In this document: in pieces, positions 1 through 64,000 of the stretch | Layout of the letters: every line of letters starts with the position of its first letter | Numbering within the stretch: position 1 is the first letter of the stretch | Origin: Microvirga sp. 3-52 | GTDB lineage: Bacteria; Pseudomonadota; Alphaproteobacteria; Rhizobiales; Beijerinckiaceae | Length of the DNA stretch: 64,000 nt | Direction of reading: 5' to 3' | Assembly (NCBI RefSeq): GCF_018383585.1 | Contig: NZ_JAHAMK010000002.1 | Location: forward strand, 62,001-126,000 | The notes under the pieces: generated by a model | The model's database searches: none | What the model was told of the DNA's origin: nothing | The model's input: the letters and a program-made list of their open reading frames with translations, nothing else | Program-made: the position numbers and the translations under genes

Positions 1-548
1 AGCAGCCCCACGGTCGGGCGATCCAGGTCGAACACGATGCGCGCCATGGCAGCGCCCATGATTGCCATATCCACCAAATGTCCTGCATCAGCGCCGATGG
101 TCGCACCGACATCGAGCACGATGCTCTCGCCCCTCATGGTCGGCCACATGCATGCGATCGCCGGGCGCTCGATATGCGCCATCGTCTTGAGGCAGACCTT
201 GGCGGTCGCCATCAGGGCCCCGGTGTTGCCGGCTGAGACGGCAGCATCCGCTTCTCCATCACGGACGGCCTGGACGGCCCGCCACATGGAGGATTTGCCC
301 CGCCCCATCCGGATGGCCTGGCTGGGCTTCTCGTCCATGGCGATGGCGACGTCCGTATGGCGCAGCTCGGTGGCGCCCTTCAGCCTGGGGTGAGCGTTCA
401 GGAGAGGCGAAACAACCGTTTCATTGCCGAACATCAGGAAGCGGAGATCGGGATGACGCTCCAAGGCCAAGGCTGCGCCCGGGATCACGATGGACGGACC
501 GTGGTCGCCCCCCATCGCATCAAGCGAAATACGCACCGGCTTCGGCAT
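1..548 (-). CDS. plsX: Phosphate acyltransferase PlsX, N-terminal part (cut by window edge)
   Basis: PlsX converts acyl-ACP to acyl-phosphate, the acyl donor for PlsY in phospholipid synthesis; it is a peripheral membrane enzyme. The frame starts [19 protein letters not shown], and the DAMGGD motif at residues 10-15 is the family hallmark. About 182 of the usual ~350 residues are present, including a conserved AGNTGAL segment; the rest lies off the left edge. The gene follows the YceD-family gene on the same strand, the common bacterial yceD-(rpmF)-plsX-fabH order; fabH would be expected beyond the edge. The 143 bases between the two genes hold nothing I recognise. Identification is firm; only completeness is unknown. 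Confidence 0.95.
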
Positions 549-691
549 GAACGATTGTTCTTTCTTTTTAAGTCATTCAACAGGGGGCGGAAAATAGCGG
601 TTTGCGCTCCCGCCGCAACTGAATTCTGGAGTCCCGGGATCAGGCAGACATTGGCTGGAGATATGCCGTAAGGACCGGTTGCGCCAGCCCC

Positions 692-1207
692 CTACTTGCT
701 CCCCTTCAGCTTGTTCAAGGCTGCGAAGGGCGAATCCTTCTCGTCCGAAGGATCCCGATAGTTGAAGTCGACTCCAGGCTTGCGCGGATAGGGATCGAGG
801 CCAAGGGCGAGAAATTCGGCTGTGAGCGCGCCTAGGTCGATTTGACCGTTCACGATCTCATCCGGCGGCTCATATTCATGGATCTCGGTCGGTGGCTCCG
901 CCGGCATGCCTGAGGGCTCCGCGAAATCCACCTCGACCTCTTCCTCGATGATGGAATCGAAGGGATCGAGGGTCGTCACGCAAATCTGGGTGATCGAGGC
1001 CTTGACCACCCCTGTCACATGGATGCCCTTGGCGGAGGCGCTCAATTGGTAGTCGCCGGAAAGCGCCTGGATCCTCGGCAAGCCGAAGTCGTGGGCCAGG
1101 GCAGCGCATTCCTCGGCCGTTGCCTCCACATGGACGTCCTGCCCACGGGGCGGGATCTTCATGACGTCGACGAGCCGCGACAAAGGTCCCACGGTTTCGG
1201 GTGTCAT
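692..1207 (-). CDS. YceD/DUF177 family protein
   Basis: 171 residues, typical of the alphaproteobacterial YceD (DUF177) family. In other bacteria this family is linked to 23S rRNA accumulation, and it is almost always encoded next to rpmF and/or plsX, as here. The sequence has the conserved acidic middle (a TLDPFDS segment followed by a run of Glu/Asp) and a C-terminal DP-rich segment ending in the basic tail NKLKGSK. There is no signal peptide or membrane segment, so it should be cytoplasmic. It starts 12 bases after the stop of the upstream chaperone gene on the same strand, suggesting co-transcription. The family call is good; the molecular role is known only by association. Confidence 0.85.
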   Translation of the reverse strand: MTPETVGPLSRLVDVMKIPPRGQDVHVEATAEECAALAHDFGLPRIQALSGDYQLSASAKGIHVTGVVKASITQICVTTLDPFDSIIEEEVEVDFAEPSGMPAEPPTEIHEYEPPDEIVNGQIDLGALTAEFLALGLDPYPRKPGVDFNYRDPSDEKDSPFAALNKLKGSK

Positions 1208-1219
1208 CAGATTGCCTCC

Positions 1220-1750
1220 TTAAGCAAAGGTCTCAGGCCCAGGGAAAACGGGCCCTGTTCCTAGAATGGTGTCCAGATTCAGCGTCTTGAATCCCCGATC
1301 GGCTGCGAGAGCATAACGCGCTAGGGAGGTGGCCGGTGCCTCTCTGCCGTAGACATTGCGGCCGAGAGCCAGCGCCAGACCGGCCTCGTCGCCACCGTTG
1401 AGCGGGGCATCATAGGCATGGGCTCGCCCATAAAAGGATTCGGCAACCTTCTTCATGCGCTTCGGAACGACCGTGTCGCCGACGCCCATTTCCCTCAAAG
1501 AGGCATCCATGTCCTGAAAGAATGCGTCGGTCAGGTCCTTGGCCACCTCATAGGCGGGATCCGGGAGTTCACGCAGAGCACGCAGGGCCAGAACCATGTG
1601 CAGCGACAGGGCCTCGAACCGCCCTTCCAGGGTGTCGGGAATGCCAAGTACCGCATAGAGACCAGGCGTGCGCGATGCAGTCGCGATCCTCTCGTAGAGG
1701 GTCGCAATGGTGGTTCGCCGGGGATCCTTGCGGAAGAGACTGAAGATCAC
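1220..1750 (-). CDS. Ubiquinol-cytochrome c chaperone family protein (CBP3/UQCC1-like)
   Basis: 176 residues beginning MIFSLFRKDPRR, matching the bacterial relatives of mitochondrial CBP3/UQCC1, which help assemble cytochrome b of the bc1 complex. Conserved features are the early IATLYERI segment, the LEGRFEALSLH stretch near residue 45, and the DLTDAFFQDMDASLREMGVGD block near residues 75-95, where the family's core sits. It is soluble and probably acts at the cytoplasmic face of the membrane. It leads the operon that continues into the YceD and plsX genes and is divergent from bamE, with about 100 bases between the two starts for both promoters. This four-gene neighbourhood is standard in Hyphomicrobiales. 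Confidence 0.88.
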   Translation of the reverse strand: MIFSLFRKDPRRTTIATLYERIATASRTPGLYAVLGIPDTLEGRFEALSLHMVLALRALRELPDPAYEVAKDLTDAFFQDMDASLREMGVGDTVVPKRMKKVAESFYGRAHAYDAPLNGGDEAGLALALGRNVYGREAPATSLARYALAADRGFKTLNLDTILGTGPVFPGPETFA

Positions 1751-1852
1751 GGCTCTGCCCTTCCAAGCTTGTCAAAATCGTAGCCTCGGGTTACGCCATC
1801 ACCATCCGTAGGCGCAAGCTTATCCGCGCCGCATTTCTGGAAGAACCGTACG

Positions 1853-2305
1853 ATGCGTCGATATCATACTCTTTTGGTGCGCCTGGCTACTGCAACCGTT
1901 CTCGCCTCGTCCGTTGCCGCCTGCACGGTGGGCGAGGAATTCCAACGCGGCTACGTCGCGGACGAGCGCGCCATCGCTCAGGTGAAGAAGGGCATGAGCG
2001 CCGATCAGGTTCTCCAGACCCTCGGAACACCTTCGACCGTGTCCACCGTCGGCAATCGCAACTGGTACTACATCAGTCAGAAATCCCGCCGCACGCTGCA
2101 GTTCATGGGCGAGCAGGTGGTGGACCAGCAGGTCACCGCCGTCTATTTCGACCAGGGCCTGCGTGTCGAGCGCGTCGCTCTTTACGGCCTCCAGGACGGC
2201 AAGGTCTTCGATTTCATCAGTCGCACCACCCCGGCCGGCGGCGAAGAGGCCAGCTTCCTCGGCCAGATCTTCAAGGGCGTGACCAGCTTCAACCCGTTCA
2301 GCTGA
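1853..2305 (+). CDS. bamE: Outer membrane assembly lipoprotein BamE
   Basis: BamE is the small lipoprotein of the BAM complex, which inserts beta-barrel proteins into the outer membrane. The 150-residue product has a basic N-terminus and hydrophobic stretch ending in a lipobox VAAC, giving lipidation at Cys24. The mature part holds the SmpA/OmlA core: the KKGMSADQVLQTLGTPS segment (about residues 45-60), the NWYYIS motif, and a strand with the VYFDQ motif. The tail beyond residue 120 is a usual alphaproteobacterial extension. It is a single-gene unit divergent from the bc1 chaperone and is closed by a hairpin 25 bases after the stop. Confidence 0.92.
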   Translation: MRRYHTLLVRLATATVLASSVAACTVGEEFQRGYVADERAIAQVKKGMSADQVLQTLGTPSTVSTVGNRNWYYISQKSRRTLQFMGEQVVDQQVTAVYFDQGLRVERVALYGLQDGKVFDFISRTTPAGGEEASFLGQIFKGVTSFNPFS

Positions 2306-2329
2306 CCCGACATCGGCACGAGAATACAG

Positions 2330-2355
2330 AATGGCCGGGCCTTGTCCCGGCCATT
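2330..2355 (+). terminator. Hairpin terminator after bamE
   Basis: A perfect 10-bp stem (AATGGCCGGG / CCCGGCCATT) with a 6-base loop lies 25 bases after the bamE stop and is followed by a T-rich stretch (TCATTTC). Its sequence matches one hairpin of the family A repeat found elsewhere in the window, so it may be a solitary half of that element serving as a terminator. Confidence 0.6.
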
Positions 2356-2379
2356 TCATTTCTGATGCCTGCAAAAGAA

Positions 2380-2412
2380 GACCCCGCGGCTCTCGCCGCG
2401 GGGTCTCATGCT
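2380..2412 (-). terminator. Bidirectional terminator between bamE and hppA
   Basis: A perfect 10-bp stem (GACCCCGCGG / CCGCGGGGTC, loop CTCTCG). Read on the minus strand it is followed by TTCTTTTGC, a usable U-tract for hppA, whose stop is about 25 bases upstream. Read on the plus strand it is followed by TCATGCTTTTT. The two genes converge here, so it probably serves both. Confidence 0.75.
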
Positions 2413-2429
2413 TTTTGGCAATACCGTCC

Positions 2430-4556
2430 CTACGAGTGGGCGAGGATCGCGAGGAGCAGGAGCGCGATGATGTTCGTGATCTTGATCGCCGGGTTCACGG
2501 CAGGGCCCGCCGTATCCTTGTAGGGGTCGCCGACGGTGTCGCCCGTGACGGAGGCCTTGTGAGCGTCTGAGCCCTTGTGATGGGTCGTGCCCGAGGCATC
2601 GGTGAAGCCGTCCTCGAAGGACTTCTTGGCATTATCCCAGGCGCCGCCGCCCGAAGTCATCGAAATCGCGACGAACAAGCCCGTCACGATCACGCCGAGC
2701 AGCATGGCGCCCACGGCCGAGAAGGCCTCTGATTTGCCTGCCACCCAGTAGACCACGAAGTAGGTCACGATCGGTGCCAGCACCGGCAGGAGCGAAGGCA
2801 CGATCATTTCCTTGATCGCCGCGCGAGTGAGCATGTCGACCGCACGCCCGTAATCCGGACGGTCGGTGCCGGCCATGATGCCCGGCTTCTCGCGGAACTG
2901 ACGACGCACTTCCTCCACCACCGCTCCTGCCGCCCGGCCCACCGCCGTCATGGCGATGCCGCCGAAAAGGAACGGGATGAGACCGCCGAACAGGAGGCCG
3001 ACCACGACGTAGGGATTGGTCAGGGAGAAGTTCGGCGCCACGCCCTGGAAGTACGGGTACTGCGCCGCATTCTGAGTGAAATAGTTCAGATCAGACGTAT
3101 AGGCCGCGAACAGCACCAGGGCGCCGAGGCCTGCGGAGCCGATAGCATAGCCCTTGGTCACCGCCTTCGTGGTGTTGCCGACTGCGTCGAGAGCGTCCGT
3201 CGACTTGCGGACCTCCTTCGGGAGACCGGCCATTTCGGCAATGCCGCCGGCATTGTCGGTCACCGGGCCGAAGGCATCCAGGGCGACGATCATGCCCGCG
3301 AGAGCCAACATGGCCGTCACGGCGATCGCGATCCCGAAGAGGCCCGCGAATTTAAAGGCTATGATGATGCCCGCGATGATGACGATGGTCGGCAGCGCCG
3401 TGGATTCGAGCGAAACCGCAAGACCCTGGATCACATTCGTGCCATGGCCTGTCACCGAGGACTGGGCGATGGACCGCACCGGACGGAAGCCGACGCCGGT
3501 GTAGTACTCGGTAATGACCACGATGAGCGCCGTGACACCCAGACCGACCATCGCGCACCAGAACAGGGCCTGTCCGGTGAAGTCCGCCCCGGGGACCGGG
3601 CCGAAGCCGATCATCTGCCAAGTGACCGCGGCAATGGCCGCCGCCGACAGAACCCCGGTCACGATGAGCCCCTTGTAGAGCGCACCCATGATGGACTCGT
3701 TCTGCCCGAGCTTCACGAAGAAGCTGCCGATGATCGAGGTGACGATGCAGGCGGCCCCGATGGCGAGCGGGTACATCAGCATGGTGTCGAGGGTCGCCTG
3801 GCCGGCGAAGAAGATGGCGGCGAGGACCATGGTGGCGACCACGGTCACCGCGTAGGTCTCGAACAGGTCGGCCGCCATGCCGGCACAGTCGCCGACATTG
3901 TCGCCCACGTTGTCGGCGATGGTGGCGGGATTGCGCGGGTCGTCTTCCGGAATGCCGGCCTCGACCTTGCCCACGAGATCGCCGCCCACGTCGGCACCCT
4001 TGGTGAAGATGCCGCCGCCAAGGCGGGCGAAGATCGAGATCAGCGAGGCACCGAAGCCGAGGGCCACGAGGCTGTCGATGACCACGCGGTCGGACGGAGC
4101 CAAGCCCGCAATGCGTGTGAGGTAGCCGTAATAGATTGCGACGCCGAGAAGGGCAAGGCCCGCCACCAGCATCCCGGTCACGGCACCGGACTTGAAGGCA
4201 ACGTCGAGGCCGGCGCCCAGGGATTGGGTTGCAGCTTGGGCCGTACGAACATTGGCCCGAACCGACACATTCATCCCGATGAAGCCTGCCGTACCGGAAA
4301 GGATGGCACCGATGGCGAAACCGATGGCAACGCGAATACCCAGAAAATAGGCAAGGATGACGAACAGGACGACGCCGACGATCGCGATCGTGAGATATTG
4401 CCTTCGGAGATAGGCTTTCGCGCCTTCGGCAATCGCACCAGCGATTTCCTGCATACGCTGGGAACCGGCGTCCCGCTTCATCACGTCGCTAATGGCCCAG
4501 AAGCCATAGGCAATCGAAAGAAGGCCGCCCAAGATAATTAGGGTAAGTGCCATCAT
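2430..4556 (-). CDS. hppA: K+-independent H+-translocating membrane pyrophosphatase
   Basis: This integral membrane pump couples hydrolysis of pyrophosphate to proton export. About 708 residues form the expected ~16 membrane segments. Seen directly: the substrate-binding [19 protein letters not shown] loop, the acidic [18 protein letters not shown] loop, and a third conserved loop near the C-terminus ending in [14 protein letters not shown]. The GNTTKA motif carries Lys where K+-dependent enzymes have Ala; in known families this marks the K+-independent, proton-pumping class. I chose the ATG at 4556 because AAGGA lies 4 bases upstream (7 bases from the adjacent second ATG at 4553); an upstream in-frame ATG at 4595 lacks a site. 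It is a single-gene unit with a leader hairpin. Confidence 0.95.
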
Positions 4557-4590
4557 GCCATCCTTGTTATGGGAAAGCAGAAAGCCACTC

Positions 4591-4616
4591 ATCAAGGCCT
4601 GTCTCTTGGCCTTGAT
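4591..4616 (-). promoter_or_regulatory. Perfect hairpin in the hppA leader
   Basis: A 9-bp perfect stem (ATCAAGGCC / GGCCTTGAT, 8-base loop) lies about 35 bases upstream of the chosen hppA start, between the gene and any promoter. It does not cover the ribosome-binding site and has no U-tract, so it is not a classical terminator. A role in transcript stability or regulation is inference. Confidence 0.4.
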
Positions 4617-4712
4617 CGGCCCCTACCCCCAGCGAACGTTATAGTTGGTGGCAAAAAACTAGGCCGTTCGCAAGAATCCTGCCAGCACAACCCACAGGAA
4701 CGCCTTAATACT

Positions 4713-5942
4713 TTAAGCGGGTGCGATAGCCTTCGTCCTCTGCAGCCAAGCTAGCAGAACTAGAGCGACGACGACGGGTGGGAAGACCAGCCAGTTGACG
4801 CTCTCCCAGCCGCCGGCACTCAGGAGCTTACCCGACGAGAAGGAGGCAACGGCCACCGAGCCGAAGATGAGGAAGTCGTTGGCCGCCTGGACCTTGGCGC
4901 GTTCCTCCGGACGGTAGCAGTCGGTCACCAGGGCGGTCGCGCCGATGAAGCCGAAGTTCCAGCCGATCCCGAGAAGGATGAGCGTTGCCCAGAAATGCGC
5001 GATGCCGATGCCGGACAGGCCGATGACGGCCGAAAGGGCGATCAGCAGGAGGCCTGCAGCCGTCACCCTGCCCTTGCCGAATCGGGCGATCAGCCGACCG
5101 GTGAAGAAGCTCGGCCCGAACATGGCCAGGATATGCCACTGAATACCCAGTGCGGCAGCACCGACCGAATGACCGCAGCCGATCATGGCGAGGGGGGCGG
5201 CAGTCATCATGAAGGTCATGAGGCTGTAAGATACGAGCCCGGTCACCGCGGCCACGATGAACCGGGGCTGACGTACGATCTCGATCAGCGGCCGTCCGGC
5301 CGCTTTCGTCGACGCAACGCTGACCGGAGCCGGCCGCAGGAACGACACGACGATCATCGACAGGAAGGCCAGCGTCGCCTGCCCCAGGAAGGCCCCGGCA
5401 AAGGGCGCCGCCTGGATGGCATCACGGGTCCAGATCACGGTCTGGGGGCCGACGACGCCGGCCACCAGTCCGCCGGTCATGACCCAGGAGATCGCCCTGG
5501 CCTTGAAGGCATCGGAAGCGGAATCCGTTGCGGCGAAACGATAACTCTGGTTGAAGGAGCCGTAGCTGCCGATGATCAGAGTGCCCAGGCAGAACAGAGT
5601 GAAACTGAACGAGGCGATGCCGTAGGCGGCGAGGCAACCGCCCGCGAGGCCGATCCCGGCTCCGATGATGTAGCCGATCCGCCGCCCTGCCTTGCGCATG
5701 AGCATGGCGGCCGGGATGGTGCCGAGCGCCAGGCCGAGATTGAGCAGGCTGACGGGGAGCGTCGCCAGTTCCTTGTCCCATGCAAGCGCCTGTCCCACGA
5801 GTCCGCCGAGCGACACCACGATGGCCGGACTCGAGCCGCCGAGCGCCATGGCGATGGCCAGAACGACGGCGTTGTGCTTGGCAATGGCGTCGCTGGAAGG
5901 GGCTTGGAAGGAGGTGTCAGAAATGCTGGTAGGAACCGACAT
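4713..5942 (-). CDS. Major facilitator superfamily permease
   Basis: About 409 residues with roughly 12 hydrophobic segments and the MFS signature RKAGRRIGYIIGAG between segments 2 and 3 (the G-x-x-x-D/R-x-x-G-R-R type loop). The central loop between segments 6 and 7 is short and ends in the basic VASTKAAGRPLIEIVRQPRF region. The substrate cannot be read from the sequence; it resembles the YfkF/unassigned drug-efflux type MFS proteins. I chose the start MSVPTSISD at 5942, which overlaps the 3' end of thiL by 26 bases and suggests translational coupling; an in-frame start at 5987 would overlap further. It is probably the last gene of the thiL transcript. Confidence 0.85.
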   Translation of the reverse strand: MSVPTSISDTSFQAPSSDAIAKHNAVVLAIAMALGGSSPAIVVSLGGLVGQALAWDKELATLPVSLLNLGLALGTIPAAMLMRKAGRRIGYIIGAGIGLAGGCLAAYGIASFSFTLFCLGTLIIGSYGSFNQSYRFAATDSASDAFKARAISWVMTGGLVAGVVGPQTVIWTRDAIQAAPFAGAFLGQATLAFLSMIVVSFLRPAPVSVASTKAAGRPLIEIVRQPRFIVAAVTGLVSYSLMTFMMTAAPLAMIGCGHSVGAAALGIQWHILAMFGPSFFTGRLIARFGKGRVTAAGLLLIALSAVIGLSGIGIAHFWATLILLGIGWNFGFIGATALVTDCYRPEERAKVQAANDFLIFGSVAVASFSSGKLLSAGGWESVNWLVFPPVVVALVLLAWLQRTKAIAPA

Positions 5943-6903
5943 CGTAGCGTCTTTCGAGACCATTGATCCGAAAGACCGGCAGGTCATGTCCTGAGACGAC
6001 TCGGCCGATGACGGACAGGGTGATCCCGACCCTATCGGCCTCTTTCCGGAAACTGTCGAGATTCTTTTCAGGGACAGTGCAGAGGATCTCGTAGTCGTCC
6101 CCGCCGGTCAGGGCGAGGTCGACCAGGTCCGGCGAGGCCCAAACCGCCTTCGCGGCGGCACCGGAAAGGGGCACCTGGTCGGTTTCGACGACAGCGCCGA
6201 CGCCGCTGGCCCGCATCATCTTGGCGAGATCCCCGGCGAGGCCGTCCGAAACGTCCATGGCGGCGCTGGCATGGCGGCGCAGAGCTGCCGCGAGGCGATG
6301 GCGCGGCCGCGGGTGGAGATAGCGGTCGGCGAGATGCCCTTGTTCCTCGCGCGACAGGCCGTCGGCCCAGGCGGGGGCGGTGCGCAGCTTCAGGCCCAGG
6401 GCCGCGTCGCCGATCGTGCCGGTGACGCAGACGACGTCGCCGGGTTTTGCGGTCGTGCGCAGAACCATCCGGCCCGCCGGAACCTGCCCGACTGCGGTGA
6501 CGGACAGGGTCAACGGACCCCTCGCCTTCACCGTGTCGCCGCCGAGGAGCGGGCAGGAGAATTCGCGGGACGCCTCCCCCAGGCCGGCGGCGAACTCGGC
6601 GAGCCAGTTCTCGGTCCAGTCGTCGGGCAGGGCGAGGCTCAGGAGGAAGCCTGCAGGATCGGCGCCCTTGGCGGCGAGATCCGAGACATTCACGCCGAGC
6701 GCTTTGCGGGCAATGGACCCGGGCGCATCCTCGGGCAGAAAGTGGACGTGCTCCACCAGCGCATCGACGGTGAGGACGAGATCGTGGCCTGGCCTGGGGC
6801 TGAGACGGGCGGCGTCGTCCTTCAGGCCAAGGGCGCCCTCACCCGCGATGGGGGCGAAGAACCGGGCGATCAGGCTGTCCTCCGAAGGTCGTTGCACGCT
6901 CAT
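5917..6903 (-). CDS. thiL: Thiamine-monophosphate kinase
   Basis: ThiL phosphorylates thiamine monophosphate to the cofactor thiamine diphosphate in the cytoplasm. The ~328-residue product has the AIR synthase-related fold: the GLKDDAA motif near the N-terminus (Mg-ATP binding), the VDALVEHVHF segment, the NVSDLAAKGA helix, GGDTVKA, DVSDGLAGDL, and the C-terminal GGDDYEIL motif, all family hallmarks. I chose the start MSVQRPSEDS at 6903 with AAGGAG upstream; an in-frame ATG at 6969 falls at the edge of a repeat element and codes an implausible N-terminus. It follows nusB on the same strand across a family A repeat, and nusB-thiL adjacency is widely conserved. Confidence 0.93.
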   Translation of the reverse strand: MSVQRPSEDSLIARFFAPIAGEGALGLKDDAARLSPRPGHDLVLTVDALVEHVHFLPEDAPGSIARKALGVNVSDLAAKGADPAGFLLSLALPDDWTENWLAEFAAGLGEASREFSCPLLGGDTVKARGPLTLSVTAVGQVPAGRMVLRTTAKPGDVVCVTGTIGDAALGLKLRTAPAWADGLSREEQGHLADRYLHPRPRHRLAAALRRHASAAMDVSDGLAGDLAKMMRASGVGAVVETDQVPLSGAAAKAVWASPDLVDLALTGGDDYEILCTVPEKNLDSFRKEADRVGITLSVIGRVVSGHDLPVFRINGLERRYDVGSYQHF

Positions 6904-6975
6904 GGACAGACGCGACTCCTTCCCTCCCCATAGTGAGGAGGACGTCAGGGTGGGGTGCGGACGAGGCATTCTCTC

Positions 6976-7068
6976 GCATCACGACCGGGCTTGTCCCGGC
7001 CAACCCGGTGCGGAAGAGTGCGGCGCCTCGCTTCATCGGGATCACCGGCGCAAGGCCGGTAATGACAT
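6976..7068 (-). repeat. Family A intergenic quasi-palindrome, copy 1 (nusB-thiL)
   Basis: Two GC-rich hairpins of the family A type with a TCGGGA-type inner arm and an ATGAC end; the outer and inner arms are partly eroded. Loops are CTTGT and GCAAG. On the minus strand the element reads ACCGG hairpin first, the same direction as the flanking nusB and thiL genes. Confidence 0.75.
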
Positions 7069-7145
7069 GGGAAGGAAGGGCGCTCTCGTTTCCCATCGAG
7101 GGCAGCGCCCCGCTTTGCGCCCCATATCCCGGTGTCCGGCCGCGT

Positions 7146-7628
7146 TCAGCGCTTGCCTTGGCCGGCGGCCTTCTTCTCGAGCTCGCCGGGGCGCACGTCG
7201 CGGGTGACCTTGTCGAGCACCGCGTTCACGAGGCCCGGCTCGTCCTCGCCATAGAAGCCGTGGGTCACGTCCACGTATTCCGTGATGACCACGCGGGCCG
7301 GCACGTCCTTGCGGAATATCAGCTCATAACCGCCCGCACGCAGGATGGCGCGCAGCACCGCCTCCACGCGCTTCAGCGGCCAGTCGGAGGCAAGCGCATT
7401 GTCGATCTTCACGTCGATCTCGCGCTGGTTCTTGACCACCCCGGAAAGAATGTCGCGGAAGAACACGTTGTCCGAGGGCTGGAATTCGATGCCCTCGACC
7501 TCACGGCCGATCCAGAAGGCCTCGAACTCGGCGAGCGCGTCGAGCACGGTCTTGCCGGACACGTCCATCTGGTAAAGAGCCTGGACGGCAGCGAGGCGAG
7601 CGGCCGAGCGCTCTGCTGGCTTCGTCAT
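7146..7628 (-). CDS. nusB: Transcription antitermination factor NusB
   Basis: NusB pairs with NusE (S10) on boxA RNA and prevents premature termination in rRNA operons. The 160-residue all-helical protein begins with the usual RSAARLAAVQALYQMD segment, has the VEAVLRAILRAGGYEL helix near residue 105, and the VITEYVDVTHGFYGEDEPGLVNAVLD-type C-terminal signature (about residues 120-145). Length and motif order fit the alphaproteobacterial family. It starts 2 bases after the ribH stop and so is surely co-transcribed with the riboflavin genes. ribH-nusB order is conserved in many bacteria. Confidence 0.95.
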   Translation of the reverse strand: MTKPAERSAARLAAVQALYQMDVSGKTVLDALAEFEAFWIGREVEGIEFQPSDNVFFRDILSGVVKNQREIDVKIDNALASDWPLKRVEAVLRAILRAGGYELIFRKDVPARVVITEYVDVTHGFYGEDEPGLVNAVLDKVTRDVRPGELEKKAAGQGKR

Positions 7629-7630
7629 GA

Positions 7631-8122
7631 TCAGGCCTCCCCGAGTTGGCGCTTGATGCGCAGGACGGCGAGAGCCGCGTCCACCGCTCCACCACCCTTA
7701 TTCAATTCATTCACGCTCGCGCGGGTCCAGGCCTGCTTGTCATTCTCGACGGTGAGAATGCCGTTGGCCAGCGGAATGCGGCGCTCCACGGAGAGATCCA
7801 TCAGGGCACGGGCGCTTTCGCCGGCCACGATGTCGTAATGCCCGGTCTCGCCGCGGATGACGCAGCCCAGCGCCACGACGGCGTCGTAAGGCCGGCTGGC
7901 CTTCTCGGCGGCATCGAGCGCGATCGCGATGGTGGCGGGGATTTCGAGGGCGCCGTCGAGGGTCAGCACGTCCATGGTGGCCTGCGCCGCCTCGACCGCG
8001 TCTCTCGCGCCGCGCAAGAGCTCGTCGGCGATGTCGTCGTAGAACCGGGCCTCGACGACCAGGATCCTGGCGCCGGGAACCGGCGGACGGGGGCTTTTCG
8101 GCTTATCGGAAGGCGCGACCAT
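7631..8122 (-). CDS. ribH: 6,7-dimethyl-8-ribityllumazine synthase
   Basis: RibH condenses 5-amino-6-ribitylaminouracil with 3,4-dihydroxybutanone phosphate to form lumazine, the penultimate step of riboflavin synthesis. The 163-residue product shows the family pattern: the [16 protein letters not shown] opening strand-helix, the GALEIPATI motif (about residues 57-65), the [17 protein letters not shown] block that lines the active site, and [12 protein letters not shown]. Phe-to-Tyr variation in the first motif is common. It lies between ribE (across a 176-base gap holding a family B repeat) and nusB. No FMN riboswitch-like structure was recognised upstream. Confidence 0.95.
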
Positions 8123-8156
8123 AAGAAATCCGTTCAGAATTCTGACAGTCTCTCTG

Positions 8157-8264
8157 CCCTCATCCTGAGGAGCAGCGAAGCTGCGTCTCGAAGGAGGATC
8201 CAGGGAGCACTGGAGACGCCCTGATCCTTCGAGACGGCGCTGACGCGCCTCCTCAGGATGAGGG
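8157..8264. repeat. Family B intergenic repeat, copy 1 (ribH-ribE)
   Basis: About 108 bp with 15-base inverted ends CCTCATCCTGAGGAG / CTCCTCAGGATGAGG, each of which is itself a hairpin, and inner inverted arms CGTCTCGAAGGA / TCCTTCGAGACG. A second copy is at 39195-39304. The element fills most of the gap between ribH and ribE. Similar CATCCTGAGGAG palindromes are abundant between genes of Bradyrhizobium-related genomes; no coding capacity was seen. Confidence 0.85.
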
Positions 8265-8299
8265 CTGTGTATTGGATACGGGAAACGTTAGGCGTTCAC

Positions 8300-8935
8300 C
8301 TACTCCGCTCGGCGCGCATCCGCAAGCCGCGCGGCGTAGCGCGCCATAAGATCGACTTCGAGGTTGAGCTTGTCGCCCACCTGCCGGTCGCCCCAGGTGG
8401 TGACGCTCAGGGTGTGGGGGATGATCAGGACCGAAAACATGTCGTCGTTCACGGAGTTCACCGTGAGCGACGTGCCGTCGAGGCACACGGAGCCCTTTTC
8501 CGCGATGAACGCGGCCAGCGCATGCGGCGCCTTGATGCTGAAGCGCGCCGTCGGGCCCCAGGGATCGTCGCCGCCGGTGATGCCCTCCTTGGCCACGATG
8601 GTGGCGACCCCGTCCACGTGGCCGGTCACGATGTGGCCGCCGAGTTCGTCGCCGATCTTCAGGGAGCGCTCCAGATTGACCCGGGTGCCGGGCTTCCAGT
8701 CGCCCACGGTGGTGCGGTCCAGGGTTTCGGCGGCGGCATCCACGTCGAACCAGCAGCCGCCCTCGCGGGGGCCGACGGCCACGACCGTGAGGCATGGCCC
8801 GCCGCAGGCGATGGAGGCGCCGAGCGCGATCGTCGCGGGGTCATAGGACGAATGAATGCGCAAGCGCTTCAGGGTTCCTTGAGCCCCCTCGGCCGCTGCA
8901 ATCTCACCGACATCGGTGACGATACCCGTAAACAT
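8300..8935 (-). CDS. ribE: Riboflavin synthase, alpha chain
   Basis: The enzyme dismutates two lumazine molecules to riboflavin and aminouracil. The ~211-residue protein is the usual tandem of two lumazine-binding barrels. It begins with [10 protein letters not shown], the near-invariant N-terminus of the family. The first barrel contains the SIACGGPCLTVV segment and the GGHIVTGHVDG junction; the second has GSVCLDGTSLTVN and the closing VNLEVD-type strand. Its ATG overlaps the ribD stop by one base (TGATG), implying translational coupling. A longer in-frame extension to 8992 lies inside ribD and lacks support. Together with ribD and ribH it supplies three steps of the pathway; ribA/ribB are not in the window. 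Confidence 0.95.
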   Translation of the reverse strand: MFTGIVTDVGEIAAAEGAQGTLKRLRIHSSYDPATIALGASIACGGPCLTVVAVGPREGGCWFDVDAAAETLDRTTVGDWKPGTRVNLERSLKIGDELGGHIVTGHVDGVATIVAKEGITGGDDPWGPTARFSIKAPHALAAFIAEKGSVCLDGTSLTVNSVNDDMFSVLIIPHTLSVTTWGDRQVGDKLNLEVDLMARYAARLADARRAE

Positions 8936-10074
8936 CAGGGTCTCTCCCAAAACATGAAAAGATCGGGGCCGACCTGCTCCTCGGCCCGGCAATCGAGAAG
9001 GTCCATCCGGTCCTGGAGCGACGGGCCGAGGGCGGGCACATCGCCCTGCCCCCTGGCCGAGCGGCCGGTGATCAGAACCAGTTCGTCGACGAGGTCGGCT
9101 TCGGCCAGCGCGTCCGCCAGAGCGGGACCGCCTTCGCTGAACACACGCGTGAGGCCGCGCGTGCCGAGGAGCTGCAGGGCTTCCGGCAGCAGGACGCGGC
9201 CGGTTTCATCGGCCGAGACCCGCAGCACCTCGACACCTTGCGCCGTCAGCGCTTTCTCCGCCGCGACCGGAGCCGCGACGGTGGTGACGATCCAGGTCGG
9301 AATATCGCCCGCACCGGCGACCACGCGAGCGGTCGGAGGCGTCCTCAGATTCGAATCCACGACGATGCGGACCGGCGAGCGGGCCTCGAGACCCGGCAGG
9401 CGGACGTTCAGCAGCGGATCGTCGGCGAGAACGGTGCCGACCCCGACCATGATGGCATCCGCGTGGGCGCGCATGAGGTGGACTTTCGCGTTGGCGACCT
9501 CGCCCGTGAGCATCAGGCGCGGGCCCCGGCGCGAACCGGCGAAGCCTTCGGTGCTCCGCGCGAGCTTCATCGTGACCGCAGGCCGCCCCTTCGTGACGCG
9601 GGTGATATGCCCGATATGGGCGCGGCGCGCATTCCTCGCGAGGCAGCCGACCGTCACGTCGATCCCGGCCTCCCGCAGCCGCGCATGGCCGAGCCCGGTA
9701 ACGCGCGGATCCGGATCCTCGAGAGCCGAGACCACCCGTGCCACGCCGGCCTCGACCACCGCGTCGGCGCAGGGCGAGGTCCTGCCGTGATGTGAGCAGG
9801 GTTCGAGGGAGACGTAGAGGGTCGCGCCCTTCGCGCGCGTCCCTGCGGCCGCCAGGGCCACGCGCTCCGCATGGGGCCGGCCGCCCGGCTGCGTCGCGCC
9901 CTGAGCGAGGATCACGGGGGCATCGCCGCTCTCGTCCACGACCACCGAGCCGACGGACGGATTGGGCCAGGTCAGGCCGAGATGGCGCTCGCCGAGAGCG
10001 ATCGCCAAGCGCATGAAGCGCTGATCCCGCGCGCTTCTCTCAGATGACTGCCCCTTGGCGCCGGCGGCGTTCAT
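8935..10074 (-). CDS. ribD: Bifunctional riboflavin deaminase/reductase RibD
   Basis: RibD deaminates the pyrimidine intermediate and reduces its ribosyl side chain, steps two and three of riboflavin synthesis. The 379-residue product has the N-terminal zinc deaminase domain with H68-A-E70 and the zinc cysteines C93 and C102 in [11 protein letters not shown]. The C-terminal NADPH reductase domain starts near residue 155, with the [19 protein letters not shown] signature and a late [11 protein letters not shown] motif. Its start overlaps the nrdR stop by four bases (ATGA) and its stop overlaps the ribE start, so nrdR-ribD-ribE is a tight translationally coupled run. It is full length with all catalytic residues. 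Confidence 0.95.
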
Positions 10075-10580
10075 TGCTCGGTCTGTACGCGCTTCTTCTT
10101 CGGTGGGGGCGGCAGGTCCTCGTCTCCCTCGCCTTCGGCCAGCTTGCCGAGAATCTCCTCGAAGTCCTTGGCCTCGCGGAAGTTCTTGTACACGGAGGCG
10201 AAGCGCACATAGGCCACGTCGTCCAGGCCCTTCAGCCCCTCCATGACGAGTTCGCCCACGGTCTCGCTCGGCACCTCGCCGTCGCTCATGCTCTCGAGCT
10301 GGCGCACGATGCCGTTGATCATCCGTTCCACCCGCTCGGGATCGACCGGACGCTTGCGGAGCGCAACCTCCACCGATTGCTGCAGCTTGTCCCGGTCGAA
10401 CGGCACCCGCCGGCCGGAACGCTTCAGGACCGTCAGCTCACGCAGCTGCACGCGCTCGAAGGTCGTGAACCGGCCGCCGCAATCCGGGCAGATGCGGCGG
10501 CGGCGGATGGACGAGGAATCGTCCGTGGGGCGGGAATCCTTCACCTGGGTGTCCAGGCTCCCGCAATAGGGACAGCGCAT
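10071..10580 (-). CDS. nrdR: Transcriptional repressor NrdR
   Basis: NrdR represses ribonucleotide reductase genes in response to dATP/ATP. The 169-residue product begins [13 protein letters not shown] and has the four zinc-ribbon cysteines C3, C6, C31 and C34, then RRR-type basic residues for DNA contact. The ATP-cone domain occupies about residues 49-139 and contains the VPFDRDKL motif. The C-terminal tail (LPPPPKKKR) is a low-complexity extension. It overlaps ribD by four bases and follows glyA at a distance of 216 bases, the classic alphaproteobacterial glyA-nrdR-rib order. No NrdR box was searched for beyond the window. Confidence 0.95.
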
Positions 10581-10669
10581 CAGCCTTCTACCCGAAGATC
10601 CAGATCAACATTTTTCCAGGCCGCACATATCCGGAACGCGATGGCGGCCATCTGAGAACAACCACGAGC

Positions 10670-10759
10670 CGTCATGGCCGGGCCTGTCCCGGCCATCCCG
10701 ATCGGAAGAGCGCCGAACCTCGGACAATCGTCATCACCGGCCCAAGGCCCTTGATGACG
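10670..10759 (-). repeat. Family A intergenic quasi-palindrome, copy 2 (nrdR-glyA)
   Basis: Complete outer arms CGTCAT and ATGACG. The inner TCCCGAT arm is present, but its partner is eroded. Hairpin loops are CCTGT and CCAAG. It is oriented with the minus-strand genes on both sides and sits about 40 bases downstream of the glyA stop, where it could stabilise or end the glyA message. Confidence 0.85.
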
Positions 10760-10796
10760 AAGGTGCTGAATATCCGGCCACACTCCAACCCCTCGA

Positions 10797-12101
10797 TCAA
10801 CCGTAGATCGGGAACCGGCGGGTCAGCTCGTGAACGCGCTGCTTGACCGATTCCTCGACCGAGGCATTGGCCTCCTCCCCGTGCTGGGCGAGGCCGTCCA
10901 GGGTCTCGACGATCAATTCGCCCACCTTCTTGAACTCGGCCACGCCGAAGCCGCGCGAGGTGGCGGCGGGCGTGCCGAGGCGGATGCCGGAGGTGATCAT
11001 CGGCTTCTCGGGATCGAAGGGCACGCCGTTCTTGTTGCAGGTGATGTGGGCGCGGCCGAGCGCGGCCTCGGCCGCCTTGCCGGTGAGCTTCTTCGGGCGC
11101 AGGTCCACCAGCATCAGGTGGTTGTCCGTGCCGCCGGCCACGATGGCATAGCCGCCGGCCAGCATGGTGTCGGCCAGCACCTTGGCGTTGTCCACGACCG
11201 AGCGGGCGTAGAGCTTGAACTCGGGACGCAGGGCCTCGCTGAAAGCGACGGCCTTCGCGGCGATCACGTGCATGAGCGGTCCGCCCTGGAGTCCGGGGAA
11301 GATCGCGGAATTGACCTTCTTGGCGATGTCCTCGTCGTTGGTGAGGATCATGCCGCCGCGCGGGCCGCGCAGGGTCTTGTGGGTGGTGGTGGTGACCACG
11401 TGGGCGTGCGGAAACGGCGACGGATGGGCGCCGCCGGCCACGAGGCCCGCGAAATGCGCGATGTCGACCATGAAGAAGGCCCCGACCTCGTCGGCGATCT
11501 CGCGGAAGCGGGCGAAGTCCCAGAAGCGGGAATAGGCCGAGCCGCCGGCGACGATCACCTTGGGCTTGTGGGCGCGGGCGAGTTCTGCGACCTCGTCCAT
11601 GTCGATGATCTGGTCGCTCTCGCGCACCTTGTAGCTCACCACGTTGAACCACTTGCCGGACATGTTGACCGGGGAGCCGTGGGTCAGGTGGCCGCCGCAC
11701 GCGAGGTCCAGGCCCATGAAGGTGTCGCCCGGCTTCATCAGGGCCATGAACACGGCCTGGTTGGCCTGGGAGCCGGAATTGGCCTGCACGTTGGCGAATC
11801 GGCAGTCGAACAGGCGCTTGGCGCGCTCGATGGCCAGTTCCTCGGCCATGTCGACGAACTGGCAGCCGCCGTAGTAGCGGCGGCCCGGATAGCCCTCCGC
11901 GTACTTGTTGGTCATCACCGACCCCTGGGCTTCCAGGACGGCCCGGGAGACGATGTTCTCCGACGCGATCAGCTCGATCTCGTCGCGCTGGCGGCCGAGC
12001 TCGAGCCCGATGGCGCGGGCGATCTCGGGATCGCTGTCGGCGAGGCTCGCCGAGAAAAAGCTGTTGGACAGATGCTTTTGTGCCGCTTCACTCGCGCTCA
12101 T
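10797..12101 (-). CDS. glyA: Serine hydroxymethyltransferase
   Basis: GlyA interconverts serine and glycine with tetrahydrofolate, the main source of one-carbon units; in methylotroph-related bacteria it also feeds the serine cycle. The 434-residue PLP enzyme has the ELIASENI motif near residue 43, the [10 protein letters not shown] segment, [13 protein letters not shown] (about residues 212-224), and the Schiff-base lysine K242 in [16 protein letters not shown]. The C-terminus carries the [14 protein letters not shown] folate-site motif. It starts at [10 protein letters not shown]. Its leader is crowded by three tandem family A repeats, the densest cluster in the window, and it heads the nrdR-rib cluster. 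Confidence 0.97.
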
Positions 12102-12274
12102 GGGTCACCTCGTTGTCCTGGGAGCCCGGCTGGAACCGGCCGCTCGATCCGAATTGCCCAGGCCTTTATCATGGCTGGCTTGGCCGCGCCAACCCGCCCT
12201 GGAGACATGCCTACTCGGCGGCGGAAATGCAACGGGCCGCCGGGGGCGACGGGCTGCCGGGAGGCAACGCGCCA

Positions 12275-12364
12275 CGTCATGGCCGGGCCTGTTCCGGCCA
12301 TCCCGATCGGATGAGCGCGGCGCTCTTCTTAATCGGGATCACCGGCACAAGGCCGGTGATGACG
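12275..12364 (-). repeat. Family A quasi-palindrome, copy 3 (first of three upstream of glyA)
   Basis: A complete element: CGTCAT and ATGACG outer arms, TCCCGAT / ATCGGGA inner arms, the GGCCGG-type hairpin with loop CCTGT and the ACCGGC hairpin with loop ACAAG. The central segment GAGCGCGGCGCTC is itself a small palindrome. Read on the minus strand it has the same orientation as glyA. Confidence 0.9.
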
Positions 12365-12418
12365 TCGAGGAGGTGATGACGGGGTGGGGCATGCCACTGT
12401 CCTTGGTCACACTCTCCT

Positions 12419-12508
12419 CGTCATGGCCGGCCTTGTGCCGGCCATCCCGATACTGAGAGGTGCTGTACCTTTCCGATCGGGATCACCGGGACAAGCCCGG
12501 TGATGACG
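12419..12508 (-). repeat. Family A quasi-palindrome, copy 4
   Basis: A complete element with CGTCAT / ATGACG ends and loops CTTGT and ACAAG that are exactly complementary. The central linker is diverged from the usual GCGCGGCGC. It has the same orientation as copies 3 and 5. Confidence 0.9.
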
Positions 12509-12601
12509 TGGAGGAGGTGACGACGTGGAGGGAGAAGTGAAAGGCTGCGGCTCGTCCGGCGTCGTCCATCATCCGCCCGCAGACGTCATCACACCCTCAC
12601 A

Positions 12602-12692
12602 CGTCATGGCCGGGCTTGACCCGGCCATCCCGATGCTGTGAGACGCAGCGCTCCACACAATCGAGATCACCGGCACAGGGCCGGTGATGACG
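12602..12692 (-). repeat. Family A quasi-palindrome, copy 5
   Basis: A complete element whose right end lies 28 bases from the stop of the RTX gene at 12720. Loops are CTTGA and ACAGG, so loop complementarity is partly lost. Its position and orientation would let the first hairpin follow the RTX message. Confidence 0.88.
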
Positions 12693-12719
12693 GGGCGACC
12701 GGAGCGTCGGTCCGGCGCC

Positions 12720-14387
12720 TCAGATGACGAAGAAGTCCGTGTTCTTGAGGCCGAGCTTGGTCGACAGCGTGGCGATCTGGATCGCCTGGTAGCGGTGACC
12801 GCTGCCGTCCTGGTCGTAGAGCAGCGCGCCGGTGTTCTTGTTGTAGACGATCCGGTCGTCCACATCGTGCGCCGCCGACTTCGTGCTCGCATAGAAGGCG
12901 CCCTTCGACAGCACGCCCTTCTTGGTGATCCCCTTGAAGACGCTCTTCTTCAGGTGGATGGTGTCGTCCGTCACGCTGAAGTCGGTGATCCGGTCCAGGT
13001 TGTAGCGCTTGTTCGCCGTGTTGGTCTTCGCCAGCTTCGCGTCGAACACGAACACGTCCTGGCCGAGAGCACCGGTCAGCGTGTCGTTGCCCAGCCCGCC
13101 GTAGAACCTGTCGCTGCCGTTCTCGCCGGCGAGCGTATCCCTGCCGGTCGTGCCGAAGAGCGTCAGCGGGTTCTCCTCCACGACGTTCGCGATATCGATG
13201 GTGAAGGCCTGGCTCGTCCTGCCGCCATAGGCGTCCTTGGCCTCGACCGTGACGGCCACCTGACGGGCGCCGGCCTCGAAATCGAGCCCCTTCACCAGCA
13301 CGAGGTTGCCACCGTCGAGCTTGAACGTGCCGCTCGGGTCGACCAGCGAATAGGTGAGCGCATCACCATCCGCGTCGCGGGCCGACAGGGAGAGCACCGG
13401 CGTGTTCACCTGGGCCGTCTCGGCCAGCACCCTCGTGGACAGGTTGAGGCTGTCGGGGGCGGCGTTGGACAGCACGACGGTCTGATCCGTGAACTTCGCG
13501 AAGCGGACGTTCTTCAGGGTGTCAGTCCCGCTCACGCCTACATTATCCTTGATCGTACTCACACCGTTGAGGGTGGTGATGGTAAAGTCGGCCCGGGCTC
13601 CGACATACAGCGCAACATCGCCGCCCCCGCCTCCGTCGATTGAGTCGTCCCCTATACCACCATCGAATGTCTCAGCAGAGGCGCCGCCGAAGGCCGTATC
13701 ATTGCCGCCGCTTAGCAAAAGAGCTCCTCTGACCGACCCGAACCGCCCGTCGTAGAAATCGGACTCATTGAAGAACTCGATGCCAACGATCCCCCCCTCA
13801 AGGTGACCGTTATTCTGTATGACCATGGTACCGCTGGTGCTGCGGATCGCAGAACGATCTGTGCCGATGATCGTGCCTGTATTCACGATGGTGCAGACCT
13901 GTCCCGATACATGCAGGCCGGACTTGACACCCGTTATCGATCCGGAATTAACGATAAGGCCGTCTCCTACAGATAACACACCATGGTCGACGGTTCCGAC
14001 TAAACTCCCTTCATTATATAGTTTGTTGCCGAAACTCCCGTTTCCACCCATTTCGACAGCAATGGACCCTTTGATATCGCCGCTGTTCTTGAGAGTATTT
14101 CCACTGGAGCCCTGGAATACAGCAGTCCTTTCACTTGATACCTTACCAGAAACGACGATGTTGCTAGATTGCGTTTCGATTGCGGCAAACGAACCCGTGT
14201 TCATCACGGTACCAACGATCGTAATCTTGGCACCCGACGATCCTGCCGAGTCGATCGCGCGCGCGCCTGCAACGTTGATGCTCCCTGTTGCTGCGACCAA
14301 AACGACATCGCTAGCACCAATTGGGAGGGTTGAGATCCTGTTGTTCGTAATAATGTGGTCAGTCACCGGAATCTCCAAAAAATCCAA
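12720..14387 (-). CDS. Large RTX protein with beta-solenoid, cadherin-like and calcium-binding repeats
   Basis: A 555-residue, probably secreted protein; function unknown. From the N-terminus: about six NxG turns (N63, N101, N125, N147, N169, N192; spacing mostly 22-24) that look like a right-handed beta-solenoid; a first RTX block with GGND/GGIGDDSIDGG near 226-258; a cadherin-like domain near 320-410 with the ARDADGDALTYSL motif; a second RTX block (GLGNDTLTG) near 420-455; and the C-terminal domain shared with the RTX proteins at 45556 and 53500, ending TDFFVI. No signal peptide is seen, as expected for type I secretion, whose signal is C-terminal. The 5' half is visibly richer in A/T than its surroundings. 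The start MDFLEIPVTD is the only reasonable one. Confidence 0.8.
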   Translation of the reverse strand: MDFLEIPVTDHIITNNRISTLPIGASDVVLVAATGSINVAGARAIDSAGSSGAKITIVGTVMNTGSFAAIETQSSNIVVSGKVSSERTAVFQGSSGNTLKNSGDIKGSIAVEMGGNGSFGNKLYNEGSLVGTVDHGVLSVGDGLIVNSGSITGVKSGLHVSGQVCTIVNTGTIIGTDRSAIRSTSGTMVIQNNGHLEGGIVGIEFFNESDFYDGRFGSVRGALLLSGGNDTAFGGASAETFDGGIGDDSIDGGGGGDVALYVGARADFTITTLNGVSTIKDNVGVSGTDTLKNVRFAKFTDQTVVLSNAAPDSLNLSTRVLAETAQVNTPVLSLSARDADGDALTYSLVDPSGTFKLDGGNLVLVKGLDFEAGARQVAVTVEAKDAYGGRTSQAFTIDIANVVEENPLTLFGTTGRDTLAGENGSDRFYGGLGNDTLTGALGQDVFVFDAKLAKTNTANKRYNLDRITDFSVTDDTIHLKKSVFKGITKKGVLSKGAFYASTKSAAHDVDDRIVYNKNTGALLYDQDGSGHRYQAIQIATLSTKLGLKNTDFFVI

Positions 14388-14460
14388 TGACTTCGTAGAT
14401 ATACGTTATTGCGTTTCTGTCAATAAACCAGATGCATGAAGGCGTTCCGACTAGACCAAA

Positions 14461-14485
14461 CGAAAAGGCGGCCCGAGAGCCGCCC
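14461..14485 (-). terminator. Rho-independent terminator of the L,D-transpeptidase gene
   Basis: On the minus strand a 6-bp GC stem (GGCGGC / GCCGCC, loop TCTCGG) is followed directly by TTTTCGTTT. It lies about 50 bases after the stop at 14538 and upstream of the RTX gene, insulating the two. Confidence 0.8.
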
Positions 14486-14537
14486 TGTCGTTCAAATCGC
14501 GAAGACTCGAGCCGTTCACCGGCTCGCATCCCGTTCT

Positions 14538-15797
14538 TTAGTTCTGCAGGAACATCTCTTCGTCCGGCTCGGTCGGGGTGCGGCTGGCGACCGGGATCGC
14601 GTTGCCGAGGCCGTCCTTGTTGTAGATGTCGTCGCGGAACTGGACGAGGCCGTCCGGGGTCGCCCAGGCGGTCATGTAGATCCAGTGGATCGGAACGGCC
14701 TGCGCCAGGCGGGCGTCGATGCGCTCGCCGGACTTGAAGGTGGCGTCGATCTGCTCGCGGGACCAGCCGGGGGTGTCCTTCAGGAGCCACTCGATGTAGT
14801 CGCGCACGTTCTGGATGCGGATGCAGCCCGAGGAGACGAAGCGGAAATCGTCGCCGAAGATGCCCTTGGAGGGCGTGTCGTGCATGTACACGCCGTGCTG
14901 GTTCGGGATGTTGATGCGCACGAACCCCATGGAGTTCAGGTCGCCGCCCGGATCCTGGCGGAAGCGGTAGCGGGTCGCCTCGTCCGAGAACCAGTTGATC
15001 TGGCTGGAGGGAACCTCCTGGCCGGCCGCATTGAAGATGCGGATCCGGTTCTCCGTCAGGTAGTTCGGCTCCTTCTGCATCTTCGGGATGAGGTCCTTCT
15101 TCACCACCGACGCGGGAGCCGTCCAGAACGGGTTGAAATTGACCTCGACCACCTTCGAGTTCAGCAGCGGCGACTGGCGGTCGATCTTGCCGACGCCGGC
15201 GGCGTGGCGGGTGTGGACGACGCCGCCCTCCACCGTCTCCACGAGAGCGGCGGGAATGTTGGCCACCGCGTACCGGTTGGGAAGCCCGCTGCCGATGAGG
15301 GTGCGCAGGCGGGCCACGTTGATCTCGAGCTGGCGGATGCGCATCTCGACCGGGACGTTCATGGCGGCCACGGTCGGAGCCGACACGGTGCCGGTGGAGC
15401 TGATTCCGTGGCGGGCCTGGAAGCGGCGCACGGCAGCCTCGACGTAGGAATCGTAGATCGGCGATTCGCCGGCCGCCTGGTCGAGATCGCCCGTGATGAT
15501 GAGGCGCTGGCGAAGGGCCACGACGGCCGGGCTTTTCGAGCCGACGCGCAGGCCCTGGACGCCCTGGACCGGCTGCCAGCCGCCGCGGGCGGCGATGTTG
15601 CGGTAGTACTCGATCATCTGCTCGGTGGCGGCGAGCGCCTCCGCGGACAGCATCGGGGTCGAGGTCCGCTGCACGCGGGTGCGGGACACCGCCTCGTAGT
15701 TCTGCGACCACTCGGCCTGGCTCTGGGCCAGGGCTCCAGTAGCCGGCGTGAAGATCAGGGCGAGCGATCCGGTCAGGAGGGTACGGCGAGAGAACAT
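14538..15797 (-). CDS. L,D-transpeptidase (YcbB/LdtD-like, peptidoglycan-binding plus YkuD)
   Basis: The enzyme makes 3-3 cross-links in peptidoglycan in the periplasm. 419 residues: an N-terminal export signal with a twin-arginine start (MFSRRTLLTG, cleavage probably after ALA near residue 24); a scaffold region; a PG_binding_1 domain near 85-150 (LRVGSKSPAVVALRQRL); and the YkuD catalytic domain near 195-370 with the YMHDTPSK motif and the catalytic cysteine in SSGCIRIQN at about residue 324. Length and order match the large LdtD-type rather than the short ErfK type. It is transcribed alone: a strong terminator follows, and a 260-base gap precedes it. Twin-arginine export is inference from the RR pair. 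Confidence 0.9.
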   Translation of the reverse strand: MFSRRTLLTGSLALIFTPATGALAQSQAEWSQNYEAVSRTRVQRTSTPMLSAEALAATEQMIEYYRNIAARGGWQPVQGVQGLRVGSKSPAVVALRQRLIITGDLDQAAGESPIYDSYVEAAVRRFQARHGISSTGTVSAPTVAAMNVPVEMRIRQLEINVARLRTLIGSGLPNRYAVANIPAALVETVEGGVVHTRHAAGVGKIDRQSPLLNSKVVEVNFNPFWTAPASVVKKDLIPKMQKEPNYLTENRIRIFNAAGQEVPSSQINWFSDEATRYRFRQDPGGDLNSMGFVRINIPNQHGVYMHDTPSKGIFGDDFRFVSSGCIRIQNVRDYIEWLLKDTPGWSREQIDATFKSGERIDARLAQAVPIHWIYMTAWATPDGLVQFRDDIYNKDGLGNAIPVASRTPTEPDEEMFLQN

Positions 15798-16057
15798 GAG
15801 CGCAGGCTCTTCCCGGTTAGATGTTGTCGGTCATGGAAGCGGCGGACGGGTGTCCGCATCTGCCCCCTTCCCAGCGATAAGTGCCGGGATAGGATTAAGG
15901 AACGGTATCGAAAACGAGGAACATCGGGGCCGTTTTATGGCAACCCGGCCTGCCCGGTGCGCCACGCGCCTCGAAACCGCCTTTCCCGCCTATGTAACTT
16001 TGAACTGTGTTCTTGAGGATACACTTCTGCGTGAGGAGGCCGGCAGGCTGCACGCGA

Positions 16058-16519
16058 TCAGTGGCCTTCCTGGGCGGCCAGCCACGAGACGCCGAGATAG
16101 ACCGCCATCAGCGTCAGGAAGAACGCCAGCGTCATGACGCCGCCGGTGACGATCCCCGGGAAGAACGCGGCCAGAATCAGGTGGCTCATGACGGCGAGCA
16201 GCCACATGATTCCGCCCCAGGTGCTCGCCATCCAGAGACCGACCGCCGCGACCAGGTCGATCAGGGCGAAATAGATGATGGTGGCCTGATAGCCCGTCGA
16301 GCGCCCCTCGAACTGCCCGATCGGTGTCCAGACGCCGAGGATCACCGCCCAGGCGCTCAGGCCCTTCATGATCCACAGAATCGCCAGGACCCGCATGAAC
16401 CAGGTGAGAACGAAGCTCCAGCGCATGACGGTGGTTGCGGCGGGGCGCTCCTCGATCCGGTCGGACAGATACTCCCGGGCCGCATGGGTCGATGGGTTCT
16501 GGCTGCCGTTGCGGGGCAT
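16058..16519 (-). CDS. DUF6163 family membrane protein
   Basis: A 153-residue integral membrane protein starting MPRNGSQNPS, with four hydrophobic segments at about residues 33-53, 70-90, 95-115 and 118-140. It contains RWSFVLTWFMRVLAILWIMKG and a FPGIVTGG turn. It matches a family of unknown function seen near hemB in Hyphomicrobiales. Its start overlaps the stop of the upstream enoyl-CoA hydratase-type gene by one base (TGATG), so the two are co-translated. An in-frame extension to 16609 lies within the neighbour gene and is unlikely. No function can be assigned. Confidence 0.75.
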   Translation of the reverse strand: MPRNGSQNPSTHAAREYLSDRIEERPAATTVMRWSFVLTWFMRVLAILWIMKGLSAWAVILGVWTPIGQFEGRSTGYQATIIYFALIDLVAAVGLWMASTWGGIMWLLAVMSHLILAAFFPGIVTGGVMTLAFFLTLMAVYLGVSWLAAQEGH

Positions 16520-17571
16520 CAGGCGATCTCCAGTTCCCGTTCGCCGAGGCTTGCGAAGTGATGGTCGATTACCGCCCGGTCCACTTCCTCCAGGGAGGCA
16601 GGCTGCCATCGCGGCTGGTTGTCCTTGTCGACCAGGACCGCCCGCACGCCCTCGTGGAAGTCGTGGCCGTCACTGATCCGGGACACGATGCGGAACTCGG
16701 TCTTCATCGCGTCCTCGAAATCCATCGCTGCACCGCGGCGGACCTGCTCGAAGGCCAGATTCATGCTGGTCGGCGACTTCGTCCGCATGCCGGCAGCGGT
16801 TTTCGCGGCGAACTCCGAGCCCTCCCCGGCAAACCGGTCGAGGCGGGCCAGGATGTCGATGACGCTGTCGGCGGAGAAGCAGGCGTCGATGAGGTCCCTC
16901 TCGGCCTCCAGAGGAGCCTGATCGGGATCGGTCGCGACCCGGGACAGGGCTACCTCGACGGGGTCTCCGGCGATCAACGCCTCCCGCAGACCGTCGATGT
17001 TCCCGCTCGCCACGGCGTGCGTCGCCAGACCGAGCATCATCGCGTCGGCGCGCCTCACGCGCTCGCCCGTCAGCGCGAGGTACATGCCCGTCTGTCCCGG
17101 CAGCCGCGGGAGCGCATAGGTCCCGCCCACATCCGGGAAGAACCCGATCCCGACCTCCGGCATGGCGAAGAGGTAGCGATCCCCCGCCACCCGCACCGTG
17201 CCGTGCAGGGACAGGCCGACGCCCCCGCCCATGCAGATCCCGTCGACGAGGGAGACATACGGCTTCGGATAGCGCTTGATGGCGACGTTGAGCTGGTACT
17301 CCTCGCGCCAGAAGGCGAGCGCCTCGTCGCGCTTGCCGGCCCGCAGGTCTTCCGTGAGCTGCCGGATGTCGCCGCCGGCGCAGAAGGCCTTCTCGCCCGC
17401 GCCCTGGACGACGATCCGGGTCACGGCGGGATCCTGGGCCCAAGCGTCGAGCGCCCGGCGCATCTCGCGCACCATCGCGAGGTTCAGCGCATTGAGCGCT
17501 TTCGGACGGTTGAGCGTGACGAGGCCTGCCTCGCCCTGCCTCCCGCAGAGCACTTCGACGCTCTCGTCCAT
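16519..17571 (-). CDS. 3-hydroxyisobutyryl-CoA hydrolase-type crotonase
   Basis: A 350-residue member of the crotonase superfamily. The extended C-terminal half (ECH_2 type) and the GICMGGGVGLSLHG and MPEVGIGFFPDVGGTY motifs fit 3-hydroxyisobutyryl-CoA hydrolase, which works in valine breakdown; a plain enoyl-CoA hydratase would be ~260 residues. The oxyanion-hole segment is FCAGGDIR near residue 66. The start MDESVEVLC at 17571 is supported by AAGGAG six bases upstream; an in-frame ATG at 17661 is not. It is coupled to the DUF6163 gene and divergent from hemB. The exact substrate is inference from length and motifs. Confidence 0.85.
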   Translation of the reverse strand: MDESVEVLCGRQGEAGLVTLNRPKALNALNLAMVREMRRALDAWAQDPAVTRIVVQGAGEKAFCAGGDIRQLTEDLRAGKRDEALAFWREEYQLNVAIKRYPKPYVSLVDGICMGGGVGLSLHGTVRVAGDRYLFAMPEVGIGFFPDVGGTYALPRLPGQTGMYLALTGERVRRADAMMLGLATHAVASGNIDGLREALIAGDPVEVALSRVATDPDQAPLEAERDLIDACFSADSVIDILARLDRFAGEGSEFAAKTAAGMRTKSPTSMNLAFEQVRRGAAMDFEDAMKTEFRIVSRISDGHDFHEGVRAVLVDKDNQPRWQPASLEEVDRAVIDHHFASLGERELEIA

Positions 17572-19009
<1,438 letters not shown>

Positions 19010-19034
19010 CCATTACTGGCTATGTTCCCTGCCT

Positions 19035-19124
19035 CGTCATCACCGGCCTTGTGCCGGTGATCCCGCTTGGAAAAGCGCGGCGCCTTACAGGATCGGGATG
19101 GCCGGGACGGGTCCGGCCATGACG
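19035..19124 (+). repeat. Family A quasi-palindrome, copy 7 (hemB to permease)
   Basis: A complete element with CGTCAT and ATGACG ends, central AAGCGCGGCGCC, first loop CTTGT and second loop ACGGG (complementary if G-U pairs are allowed). It is oriented with the flanking plus-strand genes and lies between the hemB stop and the next start. Confidence 0.9.
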
Positions 19125-19181
19125 CGGGAGGGGGCCACCCAACCGGATCACCCCTGCCCCTCCCTGCAAGGGCGAGGGAAA

Positions 19182-20549
19182 ATGCCGGGCGAGGCTTTCA
19201 GGAGCCGGTCCCTGAAATTCGCCCGGTCCGTTTCTCTCCTGTTATGTCTCTGCCTGCTCACCGCCTGCGGATTGTCCATCGATGCGGAGCAGGCGCGGGT
19301 CTGCCGCTCCGCCCTGCCGGCCCTCAATCCCGGCGCGGCGATCACCGTCGAACGCGTCCGGACGGGTCCGGTGCCGCGGAGCCTGCGGGTGGATTACCTG
19401 GCGCAGCACCCCGACCGCCCGATCCTCGAGCGCTTCGCCATTTGCCAGTTCGTGGCGGAGGGGCTTTCCCCGAACAAGGCTGAACTGAGCGGCCTCGCGA
19501 CCGAGGAGGGCCCGCTCTCCGGTGCCAGCCTCTACCTCCTGAAGCGCTACTACCTCGAGACGCCGGAGGGATCGGCAGGTGATCCCGGCAGCCGACCGAC
19601 TGCCGATGTGGTCGAAATCCCGATGGATGCCGCCTACTGGGTGCAGCAGATTCTCGTGAGCCTGCCGCGAACGGCGATCTATGCCCTGCTGTCCGTCGCC
19701 TTCGCTCTCGTCTTCGGCCTCAGCGGCCGGATCAACCTGGCCTTCGGCGAGCTGGCGGCCGTCGGCTCGGCGGCGACGGTGGCCGGAGCCTCGGTCGTGC
19801 TCGGTTTCGGCGCGAGCTCGCCCGTTCTCGGCTTGGCGGCCGGTCTCGTGGCCGCTCTTTTCGCCGGCGCGATCCATAGCGCGGTCGGCGGGTACTTCAC
19901 CATCGGCCGGATCGTCAGCGCGAGCCCGCAGCCGAGCCTGATCGCGACGGTCGGGTTCTCACTCTTCCTGATGGAATACCTGCGCATCGTCCAGAGCCCG
20001 GTGACGGTCTGGCTGCCGCCGATCTGGTCGGAAGCCTGGCCCCTCATGCGGGCGGGCGGCTTCATCGTCAGCCTGACGCCGATCACGGTCATCACGGCCG
20101 CCATCGGGCTGCTTGCGGCTCTCGGCCTCCTCTGGCTTGTCCAGGCTACGCGATTCGGACGGTCCTGGCGGGCCTATGCGGACGACGAACGTGCGGCAGC
20201 CCTCATGGGCGTCAACGGCCCGCGCCTCCTCATCCAGACGCTGGCGCTGGCAGGCGCCATGGCGGGGCTCTCGGGGATGCTGATCGTCGCGCAATACGGG
20301 GGCCTGGGATTCGCCGGGGGCTTCCAGTACGGCCTCAAGGCCCTGATCGCCGCCATCATCGGCGGCATCGGCTCGATCCCGGGCGCGATGCTGGGAGGTT
20401 TCGCCGTGGGATTGTTCGAAACCCTCTGGTCGGCGTATCTACCCATCGAGACACGTGACATGGCCCTCTATGCGGCCCTAGTCGTGTTTCTGATCTTTCG
20501 GCCCGGCGGCCTGCTGGGATTCAGGGATCCGACACCAAGACCCGTATAA
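19182..20549 (+). CDS. LivH-type branched-chain ABC permease with a lipoprotein-like N-terminal domain
   Basis: About 455 residues from MPGEAFRSRS. The C-terminal ~300 residues are a LivH-family permease with eight or more membrane segments, the LVFGLSGRINLAFGELAAVG signature, the YADDERAAALMGVN loop and GGIGSIPGAMLGG. Before it lies an unusual ~150-residue head: a hydrophobic stretch ending in LLTACG (a lipobox-like LTAC, Cys near residue 29) and a soluble region with two further cysteines. The rest of a Liv transporter (LivM, LivF, LivG, binding protein) is absent nearby. The amino-acid substrate is inference from family. An in-frame start at 19098 falls inside a repeat. A TATAAT box at 20555-20560 lies just after the stop. 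Confidence 0.75.
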   Translation: MPGEAFRSRSLKFARSVSLLLCLCLLTACGLSIDAEQARVCRSALPALNPGAAITVERVRTGPVPRSLRVDYLAQHPDRPILERFAICQFVAEGLSPNKAELSGLATEEGPLSGASLYLLKRYYLETPEGSAGDPGSRPTADVVEIPMDAAYWVQQILVSLPRTAIYALLSVAFALVFGLSGRINLAFGELAAVGSAATVAGASVVLGFGASSPVLGLAAGLVAALFAGAIHSAVGGYFTIGRIVSASPQPSLIATVGFSLFLMEYLRIVQSPVTVWLPPIWSEAWPLMRAGGFIVSLTPITVITAAIGLLAALGLLWLVQATRFGRSWRAYADDERAAALMGVNGPRLLIQTLALAGAMAGLSGMLIVAQYGGLGFAGGFQYGLKALIAAIIGGIGSIPGAMLGGFAVGLFETLWSAYLPIETRDMALYAALVVFLIFRPGGLLGFRDPTPRPV

Positions 20550-20578
20550 ACGGGTATAATAAAACTCCGGAGGACAAC

Positions 20579-21820
20579 GTGGCCGAATACGCCATCACCA
20601 TCGAGGATGTGAAGCGCGCGGCGGAGACGATCCAGGGCCAGGTCCTGCGAACGCCCCTGGTGCCCGCCCCTCGCCTGTCGCAGCTCACCGGCGCGACCGT
20701 CTTCGTGAAGCACGAGAACATGCAGCCGACCGGCTCCTTCAAGGAGCGCGGCGCCGCGACCAAGCTGGAGAGCTTAGAGCCGGCCGAGCGCCGGCGCGGC
20801 GTCATCGCCATGTCGGCCGGCAACCACGCCCAGGCCGTCGCCTACCACGCGCGCCGCCTCGATATCCCGGCGACCATCGTGATGCCGGAAGGCACGCCCC
20901 TGGTTAAGGCGGAGAACACCCGCTCCTACGGCGCAAAGGTGATCCTGGAGGGCGAGACGCTCTACGAATCGGCCGCCCGCGCCCGCGAGATCGCCGAGGC
21001 CGAAGGCCTCGTCCTCGTCCATCCCTATGACGACCCGAAGGTCATGGCGGGCCAGGGCACCATCGCGCTCGAAATGCTGGCCGACGCCCCCGATCTCGAC
21101 CAGATCGTCGTGCCCATCGGCGGCGGCGGGCTGATCTCCGGCATCACGGTCGCCGCCAAGGCGATCAAGCCCTCCATCGAGATCGTCGGCGTGGAAGCGG
21201 CCCTCTACCCGTCCTTTCGCAATGCCATCCGGGGCGAGAACCGTCCCATCGGCGGCGCGACGCTGGCGGAGGGCATAGCGGTGAAGACGGTCGGGCAGCT
21301 CCCCTTGCCCATCGTGCGCGATCTCGTGTCCGACATCATCCCGGTCGAGGAGGCGCTCCTCGAGCGTGCGGTCAATGCCTATGCGACCCTGCAGAGGACC
21401 ATGGCGGAAGGCGCCGGCGCGGCAGGCCTCGCCGCCATGCTGGCGGCGCCTGAGCGCTTCCAGGGCAAGCGGGTCGGCCTCGTGCTCTGCGGCGGCAATA
21501 TCGACGCGCGGATCCTGGCCTCCGTGATGGTGCGCGAGCTGGAACGGGACGATCGGATCACCTCCTTCCGCATCACCTCCAACGACAGGCCGGGCTTGCT
21601 CGGGCGCGTGGCGAGCCTGCTCGGGAGTCTCGGGGCCAATATCCTCGAGGTCTCCCACGGTCGCCTGTTCCTGGACGTTCCCGCGAAAGGGGTTTCCATC
21701 GACATCACTATCGAAACGCGGGATCGAGCGCATACATTAGAGGTGTTCGAGGCCCTTGCGGCGGAGGGGCTCGCACCGCAGCGCATCGAATCCCGCAGCC
21801 TGCCCGAGACCGCCTTCTGA
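20579..21820 (+). CDS. Threonine ammonia-lyase (PLP, with C-terminal ACT domain)
   Basis: It deaminates threonine to 2-oxobutyrate, the entry to isoleucine synthesis or threonine breakdown. 413 residues: fold-type II PLP domain with Schiff-base lysine K55 in PTGSFKERGAA, the AGNHAQAVAYHA motif, and the glycine-rich phosphate-binding loop VPIGGGGLISG near residue 180; a single ACT domain occupies roughly 325-405 (the TSNDRPGLLGRVASLLG region). The one-ACT form is shorter than the biosynthetic IlvA (~510 residues), so TdcB/IlvA1-like naming is safer. The start is GTG at 20579 with GGAGG six bases upstream. The RDD gene begins 10 bases after the stop, suggesting a common transcript. Confidence 0.92.
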   Translation: MAEYAITIEDVKRAAETIQGQVLRTPLVPAPRLSQLTGATVFVKHENMQPTGSFKERGAATKLESLEPAERRRGVIAMSAGNHAQAVAYHARRLDIPATIVMPEGTPLVKAENTRSYGAKVILEGETLYESAARAREIAEAEGLVLVHPYDDPKVMAGQGTIALEMLADAPDLDQIVVPIGGGGLISGITVAAKAIKPSIEIVGVEAALYPSFRNAIRGENRPIGGATLAEGIAVKTVGQLPLPIVRDLVSDIIPVEEALLERAVNAYATLQRTMAEGAGAAGLAAMLAAPERFQGKRVGLVLCGGNIDARILASVMVRELERDDRITSFRITSNDRPGLLGRVASLLGSLGANILEVSHGRLFLDVPAKGVSIDITIETRDRAHTLEVFEALAAEGLAPQRIESRSLPETAF

Positions 21821-21830
21821 GGAGAGAACG

Positions 21831-22313
21831 ATGGTCAACCAACCTTACCCGCCGACGCTGAACTATCCGTCCTACGAGCTCGACACCCGGTTGACGGAGG
21901 GCGTCATCTCCCGGCGGTTCTGGGCCTATCTGATCGATCTCGTGGTGATCGCGCTCTGGGTCGTGCTGATTTCCATCGCGATCTTCTTTCTCGGCATCAT
22001 TACGCTCGGCCTCGGCTGGGGGCTGTTCTTCGCCCTGCCCCTCACGGCCCTGATCTTCATCGTCTACAACGCCGTCACCATCGGCGGTTCCTCGCAGGCG
22101 ACGGTGGGGATGCGCTACATGGGCCTTCGCGTGATCAACCCGCAGACCGGCCGAGGGGCCTCGCCGCTGGCCGCGGCGGTGCATGCGCTCTTCTTCTATG
22201 TCGCGATCTCGACCTTCCTGCTCTGGGCCTGCGACGTGCTCGTCGGCTTCGTGCGCGACGACCGGCGCTTCCTGCGCGACCTGCTCACGGGCATGATGGT
22301 CGTTCGGGCATAA
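21831..22313 (+). CDS. RDD family membrane protein
   Basis: 160 residues from MVNQPYPPTL, with the RDD-domain pattern: an Arg-Phe-Trp opening before segment 1 (RRFWAYLIDLVVIALW, with Arg and Asp in the membrane edge), segment 2 near residue 55, and a third segment near 115-135 followed by FVRDDRRFLRDLLTG, where the second Asp of the motif sits. RDD proteins are small membrane proteins of mostly unknown function; some are proposed ion antiporters. GGAGAG precedes the chosen ATG. It follows the threonine ammonia-lyase by 10 bases, and an RDD gene next to the tRNA-protein transferase is common in Hyphomicrobiales. Confidence 0.85.
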   Translation: MVNQPYPPTLNYPSYELDTRLTEGVISRRFWAYLIDLVVIALWVVLISIAIFFLGIITLGLGWGLFFALPLTALIFIVYNAVTIGGSSQATVGMRYMGLRVINPQTGRGASPLAAAVHALFFYVAISTFLLWACDVLVGFVRDDRRFLRDLLTGMMVVRA

Positions 22314-22338
22314 GCGACCATGCTTTGAAACTCATCCA

Positions 22339-22426
22339 CGTCATCACCGGCCTTGTGCCGGTGATCTCGATTCGAGAGGCGCTGCGTCTTCCGATCGGGA
22401 TGGCCGGCACAAGGCCGGCCGTGACG
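22339..22426 (+). repeat. Family A quasi-palindrome, copy 8 (RDD gene to transferase)
   Basis: A complete element: CGTCAT left end, GTGACG right end, loops CTTGT and ACAAG (exactly complementary), inner arms TCTCGAT and ATCGGGA. It is oriented with the flanking plus-strand genes. Confidence 0.88.
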
Positions 22427-22584
22427 TGGTGGATGTCATGCCTGTCCGGGGAAGACTGTGAGCCGCAGAGCGCTTGCAATCAAACGCCTGTGACATTCGC
22501 CCTCTTTTCCTGGACGCCGCGGACACCAATGTTATCCTTGAGCGTTGACCATGCGCTCAAGGTTTCTCCACGAGGCTTTCCCGA

Positions 22585-23331
22585 TTGACGAGCCAGCCCC
22601 GCGACGCCCCACAATTCTACCTCACCTCCCCGTCCGCGTGCCCCTATCTGCCGGGCAAGGAGGAGCGCAAGGTTTTCACGCATATCGTGGGACGCCGCGG
22701 CCGGGAGCTCAACGAGATCCTCACGCAGGGCGGCTTCCGCCGGTCACAGACCATCGCCTATCGCCCGGCCTGCGACACGTGCCGCGCCTGCGTGTCCGTT
22801 CGCGTGCTCGTGGACGAGTTCGAGCCCTCGGGCAATCTGAAGCGGGTTCTGAAGGACAACGCCGATCTGATCGGCCATGCGCTGCCCAACCGTCCCACGT
22901 CGGAGCAGTATTCGCTCTTCCGCCGCTACGTCGACACGCGACACGCCGATGGCGGCATGGCCGACATGACGGTGCTCGACTATTCCATGATGGTCGAGGA
23001 CAGCCATGTGGACACGAAGCTGATCGAGTATCGCCGGCGCGGCATCGACAGCGGCATCACCGGCAAGGGATCGGGCGACCTGATCGCCGTCGGCCTCACG
23101 GACGAGATGAGCGACGGCCTCTCCATGGTTTATTCGTTCTACGCGCCGGAGATGCAGGATCGCAGCCTCGGCACCTTCATGATCCTCGACCATATCCGCC
23201 GCGCCAAGGCTATGGGCCTGCCCTATCTGTACCTCGGCTACTGGGTCGAGGGCTCGAAGAAGATGGGCTACAAGGCCCGCTTCAAGCCGCAGGAGCGGCT
23301 TCTCGCCCAGGGCTGGGAGCGGGTGGACTAG
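22585..23331 (+). CDS. bpt: Leucyl/arginyl-tRNA-protein transferase (Bpt/Ate family)
   Basis: The enzyme moves an amino acid from tRNA to the N-terminus of a protein, marking it for ClpAP degradation by the N-end rule; bacterial Bpt transfers leucine to N-terminal Asp/Glu. 248 residues. The N-terminal ATE domain has the [14 protein letters not shown] motif, the [20 protein letters not shown] cysteine cluster (CxxC at about residues 63-68) and the C-terminal acetyltransferase-like domain with [20 protein letters not shown]. The start is TTG at 22585 with GAGG 9 bases upstream; no ATG precedes it in frame. Leucine versus arginine specificity is inferred from bacterial relatives. Confidence 0.9.
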
Positions 23332-23385
23332 ATCCGGTCCGGCGCATCGTGCGGACGCTGAGGGCCGCGTCGGCGAAAAGCCGAC

Positions 23386-23658
23386 TCAGCCGTTGTCCTG
23401 GGATCTGTTGACGGGATTCTTCCTCCTGGCCGGCCTGTCTCTATAGGGCTGGGGGCCAGTCGACCGAGGTCGAGTCACGACCCCTTTCCGACGCTCCCCG
23501 CTGGGCTGCTGCGCCTGCATTCCGGGCGAGGGAGCAGGTTGCGAGGATCGAACCGCGTTCATGGCAGGACCGAGAGGTATGTACTGAGCCAGTGCCGGAC
23601 AGGCGGCGATCAGGGAGGTGCCTGCGAAACCGGCAATCATCAGGGAACGGACGATCAT
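23386..23658 (-). CDS. Small secreted hypothetical protein
   Basis: 90 residues, not recognised. MIVRSLMIAGFAGTSLIAACPALA is a clear Sec-type signal peptide with cleavage after ALA (residue 24). The mature part is rich in Pro, Arg, Gln and Ser (RRKGVVTRPRSTGPQPYRD) without secondary-structure motifs, and is very basic. It lies alone on the minus strand between two plus-strand genes, converging with the transferase gene. It could be a periplasmic or surface low-complexity protein; the signal peptide is the main reason to believe it is real. Confidence 0.55.
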   Translation of the reverse strand: MIVRSLMIAGFAGTSLIAACPALAQYIPLGPAMNAVRSSQPAPSPGMQAQQPSGERRKGVVTRPRSTGPQPYRDRPARRKNPVNRSQDNG

Positions 23659-23906
23659 GAAGGCTTCCTTTCGGGAAAGGCGTTTCGCCGTTTCGCCTTG
23701 GAATCGAGCGTGAGCCGATCCAGCGCTTCGCGGCCTGTCCCTGCCTTAAAGGAAGATCCCAGCGAGCGAGCCCTCCGAACGGAGAGGCTCGGGTGGATAA
23801 ATCGGGCGTTGGCACTGCAGGAACCGACAGGTCGGTTCGCGGAAATCGGAACAACCCCGCCCGCACCTTGTTCGTTGCGTGACCCTTACGCGAACGAAGG
23901 TGCGCC

Positions 23907-24587
23907 ATGGCCAAGATCCTGGTCCTCTACTACTCGTCCTACGGCCATATCGAGACGATGGCCCGGGCCATCGCGGAGGGCGCACGCTCCGTCGAGGGTG
24001 CTGAGGTCGTCGTCAAACGCGTGCCTGAGCTCGTGCCGGAAGAAATTGCCCGCAAGTCCGGCATGAAGATCGACCAGGAAGCGCCAATCGCGGATCCGAA
24101 CGAACTCGGCGATTACGACGCGATCATCTTCGGAACGCCCACCCGCTACGGCAACATGGCCGCCCAGATGCGCAACTTCCTCGACCAGACCGGCGGCCTG
24201 TGGGTGAAGGGCGCGCTGGTCGGAAAGGTCGGCAGCGTCTTCGCCTCCACGGCGACCCAGCACGGCGGACAGGAGACCACCATCACGTCGTTTCACACCA
24301 CGCTTCTCCACCACGGGATGGTCATCGTCGGCCTGCCCTATTCCTATCCGGGACAGACGAAGATGGACGAGATCACGGGCGGCACCCCCTACGGTGCGAC
24401 GACACTTGCCGGCGGCGACGGCTCAAGGCAGCCGAGCGAGAACGAACTGGGTGGCGCTCGCTTCCAGGGCCGGCACGTGGCCGAGATCGCGGCGCGCCTC
24501 GAACGTGGAGCAGGCGAACGCGGACCGGTCCCGTCCGACATGAACAACCCGACGGAGACGACGGGCGGGACGGAGGGGCAGCCCTGA
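23907..24587 (+). CDS. wrbA: NAD(P)H:quinone oxidoreductase, WrbA type
   Basis: WrbA is an FMN flavoprotein that reduces quinones by two electrons, protecting against redox cycling. The 226-residue product begins with the flavodoxin-like FMN loop [16 protein letters not shown] and has [24 protein letters not shown] and the [12 protein letters not shown] motif, both standard. The C-terminus exceeds the usual ~198-200 residues by about 25, in a Gly/Thr/Asn/Pro-rich tail (after RGAGERGP). It is a single-gene unit; a family A repeat follows 33 bases after the stop, where it converges with parC. Confidence 0.93.
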
Positions 24588-24619
24588 GCGGTGATCTCCC
24601 CGGTCCTGACACCCTCCCA

Positions 24620-24709
24620 CGTCGTCACCGGCCTTGCGCCGGTGATCCCGAACGGAGAAGCGCGGCGCTTCAAACAATCGGGATGGCCGGGTCAAGCCCG
24701 GCCATGACG
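24620..24709 (+). repeat. Family A quasi-palindrome, copy 9 (wrbA/parC convergent gap)
   Basis: A complete element with CGTCGTCACC left end, GCGCGGCGC centre, ATCGGGA arm and CATGACG right end; loops CTTGC and TCAAG pair over four of five bases. It lies where two genes converge, so it could end both messages. Confidence 0.88.
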
Positions 24710-24741
24710 TCGAATGGGAGCGCTGCCCTACCCGTTGAATC

Positions 24742-26988
24742 TTACGCCCCGAACCTGTTCGACTTCGGGAAGCCCTTGGGCGGCAGGCGGCCGGCTTCGG
24801 CGCGGTCGCCCATCCAGTCGCGCAGGTCTTCCTTGGCGACCGTCCAGGTGCGGCCGGAGGTGTCCTTCCAGGTCAGGCCTTCCTTCAGCTTGAAGACCTT
24901 GGCGTCCGAGACACCGCCGTCCTTGTAGCGCTGCAGGCGCACGCCCTTGCCGCGGGTCATCTCCGGCACCTGCTTGGCCGGGAAGATGAGGAGCTTGCGG
25001 TTCTCGCCGATGATCGCGATGTGGTCGCCCTCGGCCTCGGCGCAGACCACCATCCTGGCGGGCGCGTCGAGATTGAGGATCTGCTTGCCCTTGCGGGTGT
25101 TCGCCGTGATCTCCTCGGTCGGCACCACGAAGCCGCGCCCGTCGGAGCCGACCACCAGCAGCTTCGAGCCGGCCCTGTACGGGAAGGCCGCGATGAAGTC
25201 TGCGCCCTCCTCCAGGTCGACCATGAGGCGGATCGGATCGCCGAACCCACGACCGCCGGGCAGCTTGGAGGCATCGAGCGTGAAGAAGCGCCCGTTGTTC
25301 GCCACCACGACGATCTTCGACGTGGTCTCGGCGAAGAAGGTGACTTTCAGCGCATCGTCGCCCTTGAACTGCACGCCGGACAGATCGGCCTGATGGCCCT
25401 TCATGGCCCGGATCCAGCCCTTCTCGGACACGATGACCGTGATCGGCTCACGCTCGATCATGGCCTCGGCGAAGTCGATGTCGGAGGTATCCGGAGCCTC
25501 GGCGAAGGAGGTGCGGCGCTTGCCCAGGGCGGTCTCGGGCCCGAAGGTCTTGCGGACCTCCTTGATCTCGCCCGCGATGGTCTTCCACTGCACCTTCTCG
25601 GAGCCCAAAAGCTCCTCGATCTTGGCCTTCTCGTCCTGGAGGTTCTTCTGCTCGCGCTTGAGCTCCATCTCCTCGAGCTTGCGAAGCGAGCGCAGGCGCG
25701 TGTCGAGGATGGCGTTGGCCTGGACCTCGGTGAGCTTGAAGACGCGCATCAGCTCCTGCTTCGGCTCGTCCTCCTCGCGGATGATCTTGATCACCCGGTC
25801 GAGGTCGAGATAGACGATGAGCAAGCCGCCGAGGATCTCCAGGCGCCTTTCGATGGCGGCCAGCCGGAAGCCGGAGCGGCGGATCAGCACCTCGCGGCGA
25901 TGGTCGAGCCATTCGCGCAGGCACTCGCTAAGGCTCAGGACCTTCGGCACCTTGCCGCCGGCGAGCACGTTCACATTCATCGGAATGCGGCTCTCGAGCT
26001 CGGTGAGCTTGAAGAGCGATTCCATCAGGATGATCGGATCCACCGTCTTGGCGCGCGGCTCCAGAACCACGCGGATATCCTCCGCCGATTCGTCGCGCAC
26101 GTCGGCGAGGAGCGGCAGCTTCTTCTCCTGCAGCAGCTCGGCGATCTTCTCGATGAGGCGGGACTTCGGCACGGAATACGGGATCTCGGTGACCACGATG
26201 TGCCAGTTGCCGCGGCCGAGATCCTCCTTCGCCCAGCGGGCGCGCACGCGGAACGAACCGCGGCCCGTGCGATAGGTTTCGGCCATGGAGGTCGGCGTGT
26301 CGACGATGATGCCGCCGGTCGGCAGATCCGGACCCGGGACGAACTGCATCAGCTGCTCGGACGTCGCATTCGGCTTCGAGATGAGATGCAGCGCCGCATC
26401 GCAGAGTTCGGCGGCGTTGTGCGGCGGGATCGACGTCGCCATGCCGACCGCGATGCCCTGCGAGCCGTTGGCGAGCAGGTTCGGGAAGGCCGCCGGGAGC
26501 ACCACCGGCTCCTCGTTGGTCTGGTCGTAGGTCTCGCGGAAATCGACGGAATCCTCGTCGATGCCCTCGAGCAGCAGCCGCGCCACCTCCGTCAGCTTGG
26601 CCTCGGTGTAGCGCATGGCCGCAGCGTTATCGCCGTCGATATTGCCGAAATTGCCCTGCCCGTCCGCCAGCGGATAGCGCTGGGCGAAGTCCTGTGCCAT
26701 GCGCACCAGGGCGTCGTAGATCGACTGGTCGCCGTGCGGATGGAACTGGCCCATCACGTCGCCGACGATGCGGGCGCATTTCTTCGGCGCCGATTTCGGA
26801 TCGAGGCGCAGCAGGCGCATGGCGTGCAGGATGCGGCGGTGAACCGGCTTCAGGCCGTCGCGCGCGTCCGGCAGTGCCCGGTGCATGATGGTGGAGAGCG
26901 CATAGGCGAGGTAGCGCTCCTCCAGGGCATCCTTGAGATTGATGTTCTCGATCTTGCCCCCTGAAGGCGGATTGACCGGCTTACCCAT
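24742..26988 (-). CDS. parC: DNA topoisomerase IV subunit A
   Basis: ParC with ParE unlinks replicated chromosomes. The 748-residue product has the catalytic tyrosine Y127 in [10 protein letters not shown], the [19 protein letters not shown] helix, and the C-terminal blades with the GFVVPTEEI and KGKQILNL motifs. In the quinolone-contact segment the residue aligned with E. coli Ser80 is Gln88 and the one aligned with Glu84 is Asp92, as is usual for Hyphomicrobiales. It sits directly downstream of recO with about 65 bases between them, the conserved recO-parC order. parE is not in the window. Confidence 0.95.
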
Positions 26989-27054
26989 GACTCGAAATCC
27001 CCAACTGCGAATCGCTTCTTATCATCTGAAATGAGAACATAACAGAAACAAACC

Positions 27055-27786
27055 TCATTCGTCCCCAGCGGTGGCCAGTGCGACGAAACGCGCCCGCTCT
27101 TCCGGCGCCCTCTGGCCCTGGGGGTCGAAGACGTTCTGATGCAGGAAGAAGTCCGTGAGCGCAAATCCGGCCCGGATCTCCTCCTCGCCGGGCCGGTTCG
27201 CCCTGGACTGGCCGATCAGGAAGCCCGGCAGCTTGAGCAATCTGTCCTTGTACGGCTCTCCGGCCGCGGCGGAGACGGCCCTCCCGCTCCGTGGGGAGAC
27301 ATAGGCGAGATCGCGCTCGCTCCCCGTGGCGGCGCAGGAGGACAGGTCGAGACCGAAGCCGAGCTCGGTCAGCATGGCGAGCTCGAACCTCACGAAGAGC
27401 GCCGGCGCGAGGTCGGCATCGTCCAGGTGATCGATCAGAACCGTCAGGGTTTCGTAGAGAGCGAAATGGGGATCGCGCTCAGGGAAGTAGCGCAGCAGAT
27501 GGGCCAGGGTCGCGAGGCCATACAGGGCCATGGAGGAGCCCATGAGGCGCGCGGCGCGCAGGTTGAGGCCCTCGACGTGATAAGCCCCGAGGTGCTCGTC
27601 GAGCCGCGCGCGCCAGGTCACATGGACGGTGTTCCCCGGCTGGAGCACCGGTTGCAGGGTCTTCGAGCGGCCGCCATGGACCAGGCCCAGATGGCGCCCG
27701 TGCCCACGGGTCATCAGCTCGAGGATGACGCTCGTTTCCCCGTGTTTGCGGACGCCGAGAACGACGCCTTCATCAGTCCACTGCAT
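27055..27786 (-). CDS. recO: DNA repair protein RecO
   Basis: RecO loads RecA on SSB-coated single-stranded DNA in the RecFOR pathway. The 243-residue product starts MQWTDEGVVLGVRKHGETSV (start at 27786), the usual N-terminal OB-fold opening, with HGRHLGLVHGGRSK following. The C-terminal helical part contains FVRFELAMLTELGFGLDL, the family signature. The zinc-finger cysteines of some RecO proteins are not evident as a full set. In most Hyphomicrobiales recO follows era directly; here about 6.2 kb separates them. Confidence 0.93.
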   Translation of the reverse strand: MQWTDEGVVLGVRKHGETSVILELMTRGHGRHLGLVHGGRSKTLQPVLQPGNTVHVTWRARLDEHLGAYHVEGLNLRAARLMGSSMALYGLATLAHLLRYFPERDPHFALYETLTVLIDHLDDADLAPALFVRFELAMLTELGFGLDLSSCAATGSERDLAYVSPRSGRAVSAAAGEPYKDRLLKLPGFLIGQSRANRPGEEEIRAGFALTDFFLHQNVFDPQGQRAPEERARFVALATAGDE

Positions 27787-27844
27787 CCGTCTCGGCTGCC
27801 TTCGGCGAGAGTGTTTCCTGAAAGTCCGGTCGGGTTTCACCCCT

Positions 27845-27935
27845 CGTCATCACCGGCCTCGTGCCGGTGATTCCGATTGAGAAAAGCGCATCGCTTCAGA
27901 CAACCGGGATGGCCGGGACAGGCCTGGCCATGACG
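27845..27935 (+). repeat. Family A quasi-palindrome, copy 10 (left edge of era-recO insert)
   Basis: A complete element with CGTCAT / ATGACG ends, but loop bases CTCGT and ACAGG are only partly complementary. It lies upstream of recO (minus) and about 200 bases upstream of the OmpA-domain gene (plus). It marks one edge of the accessory block between recO and era. Confidence 0.88.
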
Positions 27936-28129
27936 GAGAGTGTGTCATGTCCGGCCAGACCCTGAATTCCAGATGTAAGCATTCAGGCCGCATTCATCCA
28001 TGTTTTCCAACCATATCGGCGAACTTCTAAAATTCTGTTTCAAAAGCGGAATCCCGCCCTTTAGCGGAACCAACCCGGCACGTTGTCATTGTCGATGACC
28101 TTAGTGCGCCAAATGATGAATTGAGGATC

Positions 28130-29959
28130 ATGAAGCTTTCCCGTCTGTTTCTCGCGAGTACCGCCCTTCCCCTGATGCTCCTGCCGGCGCATGTCTCGGC
28201 CCTCCAGCCAACCCCGGCGACGCCCCTCGTTCTGGCTCAGGCTGGACCGGCGGCCGATGAGGAGCTGCCGCCCGGAGCGCGTCAACGCCGGCAGGGACCG
28301 GACGGAGAACGTGGCGGGCGTCCCGGTCCGGACCGCAGGCAAGGCGGCCAGGATCAGGGGGGGCCCGGTGCGTCCGAGGAACGCGGTCAGCGTCCCCCTC
28401 GCGGAGCGGGTCCCGGCGCACAGGGACCCGACGACGGCCCCGGAGCCCCGCGGCCCCGCCGCGAGCCGGGCCCGCCGGCCGAGCGGCCGGCACCGCCTCC
28501 CGCTGCCGCGCCGGCCACCCCGGCCCGTCCGGCACAACAGGCTCCCGCCGAGCGACTGCAGTCCCCGTCGGACGCCCCGGCTCGACCGCAGCGCCCAGCC
28601 ACCCAGGAGCGCGAGCAAGCGCCGGCCGAGCGTCCGCGGCCTCAGGCCCCGGCCGGACAGACCCGTCCTGCCGCCCCTCCGCCCGCTGCCCAGCCGGCAG
28701 CGCCCCCGGCGCCGGTGCAGCAGCGGCAGGCTCCAGACGCCGCGCCTCCAGCGGAGCGCCAGCGCCCCGGCCGCTCCGACAACACCGAGAATCCCGATCG
28801 GACGCGCGGCCAGCGGCCGACGCAAGAACAGCCGAGCGCCCCTGCAACGCCTCCGGCGGGCGCGCAGCCCGCCCCGCGCGCACCGACGGCAGCCCCGGCG
28901 GCTCCTGCTCCCGCGGCTCCTGCGCCGGCCACCCGTGCCCAGCCGACACCTCCCGTTCCGGGAGCCCCGGTCCAGCAGGTGCCCGGACGGACCGCTCCCC
29001 AGCAAGCGGCTCCCGGCACGACGCAGCCTCTGGATCCATCGCGGGTCCGCATCGAGGATCTTCGCGGCCAGCGCCGTGAGCGGCGGGACGGCAACAGGGT
29101 CATCATCGAGGAGCCCGGCAACCGGACCATCATCCGCGAGGGCAATCAGGTCATCATCCGGCACGACGAGACCGAGCGGTTCCGCCGTACCTACCGCGAT
29201 GCCGACATCCGCACGGAGCGGCGTGGGGCCGACGAGGAGGTCACCATCGTCCGCCGCCCTGACGGATCCGAGATCGTGACGGTGCGGGACCAGTACGGCA
29301 ACCTGATCCGCCGTTCGCGGCGCGAGGCAGCAGGCCGCGAGGTTGTGCTGATCGAGAACAGGCGGGGCGACCGCCGTCCCACCGGGTACGGGTATATCGA
29401 GGAGGAGGTCGTGCGGCTGCCGCCGCCGGTCGTCCGCATTCCACGCGAGCAGTACATCGTGGATGTGGAGGACGCCTCGCAGGAGGATCTGGTAGAGGCT
29501 TTCACCGCTCCTCCCGTCGAGCGCATCGAGCGGTCCTACACGCTCGACGAGGTTCGTCGCAGCCAGCCGCTGCGCGAACGCATGCGTCGGGTTGACGTGG
29601 ATACCGTCACCTTCGAGTTCGGCTCCTGGGAGCTGGCCGGAGACCAGGCGGGCGCCCTAACGGGCATTGCCGAGGCGATCCGCTCTGCCCTGTCTCGAAA
29701 TCCCAACGAGATCTTCCTGATCGAAGGCCATACCGATGCGGTCGGTGCGGACGAGGACAATCTGACCCTCTCCGATCGGCGGGCGGAGACCGTTGCGACG
29801 ATTCTCACGGAGCGCTTCCGGATCCCTGCCGAGAACCTGACGACCCAAGGTTACGGCGAACAGTACCTGAAAGTGGATACGCAGAGCCCCGAGCGGCAGA
29901 ACCGCCGCGTGGCCATGCGCCGGATCACCCCGCTGCTTCAAGGTCAGAACCAGCAGTAA
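28130..29959 (+). CDS. OmpA-domain protein with a long Pro/Ala/Arg-rich region
   Basis: 609 residues. A Sec signal peptide (MKLSRLFLASTALPLM, cleavage near AHVSA, residue 24) is followed by about 280 residues of low-complexity Pro, Ala, Arg, Gln and Gly, then a repetitive charged stretch near 300-440 with short recurring units such as NRVIIEEPGNRTIIREGNQVII (11-residue-like steps). The C-terminal OmpA-like domain (about 485-605) has the IEGHTDAVGADEDNLTLSDRRAE peptidoglycan-binding motif and RRVAMRRI ending. It is probably an outer-membrane or periplasmic protein gripping peptidoglycan. The ATG at 28130 has GAGGA close upstream; a TTG at 28121 is the alternative. Function beyond cell-wall anchoring is unknown. 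Confidence 0.8.
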   Translation: MKLSRLFLASTALPLMLLPAHVSALQPTPATPLVLAQAGPAADEELPPGARQRRQGPDGERGGRPGPDRRQGGQDQGGPGASEERGQRPPRGAGPGAQGPDDGPGAPRPRREPGPPAERPAPPPAAAPATPARPAQQAPAERLQSPSDAPARPQRPATQEREQAPAERPRPQAPAGQTRPAAPPPAAQPAAPPAPVQQRQAPDAAPPAERQRPGRSDNTENPDRTRGQRPTQEQPSAPATPPAGAQPAPRAPTAAPAAPAPAAPAPATRAQPTPPVPGAPVQQVPGRTAPQQAAPGTTQPLDPSRVRIEDLRGQRRERRDGNRVIIEEPGNRTIIREGNQVIIRHDETERFRRTYRDADIRTERRGADEEVTIVRRPDGSEIVTVRDQYGNLIRRSRREAAGREVVLIENRRGDRRPTGYGYIEEEVVRLPPPVVRIPREQYIVDVEDASQEDLVEAFTAPPVERIERSYTLDEVRRSQPLRERMRRVDVDTVTFEFGSWELAGDQAGALTGIAEAIRSALSRNPNEIFLIEGHTDAVGADEDNLTLSDRRAETVATILTERFRIPAENLTTQGYGEQYLKVDTQSPERQNRRVAMRRITPLLQGQNQQ

Positions 29960-29967
29960 GACAAGAC

Positions 29968-30007
29968 GCCGGGAGGATCCTCGTCCTCCCGGCTCTTCCA
30001 TCTCTTT
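29968..30007. terminator. Shared terminator of the OmpA-domain gene and the cyclase gene
   Basis: A perfect 10-bp stem (GCCGGGAGGA / TCCTCCCGGC, loop TCCTCG) lies 9 bases after the OmpA-domain stop, followed by TCTTCCATCTCTTTT. The convergent cyclase gene stops at 30016, so the hairpin can serve both strands, though the U-tract is better on the plus strand. Confidence 0.75.
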
Positions 30008-30015
30008 TCAGATCG

Positions 30016-31791
30016 TCATTCCGGAAGACCTGCGAGGCGCAGTCCTTCCGCGAAGCGGCTCATGGCCTCCTTGCTGAAGGCCAAGGCCTGGAGAATGTCC
30101 GAGACCGTAAGTCCGGGATAGTTCTTCACCAGCTCGCCGACACTGTCCCGCCCCTTGTCGAGATCACCCGCAAGGGCATAGGAGGGAGCGAGCGTTCGAT
30201 GGATCCAGGCGGCGCTCGGTTTCGCCATCAGTCCATTTTCCTGCCATTGCACTGCCTGATCGTATCGCTTGGCGATGAAGTGGGCGCAGCCGATCCCGAT
30301 GTCGCAGTTGAACGCCATCGGATCGTACGGGCTGAGACGCAGAGAACGCTCGAAATGCTGGATCGCGACCTCCGGATCGTGCTGATAGTTGCGCAGCCAT
30401 CCGCTCCGGTTCCAGGCCCAGACCGAGTTCGGATCCAACGTGAGGGCTCGCTCCAGCATCGCTTCGGCGCGCTGGTACTCTCTCGTGATCGTCAGGGCGG
30501 CGCCGAGCACTGTCAGGATGAACGGGTCGTCGTGGGCAATCGCGGCGGCAGCCTGCGCCTGACGCAGGGTCTCGCGCTTGTCCTCCGGGACATTCTTCGA
30601 CCAGTTGTAGACGATCCTCTGCCCACGGCACCAGGCGGCCAGGGAGAGCGCGAGCGGATAGCCGGGGTCGAGCAGAAGGGCCTTGTCGATGAGCCGGGTC
30701 GCTTCCTTGTTGGCTTCAAACTCCAAGGCCCAGACGTAAGGCAGGGACCTCATGACGAGATCGTAGGCGCCGAGGCTTTCGGGACGTTTCCGCCTCGCCC
30801 GTTCGATCTCGGCGTTGCGGATGGAGGGCTGAATCGAGCCGACGACGCTGGTCGTGATCCGATCCTGCAGATCGAACACATCGGCCGCCACACCGTCGTA
30901 GTGCTCGGCCCAGAGGTGCATGCCGGTCACCGCATCGACCAGTTGCGCAGTGATACGAGTTCTTTCTCCGGAACGCCTGACGCTGCCTTCGAGCACATAG
31001 CGCACGCCCAGGTCGCGCCCGATCTGCGGAACGCTCACATTCCGCCCCTTGTAGATGAATGTGGAGTTGCGAGCCACGACGAAGAAGGATCTGAACCGTG
31101 ACAGGGCGGCGATGATGTCCTCGACGATGCCGTCTGCGAAATACTCCTGTTCGGGATCATTGGTGAGATTGACGAACGGCAGGACCGCGATGGACGGCCT
31201 GTCCCGCAGGGAAGCGGTGGACCGCGTTTCGGACGACATCGCCGACGGATCCAGTCCTGCCAGAAGACAATAGACCTTGATAAGCCTCCCGATGTTCTTG
31301 AAGCGATGCTCGCCGTGATCCTCGAATTGGTACGGCAGCTTGTCTCGCACCTCCTCGTGGACTTTTCCGGACAGGCAGATTCCGCCGGGCAGCGCCATCT
31401 TCTGCAGACGCGAGGCGATGTTCACCCCGTCGCCGAAGATGTCTCCGTCCTCTTCGATGATGATGTCGCCGAGATTGATCCCGATCCGCAGCTGGAGAGG
31501 CTTGATAGCCTCTCCGCCAGAGACCTGGGAAACCGCCTCCTGGAGATCGACGGCGCAGCGAACCGCTTCGACGGGGCTCGAGAACTCGCACAGGAAGCCG
31601 TCCCCGATGGTTTTCACCAGGCGACCATGATGGATGCGGATTCGCGGTTCGATGACCTGGCGCCGCAGATCTCTGAGACGGCCGAGCGTTCCTTCCTCGT
31701 CTTTGGACATGAGATCTGAATAGCCCACCACATCTGCGGCCAGGACAGCGGCGAGACGTCTTTGCGCCGTCTGATCAGAAGAGCTGCTCAT
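30016..31791 (-). CDS. Class III adenylate/guanylate cyclase with TolB-like and TPR regions
   Basis: 591 residues. The N-terminal class III cyclase domain (about 10-185) has metal-binding D20 in LAADVVGYS and D64 in KTIGDGFLCEF, with the transition-state Asn and Arg in GDGVNIASRLQ, so it should be active. A middle part (about 195-325) resembles the TolB-like/FlgO fold with the SIAVLPFVNLTNDPEQEYFADGIVED signature, common behind such cyclases in Hyphomicrobiales. The C-terminal third (about 330-560) is TPR-like helices with LERALTLDPNSVWAWNRSG and FERSLRLSPYDPMAFN units. No membrane segment is seen. Its regulator and whether it makes cAMP or cGMP are unknown; K60 favours ATP. Confidence 0.88.
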   Translation of the reverse strand: MSSSSDQTAQRRLAAVLAADVVGYSDLMSKDEEGTLGRLRDLRRQVIEPRIRIHHGRLVKTIGDGFLCEFSSPVEAVRCAVDLQEAVSQVSGGEAIKPLQLRIGINLGDIIIEEDGDIFGDGVNIASRLQKMALPGGICLSGKVHEEVRDKLPYQFEDHGEHRFKNIGRLIKVYCLLAGLDPSAMSSETRSTASLRDRPSIAVLPFVNLTNDPEQEYFADGIVEDIIAALSRFRSFFVVARNSTFIYKGRNVSVPQIGRDLGVRYVLEGSVRRSGERTRITAQLVDAVTGMHLWAEHYDGVAADVFDLQDRITTSVVGSIQPSIRNAEIERARRKRPESLGAYDLVMRSLPYVWALEFEANKEATRLIDKALLLDPGYPLALSLAAWCRGQRIVYNWSKNVPEDKRETLRQAQAAAAIAHDDPFILTVLGAALTITREYQRAEAMLERALTLDPNSVWAWNRSGWLRNYQHDPEVAIQHFERSLRLSPYDPMAFNCDIGIGCAHFIAKRYDQAVQWQENGLMAKPSAAWIHRTLAPSYALAGDLDKGRDSVGELVKNYPGLTVSDILQALAFSKEAMSRFAEGLRLAGLPE

Positions 31792-32132
31792 GGCCTCTCC
31801 AGGACGTCGACGTCGGCACTGATGGGCTACTTCAGGAAGGTTTTGATGAAAGCAACACGCCTTCCTACAATCCTTTCATGATAAAGCCTTACGGCTGATC
31901 TGGTTGCGTTGGAAAGCTCCTCGAAATCCAGGCGAATCCCGTTTTTTCGAGTGTTCTCATACATTACTGCAGCAGTGCCGAATTGGGCCCCTAGGCGGGC
32001 GGAGCCGGCGGGATGATTCCGGTCACAACACTGCTTCGCTAAGACCTTAGGAGAACACCCTTCAAGTATTCTGCCTTCGTTAACCTTTTCGCCTGACGTT
32101 AGGTTAAGAATATAAAGACGAGGGGCCCGACG
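31792..32132. other. 341-base divergent gap between cyclase and chemoreceptor genes
   Basis: No gene is supported here. It contains both promoter regions and an inverted TTAACCT/AGGTTAA pair near the chemoreceptor start. The sequence around 31830-31970 is more A/T-rich than flanking genes. Open frames crossing it run antisense into the chemoreceptor gene. Confidence 0.6.
32080..32107 (+). promoter_or_regulatory. Inverted TTAACCT / AGGTTAA pair upstream of the chemoreceptor gene
   Basis: A 7-bp perfect inverted repeat with a 14-base spacer ends 25 bases before the ATG at 32133. TTAACC resembles the half-site of CtrA, a cell-cycle regulator of motility genes in alphaproteobacteria, but the spacing is not the standard TTAA-N7-TTAA. 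Operator function is inference. Confidence 0.3.
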
Positions 32133-33881
32133 ATGTTCGGTATTCTGCGGCGCGCTCAACACATCGATGCTTTGGACAATACTGTTCAGACGGCCCCGGA
32201 GGAGCCGACGCCGACCGTCGTGCGCGAGAGCCGTCTCGACACGGAAGTCATGGGTGCACTCGAGGCCGACGTCCTCAAGGCCATCCACGGGGTCACGCAG
32301 GCCATCGCGCTTGCCGTCGCAGATGTGGCGGCGGTGGAGAAGGACCTTGCCGAGATCCGGGCTCACGCGGGGGCGCTTGCCTCTTCGGGGAGAACGGCTT
32401 CGGAGGAGACCCTCTCGCTCGCCTCCTCCACGGAGGAGCTGGCTGTCACGTCGGCCGAGATCGGCCGCGCCATGGATCATGCGAACGAGCGGATCGACAA
32501 CGCGGTTCAGGCGGCCCGCAAGGCGAGCGCCCTCATCACGCAGCTCTCGGCCGCCACGGCGGAAATCGTCGGCATCGTGGACACGATCTCCACGGTGGCG
32601 CGCCAGACCAACCTTCTAGCCCTCAATGCCACCATCGAAGCCGCCCGGGCCGGTGAAGCCGGAAAGGGCTTCGCGGTCGTGGCCTCGGAGGTGAAGGTCC
32701 TGTCCACCCAGACCGCCCGGGCCGCCGACGACATCCGCCTGCGGATCGACCATCTGCGCGGGACGGCGCAGGCGTCCACGAGCGCGGTGACGGAGGTGGT
32801 CGAGGTGGTTCAGGAGGTCGGCCCCGTCTTCGATACGGTGCGCAATGCGGTCGGCGAGCAGAACGCGGCCATCCGCGAAGCATCCCGCCTGGCCAGCGCG
32901 ACATCCGGCAGCGTCGGCAAGGTCAGTGAGCGGGCGGGCGAAGTCGATGCCGTTTCCGTCGGCGCCGGTCGACGAGCCCATCAGGCCGATCGCGCGACGA
33001 AGACGGCGGACGGGCTGGCGAAGGCTCTGGGTCAGCGCTTCGTCACCGTCATGCGCCAGAGTGAACTCGGCGACCGGCGGCAATCCGACCGTCTTCCCGT
33101 CGATCGTCCGGCGACGCTTCGAATCGGCAGTCGGAGCGCCTCCACGCGGCTGATCGACATCGGTCGCGGCGGCATCCTGCTCGCTTCGGTCGCCGATCTC
33201 CGCATCGCAGCCGGCGTGCGGGCCGAGATCGAGGTGCAGACCATCGGCCGGGTCGGATTGCGTGTCGTGGCAACGAGCGGGATGGGCACCCATTGCGCGT
33301 TCGACGACTGCGATGCCGCGACCCGGACCCGCATCGACGGCTTCGTCGCTCAGGTCGAGGCGACCTATAAGCCTCGCATCCTGCTCGCACAGGAAACCGC
33401 CCGTCAGGTCGAGATGCTGATCGAGCAGGCGGTGACCCACGGCACGGTCTCGCGCGAGGCCGTCTTCGACACGGATTACAAGCTGCTGCCGGGTACCGAT
33501 CCGGTCCAATACGGCACAGCCTATCTGACCGTCTTCGAGCGGCTTCTGCCCTCGATTCTAGAGAAGGGTCTGGCCTCCGACCCGGCTATGGCCTTCTGCC
33601 TCGCCATTGACCGCAACGGCTATATCCCGGTTCACAACAGGCTCTATTCGCAGCCCCAGCGCGCCGGAGATCCGGTGTGGAACGCGGCCAATGCCCGGAA
33701 CAAGCGCATTTTCGACGACCGCGCCGGCATCACGGCCGCTCGCTCCACGCGTCCCTTCGTGGTGCAGGCCTATGCGCGCGACATGGGCGGCGGCAAGATC
33801 GTCATGATGCAGGAGGTCGATGCCCCGATCCGGATCCTTGGACGTCACTGGGGAGGGTTGAGGACAGCCTATAAGGCCTGA
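32133..33881 (+). CDS. Cytoplasmic chemoreceptor: MCP signalling domain, PilZ domain, sensory C-terminus
   Basis: 582 residues, without a membrane segment, so a soluble receptor. The N-terminal half (about 70-300) is an MCP coiled coil with the tip [20 protein letters not shown] near residue 157. It is followed by a PilZ-type domain near 311-405, with [12 protein letters not shown] (the RxxxR motif) and a DIGRGG step where the consensus has D/NxSxxG, so c-di-GMP binding is plausible but the Ser is missing. The last ~170 residues match the ligand-binding region seen in many cytosolic receptors of Hyphomicrobiales ([17 protein letters not shown] and [15 protein letters not shown]). Signalling downstream of a domain that is usually C-terminal is unusual. 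Confidence 0.82.
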
Positions 33882-33924
33882 ACATCGGACCGAAAGGCGG
33901 CGGCCTTACGCTGGCAAACCTTGA

Positions 33925-34014
33925 CGTCATGGCCGGGCCCGTCCCGGCCATCCCGATCCTGTAAGGCGCCGCGCTTTTCCAAGCGGGATCACCGGCACAA
34001 GACCGGTGATGACG
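33925..34014 (-). repeat. Family A quasi-palindrome, copy 11 (right edge of era-recO insert)
   Basis: A complete element with CGTCAT / ATGACG ends. Hairpin loops are CCCGT and ACAAG, complementary if G-U pairs are allowed. It lies between the convergent chemoreceptor and era stops, with the same orientation as era. It is opposite to copy 10 at the other edge of the accessory block. Confidence 0.88.
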
Positions 34015-34086
34015 GCGGAGGTAAATGTCGGGACTGAGATGTTGGCGGCACGCCGCTGATCGGGAGTTGGTGGTCCACAAGCGGCG

Positions 34087-35001
34087 CTAACCCCGCGGGA
34101 ACTCCAGACCCATCTCGCGATAGCGCTCGGGATCGTCGCTCCAGTTCTCGCGCACCTTCACGAAGAGGAAGAGGTGGACGGGAGCTTCGGCGATCTCCGC
34201 GATCTCCTTGCGGGCCGCCTGTCCGATGGCCTTGATGGTCTGCCCGCCCTTGCCGAGCACGATCTTGCGCTGGCTGTCGCGCTCCACGAACACGGTCTGC
34301 TCGATGCGCACCGAGCCGTCGGGGCGCTGCTGCCACTGGTCGGTCTCGACGGTGGACTCGTAGGGCAGTTCCTCGTGCAGACGCTCGTAGATCTTCTCGC
34401 GAGTGATTTCGGCCGCGAGCATGCGCAGGGGCGCATCGGAAATCTGATCCTCCGGATAGAGCCAGGGGCCCTCCGGCATCATCCCGGCGAGCTGCCGCTT
34501 CAATGTCTGGATGCCGTCGCCCTTCAGGGCCGAGATCATGTATGTGTGGACGAAGGGCACCTTCTCGTTGAGTTTCGAGGCCAGTTCCAGCAGCCGCGAG
34601 CGCTCGATCAGGTCGATCTTGTTGAGGATCAGCACCTTCGGACGCTTCAGATCGGGCAGCTTCTCGAGGATCGCCTCGGCCTCCTCGTCGATGCCTTTGC
34701 GCACGTCGAGCAGGAGAGCGATCACGTCCGCGTCGCCTGCCCCGCCCCAGGCCGACGTGACCATGGCACGGTCGAGGCGGCGTTTCGGCTTGAAGATGCC
34801 GGGCGTGTCCACGAAGACGATCTGCGCCTCGCCCTCGATGGCGATGCCGCGCACGAGGGCGCGGGTCGTCTGCACCTTGCGCGACACGATGGAGACCTTG
34901 GAACCGACCAGCGAGTTCAGGAGTGTCGACTTGCCCGCGTTCGGCGCCCCGATGAGAGCGACGAAACCGGCCTTGGTTTGGGTTTGCTCAGGCTGTTCCA
35001 T
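34087..35001 (-). CDS. era: GTPase Era
   Basis: Era is an essential GTPase that binds the 3' end of 16S rRNA in 30S assembly. The 304-residue product has the G1 loop GAPNAGKST near residue 18, the G3 segment FVDTPGIF, the G4 motif LNKIDLI near residue 129, and a C-terminal KH domain (about 210-300) with VERDSQRKIVLGKGGQTIK. It overlaps the upstream rnc by 14 bases, and rnc-era is a very widely conserved pair. In related bacteria recO follows; here a repeat and the accessory block come next. Confidence 0.96.
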   Translation of the reverse strand: MEQPEQTQTKAGFVALIGAPNAGKSTLLNSLVGSKVSIVSRKVQTTRALVRGIAIEGEAQIVFVDTPGIFKPKRRLDRAMVTSAWGGAGDADVIALLLDVRKGIDEEAEAILEKLPDLKRPKVLILNKIDLIERSRLLELASKLNEKVPFVHTYMISALKGDGIQTLKRQLAGMMPEGPWLYPEDQISDAPLRMLAAEITREKIYERLHEELPYESTVETDQWQQRPDGSVRIEQTVFVERDSQRKIVLGKGGQTIKAIGQAARKEIAEIAEAPVHLFLFVKVRENWSDDPERYREMGLEFPRG

Positions 35002-35698
35002 GCTCTTCCTCCGTCCAGACGCCCTCTCTCAAGAGAAGGCTTCGCGCCGCCGCCTGTTCCGCGATGCGCTTCGAAGTCCCTTGGCCGAACGCGCTCTCGG
35101 TCCCCTTCACCTTGACCATGATCCGAAATTTCGGCGCGTGATCGGGGCCCGTCTGCTCGGCGATGGAATAGGTCGGCGGCGGGAGGCCCCTGCCTTGGGC
35201 CCATTCCTGGAGGGCGCTCTTCGGATCGCGCAGGGGACGGCGGGGAGCCTCCACCAATGCCTGGAACGAGCGCTCGACGAGGTCGCTGGCCGCCTCGTAG
35301 CCGCCATCGAGGAAGACGGCGCCGATGATCGCCTCGCAGACATCGGCCAGGATGGTCTGGTTGCGCCGCTCGCCCGAATGCGCCTCACCGGCGCCGAGCT
35401 TGAGATAAGGCCCGACATCCCACGCGATGGCGATCTCGGCGCAGCTTTCGCGCCGCACGAGTTCGGCCAGGCGTCGGGAGAGTTCCCCCTCGGGTGCAGT
35501 GGGAAAGGTCTTGTAGAGCAGCCCGGCGATGGCAAGACCGAGCACCCTGTCGCCCAGGAACTCCAGCCTCTGATAGCTCTGGCCCGATGCCTGCGGCGCG
35601 CTGACATGGGTCAGCGCCTCGTCCAGGAGTTCAGGCTTTTCAAAGCGGTAGCCGAGCTTCTTCAGAAGCTCGTCGAGGTTCGGCTTGCGGCGTGCCAC
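34988..35698 (-). CDS. rnc: Ribonuclease III
   Basis: RNase III cuts double-stranded RNA, processing rRNA precursors and regulatory RNAs. The 236-residue product has the catalytic signature QRLEFLGDRVLGLAIA near residues 43-58 and the second acidic motif DVCEAIIGAVFLDGGYEAA near residue 120. The double-stranded RNA-binding domain fills the last ~70 residues, with the PPPTYSIAEQTGPDHAPKF pattern. It starts 3 bases after the lepB stop and overlaps era, so lepB-rnc-era is one translationally coupled unit. Confidence 0.96.
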   Translation of the reverse strand: MARRKPNLDELLKKLGYRFEKPELLDEALTHVSAPQASGQSYQRLEFLGDRVLGLAIAGLLYKTFPTAPEGELSRRLAELVRRESCAEIAIAWDVGPYLKLGAGEAHSGERRNQTILADVCEAIIGAVFLDGGYEAASDLVERSFQALVEAPRRPLRDPKSALQEWAQGRGLPPPTYSIAEQTGPDHAPKFRIMVKVKGTESAFGQGTSKRIAEQAAARSLLLREGVWTEEEHGTA

Positions 35699-35701
35699 GG
35701 G

Positions 35702-36478
35702 TTACTGGATCCGCTCGAAGAGACGATTCCAGCGGATCTTCTGCGGCCATTCCCACGGACGCCACAGGGAGGCGCTCTCGTCGATGGAGAAGAAGATGAT
35801 CTCCGCGCGGCCGACCAGATTCTCGAAGGGCACCTGCCCGACGCTCGCCTCGTCGCGAGAGTCGGTGGAGTTGTCGCGGTTGTCGCCCATCATGAAGAAG
35901 TGGCCGGGCTGCACCGTGTACACGTTGGTATTGTCCCAGTAGCCCCGGTCGGCGTCACGCTCGATGACGAAATGGGACACGCCGCCGGGCAACGTCTCCT
36001 TGTACTGCGGCACGGAGATCGTGCGGCCGTAGAGATCGGTGGTCTTGTAATCCTCGACACGTTCGCGCTGTACCGGCTGGCCGTTGATGTGCAGAACGCC
36101 GCCGATCACCTGGATCTTGTCGCCCGGCAGACCGATGACGCGCTTGATGTAGTCGGTCGAATTGTCCTTGGGCAGCTTGAACACGGCGATCTCGCCCCGC
36201 TTCGGCTCGGCGCCGAAGATGCGGCCGGAGAAGATGGCCGGGCTGAAGGGGATGGAGTGCTTGGAATAGCCGTAGGAATACTTGGAAACGAACAGGTAAT
36301 CGCCGATCAGCAGGGTCGGGATCAGGGATCCCGACGGGATGTTGAAGGGCTGGAAGAGCACGGTGCGCACGACGACCGCGATCAGAAGGGCCTGGACGAT
36401 GACCTTGATGGTTTCCCAAAGGCCGCCTTCTTCGTTCTTCGCGCCGCTACCTACGTATTTGCTGCTTTTTTCGCTCAC
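35702..36478 (-). CDS. lepB: Signal peptidase I
   Basis: LepB removes signal peptides from exported proteins at the outer face of the inner membrane. About 258 residues from VSEKSSKYVG: one membrane segment near 22-45, the catalytic Ser in FNIPSGSLIPTLLIGDYLFV, the catalytic Lys in STDYIKRVIGLPGDKI, and the GDNRDNSTDSR box near the C-terminus. The residue after the catalytic Ser is Leu rather than the usual Met. The start is uncertain: GTG at 36478 has AGG upstream, while an ATG at 36526 would add 16 residues. It lies between acpS and rnc in the conserved acpS-lepB-rnc-era run. Confidence 0.9.
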   Translation of the reverse strand: MSEKSSKYVGSGAKNEEGGLWETIKVIVQALLIAVVVRTVLFQPFNIPSGSLIPTLLIGDYLFVSKYSYGYSKHSIPFSPAIFSGRIFGAEPKRGEIAVFKLPKDNSTDYIKRVIGLPGDKIQVIGGVLHINGQPVQRERVEDYKTTDLYGRTISVPQYKETLPGGVSHFVIERDADRGYWDNTNVYTVQPGHFFMMGDNRDNSTDSRDEASVGQVPFENLVGRAEIIFFSIDESASLWRPWEWPQKIRWNRLFERIQ

Positions 36479-36681
36479 GTCTGTCGACCTATGCTCTTGG
36501 AACCTGACGGCGGAAGCCGTCTTCATCCGTGTGGCAAGTCGAGAGGGGTTTGCACTTAAGCCCCAAGGGCAAACCACTCTCGATACATTCACTCGTTACT
36601 GCAGTCACTTCCGGCGGCCGGAATCCATCCTGCCGCGGCCATGCTCTATCCTAAGGCGCGCCCTGCCGCAACGCAGGCCTC

Positions 36682-37080
36682 TCAGGCCGGAAGGGCCTCG
36701 ATGATCACGAAGGCCTGAGCCATGGGAGGATCGTCGGTCAGGGAGACATGGACCACTGCCTTGTGCCCCGCAGGCGTCATGCCCTTGAGGCGTTCCAGGG
36801 CTCCACCGGTCAGCTGCATGGTCGGGCGGCCGCTGGGAAGATTGACGACCTCCATGTCGCGCCAGAAGACGCCATGACTCAGGCCCGTTCCCAAGGCTTT
36901 TGCGCAGGCCTCCTTGGCGGCGAAGCGGCGGGCATAGGACGGTGCGCGGGCGGCCCGGCGGTCGCTTCTGACCCGTTCGCCCTCGGTATAGATGCGGTGG
37001 GTGAAGCGCTCGCCGAAGCGTTCGAGCGACCTCTCAATGCGCCGGATGTCGCAGAGGTCGGATCCGATGCCGAGAATCAC
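36682..37080 (-). CDS. acpS: Holo-[acyl-carrier-protein] synthase
   Basis: AcpS moves 4'-phosphopantetheine from CoA to the serine of ACP. The 132-residue product begins [19 protein letters not shown] with metal-binding D8 and has the second motif [17 protein letters not shown], with the Glu that completes the Mg2+ site, near residue 57. It is full length for this trimeric family. Its start overlaps the pdxJ stop by four bases (ATGA), the conserved pdxJ-acpS coupling. lepB follows after about 200 bases. Confidence 0.95.
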
Positions 37081-37838
37081 GCCGGCACCTGTGCCCGACC
37101 TTCGTCCATGGCGGCGCGCATGGCCCGCACGGCCTCGTCGAGTCCAAGGAAGATGGCCTCGCCGATCAGCGAATGGCCGATATTGAGTTCCACGATCTGC
37201 GGGATCGCCGCCACGGGACGGACCGAGTCCAGGGCAAGGCCGTGCCCCGCATGGATCTCGAGGCCGATCCTGGCCCCGTGCTCGGCCGCGCGCTTCAGAC
37301 GCTCCAGCTCATGGGCGATCCGTGCCTGGTCGCCCTCGGCGACAGCCTCGCAATAGGTTCCCGTGTGGAGCTCGACCACGGGAGCCTGCAGGTCGCAGGC
37401 GGCATCCATGACCGCGATCTCCGGCTCGACGAAGAGAGACACCCGGATGCCCTCGCCCTTCAGTTCCTGAATCACCGGACGCAGATGGGCATGGGCACCG
37501 ACGATGTCGAGCCCCCCTTCCGTGGTGCGCTCCTCGCGCTTCTCGGGCACGAGGCAGGCCGCATGGGGATGAAGCCGCGTCGCGAGCGCCAACATCTCGG
37601 AAGTCGCCGCCATTTCGAAATTGAGCGGCACGAAGAGCTGGCGCTTGAGCCGCTCCATGTCCTGGTCGCGGATATGCCGCCGGTCTTCGCGGAGGTGGGC
37701 GGTAATGCTGTCGGCGCCTGCCAGCACGGCCATATGGGCGGCCCGAATGGGATCGGGATGGACGCCGCCGCGGGCGTTGCGGACGGTTGCGACGTGATCG
37801 ATATTGACGCCGAGGCGAAGAGGAGGAGCAGCACTCAT
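37077..37838 (-). CDS. pdxJ: Pyridoxine 5'-phosphate synthase
   Basis: PdxJ joins 1-deoxyxylulose 5-phosphate and aminoacetone phosphate to make pyridoxine phosphate, the last ring-forming step of the DXP-dependent vitamin B6 route. The 253-residue TIM barrel begins [19 protein letters not shown], the invariant opening, and has [12 protein letters not shown] (phosphate and substrate His/Arg) and the LHTGTYCEA loop with the later HAGHGL motif. It heads the pdxJ-acpS-lepB-rnc-era operon; the 642-base gap upstream separates it from divergent rpsF. Confidence 0.96.
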
Positions 37839-37949
37839 AAGGGTGTTTTAGCCTACGGCCGTCCGTTGACCAGAGCCTCATGAGCCTCCGGACGGACTAT
37901 CAACGGCAAATCGTCGCGCAGTATCATTCCCGGCCGGAGCGCAACGGAG

Positions 37950-37967
37950 GGGAAGGGAATCCATAAC
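37950..37967. repeat. 18-base match to the arm of the inverted repeat at 57250-57295
   Basis: GGGAAGGGAATCCATAAC here equals the reverse complement of 57278-57295. It suggests a further short interspersed repeat type (family C), of which this is a half copy. Confidence 0.5.
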
Positions 37968-38114
37968 TCAGGGCTTGTGAGTGCCCCCCTCCCCCGCCGC
38001 GCTCGCCAGGCCTGACACCGGCGCGCCATTTCCCCGCTGCAGGGAAGAATCGAGAGCGGAGGTCGCAAAGTCAAAACAATACCCTGAGTAAGTCTGGCGA
38101 GGCTCTCCCCTCCA

Positions 38115-38211
38115 CGTCATCACCGTCCCGGACTTAATCCGAGGATGGTCATCCCAATCCTAGGAGTAAGGCGCCTTTCCTGTCAGGATCACCGGCCTTG
38201 TGCCGGCACGA
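38115..38211. repeat. Family A quasi-palindrome, copy 12 (degenerate, pdxJ-rpsF gap)
   Basis: It starts with a clear CGTCATCACCG end but continues with mutated arms, and the last hairpin is the ACCGGCCTTGTGCCGG type instead of the GGCCGGG type. An old or rearranged copy. Confidence 0.6.
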
Positions 38212-38420
38212 CTGGACCTATCGAAGGCCGCCGCGCCCTTGCCTTCCGGCCGCAGATCGACTATAGCCCCCGCTTCGCGTTCGCTCCGGCCGGGGGCTGA
38301 ACGGACGGCTTGGCTTGCCATGCAGGGTTTTCAGGACCCGTCGTCCCGTGTCTCCGCCTTCGACAATCGCTCGGGCCTTGCAGGCTCGAAGGGCTTGGCG
38401 CCGATCGGACGCGCGAAACG

Positions 38421-38451
38421 GCCAGGACACTCTTCATAACAGTGCCACGGC
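38421..38451 (+). promoter_or_regulatory. Structured hairpin upstream of rpsF, possible S6:S18 leader
   Basis: Nested pairing GCC-A-GG-A-CACT / AGTG-CC-AC-GGC leaves a bulged A and a small internal loop, with a 9-base apical loop, 30 bases before the rpsF ATG. Many bacteria carry an S6:S18-binding leader at this place, with a CCG-containing bulge. The match here is by position and shape only. Confidence 0.3.
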
Positions 38452-38480
38452 TTGAACCTCAAACCTGAGAAAGGCCCATT

Positions 38481-38885
38481 ATGCCTCTCTATGAGCATAT
38501 CTTCATGGCTCGCCAGGATGTCACCCCGCAGCAGGTCGAAGCTATGGTCGACCAGTACAAGGGCGTCATCGAGCAGAATGGCGGCAGCGTCGACAAGACC
38601 GAGATGTGGGGCGTGAAATCCCTCGCCTACCGCATCAAGAAGAACCGCAAGGCGCATTTCACGATGTTCAACCTCAACGCTCCCGCTCCTGCGGTGGCCG
38701 AGATGGAGCGTCAGATGCGCATCAACGAAGACATCCTTCGCTTCATGACCATCAAGGTCGAAGAGCTCGAGACCGAGCCGTCCGTGATGATGCAGAAGCG
38801 CGACCGTGACGAGCGCAAGGACCGGGAGCGCCGCGAGCGTGACGGCGGCGGCTTCGAAGGCGGCAACGAAGGCGAGGAGGCTTAA
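38481..38885 (+). CDS. rpsF: 30S ribosomal protein S6
   Basis: S6 binds 16S rRNA in the platform of the small subunit as a heterodimer with S18. The 134-residue protein begins [20 protein letters not shown], and contains the [22 protein letters not shown] core near residues 38-60. The C-terminal ~35 residues are a charged tail ([19 protein letters not shown]), common in alphaproteobacteria. rpsR starts two bases after the stop. This opens the rpsF-rpsR-DUF2232-rplI-dnaB cluster. Confidence 0.97.
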
Positions 38886-38887
38886 TC

Positions 38888-39148
38888 ATGGCATTTGGTG
38901 CTACTGGTGGGGCTGCCGGCGGCAGCCGTCGTCCGTTCTTCCGTCGCCGCAAGACCTGCCCCTTCTCGGGTCCCAACGCTCCGAAGATCGACTACAAGGA
39001 CACGAAGCTCCTGTCCCGCTACATCTCCGAGCGCGGCAAGATCGTTCCTTCGCGCATCACGGCCGTGTCGGCCAAGAAGCAGCGTGAACTCGCCCAAGCG
39101 ATCAAGCGCGCCCGCTTTCTGGGCCTTCTGCCTTACGTGATCCGCTAA
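38888..39148 (+). CDS. rpsR: 30S ribosomal protein S18
   Basis: S18 pairs with S6 on the 30S platform. The 86-residue product has the core [12 protein letters not shown] near residue 18, [50 protein letters not shown], all typical. The Cys in KTCPF is conserved in zinc-independent forms. The ATG at 38888 begins two bases after the rpsF stop, so the two are co-expressed in a fixed ratio. Confidence 0.97.
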
Positions 39149-39194
39149 GACCATCCGGCTGCCCGATCCGTCGGACAGCTATGCGAATAGCCAT

Positions 39195-39304
39195 CCTCAT
39201 CCTGAGGAGCCGCCATGGGCGGCGTCTCGAAGGACGAGGATGGCGGTTCCAGAGTTCTCTGGAGCCTCCTTCGAGACGCAGCTTCGCTGCTCCTCAGGAT
39301 GAGG
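39195..39304. repeat. Family B intergenic repeat, copy 2 (rpsR to DUF2232 gene)
   Basis: About 110 bp with CCTCATCCTGAGGAG / CTCCTCAGGATGAGG ends and inner GCGTCTCGAAGGA / TCCTTCGAGACGC arms, closely matching the copy at 8157-8264. It fills the gap between rpsR and the next gene. Confidence 0.88.
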
Positions 39305-39404
39305 TCGAGGAGAATAGATTTTCATAGCCCAGCGGTGGAAACCCGCCGGGTCAGTTGGGGCCAGAGCCCCTAACCCTGCCATCGAGCAGCGGGACAGCGA
39401 GACG

Positions 39405-40367
39405 ATGAATTTTGTTGCAACAGGCATAGGCGCGGGCCTCGTATCGGCCCTCCTGACCGCGGTGATCGTCAAGGCGACCCCGCTCGCGGCCGTGCTGTAT
39501 CTTCTCGCCCCCATTCCCGTCCTGATCGTTTCCCTCGGCTGGGACCAGCGCTCCGGGCTGATTGCGGCTCTCGTCGGCGGACTCGCGATCGCGCTGATCC
39601 TGTCCCCGCTCAGCGGATTGGGCTTTGCCCTCATCACCGCCCTGCCCGCCTGGTGGCTGTCCTATCTCGCCCTCCTTGGGCGCCCCGGACCGGACGGGAC
39701 CATGGAATGGTATCCGGTCGGGCGGCTCCTGGCCTGGATCGCGGCAACGGCCGCGCTCACCATCATCGCCGCCGGCGTGATCTCGACGGGCGGGGATTTC
39801 AGTGCCTTCGACCAGAATGCCCGCGCCGTGTCCGAGGCCTTCGTCAACACGCAGTTCACCACATCCGGACCGGACGCGCTCGACGCGGAAACCCGTGAGG
39901 AACTGGTCAGCATCTTCGCCCGCCTGACGCCTTTCCTTTCGGCGCAAGGCTTCGCGACCGTGCTGGCGCTCTATCTCTGGGCCGCCGCCCGGATCGTGCA
40001 GGCTTCCAAGCGCCTGCCGCGCCCTTGGCCATCGGTTCCGGAACTCGTGATGCCGCGGTCCGCCGGGCTGATCCTGGTCGGCGCCCTCGTCGTCGCCAGC
40101 TTCGAGGGCTTCATGGGCGCGCTGGGAATGGCCCTGTCGGGAGCCTTCCTCATGGCCTTCGCCCTGCAGGGCCTCGCCGCCATCCACGACCGTACGCGGG
40201 GCAAGTCCGGCCGCTCGTTCATCCTGTCGGCTCTGTACGTCCTCATCTTCATTACCCAGGGTATCCTCATGGTTGCCCTGGCCCTGTTCGGCATCGCCGA
40301 CACCGTCTTCGGCCTGCGCCGCCGTTTCGGCACGCATCCGAATCCCCCGCCGACCCTTTCCACCTGA
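39405..40367 (+). CDS. DUF2232 family integral membrane protein
   Basis: 320 residues with about eight hydrophobic segments; the first starts at residue 6. It belongs to the DUF2232 (YybS-like) membrane family, which sits between rpsR and rplI in many alphaproteobacteria. The middle loop (about 125-175) is soluble, with [17 protein letters not shown]; the C-terminal segment ends in [18 protein letters not shown], a basic cytoplasmic tail. The function is unknown; Bacillus YybS is associated with dnaC/rplI neighbours, as here. The rplI ATG follows 23 bases after the stop. Confidence 0.85.
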
Positions 40368-40390
40368 TCACGAACCTAAAGGAGACAACC

Positions 40391-40957
40391 ATGGAAGTGA
40401 TCCTTCTCGAGCGCGTCGCAAAGCTCGGCCAGATGGGCGAGACCGTGAAGGTCCGCTCCGGCTATGCACGCAACTTCCTCCTGCCGCGCGGCAAGGCTCT
40501 GCGCGCCACCGAGGGCAACAAGAAGCATTTCGAGACCCAGCGCGCCCAGCTCGAGGCCCGGAATCTCGAGCGCCGCAAGGAAGCGGAAGTCGTCGGCGAG
40601 AAGCTGAACGGCCAGAGCTTCATCATCCTGCGCCAGTCCGGCGAGACCGGCGTGCTCTACGGCTCGGTCTCCACCCGCGACCTCGCCGAGATCATGACCC
40701 AGAACGGCTTCACGGTTGATCGCAACCAGGTCGTCCTGAACCAGCCGATCAAGACCATTGGTCTGCACAATGTGCCGGTCGCCCTCCACCCGGAGGTCGA
40801 GGTTCGCGTGACGATCAACGTCGCCCGCAGCCCCGAGGAAGCCGAGCGTCAGGCGCGCGGCGAGTCGGTCACGACCCGTGAAGAGACCAACCTGGACGAT
40901 CTCGGCCTCGAGGTCGGCGCTGCCCTCGCTGAGGCCGGCGGCGACGAAGAGCTCTAA
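40391..40957 (+). CDS. rplI: 50S ribosomal protein L9
   Basis: L9 is a two-domain protein at the base of the L1 stalk, affecting translational fidelity. The 188-residue product begins [21 protein letters not shown], the N-domain opening, with [14 protein letters not shown] near residue 25. A long connecting helix leads to the C-domain with the [18 protein letters not shown] stretch. The last ~40 residues ([11 protein letters not shown] and beyond) are an acidic alphaproteobacterial tail. AAAGGAG precedes the ATG at 40391. A hairpin follows the stop. Confidence 0.97.
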
Positions 40958-40966
40958 GATCTCTTC

Positions 40967-40988
40967 TTCATTCCCGGATGGGAATGAA
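40967..40988 (+). terminator. Weak hairpin after rplI
   Basis: A 9-bp stem TTCATTCCC / GGGAATGAA with loop GGAT lies 9 bases after the rplI stop. There is no U-tract, so termination may be partial or factor-dependent. Confidence 0.45.
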
Positions 40989-40997
40989 CCTTCACGA

Positions 40998-41087
40998 CGT
41001 CATGGCCGGGCTTGTCCCGGCCATCCCGATCTTGTGAGACCCCGTGCTCTACGGATCGAGATCACCGGGACAAGGCCGGTGATGACG
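40998..41087 (-). repeat. Family A quasi-palindrome, copy 13 (rplI to dnaB)
   Basis: A nearly complete element; loops CTTGT and ACAAG are exactly complementary. It is the only copy lying between two co-directional genes whose orientation is against transcription. Confidence 0.88.
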
Positions 41088-41104
41088 CGAGGAAGGACGG
41101 CAAG

Positions 41105-41122
41105 CTAGAGCAATTGCTCTAG
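41105..41122. other. 18-bp perfect palindrome upstream of dnaB
   Basis: CTAGAGCAATTGCTCTAG is fully self-complementary. It lies about 240 bases before the dnaB start. It could be a binding site of a dimeric protein or a hairpin remnant of a short repeat; similar AGAGCAATTGCTCT-type words are scattered in Hyphomicrobiales genomes. Confidence 0.45.
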
Positions 41123-41359
41123 TTCTTGATTTGTTCTAAAATCGCGCTCTCTGTCGATTCGACGGGGAGCGTTTTCTTTTGGGTTTCGGGCTTGTCGAAG
41201 AGTCAAGCTGCAACGCCTGCGAAAAGATGAACGGTGTGAGAATCGAGGACAGCGAGGACAGATCGGGAAGAGTCCCGGCTTCGTGTCCGCCCGGCAACCT
41301 TTAGGACACCAATTGCGGTCTAAGAGACTCTAACCCTTCTTTTGTTTTCGGAGCGCCGG

Positions 41360-42853
41360 ATGGCCACCGCCAATGCCCTGATCGCCCGCCTCGAAGCTGC
41401 CGAGCCGCAGTTTCGGACGCCCCCCAGCAACATCGAAGCCGAACAGGCTCTGCTGGGTGCGATTCTGGTCAACAACGATGCCTATTACCGCGTCTCCGAC
41501 TTCCTTGAGGCCGGCCATTTCATCGAGGACCTGCACCGGCGCATCTACGAGGTGGCGACGAGTCTCATCAAGGCGGGCAAGGTCGCGACTCCGATCACCA
41601 TGAAGACATTCCTGGGCGACCAGGATCTCGGCGGCATCACGGTCTCCCAGTACCTCGCACGCCTGGCGGCCGAGGCGACGACCGTCATCAACGCCGAGGA
41701 TTACGGCCGCACGATCTACGACCTCGCGGTGCGTCGGAACCTGATCAATATCGGCGAGGACATGGTGAACGTCGCCTTCGACGCGCCTGTCGACTCGGCT
41801 CCCCGCGACCAGATCGAGGAGGCGGAGCGGCGTCTCTACGCCCTCGCCGAAACCGGGCGCTACGACGGCGGCTTCCAGCGCTTCTCCGATGCGCTCACGG
41901 CCGCTATCGACATGGCGGCCGCCGCCTACAAGCGCGAAGGCGCCCTCTCGGGCATCTCGACGGGCCTCGTCGATCTCGACCGCTCGCTCGGCGGCCTGCA
42001 GCCGTCGGACCTGGTCATTCTCGCGGGACGCCCGGCGATGGGTAAGACCTCGCTGGTGACGAACATCGCGTTCAACATCGCCAAGGCCTACCAGGCCGAG
42101 AAGCAGCAGGACGGCACGCTGAAGACCGTCAACGGCGGTATCGTGGGCTTCTTCTCCCTCGAAATGTCGGCCGAGCAGCTCGCCACCCGTATCATCGCCG
42201 AGCAGTCCGGGGTGCCCTCCTACAAGATCCGCCGCGGCGACATGCGCGAGGACGACTTCTACAAGATCACCGAGGCCGCCCGCGAGATGCAGTCGATCCC
42301 GTTCTACATCGACCAGACCGGCGGCATCTCCATCGCGCAGCTTGCCGCCCGCGCCCGGCGTCTCAAGCGCCAGCGCGGCCTGGACATCCTCATCGTCGAC
42401 TACCTCCAGCTCCTCTCCGGTTCCGCCAAGAAGGGCGAGAACCGCGTGCAGGAGCTCACCGAGATCACCACAGGCCTCAAGGCACTCGCCAAGGAGCTCT
42501 CGGTGCCGCTCGTCGCCCTGTCCCAGCTCTCCCGTCAGGTGGAATCCCGCGACGACAAACGGCCGCAGCTGTCGGACCTTCGTGAATCGGGCTCGATCGA
42601 GCAGGACGCCGACGTGGTCATGTTCGTTTACCGCGAGGAGTACTATCTGAAGAACAAGGAGCCGAAACCCGGCACCGAGGAATACTTCAAGTGGCAGACG
42701 GAGATGGATCAGGTCCACGGCAAGGCCGAAGTCATCATCGGAAAGCAGCGTCACGGACCGACAGGCACCGTGCAGCTGGCCTTCCAGGCCGACATCACCC
42801 GCTTCACCAACCTTGCGGATGAAGACAAACTCCCTGAACGGATTGGCGATTGA
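41360..42853 (+). CDS. dnaB: Replicative DNA helicase
   Basis: DnaB is the hexameric 5'-3' helicase at the replication fork. About 497 residues from MATANALIAR. The N-terminal domain opens PPSNIEAEQALLGAILVNNDAYY. The C-terminal RecA-like motor holds Walker A AGRPAMGKTS near residue 229, Walker B LDILIVDYLQL near residue 340, and the late DLRESGSIEQDADVVMF motif with the arginine-finger region. CGGAG precedes the ATG; a TTG at 41342 is less likely. Its stop shares four bases (TTGA) with the alr start. No intein is present. Confidence 0.96.
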   Translation: MATANALIARLEAAEPQFRTPPSNIEAEQALLGAILVNNDAYYRVSDFLEAGHFIEDLHRRIYEVATSLIKAGKVATPITMKTFLGDQDLGGITVSQYLARLAAEATTVINAEDYGRTIYDLAVRRNLINIGEDMVNVAFDAPVDSAPRDQIEEAERRLYALAETGRYDGGFQRFSDALTAAIDMAAAAYKREGALSGISTGLVDLDRSLGGLQPSDLVILAGRPAMGKTSLVTNIAFNIAKAYQAEKQQDGTLKTVNGGIVGFFSLEMSAEQLATRIIAEQSGVPSYKIRRGDMREDDFYKITEAAREMQSIPFYIDQTGGISIAQLAARARRLKRQRGLDILIVDYLQLLSGSAKKGENRVQELTEITTGLKALAKELSVPLVALSQLSRQVESRDDKRPQLSDLRESGSIEQDADVVMFVYREEYYLKNKEPKPGTEEYFKWQTEMDQVHGKAEVIIGKQRHGPTGTVQLAFQADITRFTNLADEDKLPERIGD

Positions 42854-44016
42854 CCAAGCTTACCTCGCAGACCAGTGCCGCTTGCAGCATCCCTGAGAAC
42901 GCAGCCGGCGGCGTCCTCCATATCGATCTCGGTGCCCTCGCCTCTAACTGGCGCACCCTGCGTGACAACGCGGGCGGCGCAGAGACTGCTGCCGTGGTCA
43001 AGGCCAATGCCTATGGCATCGGCATCGAGAAGGCCGTCCCAGCGCTTGGCAAGGCCGGCTGCCGCACGTTCTTCGTGGCTCATCAGAGCGAGGCGATCCG
43101 CGTGCGCGCCGTTGCGCCCGATGCGACGATCTACGTGCTGAACGGACTGTTTGCCGGCACCTGCCCTACTTACGTGGGATTCGACCTGCGTCCCGTCCTC
43201 GGCTCCTTTGAGGAGATTGAGGAATGGGCCGGCTTCTGCCGTGCCCAAGGCCAGAGATGGAAGGCCGCGATTCATGTCGATACCGGCATGAACCGGCTCG
43301 GCCTCACCGTGCCGCAGGGATTGACGCTCAAGGACTCAGGCGCGCTGAAGGATTTCGAGACCGCCCTCCTCATGAGCCATTTCGTCAGCGCCGAAGAGAG
43401 CGAGAACCCGCTCAACCGGGAGCAGATCGAGGCGTTTCAGGCCGTGCGGGCGACTCTCCCCGGCATCCCGGCTTCTCTTGCCAATTCCTCCGGCATTTTC
43501 CTGAAGGAGAAGCCGCATTTCGATCTCGCCCGGCCGGGCTATGCGCTCTATGGCGGCAACCCGACCCCGGACCGGGACAACCCCATGAAGCCGGTCGTGG
43601 GGCTCCAGGCCCGGATCGTGCAGCTGCGCTGGGTCGAGGCGGATCACAGTGTCGGCTATAACGGCCGCTGGCTCGCTCTGGAAAAACGCCGCATCGCCAC
43701 CCTTTCGGTCGGCTATGCGGACGGTTATCCGCGCGCCGCGAGCGCCCGTGGCAAGAGCGGCGACGAACTGCTTGCCGGCATGGCCCTGGTGGCAGGCACC
43801 CCCTGCCCCTTCGCCGGCAACATATCCATGGATCTGATCACGATCGACGTGACGGATGTGCCGGAGAACCAGGTTCAGCGCGGCGACACCGTCACTCTGA
43901 TCGGCGGCGATCTGAGCCTCGACGAGGTCGGCCGCCGCGCCGGCACCATCGGCTACGAGATCCTGACCAATCTCGGATCGCGCTACGCCCGCACCTATCG
44001 CGGGGAGCAGGGCTGA
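42850..44016 (+). CDS. alr: Alanine racemase
   Basis: Alr makes D-alanine for peptidoglycan. The 388-residue PLP enzyme has the Schiff-base lysine K51 in AAVVKANAYGIG (the usual form is KADAYGHG), the HVDTGMNRLGL motif, and the second catalytic Tyr in the ADHSVGYNGRW region. The C-terminal beta domain closes with NISMDLITIDVTDVP. It starts at TTG 42850, overlapping the dnaB stop by four bases, which supports a coupled start, and the stop overlaps the radA ATG by one base (TGATG). The dnaB-alr-radA run is conserved in Hyphomicrobiales. Confidence 0.94.
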   Translation: MTKLTSQTSAACSIPENAAGGVLHIDLGALASNWRTLRDNAGGAETAAVVKANAYGIGIEKAVPALGKAGCRTFFVAHQSEAIRVRAVAPDATIYVLNGLFAGTCPTYVGFDLRPVLGSFEEIEEWAGFCRAQGQRWKAAIHVDTGMNRLGLTVPQGLTLKDSGALKDFETALLMSHFVSAEESENPLNREQIEAFQAVRATLPGIPASLANSSGIFLKEKPHFDLARPGYALYGGNPTPDRDNPMKPVVGLQARIVQLRWVEADHSVGYNGRWLALEKRRIATLSVGYADGYPRAASARGKSGDELLAGMALVAGTPCPFAGNISMDLITIDVTDVPENQVQRGDTVTLIGGDLSLDEVGRRAGTIGYEILTNLGSRYARTYRGEQG

Positions 44017-45416
44017 TGGCCAAGCGTCACCCCTCCTTCGTCTGCCAGGAATGCGGCGCGGTCTACAACCGCTGGAAAGGCAAATGCGAGGCCTGCGGCG
44101 GCTGGAACACCATCGCCGAGGAAGCTGGATCCGCAAGTCCGATGGCGGGACCGGTCGCCACACGGCCGTCCCGCGCCAAGGGCCGGATCTTTCCGCTCGA
44201 GGGTCTCTCCGGGGAGGCCAAGGAAGCGCCACGTACGCCCTCCGGCATTGCCGAACTCGACCGCGTCACCGGCGGGGGCTTCGTGCATGGCTCGATCATT
44301 CTGCTCGGCGGCGATCCCGGCATCGGCAAGTCGACCCTTCTGATGCAGGCCTCCGCGGCCCTCGCCAACCGGGGCGAGCGGGTCGCCTATATCTCGGGCG
44401 AAGAGGCGGTGGCGCAGGTGCGCCTGCGGGCGGAGCGTCTCGGCCTCGGCCAGGCGCCTGTCGAGCTCGCCTCGGAGACCAATGTCGAGGACATCATCGC
44501 GACCTTGAGCCAGGGTCGTCCGCCGGCGCTCGCCATCATCGACTCGATCCAGACCATGTGGACCGAGACGGTGGAATCCGCGCCCGGTACCGTGACCCAG
44601 GTCCGCGGCTCCGCCCAGGCGTTGATCCGCTTCGCGAAGACCACGGGCACGGCCGTCATTCTCGTCGGCCACGTGACCAAGGATGGGCAGATTGCCGGTC
44701 CCCGCGTCGTCGAGCACATGGTCGATGCGGTGGTCTCCTTCGAGGGTGATACGGGCCACCATTTCCGCATCATGCGCGCCGTGAAGAACCGCTTCGGCCC
44801 GACCGACGAGATCGGCGTGTTCGAGATGTCGGACCAGGGTCTGCGCGAGGTGCGCAACCCATCCGAGCTGTTCCTCGCGGGACGCGACATGGCAACTGCG
44901 GGAACGGCAGTCTTCGCCGGCATGGAGGGTACGCGACCGCTCCTGGTGGAAATCCAGGCCCTCGTCGCCCCGACCTCGCTTGGCACCCCGCGCCGCGCCG
45001 TCGTCGGCTGGGACCAGAGCCGCCTGTCCATGGTGCTCGCGGTGCTGGAAGCCCATGGCGGCCTGAAGCTCGGCATGCACGACGTCTATCTGAATGTCGC
45101 CGGCGGTCTGCGTATCACTGAGCCCGCCGCCGATCTGGCGGCGGCCGCGGCCCTGGTCTCGTCCTTGTCAGGCAATCCACTGCCGCCCGATACGGTCTAT
45201 TTTGGAGAAATGGGTCTGTCCGGGGCGATCCGGCCGGTGGCCCAGGCGCAGGCGCGGCTGAAGGAGGCGGCGAAACTCGGCTTTTCCGGCGCCGTCGCAC
45301 CGGCACTGCGCCTGGAGAAAGGCAAGCCGGAGAAACTGCCCCTCGCAACATCCTCCATCGGCCATATCACTGATCTTGTCGCAGGCATTGCGGCGCGCAG
45401 GCGCAGAGCCTCCTGA
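44016..45416 (+). CDS. radA: DNA repair protein RadA/Sms
   Basis: RadA is a RecA-like helicase that extends D-loops in recombination. The 466-residue product has the N-terminal zinc finger CQECGAVYNRWKGKCEACGGW (about 10-30), Walker A GGDPGIGKSTLLMQ near residue 97, the KNRFGPTDEIGVFEM motif near residue 257, and a C-terminal Lon-like domain (about 290-460) with the VGGLRITEPAADLAAAAAL segment. It is translationally coupled to alr. In related genomes cvpA-purF follows; here an RTX gene and an oxidoreductase gene intervene. Confidence 0.96.
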   Translation: MAKRHPSFVCQECGAVYNRWKGKCEACGGWNTIAEEAGSASPMAGPVATRPSRAKGRIFPLEGLSGEAKEAPRTPSGIAELDRVTGGGFVHGSIILLGGDPGIGKSTLLMQASAALANRGERVAYISGEEAVAQVRLRAERLGLGQAPVELASETNVEDIIATLSQGRPPALAIIDSIQTMWTETVESAPGTVTQVRGSAQALIRFAKTTGTAVILVGHVTKDGQIAGPRVVEHMVDAVVSFEGDTGHHFRIMRAVKNRFGPTDEIGVFEMSDQGLREVRNPSELFLAGRDMATAGTAVFAGMEGTRPLLVEIQALVAPTSLGTPRRAVVGWDQSRLSMVLAVLEAHGGLKLGMHDVYLNVAGGLRITEPAADLAAAAALVSSLSGNPLPPDTVYFGEMGLSGAIRPVAQAQARLKEAAKLGFSGAVAPALRLEKGKPEKLPLATSSIGHITDLVAGIAARRRRAS

Positions 45417-45555
45417 CGGCTTGTTCCTTTGGCAGTCGCCCTAGGCCATTCGGTCTATTTGATCTGCAAATGATATTGTGTATCATTCACCCTCAGGTCT
45501 GCTGGATGACCTCATCGGCAGAAACAGCGACAGGCCTGGGATCCTGGGGGACGAT

Positions 45556-46797
45556 ATGGCAACGGTTATTCTTTCGAACTCGACAGTCATCGAGAATCCT
45601 CAAGTCGGCACGATTGTGGGCTACATCGGCGTCATTGGTGAGGGTGCCAGCGAGAACGCCAGCTTCAGATTGATCGATCCGGGCAGCGGCCGCTTCGAAA
45701 TCAAGCCGATCTCCCAGGAAGGCATCTTGAATTGGGTGCTGGTCGTCAAAAACAGCGTGAACGGCGACGGCAGCAGCCTCTTCGATTTCGAGAACGATGC
45801 CCTCAATGACTTCACCTTCAAGATTTCCGCCACCGGAGACTTGGGTACCGTCGTCGCGACGACGACCTTCACGGTTTCTGTGACGGACAATACAGCTCCG
45901 ACCGAGGTCATCCTGTCGAACAGCTCCGTGGACGAGCATGCGCAAACAGGTTCCGTGATCGGTTACCTCTGGACCTCCGATCCCGATGAAAACGACACCT
46001 TCACCTATACCCTGACCGACGATGCCGGCGGGCGCTTTGGCATTGTGGACGGTAATCTCGTGGTGAAGGACGGCTCTCTGCTGGATCACCAAGCTGCAAA
46101 GTCGCACCAGATCATGGTCGAGGTCAGAGATTTCGACGGTAACGTCCACACGGCCAACCTGACCATCAACGTGTCCGATGCCGTCGACATCCGGAACGGC
46201 ACCGCAACGAACGACCGGCTCCTCGGCAGTGACGGAGCGGACGTGTTCAAAGGCATGTCCGGCCATGACACGCTCTATGGCCTCGCCGGCGACGATACCC
46301 TCTACGGCCTCACCGGCAACGACAAGCTTTATGGACTTGCCGGAAACGACACGCTCAACGGCGGTGCCGGCAAGGATTTCCTCTCCGGCGGCGGCGGTTC
46401 AGACACTTTCGTGTTCGATGCGCCGTTCAAAAAGGGCCATTTCGACCAAATCAGTGACTTCAGATCCGGTCAGGACAAGATCCAATTCGACCTCGATGGG
46501 TTGAAGGCATTCAAGGTCAAAGCTTCGAAGAGTGATCTTCTCGATCTCGCCAAGAAGGGGAAGCCGGACAAGAAATCTTCCGTCGGGCTCGACAAGGTCT
46601 TCAAGGAAGGTAACCTGGAGAAGAAATTCTTCACCGTTGGCACCACCGCCAAGGACGGCAACGACTACATTGTCTACAGCAAGAAAAGTGGGACAGTTTA
46701 CCTCGATGCCGATGGCTCTGGCAGCGCGAAGCCGATCGAAATCCTGAAAATCAAGCCTGACGCCTCCCTATCCTTCAACGACTTTCTGTTCATCTGA
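45556..46797 (+). CDS. RTX calcium-binding protein with cadherin-like domains
   Basis: 413 residues from MATVILSNST (GGGGGA upstream). Two cadherin-like domains come first, about 1-105 and 112-207; the second has DEHAQTGSVIGYLWTSDPDENDTF and HQIMVEVRDFDG. Then a block of about seven RTX nonapeptides (residues 213-290) including GLAGDDTLYGLTGNDKLYG, each GGxGxDxUx-like, which should bind calcium. The C-terminal ~120 residues are the domain shared with the other two RTX proteins here, ending NDFLFI. There is no signal peptide, consistent with type I secretion. A strong terminator follows. Substrate and role are unknown. Confidence 0.83.
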   Translation: MATVILSNSTVIENPQVGTIVGYIGVIGEGASENASFRLIDPGSGRFEIKPISQEGILNWVLVVKNSVNGDGSSLFDFENDALNDFTFKISATGDLGTVVATTTFTVSVTDNTAPTEVILSNSSVDEHAQTGSVIGYLWTSDPDENDTFTYTLTDDAGGRFGIVDGNLVVKDGSLLDHQAAKSHQIMVEVRDFDGNVHTANLTINVSDAVDIRNGTATNDRLLGSDGADVFKGMSGHDTLYGLAGDDTLYGLTGNDKLYGLAGNDTLNGGAGKDFLSGGGGSDTFVFDAPFKKGHFDQISDFRSGQDKIQFDLDGLKAFKVKASKSDLLDLAKKGKPDKKSSVGLDKVFKEGNLEKKFFTVGTTAKDGNDYIVYSKKSGTVYLDADGSGSAKPIEILKIKPDASLSFNDFLFI

Positions 46798-46820
46798 GAT
46801 TGGGTGTCGTCGCATGATCA

Positions 46821-46856
46821 AGCTCCGGCGGCATCCGCCGGAGCTTCTTCGTTTTT
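46821..46856 (+). terminator. Strong terminator of the second RTX gene
   Basis: An 11-bp stem AGCTCCGGCGG / CCGCCGGAGCT with a 3-base minimal loop lies about 23 bases after the stop and is followed by TCTTCGTTTTTG. Confidence 0.85.
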
Positions 46857-46982
46857 GGGCAAGCCGCTTCAAAGAGACCTCGGACGCTTAACGAACCGAC
46901 TTGGCACCTGACCGTCGTCGGTGCATATCGCATTCACGACGGCCGATGACGTTGTGAACCGGTCACGCCCGAGGAGTTCTCA

Positions 46983-47999
46983 GTGACAGAACAGAACCTT
47001 CAAATCGTTCTCGCCTCGCGCCCTGTCGGGCGTCCGTCGCCCGACAACTTCCAATTCGTTCAGGCGCCGGTCCCGAGCCCAGGTGACGGCCAAGTTCTCC
47101 TCAAGATCCGGTATCTGTCGCTCGATCCCTACATGCGCGGCCGCATGAGCGCGGCTAAATCCTACGCGGCGGCCGTCGAGATTGGGCAGGTCATGGAGGG
47201 CGGCACGGTGGCCGAGGTGCTGGAGAGCCGTCACCCGGATTATGCTGTTGGCGATGTTGTTCTCTCCTATTCGGGCTGGCAGTCCTATGCCCTGTCCGAT
47301 GGCACCGACCTGCGCAGGCTCGATTCGCAACAGGCACCTGTCACGACTGCGCTCGGTGTGCTCGGGATGCCGGGCTTCACGGCCTATGCCGGATTGCTCA
47401 CCCTCGGACAGCCGAAGGCTGGAGAGACCGTGGTGGTGGCTGCGGCAAGCGGGCCCGTCGGCGCGACCGTCGGCCAGATCGCGCACATCAAAGGGGCGCG
47501 AGCGGTGGGAATCGCCGGCGGACCGGAGAAATGCGCACTGGTTCGCGACGTCTTCGGCTTCGATGTCGCTCTCGATCACCGCTCACCCAACTTTGCGGAG
47601 GATCTGCGGGAAGCCTGCCCGGATGGCATCGACGTCTATTTCGAGAATGTCGGGGGCAAGGTCTGGGACGCCGTGTTTCCGCTGCTGAACACCTTCGCCC
47701 GCGTCCCGGTCTGCGGACTTGTGGCGCAGTACAACAGCACCGGGCCGTTCGAGGGGCCCGATCGCCTGCCGAGCCTCATGCGCGACGTGCTCACCAAGAG
47801 CCTGACCATCCGCGGTTTCATCCAGCGCGAGTTCAGCGCACAGCGCCCGGACTTCTACCGGGAAATGGCGCAATGGATCGCCGAGGGACGGGTCAAGTAC
47901 CAGGAAGACATCGTCGATGGACTGGAAAGCGCGCCAGAGGCCTTCATCGGGATGCTGGACGGCCGGAATTTCGGCAAGCTGATCGTGCAGGTTTCCTGA
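46983..47999 (+). CDS. Zinc-free MDR oxidoreductase (PTGR/CurA-like)
   Basis: 338 residues of the medium-chain dehydrogenase/reductase family without zinc ligands, closest in pattern to prostaglandin reductase/CurA-type NADPH-dependent enal/enone reductases. Markers are RYLSLDPYMRGRMS near residue 43, the VLGMPGFTAYAGLL segment, the Rossmann loop AAASGPVGATVGQIA near residue 155, FENVGGKVWDAVF, and the C-terminal RGFIQREF/YREMAQWI region. It starts at GTG 46983 with GAGGAG seven bases upstream. It stands between the second RTX gene and cvpA with its own flanking gaps. The natural substrate is unknown. Confidence 0.88.
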   Translation: MTEQNLQIVLASRPVGRPSPDNFQFVQAPVPSPGDGQVLLKIRYLSLDPYMRGRMSAAKSYAAAVEIGQVMEGGTVAEVLESRHPDYAVGDVVLSYSGWQSYALSDGTDLRRLDSQQAPVTTALGVLGMPGFTAYAGLLTLGQPKAGETVVVAAASGPVGATVGQIAHIKGARAVGIAGGPEKCALVRDVFGFDVALDHRSPNFAEDLREACPDGIDVYFENVGGKVWDAVFPLLNTFARVPVCGLVAQYNSTGPFEGPDRLPSLMRDVLTKSLTIRGFIQREFSAQRPDFYREMAQWIAEGRVKYQEDIVDGLESAPEAFIGMLDGRNFGKLIVQVS

Positions 48000-48005
48000 A
48001 GAGCC

Positions 48006-48082
48006 GCCCCTGTGCCGGTGATCCCGATCCGAACGACGCGGCATTTCACAGGATCGGGATGATCGGGACACGCCCGGCCATC
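48006..48082 (+). repeat. Family A quasi-palindrome, copy 14 (truncated, upstream of cvpA)
   Basis: The left outer end is missing: the element begins within the first hairpin (TGTGCCGGTGATCCCGATC) and ends CCCGGCCAT without GACG. The centre GACGCGGCA is recognisable. It is oriented with the flanking genes. Confidence 0.7.
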
Positions 48083-48292
48083 AGGCTGATCAAGCCTTGC
48101 TGCCTATGACCGGCCGGACTTTCAGGACGAGCCAGAGGATTAGGAGCGAGCCTCTCGGGACAAGACCTCCGTTCCCCTTCGCACAACCTTCCGGCGTTCC
48201 AATGGTGACGAAAGCCTTTGTTAACGCTATAGAGCCAGGCTCTGAACCCGCAAAGGCGGCTCCATCCCTGTTATCTTGCGTAGGCCCGGCCC

Positions 48293-48898
48293 ATGCCCTT
48301 TTCCGTTCTGGACCTCGTCGTCCTCGGTATCGTCCTGATCTCGGCGCTTCTTGCCGCCGTGCGCGGCTTCACCCGCGAAGTGCTCGCCATCGTGGCCTGG
48401 GTCGTCGCGGCCGCCGCGGCCTGGTATCTGCATCCGACGGCTCTTCCGATCGCGCAGCAATATATCAGCAGCAACACGGTGGCGCTGGTCGCCGCCATCG
48501 GCGGCATCTTCGTGATCACGCTGATCATCGTCTCGATCATCACGGTGCAAGTCTCCGACCTGATCCTCGATTCCCGCATCGGCGCCCTGGACCGGACGCT
48601 GGGACTGTTCTTCGGCGCAGCGCGCGGCTTCCTCATCTGCGTGATCGGCTGGGCCTTCCTGGGCTGGCTGCTCCAGGGCAAGGAGCCCGAATGGGCGGCG
48701 TCCTCCCGTACCCGGCCGGCGATGGAGAACACCCGCGACAACATCATCGCCATGCTGCCGGAGAATGCCGAGGCCCTGCTCCAGCGTCTGCGCAACAAGG
48801 AAGCGCCGACGGAAGCCGAGCCGGCGGAGCCCGATCCGCAGCGCCCGGCAGCGCCGGCCGCCCCCGCGGCCCCACCGGCGCCCCAGCGGCGCAGCTAA
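48293..48898 (+). CDS. cvpA: CvpA family membrane protein
   Basis: CvpA-family proteins are small inner-membrane proteins linked to envelope homeostasis and, in E. coli, colicin V production. 201 residues with four hydrophobic segments at about 5-22, 30-48, 65-85 and 100-122. The conserved core is RGFTREVLAIVAWV and DRTLGLFFGAARGFLICV. The C-terminal 40 residues are a Pro/Ala-rich tail. cvpA directly upstream of purF is one of the most conserved bacterial pairs and is seen here with about 110 bases between. Confidence 0.93.
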   Translation: MPFSVLDLVVLGIVLISALLAAVRGFTREVLAIVAWVVAAAAAWYLHPTALPIAQQYISSNTVALVAAIGGIFVITLIIVSIITVQVSDLILDSRIGALDRTLGLFFGAARGFLICVIGWAFLGWLLQGKEPEWAASSRTRPAMENTRDNIIAMLPENAEALLQRLRNKEAPTEAEPAEPDPQRPAAPAAPAAPPAPQRRS

Positions 48899-49008
48899 GT
48901 CTCAGGGATCACGTTTCCGACAGTGTTAGATTAGCCATTGGCGTTCGGCCCATGGCCGATTACATAAGGGCGGCGCCGGTGGGCGCGCGAATCCCAAGGA
49001 TTTGATCG

Positions 49009-50496
<1,488 letters not shown>

Positions 50497-50504
50497 GCAT
50501 CTCC

Positions 50505-51248
50505 ATGGACAAGCCTCTCCTCAACCGGGTCGCGGTCGTCACCGGCGCTTCGCGCGGCATCGGCCGCGCGGCGGCGCTTGCCCTTGCCGAAGCCGGCGCG
50601 CACGTAATCGCCCTGGCCCGGACGCAGGGCGCGCTCGAATCCCTCGACGACGAGATCCGCGCCAAGGGCTCCTCGGCCACACTCGTGCCGGTGAACCTCA
50701 AGGATTTCGAAGCCCTCGACCGGCTCGGCGCCGCGATCCACGAGCGCTGGGGCAAGCTCGACATTCTCCTCGGCAATGCGGGCCAGCTCGGCGAGCTGGC
50801 CCCGATCACCCATGTCGACCAGCCGGTCTGGGACGAGGTGATGGCCGTCAACGTAACGGCCAATTACCGCCTGATTCGCTCCCTCGATCCGCTTCTCCGC
50901 GCCTCGGACGCGGGCCGCGCGATCTTCATCACGTCCGGCGCTGCCCACAGGCACAAGGCCTATTGGGGCGTCTATTCGGTGTCGAAGGCCGCTCTTGAAG
51001 CGCTGGTCCGCACCTACGCGGCCGAGACGGCGACGACCCCGGTCAGGGCCATGCTGCTCAATCCCGGCCCGCTTCGCACCGCCATGCGCCGTACGGCCAT
51101 GCCGGGCGAGGATCCGCTGACCCTGAAGACGCCGGAAGATCTCGCCCCCCACATCGTGAAGCTCGCCCTTCCCTCATGGGCCGAGACCGGCAAGATCTAC
51201 GACTTCACCCAGGACGGTAAGGTCGTCGAGCCGCAGATGCCGGCCTGA
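50505..51248 (+). CDS. Short-chain dehydrogenase/reductase
   Basis: 247 residues of the classical SDR family: cofactor loop VTGASRGIGRAAAL near residue 12, the structural NAG motif (LGNAGQLGEL), the catalytic Ser near ITSGAAH and the YSVSKAALEALV motif with Tyr and Lys near residues 157-161. Arg residues after the cofactor loop favour NADP(H). The C-terminus has the KIYDFTQDG segment. It lies 8 bases after purF, likely co-transcribed. The substrate is not evident; a link to purine metabolism is only positional. Confidence 0.9.
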   Translation: MDKPLLNRVAVVTGASRGIGRAAALALAEAGAHVIALARTQGALESLDDEIRAKGSSATLVPVNLKDFEALDRLGAAIHERWGKLDILLGNAGQLGELAPITHVDQPVWDEVMAVNVTANYRLIRSLDPLLRASDAGRAIFITSGAAHRHKAYWGVYSVSKAALEALVRTYAAETATTPVRAMLLNPGPLRTAMRRTAMPGEDPLTLKTPEDLAPHIVKLALPSWAETGKIYDFTQDGKVVEPQMPA

Positions 51249-51421
51249 CGGACCGATAGAATTTCTGCCTCCGCCCCAGCCTGAATGCTCCGTCTCCACC
51301 AAACGGTGGACGCGCCGCGCTGACCCTCGAGATAGCGTCGAGTCTCCTGCAAAAGGCGGTGTTCCGACCCGCACGCACCGGGACGAACGCTCGCCGCGAC
51401 ACGTCTCAGCGAGGCATGGTC

Positions 51422-52042
51422 ATGACCGGCATGTCGGCATTCCTATCCGGGGCAACGGTTGGGTTCGTGATCACCGTGCCCATCGGTCCCATGAGTGTTC
51501 TCTGCATTCAGCGCGCGCTGATCTATGGCGCCATTGCGGGCTTCGCCACCGGCCTCGGGGCGGCGACCGTCCTGGTCATCTACACGACCTGCGCGGTACT
51601 CGGCGTCGGGCCCATCGTCACCCCGGTTCTCGGCAACAGCCAAGCCTTCATCTCGGCCGCCTCCGCCTGTCTCCTCCTCTGGTTCAGCGCCCGCGTTCTC
51701 AGGCGGACCGTATCGCTGACAGCGGCGGTCGCGCAGGAACGGGGAGCCGTCTCGTCCTATTGCAGCGCCGTTGCCTGCGCGTTGCTCAATCCCTTGACGC
51801 CGGCCCTGCTGGCGGCCGTCCTGCCGGCGGTCGCTTCCCCGGCTCCGACAGCCGCCTCCACGATGATCGCGGGCGTGTTCGCCGCATCGGTCACGTGGTG
51901 GCTGATCGTGAGCGGCAGCGTGGCCGCCCTGCGCTCGCGGCTGAACGTGACGGTCCTGAACCTCATCAACAAAGCCTCGGGCCTAATCCTCGGGGGGCTT
52001 GGCGTGCTGATGGCCGCGAACGCATGGGGTCTCAGTGTCTAG
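51422..52042 (+). CDS. LysE family amino-acid exporter-like protein
   Basis: About 206 residues from MTGMSAFLSG with about six hydrophobic segments. The opening GATVGFVITVPIGPMSVLCIQRAL is the LysE/RhtB signature (the PIGP motif with a following helix), and the RALIYGAIAGFATGLGAAT loop fits. The internal loop after segment 3 is short. RhtB-type proteins export amino acids or homoserine lactones. GAGG lies seven bases before this ATG; starts at 51359 and 51416 are less supported. The stop TAG overlaps the stop of the facing LuxR gene within the palindrome CTAG (52039-52042). Confidence 0.82.
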   Translation: MTGMSAFLSGATVGFVITVPIGPMSVLCIQRALIYGAIAGFATGLGAATVLVIYTTCAVLGVGPIVTPVLGNSQAFISAASACLLLWFSARVLRRTVSLTAAVAQERGAVSSYCSAVACALLNPLTPALLAAVLPAVASPAPTAASTMIAGVFAASVTWWLIVSGSVAALRSRLNVTVLNLINKASGLILGGLGVLMAANAWGLSV

Positions 52043-53238
52043 ATCGGGTGGCCGAGATCTCCCTGCTGTTGCCGGGGCGGCCCCAGGTTGAGGGCTCCGG
52101 CATGGACGGGCTGGGTCATCTGCATCGTCAACCGGACCAGCTCCGTCTGGCGGGACACCCCGGTCTTGGCGAAGATATGGTCGAGATGAGTCTTCGCGGT
52201 CGACCGGGCAATGCTGAAATGCTGCGCGGTTTCGGCCAGGGTATGACCGGCCATGAGACTTTCCAGGATCCGGACCTCGGCGGCGGTGAGATTGAAGGCC
52301 CTGGCGAGCAGGCCGATCCCGGTCTGCTCGTCGGGCGCACCGACGAAGACGGCCGCGACCGCGTTGGGCTGCAGCCGCGTACGCAGGTCTCCCGTTGCCA
52401 TCGGAAGCACGTGGGCGTAGGCCGGAGGCTGGTCGATGTCCGTCAGGCGGATCGCCGTGCTCGTCTCGCCGAGCTGCGTCTCGTTGCGGGCGGCCAGCAT
52501 GATCGCCTTGCGGAGCTCACGGCTCGCCGACGACGCGCTCGCCGCCAGGACGCGCCGGATGCTCCGGATAGGGCCGCCGTTGCTCATCATGTGCTCGGCC
52601 GAGCGGTTCGCGTGCAGGATGCCGCCGCGCTCGTCGGTCAGCACGACCCCGCACCGGAGGGCATCCAGCGCTTCGGCCATGTGCGCACGCTCGATGGAGC
52701 GCACGTCCAGGATATCGCTGATCGTCACCGCCTTGCGCAGATGAGGCAGCAGCAGGCGGCCGAGTTCGACCTCGCGCGATGTGATGACGCCCTCCCGGGC
52801 GTGCCTCCCGAGGCCGATCTCCGCGAACTGCCGGTGCGTGTGCATGAGGAACATGTGCATGATGTCGACAATGCCCTGGGGCTTCAGGCATTCCTCCACA
52901 TAAGGCGACGTCTGGACGTAGTCGGGGCTGAGGTGGACCGAGGTCACGAACATCTCGTCGATGGACGATTGCAGCGTCAGCCATTCCGTCAGCCGGGCAT
53001 TGATCTCCCCGACGTGCCGTTCCGATTTGAGCCGCAGGAGGCTTGGCTCCCATCCGACGGCCTTGTTGATCAGGAAGCGGTTTTCTTGAATATCGTTCAG
53101 GGTGAGGGACACGACGGAGCAGCCGAATGTGTCCGCGACCTCCGACAGGGTCGGTTCCCAGCGGCCGGGATCGAGGGCGCAGTCGTAAATCGATCCGACC
53201 AATTCCGACAGCCTGCGATGCGACAGCACCTCACCCAT
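52039..53238 (-). CDS. LuxR-family transcriptional regulator
   Basis: 399 residues from MGEVLSHRRL. The last ~70 residues hold a LuxR-type helix-turn-helix, AEVRILESLMAGHTLAETAQHFSIARSTAKTHLDHIFAKTGVSRQTELVRL, at about 315-370. Upstream regions lack an autoinducer-binding motif; a PAS-like segment (GVVLTDERGGILHANRSAEHMM, about 196-217) suggests a signal-sensing middle. The rest is not recognised. GGAGGGAAGG upstream of 53238 is a strong ribosome site, favouring it over an ATG 33 bases earlier. It converges with the LysE-like gene and is divergent from the third RTX gene, 260 bases away, which it could control. Confidence 0.85.
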   Translation of the reverse strand: MGEVLSHRRLSELVGSIYDCALDPGRWEPTLSEVADTFGCSVVSLTLNDIQENRFLINKAVGWEPSLLRLKSERHVGEINARLTEWLTLQSSIDEMFVTSVHLSPDYVQTSPYVEECLKPQGIVDIMHMFLMHTHRQFAEIGLGRHAREGVITSREVELGRLLLPHLRKAVTISDILDVRSIERAHMAEALDALRCGVVLTDERGGILHANRSAEHMMSNGGPIRSIRRVLAASASSASRELRKAIMLAARNETQLGETSTAIRLTDIDQPPAYAHVLPMATGDLRTRLQPNAVAAVFVGAPDEQTGIGLLARAFNLTAAEVRILESLMAGHTLAETAQHFSIARSTAKTHLDHIFAKTGVSRQTELVRLTMQMTQPVHAGALNLGPPRQQQGDLGHPI

Positions 53239-53499
53239 CGGCCTTCCCTCCTGGGCTGGACCTTTTCCCATCCGGCCACATCCATCCCTTGGATGAGGTT
53301 ATAGGGCGAAATTATTCCAACGAAACCCAAGCTGCGCAAGGGTTTCAGCGGCAATCGCCTTTCCGCGCGTACGCCGTGTCCGGATAAGGCAATTCGCCAC
53401 AGGCGATGCTTCCAAATGTCATATCATTGCATTTACCGTTATTTGCTCTTATCCGGCACTCCTTCGGACGAAGGGCAGAATCAAACTGAGGACCACAAA

Positions 53500-54060
53500 A
53501 TGAGCAGCAAGAAGACTACGCAATCCGCCTGGACCTTCGCGAGTGCCGGCGTGGACGCGCTTTGGGGCCAGAAGGCGGCCATCGCTCTTCCCCCGATCGG
53601 CACCCCCAGGGCAGACGTGCTGAAGGGGACCGACAACCTCGACGGCATCTATGGCATGGGCGGCAACGACACCATTTACGGCTACGGCGGCGGTGACGTT
53701 CTTGCCGGCGCAGCCGGGAACGACCGGCTCTATGGCGGCGCCGGGGCCGACACCTTCTTCTTCGATGCCAAGCTGAACGCGAAGACCAATGTCGACCGCA
53801 TCATGGATTTTGACCCGAATGAGGACATGATCAGCCTGTCCCGCCAGGATTTCAGCAAGCTCAAAGCGGCCCGCACATTGAAGGCGGATGCGTTCCATGT
53901 CGGCAAGAAGGCTCACGATGCATCGGACCGCATCATCTACGACAAGGGTACCGGCACGCTCTACTTTGATCCCGACGGCACGGGCGCTGCGGCGCAGATC
54001 AAGTTTGCCGTTCTGGCCAACAGGGCCTTGTTGACCCACAAGGACCTCTCGGTGATCTGA
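53500..54060 (+). CDS. Small RTX calcium-binding protein
   Basis: 186 residues from MSSKKTTQSA (GAGGA eight bases upstream). After a short N-terminus comes an RTX block near residues 40-90, GTDNLDGIYGMGGNDTIYG and GAAGNDRLYGGAGADTFFFDA, then the C-terminal domain shared with the two larger RTX proteins: VDRIMDFDPNEDMISL, DRIIYDKGTGTLYFDPDGTG, and an end THKDLSVI. It is the minimal version of the trio, essentially RTX repeats plus the secretion-type tail. It is closed by a strong terminator and stands alone. Confidence 0.82.
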   Translation: MSSKKTTQSAWTFASAGVDALWGQKAAIALPPIGTPRADVLKGTDNLDGIYGMGGNDTIYGYGGGDVLAGAAGNDRLYGGAGADTFFFDAKLNAKTNVDRIMDFDPNEDMISLSRQDFSKLKAARTLKADAFHVGKKAHDASDRIIYDKGTGTLYFDPDGTGAAAQIKFAVLANRALLTHKDLSVI

Positions 54061-54083
54061 GGCCATTGTCGAAAGTCGAGACC

Positions 54084-54111
54084 AGCCCCTCCGGATCGGA
54101 GGGGCTTTTTC
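54084..54111 (+). terminator. Strong terminator of the small RTX gene
   Basis: A 10-bp stem AGCCCCTCCG / CGGAGGGGCT with loop GAT is followed directly by TTTTTC, 23 bases after the stop. Confidence 0.9.
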
Positions 54112-54280
54112 GGTTCAAGGCTGCGCGCGCACGCGAACGGCTTCGTCGCCCGAATCCTTCGGCCGCCTCCGCCAGCGCCCTCCGAGCAAGGTCTCGAGGC
54201 TGGCGCGCTCCCTGATCCGGATCCCCGATGCTCCTGCGACCCCTCGAACCCGCATCGGCGAAGCGCCCGCGGCCCTCCGA

Positions 54281-54371
54281 CGTCATCATCGACCCTGTGC
54301 CGGTGATCACGGTTGATTGAAGCCCGGCGCCTCACAGCATCGGGATGGCCGGGATGAGCCCGGCCATGACG
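54281..54371 (+). repeat. Family A quasi-palindrome, copy 15
   Basis: Ends CGTCAT and ATGACG are intact, but the first hairpin is damaged (ATCGACCCTGTGCCGG). The central AGCCCGGCGCC and ATCGGGA arm are present. It is oriented with the flanking plus-strand genes. Confidence 0.8.
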
Positions 54372-54797
54372 GCAGAGGGTGTGACGAAGGCAGGTGCGGG
54401 ACGAAAAAGTGTGTGGCTAAGGATAGGTCGTTCCAGGATGGACGCGCAGCGATGGGGACCGATTCCACTCACACGCGCCGCCCGATGGATCCCGGTCCCG
54501 ACCTGCGGCTGCAACCCGGCAAAGGCCTGCACGTCCGGCGTTAACCCTGCTGCCCGATAAGCGCCTCCATGCGCCCGGCCTTTGTTGACTTGGCGAGGCG
54601 ATACCTCATCTTACCAATCGGGATAGCTTCCCGAAAACCATGGCGGATTGGGGCTCACGTCGGCGAGCCGGTCCAAAGGCATGATGCCGCCCCGCCATTC
54701 CGGCGAAAGACCGGATGCTACTTTCCAGAATCTCCGTTTCAAACAGGCTTCCCGCGTGCGCGACATCGCTGCAGCGGTCCGCCTGCAAAGGTTCGTT

Positions 54798-57194
54798 ATG
54801 CTGACAGTCTATGATTGTATCGTTTCCGAGCACGATCTCAGTCTCGTGGCTTTGGCAGCTCTGGTCTGTGCGCTGGCGTCGCTGACGGCGGTCAACCTCA
54901 TGCATCATGTGCGCCGCTCCGACCGCAGCCGCATAGCCTGGCTCGGCATCGCCGCGGCCTCGACCGGGTTCGGAATCTGGGCCACGCATTTCATCGCCAT
55001 GCTGGCGTTCTCCCCGTCCCTTCCGACCGCCTACAACGTCATCCTGACGGTCGTCTCGCTGGTCGCCGCCGTCGCGCTCACCGGCATCGGCTTCGGCGCC
55101 GCGCTCCTGGCCAAACACGCGGCCGCGCCCTGGCTCGGCGGCGCCCTGGTGGGAGGCGGCATCGCCGTCATGCATTATACCGGCATGGCCGCCTTCGAGG
55201 TCGCGGGCACCGTCGCGTGGGACCGCGCATTGGTGGCCGCCTCGATTCTGCTCGGCGCCCTGATCGGTGCGGCTTCCCTGTTCGTCGCGCTGCGGACATC
55301 CTCCCTTCACGCCAAGCTCATGGGAGCGCTGCTGCTCACGCTCGCGATCTGCAGCCACCATTTCACCGCCATGGGCGCGGTTGCCATCACGCCGGATCCG
55401 AGCATCGTGCTCTCCGCTTCGTCCATTCGTACCGAATGGCTCGCCATCGGCGTGGCGTTCGTCAGCCTCGCCATTCTCCTGCTCGCTGTCGTCGCCCTGA
55501 GCCTCGACATCCGCGAGCGCCGTCGCGCGTCGCTCGAGATGGAGCGCATGCGCGATCTCACCGATGCGGCGGTCGAGGGCCTCGTTCTCTGCGACGGCAA
55601 TACGATCGTGACGGTCAATCAGAGCTTCGCGCAGTTGACCGGGCTCACGTCCGAGCAGATCGTGGGTCAGTCGCTCGCCGCATGGATTACGGATGGCTCG
55701 AAGCGCGACAAACTGTTCGCGTCCCTCGGTCAGGCCGTCGAAACCGAGCTGCGAAACGGCGACGGCACGCTACTCCCCGTGGAACTGATCGCCCGGCAGA
55801 TCAACTACAACGGCGCTCTTCACAACGTGGTTGCGTTCCGGGATCTGCGCGACCGCAGGAATGCGGAGGCAAAGATCCGCTATCTGGCGCATCACGATCC
55901 TCTTACCGGCCTCGACAACCGCACGAGCTTCGATCATCGCCTGGATCGCGAAATCCGCCTGAATCGCCGAGCCAAGCGCCAGATGGCGCTGCTCTGCCTG
56001 GATCTCGACGGCTTCAAGGAGGTCAACGACATCTACGGCCATGCGACCGGCGACCGGGTCCTTCAGGACATTGCCAAGCATCTCTCGTCGGTCCTCGTCG
56101 ACGGGCAGATGCTCGCACGCCTCGGCGGCGACGAGTTTGCCATCATCGCTCCTCATGTGACCGATCCCGCCCAGGTGGGACACCTTGCCGACACGCTGCT
56201 GAGAAGCCTCAAGTGGGATCAGGACGGCGTTCCGGCCGGGCTCGTATCGGTCAGCATCGGAATCGCGCTCTACCCGTCCGACGGCAAGGACCGCACGGAG
56301 CTTCTCTCCAGCGCCGATGCTGCCCTGTACCGCGCCAAGACCGAGGGCAAGGGCACCTACCGCTTCTTCGAGGCGGCCATGGGAGCGCAGATCCGGGAAC
56401 GCCGCAGCATCGAGCACGATCTGCGCAGCGCCGTCGCCAACAACGAACTGAGCCTCGCGTATCAGCCGCAGGCGCAGGTCGACACGGGCGAGGTCAACGG
56501 TTTCGAAGTTCTGCTCCGCTGGACCCATCCGACGCGCGGCAACGTCCCGCCTTCCGTCTTCATTCCGATTGCGGAGGAAAGCGGACTGATCCTGAAGATC
56601 GGTGAATGGGTGATGCGGCAGGCCTGCCGCGAGGCCGCCACCTGGATGCGCCCGCTGACCATCGCGGTGAACGTCTCGGCACTGCAATTGACGAGCGACG
56701 GCTTCGTCGAATTCGTCCAGAGCACCTTGGACGGGACCAAGCTTCCGCCGGAGCGGCTGGAGATCGAGATCACCGAGACGGCGCTGATCCGCGATCCCAA
56801 CCGCGCGCTCCAGACCCTACAGAGGCTGAAGGCGCTCGGCGTCAACATCGCCATGGACGATTTCGGGACGGGCTATTCCTCGCTCTCGAACCTGCGCGCC
56901 TTCCCGTTCGACAAGATCAAGATCGATCGCTCCTTCATCCAGTCGGTTCACACGAACCCGCAGGCCGCCGCCATCGTGCGCGCCGTGCTCGGGCTCGGGC
57001 GGGGCTTGGGCCTTCCTGTGATCGCGGAAGGCGTCGAGACCTCCGAAGAGCTGCGCTTTCTCGGGCTCGAGGGCTGCACCGAGGCGCAGGGCTACCTGTT
57101 CGGCCGTCCTGCTCCGATCCAGGAATTCGTGCCGCTGATTTCACACAACGTCGTCGTTCTGCCGCAGGCGCTCCGGAGAGCGGCCGCCGACTGA
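54798..57194 (+). CDS. MHYT-PAS-GGDEF-EAL cyclic-di-GMP protein
   Basis: 798 residues from MLTVYDCIVS (AAAGG upstream). The first ~240 residues are a seven-helix MHYT domain with repeated H-x-x-x-M/H motifs (NLMHHV, WATHFIAMLAF, AVMHYTGMAAF, CSHHFTAMGA), thought to bind copper and sense O2, CO or NO. A PAS-like region follows (about 250-350). The diguanylate cyclase domain (about 360-530) has an intact RLGGDEF active site near residue 441; the EAL domain (about 545-795) has EVLLRW in place of EALLRW, with DDFGTGYSS and AEGVET intact. Both enzyme domains may be active. An ATG 150 bases upstream is rejected because it lacks a family N-terminus. Confidence 0.9.
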   Translation: MLTVYDCIVSEHDLSLVALAALVCALASLTAVNLMHHVRRSDRSRIAWLGIAAASTGFGIWATHFIAMLAFSPSLPTAYNVILTVVSLVAAVALTGIGFGAALLAKHAAAPWLGGALVGGGIAVMHYTGMAAFEVAGTVAWDRALVAASILLGALIGAASLFVALRTSSLHAKLMGALLLTLAICSHHFTAMGAVAITPDPSIVLSASSIRTEWLAIGVAFVSLAILLLAVVALSLDIRERRRASLEMERMRDLTDAAVEGLVLCDGNTIVTVNQSFAQLTGLTSEQIVGQSLAAWITDGSKRDKLFASLGQAVETELRNGDGTLLPVELIARQINYNGALHNVVAFRDLRDRRNAEAKIRYLAHHDPLTGLDNRTSFDHRLDREIRLNRRAKRQMALLCLDLDGFKEVNDIYGHATGDRVLQDIAKHLSSVLVDGQMLARLGGDEFAIIAPHVTDPAQVGHLADTLLRSLKWDQDGVPAGLVSVSIGIALYPSDGKDRTELLSSADAALYRAKTEGKGTYRFFEAAMGAQIRERRSIEHDLRSAVANNELSLAYQPQAQVDTGEVNGFEVLLRWTHPTRGNVPPSVFIPIAEESGLILKIGEWVMRQACREAATWMRPLTIAVNVSALQLTSDGFVEFVQSTLDGTKLPPERLEIEITETALIRDPNRALQTLQRLKALGVNIAMDDFGTGYSSLSNLRAFPFDKIKIDRSFIQSVHTNPQAAAIVRAVLGLGRGLGLPVIAEGVETSEELRFLGLEGCTEAQGYLFGRPAPIQEFVPLISHNVVVLPQALRRAAAD

Positions 57195-57249
57195 ATCTGC
57201 CTTGCGTCCCGCTCCGGCGGGGGAAGCGTCATTCCCCCGCGGAGCGAAG

Positions 57250-57295
57250 GGGAAGGGAATTCATCGATCTGTATCGCGTTATGGATTCCCTTCCC
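57250..57295. repeat. Inverted repeat between the GGDEF-EAL and der genes
   Basis: Arms GGGAAGGGAATTCAT (57250-57264) and ATGGATTCCCTTCCC (57281-57295) pair over 14 of 15 bases around a 16-base spacer in a convergent gap. Its right arm recurs at 37950-37967. It may end both transcripts or be a further interspersed repeat. Confidence 0.55.
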
Positions 57296-57339
57296 GACCC
57301 TTGCGGGCCGCCGGGGATGACGCGGCGACTGAAGACGCC

Positions 57340-58686
57340 CTACTTCCGTTCCTTGTCGAACGGGTTCTGCCCCATGCGCAGGGACACGCGGATCGGGGTG
57401 CCGGGGAGATCGAAGGCCTCGCGCAGGCCGTTGACCAGGTAACGGGTATAGCTCTTCGGCAAGGCATCGAGTTGATTGCCGAACACGGCGAAATGCGGCG
57501 GGCGTGACTTCACCTGGGTCATGTAGCGAATCTTGATGCGGCGGCCCGAGACCGCGGGCGGCGGGTTCGCTTCCAGCGCCTCACCGAGCCACTGGTTGAG
57601 CCGCGCGGTAGAAATGCGCGTGTTCCACTTCTCATAGACCTGGAGCACGGCCTTCATCAGCGGATCGATGCCGCTGCCGGCCAATCCCGAGAGCGGCACC
57701 ACCGGCGCGCCGCGAACCTGCGGCAGCAGACGGGTGGCTTTCTCCTTCAAGTCCTTCAGGAGCCCCTGCTGGTCGGCCACGAGGTCCCACTTGTTGAGTC
57801 CGATCACGAGGGCGCGGCCCTCCTGCTCCACCAGGTCGACGATGGAGAGATCCTGCTTCTCGAACGGGATCGTGGCATCGAGCAGAACCACCACCACCTC
57901 GGCGAAGCGTACGGCGCGCAGGGCATCGGCGACGGAAAGCTTTTCGAGCTTGTCCTCGACGCGGGCGCGCTTGCGCAGGCCCGCCGTGTCGAAGAGCTTG
58001 ATCGCGCGTCCGCGCCAGTCCCAATCGAGCGAGATGGAATCACGGGTGATGCCGGCCTCCGGCCCCGTGAGCAGGCGATCCTCGCCGACCATGCGGTTGA
58101 TGAGGGTGGACTTGCCCGCATTCGGGCGCCCGACGATGGCGACCTGCAGCGGCTTGTTCGGATCGTCCTCTTCCTCCTCCCCGTCGTTCGGATCGGGGAA
58201 GTAGGGCATCAGGGCCTCGAAGAGGTCGGCCAGGCCCTCGCCATGCTCGGCGGAGAGCGGCACCGGATCGCCCAGGCCAAGAGAGAATGCATCATAGGCA
58301 CCGGCCATGCCGGCGCCGCCTTCCGCCTTGTTGGCGATGAGGATGACGGGCTTGCCGGAGCGCCGGACCATCTCGGCGAAGGGCCGGTCGGCCGGCAGAA
58401 TGCCGACCCGGGCATCGATCACGAAGAGGATCACGTCCGCATCGCCGATGGCGGCTTCGGTCTGGGCGCGCATGCGGCCGAGAAGCGACTCTTCGGTCGC
58501 CTCCTCGAGGCCCGCCGTGTCGATGATGCGGAATTCGAGATCGCCGAGGCGTGCCTCGCCCTCGCGCCGGTCGCGGGTCACCCCCGGCCGGTCATCCACG
58601 AGCGCCAGCTTCTTGCCGACGAGTCGATTGAAGAGAGTCGATTTGCCGACATTCGGCCGCCCGACAATGGCGACGGTCGCCGTCAT
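57340..58686 (-). CDS. der: GTPase Der (EngA)
   Basis: Der is an essential GTPase for 50S subunit assembly, with two G domains in tandem. The ~448-residue product has G1 loops [11 protein letters not shown] near residue 9 and [11 protein letters not shown] near residue 192, switch segments FRIIDTAGL and [11 protein letters not shown], and G4 motifs ANKAEG and NKWDLV. The C-terminal KH-like domain contains [17 protein letters not shown]. The start at 58686 has AGGA upstream; an ATG at 58752 is unlikely. It follows the YfgM-like gene by 13 bases. bamB, which often lies between these two genes, is missing here. Confidence 0.96.
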
Positions 58687-58699
58687 GTCTTTTCCTATC

Positions 58700-59386
58700 C
58701 TACTGGGTCGCCTGCACCGGACCGCCCGCCACGAGAGCGGTATAGATGGCAAGGCGCTGCCTTAAGGAGGAAGGCGTCTCGCGATCGGCGGCGATCTGGT
58801 CGAACCAACGACCGGCATAATCCATATCACCGGCCTTAAGGCCGGACAGTCCCAAGAGTTCCCGGGCCGAATGGCGCCAGGCACCTGACGGCGCCGCCAG
58901 CGGCTCCACGGCCTGACGCAACCCTGCGGGTTCGCCCGTGTCGATGCGCAACCAGGCGGCGCGCAGACGGGCCAGATCCTTCCAGAGCGGCGGAACGGAG
59001 GCGTCGCTGGTGAGAGCATCATAGGCCGAAGCGCCGTTTTCCGCGTTCTGCTGGCCGAGTTCGGCCGCAAGGCGGAAGCGGGCGAGCATGGCATAGCCGG
59101 TGGCGCCGTCCTCCTTGACCACAGTCTCGAAGGCAGTCTGCGCTTCCTGTCCCTTGTCCTCGGAGGACAGGCGCAGGGCCTCCTCGTAGCGCACGGCAGC
59201 CTCCTGCGCGCGGGTCTCCTGGGTATGCTGCCAGAAGCGCCAGCCGCCGACGCCCGCCACGATCAAAACCACGACGGCAATGATGATACCGTTGTAGCGC
59301 TTCCAGATCTGAGCCATCTGGTCGCGGCGGTACTCCTCATCGACTTCGCGAATGAACTCATCCTTCGGGGCCATCGTCTCACTCAT
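58700..59386 (-). CDS. YfgM-like tetratricopeptide membrane protein
   Basis: 228 residues from [10 protein letters not shown]: a cytoplasmic N-terminus, one membrane segment ([19 protein letters not shown], about 32-50), then a periplasmic region with TPR-like helices ([26 protein letters not shown]). This matches the YfgM/TPR_21 family. In E. coli YfgM binds SecYEG and periplasmic chaperones and lies next to bamB and der; der is the next gene here, 13 bases away. An ATG at 59437 would extend upstream without support. Role at the translocon is inferred from homologues. Confidence 0.85.
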
Positions 59387-59458
59387 GCGGCCTGCGCGGC
59401 CGCCTCCTGCAATCGAAGGAGGTCGCCTAACACACACGCCCGCACAAGGCGAGAGGCT

Positions 59459-60055
59459 TCATGCCCGCATAGGCAGGACCGGAACCCCGATCAGCCAGGG
59501 ATGCAGCCAAATCACGAACGCGACGTAGACCGCCGTCCCGATGACCACTGCCAGCACATCGTTCCGCCAGCCGGCAGGTGCCGCGGTGCCCCCATGCTGA
59601 GCCGCCACGTCCTGGCGCTTGACGCTGATGCGGGCGAGCACTGCCCAGACCAGGACCGAGCCGAAGAGCAGGATCGAGCCGAGATCGCCGTTAGCAAGCA
59701 GATGCGCCAGGGCCCAGATCTTCACGCCGGCGAGCATAGGGTGCTTGAGCCGCGCCTTGATGCGACCGGGGAGATAGGCCGCAGCGAGGCAGATGAAGGC
59801 GAGCCAGACCAGAAGAAGCGCCAGGTGGCGGGTCCAGACCGGCGGATCCCAGACCGGGATGTAGCCGCTTGCGCGATACTGGCCGTAGCCGATGGCGATC
59901 AGGACAATGCCGAGAAGGGAGACAAGAGAGTATAGGCCCTTGTACGGCCCCTCGCCGATCCTGGCGATCATGGCCGCTCGACTGCCCCGCGCCATGCTGA
60001 AGGCATGCATGCCGAGAAAAATCACCAGGCCGAGTATCAGCAGTGTCACGGGCAT
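59459..60055 (-). CDS. NnrU family membrane protein
   Basis: 198 residues with about six hydrophobic segments, matching the NnrU family: the opening LILGLVIFLGMHAFSMARG with conserved His, the KGLYSLVSLLGIVLIAIGYGQYR helix, and HPMLAGVKIWALAHLLANGDLGSILLFGS, the family signature. NnrU proteins occur near nitric-oxide and nitrite reductase genes and are related to isoprenoid/thiol methyltransferases of the NNMT/MeT type; activity here is unknown. GGAGG abuts the ATG at 60055, too close, while a GTG two codons later (60049) would sit six bases away, so the true start may be that GTG. No denitrification genes are nearby. Confidence 0.82.
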   Translation of the reverse strand: MPVTLLILGLVIFLGMHAFSMARGSRAAMIARIGEGPYKGLYSLVSLLGIVLIAIGYGQYRASGYIPVWDPPVWTRHLALLLVWLAFICLAAAYLPGRIKARLKHPMLAGVKIWALAHLLANGDLGSILLFGSVLVWAVLARISVKRQDVAAQHGGTAAPAGWRNDVLAVVIGTAVYVAFVIWLHPWLIGVPVLPMRA

Positions 60056-60348
60056 CCTCCGGAGGGTAGGAACTTATAACCATTCCACTCCGGAAAACCA
60101 GTCAAGACCAACGGCTGGAAGCTCTGTTGGAATGAATCCCCAGCAACACGAGGGCGCAAGTTTCGGACTCTCGTCAAAGTCCTGTACTGCCTAAACTTTT
60201 AACGACGGGGTCTCTTGCAGCATGAAAATTTCTCCGCTACGGACCGCCCCAAACCTTGCTTTAGACTAAATCGGCACTAGCGACGCCGCACCAAGTCCGA
60301 TAGCTAGGCCCCAAGATTTTCAACCGACAAAATTTAAGGGGGAGACAG

Positions 60349-60972
60349 GTGACGGCACTTCTTGGGCTATCCCGTGTCATCGACTCGATCAACGAGCGCC
60401 TCGGCAAGGTCGCCGCCTGGGCGATCGTGGTGGCGATCCTGGTCTCGGCGATCAATGCCATCATCCGGCGCATCTTCGGCGTCTCGTCCAACGCCTGGCT
60501 CGAGCTGCAATGGTACCTGTTCGGCGCCGTGTTCATGCTCTGCGCCGCATGGACGCTGAAGGCGAACGAGCACATCCGCATCGACATCGTCTCGAGCAGG
60601 CTCTCGAAGCGCGGCCGGGACGGCATCGACGTGTTCGGTCACCTGTTCTTCCTGTTCCCGTTCGTGGCCCTGCTGCTCTGGCTGAGCATCCCGTACTTCA
60701 TCAACTCCTACCGGTCCGGCGAAGTCTCCTCGAATGCCGGCGGCCTTCTGATCTGGCCAGCCAAGGGCCTCATCCTCCTGGGCTTCATCTCGATGTTCTT
60801 CCAGTGGCTGAGCGAGCTGATCAAGCGCGTGGCCATCATGCAGGGCAAGCTTGCCGATGAAGAGACGAGCGGCCACAGCGTCGAAGCGGAAGCGGAGCGC
60901 CTCATACAAGAAATCGGCACCGTCAATACGCCCGGCGCCGGCGGCACGCCGCCAGGCGACGGCGTGAGCTGA
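60349..60972 (+). CDS. TRAP transporter small permease (DctQ)
   Basis: 207 residues with four membrane segments (about 22-40, 55-75, 95-115, 132-152), typical of the DctQ subunit of TRAP solute importers. Markers include NAIIRRIFGVSSNAWLELQWYLFGAVFMLCAAWTLKANEHIRIDI with the conserved EHIRID step. The C-terminal ~55 residues are a Gly/Glu-rich cytoplasmic tail. It starts at GTG 60349 with GGGGGAG about 5 bases upstream. The large permease follows after 40 bases. The substrate-binding protein (DctP) is not present on either side within the window. Confidence 0.9.
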   Translation: MTALLGLSRVIDSINERLGKVAAWAIVVAILVSAINAIIRRIFGVSSNAWLELQWYLFGAVFMLCAAWTLKANEHIRIDIVSSRLSKRGRDGIDVFGHLFFLFPFVALLLWLSIPYFINSYRSGEVSSNAGGLLIWPAKGLILLGFISMFFQWLSELIKRVAIMQGKLADEETSGHSVEAEAERLIQEIGTVNTPGAGGTPPGDGVS

Positions 60973-61012
60973 TCGTCAGGCGCCCGTTTCAAGTTTTCCG
61001 GAGTTTCCATCA

Positions 61013-62905
61013 ATGGCTGCATTGATTGCCCAGAACCTCGCGCCGATCATGTTCGCCGCGCTCGTGGTCTTCCTTCTCCTCGGCTATCCCGTCGCCTTCG
61101 CCCTTGCGGCGAACGGATTGCTGTTCTTCTTCATCGCGGTGGAGCTTGCTCCCTACGCACCTGACACCATTACCCTCTCCTGGCCGCTCCTCCAGGCCCT
61201 GCCCGACCGCATCTTCGGCACCATGTCGAACGAGGTGCTGCTGGCGGTTCCGTTCTTCACCTTCATGGGACTGGTGCTGGAACGGTCCGGCATGGCGGAA
61301 GACCTGCTCGACACCATCGGCCAGCTCTTCGGCCCCGTGCGCGGCGGCCTTGCCTTTGCGGTGATCTTCGTGGGCGCCTTGCTCGCCGCCACCACGGGCG
61401 TCGTGGCGGCCTCGGTGATCTCGATGGGCCTGATCTCCCTGCCGATCATGCTGCGCTACGGCTACGACCGCCGCCTGGCCTCCGGCGTGATCGCGGCCTC
61501 GGGCACGCTGGCCCAGATCATTCCGCCGTCGCTGGTTCTCATCGTCATGGCAGACCAGCTCGGCCGCTCGGTGGGCGACATGTACGAGGGCGCGTTCCTG
61601 CCCGGCCTGATCCTGACCGGCCTTTACGCCGCCTACATCATGCTGATGTCGATTCTCTATCCGAAGTCGGCTCCCGGCCTTCCTCCGGAGGCTATCGGCT
61701 ACCGCGAGCCGGACGGCGCGCGGGGCGTGTGGCAGCTCGGCACCCTGGTCGTCTTCTCCGGCCTGGTCGGCTACTACGTTCTCTCGCAGACCGACACCAA
61801 GGCCGGTGCCGACTTCGTCATCCTGACGATCTGTGTTGCCACCGTTGTGGCGCTGATCTGCGCCCTCATGAACAAGATGCTCGGCGCCAAGCGGATCGTG
61901 ATTTCCGCCATCCTGGTGGCCGCCCTGGTGGGCGTGTACGTCTATCTGCACGGCCAGGGTCATGAAGGTCTCGCCCTGACCTTCGAAATGATCCTCGCCG
62001 GCGCGGTCTACGCGCTGTTCGTCGGCATCGTCGAGCGCTTTACCGGGCTGCGCCTCATGTCCAACATGGCGCAGCAGGTCACCTTCGTGATGGTGCCCCC
62101 GCTCCTGCTGATCTTCCTCGTGCTCGGCACCATCTTCATCGGTCTTGCGACGCCGACCGAAGGCGGCGCCATGGGCGCGCTGGGCTCTGTCATCCTGGCC
62201 GCGGTCAAGCGCAAGCTCGACAACAATCCGTCCCGGTTCAACTGGACCCTCGTGCGCCAGGCCACGGAGGCGACGGCGAAGCTCTCGGCCTTCGTGCTGT
62301 TCATCCTGATCGGCGCCCGGGTGTTCTCGCTCACCTTCTACGGCGTGAACGGGCACATCTGGGTCGAGCACCTGCTCACCTCGCTGCCGGGCGGACAGGT
62401 CGGGTTCCTCGTGGTCGTGAACGCGCTGGTGTTCTTCCTGGCCTTCTTCCTCGACTACTTCGAGCTCGCCTTCATCATCATCCCGCTGCTCGGCCCCGCC
62501 GCCGACAAGCTCGGGATCGACCTGATCTGGTTCGGCGTGATCCTGGCCGTGAACATGCAGACCTCGTTCATGCACCCGCCCTTCGGCTTCGCCCTCTTCT
62601 TCCTGCGCTCGGTGGCCCCCAAGGTGCCGTATATCGACCGCTTGACCGGCAAGAAGATGGAGCCCGTCACCACCGGCCAGATCTACTGGGGCGCCGTTCC
62701 CTTCGTGATCATCCAGCTCATGATGGTGGGTATCGTGATCGCCTTCCCGGGCATCGTCACGCACTACAAGGGAACGGGTCCCGTGGTCGATCCGGCGGCT
62801 GTGCAGAAGAAGCTCGACGATCTGCTGGTTCCGGGCCTCGGCGATCCCGGCGATCCCGGCGGCCTCCCCGGCCTGAACTTCGACGAGCCGCCGAAGATTC
62901 AGTAA
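61013..62905 (+). CDS. TRAP transporter large permease (DctM), long form
   Basis: 630 residues, longer than the usual ~430 of DctM. The first ~220 and last ~300 residues show the family pattern with VPFFTFMGLVLERSGMAEDLL and AASGTLAQIIPPSLVLIVMADQLG (N half), and FLATPTEGGAMGALG and DYFELAFIIIPLL (C half). Between them, about residues 225-350, lies extra sequence with three to four hydrophobic segments (the YREPDGARGVW region through VGVYVYLHGQGHEGLALTF). Such long forms are known in the mannitol/chloroaromatic-type TRAP subgroup. The C-terminus is a Gly/Pro-rich tail. With DctQ it forms the membrane part; the ligand is unknown. Confidence 0.88.
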   Translation: MAALIAQNLAPIMFAALVVFLLLGYPVAFALAANGLLFFFIAVELAPYAPDTITLSWPLLQALPDRIFGTMSNEVLLAVPFFTFMGLVLERSGMAEDLLDTIGQLFGPVRGGLAFAVIFVGALLAATTGVVAASVISMGLISLPIMLRYGYDRRLASGVIAASGTLAQIIPPSLVLIVMADQLGRSVGDMYEGAFLPGLILTGLYAAYIMLMSILYPKSAPGLPPEAIGYREPDGARGVWQLGTLVVFSGLVGYYVLSQTDTKAGADFVILTICVATVVALICALMNKMLGAKRIVISAILVAALVGVYVYLHGQGHEGLALTFEMILAGAVYALFVGIVERFTGLRLMSNMAQQVTFVMVPPLLLIFLVLGTIFIGLATPTEGGAMGALGSVILAAVKRKLDNNPSRFNWTLVRQATEATAKLSAFVLFILIGARVFSLTFYGVNGHIWVEHLLTSLPGGQVGFLVVVNALVFFLAFFLDYFELAFIIIPLLGPAADKLGIDLIWFGVILAVNMQTSFMHPPFGFALFFLRSVAPKVPYIDRLTGKKMEPVTTGQIYWGAVPFVIIQLMMVGIVIAFPGIVTHYKGTGPVVDPAAVQKKLDDLLVPGLGDPGDPGGLPGLNFDEPPKIQ

Positions 62906-62927
62906 GGGCGGTTCACGCGATAAATGA

Positions 62928-62960
62928 GAAAGGCGGGCTTTGAGGCCCGCCTTTCTTGTT
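62928..62960 (+). terminator. Terminator of the TRAP operon
   Basis: An 11-bp perfect stem GAAAGGCGGGC / GCCCGCCTTTC with loop TTTGAG is followed by TTGTT, 22 bases after the DctM stop. Confidence 0.9.
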
Positions 62961-63016
62961 TGGATCCCGGGCAAGTTATGGGCTGTCGCCAGTGAAGGCC
63001 GTCGTCTTCCTCCGCT

Positions 63017-63106
63017 CGTCATCACGGGCCTTGTGCCGGTGATCCCGATTGGTGACGCGCAGCGCTCTTCAGAAACGACATGGCCGGGACAAGTCCGGCC
63101 ATGACG
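63017..63106 (+). repeat. Family A quasi-palindrome, copy 16
   Basis: A complete element: CGTCAT / ATGACG ends, loops CTTGT and ACAAG exactly complementary, inner TCCCGAT arm with a diverged partner and GACGCGCAGCGC centre. It lies in the convergent gap after the TRAP genes. Confidence 0.88.
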
Positions 63107-63212
63107 AGGATCGCGAATGAATCGAAGCGTTTGGTCCTACCGAACCACCTCGTCATAAAGCTCCGGTTTGAAGCCGACGAGAATACGCCCGCTGAGATCG
63201 AGAACGGCGCGT

Positions 63213-63956
63213 TCACCGGCGCCGATAGATCCCGGTGAAGGTGACGTTGTGGCCACCGCACATATTGTTGTCTTTCACGAGCAGATAGGAGCCCATGCGG
63301 CGCATCTGGACCCTGCAATCGTATTCGTCGGCCTTATCGTAGGGCAGCGTTCCGTTCTCGCCCATGCCGAAGGAGAGCCTGCCGCTCTCAGCTACGGCTT
63401 CTCCATCGAGCGACCCGATATTGACGGCCCCGCGCTTCATACGCTCCGGATCGGAAGCTCCCCAGCTGGCATCACCCTTGATCTTCAGCCTGCCGTGCCC
63501 GGCACCTGCTTCGATGACGATCGTCTGCTCAGGACCGCTCCGCCATTGCCCGGTCCAGCCCTCCGGCTGTCGGACGGGTGGCTCCTGCACGGGGGAGATT
63601 GAGGCCCGAGGCAGCCAGCCGTCCCTCACCACCCCTTTCGGGCTGACATAGCTGGCGCAGACGAAGTCTCCGCTGCCGCCCGAGATCACCACCTCATCGC
63701 CGGGCACGAGATAGGCCCTGTCCTTGCAGGCAACACTGTCGTTGGGGCAGCCCTTCTGAAAAACGTCGCGTTTCACGAAGTTCACACGCGGCGAGAGATT
63801 GTTGATCCTGCCGAAGGAGACCGCTCCATCCGCGTCCAGATTCTCGAGTTCATAGCCGAAGTGAAAACATCCGGCGCTGGCTGCCACGGAGGGACAGACC
63901 CAGGTGGCACCGAGAAGCACAATCCCTGCAAACTCTGTCCTGCGTACCCAGCCCAT
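63213..63956 (-). CDS. Secreted hypothetical protein with SH3-like region
   Basis: 247 residues, function unknown. A Sec signal peptide (hydrophobic stretch to residue ~25, cleavage near VAAS|AG) precedes a mature part with six cysteines in spaced pairs (GCF, KGCPNDSVACKD, VCASY, DCRVQM, NMCGG), suggesting disulphides and a periplasmic or outer location. Residues about 75-118 (RAYLVPGDEVVISGGSGDFVCASYVSPKGVVRDGWLPRASI) resemble a bacterial SH3 fold. The rest (SGPEQTIVIEAG, GRLKIKGDASWG) is beta-rich, with no family recognised. The start at 63956 is the first ATG; the promoter would lie off or at the window edge. It converges with the TRAP genes. Confidence 0.6.
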   Translation of the reverse strand: MGWVRRTEFAGIVLLGATWVCPSVAASAGCFHFGYELENLDADGAVSFGRINNLSPRVNFVKRDVFQKGCPNDSVACKDRAYLVPGDEVVISGGSGDFVCASYVSPKGVVRDGWLPRASISPVQEPPVRQPEGWTGQWRSGPEQTIVIEAGAGHGRLKIKGDASWGASDPERMKRGAVNIGSLDGEAVAESGRLSFGMGENGTLPYDKADEYDCRVQMRRMGSYLLVKDNNMCGGHNVTFTGIYRRR

Positions 63957-64000
63957 CGCATTTCTCCCGCTGGATCGGGCTCTATCGGACCGCTTCCTCG

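Follow-up and report, generated by a model that had tools for sequence, protein, structure and literature searches.

Related Palindromic Repeats in Bacterial Genomes

REP sequences of the CGTC type have a stem of 8–9 bp that starts with AT, a loop of 4–5 nt, and, at one end beyond the stem, a CGTC tag (PMC3733652). They also carry a short unpaired tail, which is CCA in most families, but not all. Whole families of homodimers have been described, while a preference for heterodimers was published as an unexplained feature; the reason for this preference and the mobiliser of CGTC REPs were left open (PMC3733652). The main text of that article does not mention Methylobacterium, and no mention of Microvirga was found in it.

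GTAG REPs, BIMEs, and REPINs are likewise short hairpins with a tag, frequently paired head to head, with many intergenic copies. Their tag is GTAG and they have a RAYT, neither of which is seen in the genome described below. RIME and other rhizobial mosaic elements are short palindromic intergenic mosaics of alphaproteobacteria, likened here by description. Br-REP1 and Br-REP2 of Bradyrhizobium are palindromic, intergenic and from Hyphomicrobiales as well, and occur in 3′-UTRs, but their printed consensus, CCGGAATCTCGAGATTCCGG, is a different sequence that was not described as CGTC-tagged (PMC5082802).

The repeats of this study were found in a stretch of 64,000 nucleotides from Microvirga sp. 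3-52, termed the window. They are a family within the known CGTC-REP superfamily (PMC3733652) and not a new cloverleaf. Each element pairs two CGTC-tagged REP units head to head, and the copies are dispersed between genes. With the published CGTC REPs they have in common the CGTC tag, AT first stem pairs, a 9-bp stem, and a 5-nt loop; head-to-head dimers that are mostly heterodimers; and an intergenic location near gene 3′ ends without a linked transposase (PMC3733652). The nearest family by stem and loop length is CGTC-3 (Di Nocera, De Gregorio, and Rocco 2013, PMC3733652). Two differences from the published account are the tail, which reads CCCGAT where CCA is usual, and the non-identity of the arms, which is nearly absolute here and is quantified per stem position.

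Copies in the Window and in the Genome

A sequence-only reading had reported 16 copies of a dispersed, REP/BIME-like repeat in the window, and both the family and its REP-like nature are borne out. The spans, with matches to a covariance model (R2), are as follows.

6976..7067, plus strand: CGTC-REP head-to-head dimer, G-type unit first, left tag altered (R2 6977-7067, E 3e-14)
10670..10759, plus strand: CGTC-REP head-to-head heterodimer, G-type unit first (R2 E 1.2e-15); slot empty in 12/18 comparable relatives
12275..12364, plus strand: CGTC-REP heterodimer, tandem member 1/3 (R2 E 5e-20)
12419..12508, plus strand: CGTC-REP heterodimer, tandem member 2/3 (R2 E 2.3e-21)
12602..12692, plus strand: CGTC-REP heterodimer, tandem member 3/3 (R2 E 1.4e-20)
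17680..17768, minus strand: CGTC-REP heterodimer, G-type unit first on the minus strand (R2 E 1.7e-19)
19035..19124, minus strand: CGTC-REP heterodimer (R2 E 2.9e-21)
22339..22426, minus strand: CGTC-REP heterodimer (R2 E 2.4e-19)
24620..24710, minus strand: CGTC-REP heterodimer (R2 E 2.7e-20)
27845..27935, minus strand: CGTC-REP heterodimer (R2 E 1.1e-18); slot empty in 16/19 comparable relatives
33925..34014, plus strand: CGTC-REP heterodimer (R2 E 4.6e-21)
38115..38213, no strand assigned: doubtful, at best a decayed CGTC dimer (R2 E 0.044 only)
40998..41087, plus strand: CGTC-REP heterodimer (R2 E 1.1e-19)
47995..48085, minus strand: decayed CGTC-REP dimer, reported as 48006, one arm untypable (R2 E 8.9e-11)
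54281..54371, minus strand: CGTC-REP heterodimer (R2 E 8.5e-18)
63017..63106, minus strand: CGTC-REP heterodimer (R2 E 1.4e-18)

The model recovered 15 of the 16 copies at E ≤ 9e-11, with 14 at E ≤ 3e-14; these 14 window copies are its training set, and their own E-values are partly by construction. The fifteenth is the copy near 48006, and the copy near 38115 is doubtful. The wider search that the earlier reading had called for yields further copies, at least 150 in the host genome among the matches listed. An independent search for the single unit, using 22 fixed letters with up to 5 mismatches on both strands, gives 415 hits (overlapping hits included) in 1.61 Mb of the host genome compared to 1 in the reversed sequence.

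Two details of the original description hold in part. All copies were said to be intergenic, and 15 spans do lie outside crudely predicted genes; the exception overlaps by 27 bp a predicted gene whose start, called at 19098, may be misplaced. Outer and inner arms were described for each copy, and such arms are present but incomplete in some copies, with deviating tags in those at 6976 and 48006. The copies at 12275, 12419, and 12602 form a tandem with linkers that, by eye, resemble linkers elsewhere in the genome.

Anatomy and Fold of the Elements

The CGTC tag lies outside the stem, and both arms carry the same C, G, T, and C in 105, 118, 117, and 119 of 126 dimers of this family, respectively. 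Sister families of the genus have the CCA tail. Head-to-head dimers predominate, as neighbouring units within 200 bp are arranged head to head in 130 cases compared to 15 tail-to-tail and 10 head-to-tail. Among 57 single units, 32 have a decayed partner at the threshold of at least 14/22 letters (7% of 228 in the control), whereas a threshold of 11/22 performs no better than its control. The elements adjoin gene 3′ ends at a median of 55 bp.

The repeats had been proposed to fold as a cloverleaf or other multi-way junction, with compensatory changes in the arms as the expected sign. Such changes are found in one part of the structure. Among 126 dimers, covariation occurs at the tip pair of each hairpin (29 versus 6.7 expected and 18 versus 3.2 expected, expectations that do not remove relatedness). 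In the same dimers and with the same expectations, the outer arms show 1 compensated cell versus 0.7 expected, with 45 broken, and the inner arms 2 versus 3.8, with 91 broken. Consistent with this, the 14 window copies alone show no both-side change in either helix. Compensatory change thus supports two local hairpins only. The match within the outer arms and within the inner arms follows from the shared tag and tail, which the two units carry in opposite orientation.

It is therefore very unlikely that the functional form is a cloverleaf of structured RNA or DNA, even though the arms are able to pair and gene 3′ ends are close by. In addition to arm compensation no greater than chance, no Rfam match was found in the window, and stem transitions, taken in the sense of the transcript, have no G-U bias (12 versus 9), so that G-U asymmetry gives no sign of RNA selection. 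The orientation of the elements is unbiased with respect to transcription (30 and 35) and to GC skew (14/26). The flanks are pyrimidine-rich on the left and purine-rich on the right; they were considered as a target hairpin and rejected, with complementarity no higher than in shuffles.

Non-Identity of the Two Arms

The two units of one dimer nearly always differ at one or more stem pairs. In the sampled 31% of the host genome, 126 of 127 typed head-to-head dimers have unlike units, where random pairing, relatedness not being removed, expects half. The same is seen in other species, in which stem positions 6-7 distinguish the two arms of all 32 head-to-head dimers from 20 syntenic stretches. 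Across taxa, 80 of 83 dimers have unlike arms, but the differing stem pairs vary between lineages, and single arm differences fall at stem position 6, 7, or 12. Homodimers do exist, as 3 of these 83, Rhizobiaceae among them. Class patterns give 135 dimers with unlike stem bases and 18 with like ones; by eye, 16 of the 18 differ elsewhere in the stem and two are further homodimers. Like pairs of units do occur among neighbours that are not head-to-head partners.

In one sister family the non-identity persists across changing tip alleles. Its four tip alleles are combined in all six unordered ways; of the four like pairs, none is present on both strands, although three match in the letters of the 5′ strand. 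Both strands have like tips in 0 of 51 dimers versus 11.8 expected with relatedness left in, and in 0 of 33 unique stem combinations versus 7.1 expected, a test that removes relatedness in part. These counts suggest that matching arm pairs are weeded out.

It is improbable that the unlike arms merely descend from a few founding heterodimers copied as units, with non-identity not maintained. Near-identical spacers do indicate that whole dimers were copied or converted, and one founder would suffice for the CCCGAT-tail family alone, but different lineages differ at different stem pairs, and founders do not readily give the sister family its six unlike pairs and no like pair on both strands.

Inversion between arms could yield some reciprocal sister-family pairs without selection. 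Avoidance of inverted neighbouring dimers, first suggested by 15/15 unlike tail-to-tail neighbours at 66-400 bp, was dropped, since tandems of one orientation with common linkers explain the unlike neighbours (13/13). A trade-off between base and tip differences in the class patterns (p 0.057) is not claimed.

Copying and the Search for a Mobiliser

The copies at 19035 and 33925 are 97.8% identical, and near-identical copies with identical spacers are present. Few relatives have the slots filled and most have them empty; in the relative G047, the slot of the 17680 copy holds a CCA-tail sister dimer. The single readable empty site suggests an insert of about 137 bp, longer than the 90-bp core, with CCTGAA on both sides; a MITE would be expected to show a target-site duplication and to have a parental transposon with matching ends. 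The flanks of close copies are, however, scarcely more alike than those of distant copies, the first ten positions sharing 0.39 compared to 0.37 on the left, and 0.45 compared to 0.41 on the right. The near-identical spacers support the view that a dimer with its spacer may be copied or converted as a unit, and would fit either insertion or gene conversion.

The earlier reading had proposed to look for a RayT-like or other transposase with matching ends. The transposase test used PF01797 (Y1_Tnp), which has no match in the host genome (99.94% complete) and matches in 6 of 48 congeneric genomes, leaving 42 without. A copy-rich genome with some near-identical copies and no detectable Y1 domain speaks against a resident RAYT. 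The elements have the general anatomy of REPINs, with tagged hairpins in head-to-head pairs, and Y1 occurs in 5/23 genomes with at least 84 listed matches versus 1/25 of the rest (p 0.09). However, the tag is CGTC and not GTAG, and G018, which has no R2 match, does carry a Y1 match, with two stops in its frame, so that GTAG-type REPINs moved by a RAYT are a scarcely credible account. An autonomous element between distant head-to-head single units was also considered and rejected, as the six proteins checked there are ordinary or phage genes.

Unlike arms might instead mark the two ends, left and right, of a very small mobile element, with a putative transposase that tells them apart and needs an asymmetric pair. 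This would agree with near-universal heterodimers with a polarity in the host, with copies near-identical including the spacer, and with slots that vary between species. It is nevertheless doubtful, because the position of the arm difference varies between lineages, the sister family has tip alleles exchanged from one arm to the other, homodimers exist in Rhizobiaceae, and PF01797 has no match in the host genome.

Hairpin Energies and a Proposed Cause

Homodimers built in silico favour one long hairpin by about 26 kcal/mol, while real heterodimers favour it by 1.8 on average; unlike arms thus take away about 25 kcal/mol of its advantage, and loss of homodimers through long hairpins is therefore favoured as the cause. 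The energy argument is incomplete, since 74 of 118 real heterodimers still fold better as the long hairpin, and a single differing pair leaves that hairpin ahead by an average of 12.7 kcal/mol (26 dimers).

The reading that we consider rather probable is that these dispersed CGTC-REP heterodimers are copied as dimers, with homodimers lost via a long hairpin. Each unit would form a local hairpin, as tip-pair covariation supports, and the dimer with its spacer would be the unit copied or converted, as near-identical spacers support. Identical units in opposite orientation would make a 33-bp inverted repeat, which could fold into a single long hairpin when the DNA is single-stranded during replication, and this hairpin may lead to deletion or cutting of the homodimer. 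Unlike arms would keep two short hairpins competitive, such that mainly heterodimers persist. The homodimers that do exist, here and in published families, count against this reading, as does the empty site with its suggested insert longer than the core.

SbcD is a subunit of a known hairpin nuclease. SbcCD as the agent of removal is unsupported, with SbcD above the cut-off in 3 of 20 genomes, the host genome not among them. A general rule of non-identity for CGTC-REP dimers in most carrier alphaproteobacterial lineages is conceivable but more speculative. A process that senses hairpins, distinct from canonical SbcCD, would eliminate like-armed dimers, arm alleles would turn over freely as long as they differ, and lineages with homodimers would lack the process.

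Implications

The present counts put the heterodimer preference near absolute for the part of the host genome that was sampled. Lineages satisfy it at different stem pairs, and one sister family keeps it though the tip alleles change. These counts make the question of heterodimer preference directly testable with built homodimers and heterodimers.

Anatomy of the elements

The elements are composed of two 33-nt units arranged head-to-head (HH), and each unit reads CGTC, AT, 7 stem letters, a 5-nt loop, 7 stem letters, AT and CCCGAT. Unit starts lie 56–58 positions apart in 124 of 130 HH neighbours, and the spacer measures 23–25 nt in 121 of 125 dimers. Among 360 retained units, two stem types dominate, CA/TG (155 units) and GG/CC (133 units). 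The elements belong to an already known kind, the CGTC-tagged REPs, whose anatomy is the same in the accessible text of PMC3733652; of the families described there, CGTC-3 is the nearest as judged by stem and loop length.

The genome also contains at least one dimer with a CCA tail (contig C60, 35401–35489), with the stem base GG in both arms and unlike tips. CGTC heterodimers, that is, dimers with unlike arms, occur beyond Alphaproteobacteria with quite different stems, in Methylobacter and Methylotuvimicrobium (loci L158, L174 and L187) and in a Verrucomicrobiales MAG (L140). A separate inverted repeat pair of 72 nt, 86% complementary, lies at window positions 8149–8220 and 39242–39313 and has no positional relation to the CGTC dimers.

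Copy number and distribution

The sequence-only reading had placed 16 copies in the window, and all 16 places were read directly. The alignment first held 15 of them and then 14, from which a covariance model (R2) was built. R2 bears out 15 of the 16 at E ≤ 9e-11, including the 14 that are its own source, while the place near 38115 is weak (E 0.044). The whole-genome search that the same reading had proposed reveals further copies, with at least 150 R2 matches in the genome, the weakest among those listed having E 1.1e-14. In addition, a unit motif of 22 scored letters, with variable stem positions left free and up to 5 mismatches allowed, finds 415 matches across the 1.61 Mb sampled (31% of the genome), counted on both strands and prior to overlap removal; the reversed sequence gives 1. 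Among the named loci compared with this 1.61 Mb, three from Microvirga show the largest DNA matches (80–87% identity), which makes Microvirga the probable host.

R2 matches at E ≤ 1e-6 are found in 46 of 48 genus genomes. At least 84 are present in each of 23 genomes, compared to none at this threshold in two others (G004 and G018). The suggested RayT-like transposase was not recovered: PF01797 has no match in the genome studied here, and it matches in 6 of 48 congeners.

Fold and compensatory change

Compensatory change in the arms, for which the earlier reading had proposed a test, is seen at the tip pairs of the two hairpins and is not seen in the outer and inner arms. Across 126 heterodimers of this genome, with expectations from partner shuffling and relatedness left in, the G-type tip pair has 29 compensated flips compared to 6.7 expected, and the C-type tip pair has 18 compared to 3.2. 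The other hairpin pairs are almost invariant, and the two hairpins contain 33 and 30 broken cells. In the same dimers, compensated cells number 1 in the outer tag arms (0.7 expected; 45 broken) and 2 in the inner tail arms (3.8 expected; 91 broken). The proposed cloverleaf or multi-way junction, as a selected fold, is therefore not supported; the junction arms match because tag and tail are common to both units.

Non-identity of the two arms

The sampled part of the genome contains 129 HH dimers. Typing succeeded for 127, of which all but one (126) are heterodimers. In the exception, typed GG+GG, the units carry 5 and 6 mismatches to the motif, and the two stems are also unlike. Like pairs do occur among non-HH neighbours, for example in 13 of 40 tail-to-tail neighbours 400–3000 bp apart. 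Within the CCCGAT-tail family, G-C and C-G tips are anti-associated between arms (78, 6, 14, 11; p 6e-5; 109 of the 126 dimers used, relatedness left in).

The same tendency is seen in relatives. All 32 HH dimers in the 20 syntenic stretches examined from other species are unlike at stem positions 6–7; they come from 13 of the species. A stem-blind pattern applied to a large genome collection yields at least 85 matches at no fewer than 80 loci, and 83 of those listed have both hairpins. Arms are unlike in 80 of these 83, which are not independent (Bradyrhizobium supplies 19 and Microvirga 13), and alike in 3.

Dimers with like arms among the matches listed
Rhizobium, locus L160
Shinella, locus L194
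Alphaproteobacterial MAG, locus L117

Where a single stem pair differs (26 of the dimers listed), it is at position 6, 7 or 12, and 16 of these cases are Bradyrhizobium dimers differing at position 7.

In the sister family, represented by 51 CCA-tail dimers of the genus, no dimer has tips that match on both strands, where 11.8 would be expected, and 3 have tips that match in their 5′ letters, where 14.6 would be expected. This lack persists when unique combinations are counted, with 0 of 33 for the stem (7.1 expected, p 2e-4) and 0 of 23 for base plus tip (4.0 expected, p 0.009). At the class level, exact patterns for GG/GC, GG/GG and GC/GC bases were sought in 385 genomes; these patterns cannot detect families whose stem bases differ from these, among them the Rhizobiaceae homodimer families. 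GG/GC-base dimers number 135 in 19 genomes, 79 of them from one genome, while GG/GG-base dimers number 4 in 2 genomes, including the one studied here, and GC/GC-base dimers number 14 in 6 genomes. Judged by eye, 16 of these 18 base-identical dimers are unlike elsewhere in the stem, and 2, in genomes G122 and G432, are true homodimers.

Gene context and spread

A crude gene finder allowed 120 of the 126 dimers to be placed, 65 in unidirectional, 38 in convergent and 14 in divergent gaps, and 3 inside predicted genes. Their median distance from a gene 3′ end is 55 bp. Relative to gap numbers, convergent gaps are over-represented and divergent gaps under-represented (p 1e-4), as is likewise described for REP-rich genomes in the accessible text of PMC3733652.

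Larger composite units exist as well, since all 13 neighbouring dimers separated by less than 400 bp are in a single orientation and, as judged by eye, several share linkers.

One-orientation dimer tandems, with linkers recurring at several genome places (by eye)
Window 12275–12692
Contig C72, 21863
Contig C72, 156575
Contig C50, 68623
Contig C78, 161966

Using crude anchors, syntenic regions of 20 species were searched for seven window slots; the 12275 tandem slot yielded no anchors. Of 19 species comparable at slot 27845, 3 have it filled, and in 16 it is short and empty. Of 18 comparable at slot 10670, 4 have it filled, in 12 it is short and empty, and in the remaining 2 it is longer and lacks recognised units. 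In 5 of 6 slots, the element resembles a paralogue more closely than it does any recognised same-slot element, a comparison that excludes a decayed sister-species copy at slot 27845 (90.1% identical, versus 94.5% for the paralogue). This closeness to paralogues is consistent with either re-insertion or gene conversion.

The boundary of the unit that is copied or converted seems to lie at the tag, because the flanks of close pairs are hardly more alike: the 85 pairs whose spacer identity is 80% or higher share barely more flank than the 1798 other pairs. Counter to this, at the only empty site that could be read, the insert would be ~137 bp long, with CCTGAA at both sides. The flanks 10–14 bp outside the dimers are position-specific, pyrimidine-rich on the left and purine-rich on the right. 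This pattern is strong both here and in loci from Microvirga, and weaker in other taxa, and close copies share it no more than other copies do.

Energetics of unlike arms

With DNA parameters, a long inter-arm hairpin is better than two local hairpins by a mean of 1.8 kcal/mol (sd 5.3) in 118 dimers of this genome, and is still favoured in 74 of them. In homodimers made in silico from the same arms, it is favoured by about 26 kcal/mol in 118 of 118. Across taxa (75 of the 83 listed dimers, 8 not being evaluable by the method), the advantage is 18.5 kcal/mol at zero differing pairs (n=3), 12.7 at one (n=26), 8.1 at two (n=29) and 2.2 at three (n=14), and is reversed beyond three (n=3). From this gap between long and local hairpins, we infer that identical arms would tend to disappear by way of the long hairpin.

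SbcD, a known hairpin nuclease, is not a good candidate for the agent. Three of 20 genomes have a TIGR00619 (SbcD) match above cut-off, and the genome studied here has only a weak match below it (E 1.7e-4); among 14 control genomes, 8 pass, and thus a diverged SbcD could escape the search.

The preference for heterodimers has been published, without obvious explanation in the accessible text of PMC3733652, and no later explanation was found in the open literature for the terms searched. What is new here is the negative result on the junction arms, the lack of the Y1 domain in a copy-rich genome, the CGTC dimer family in this genus, and a non-identity of arms that is near-absolute and varies by lineage.
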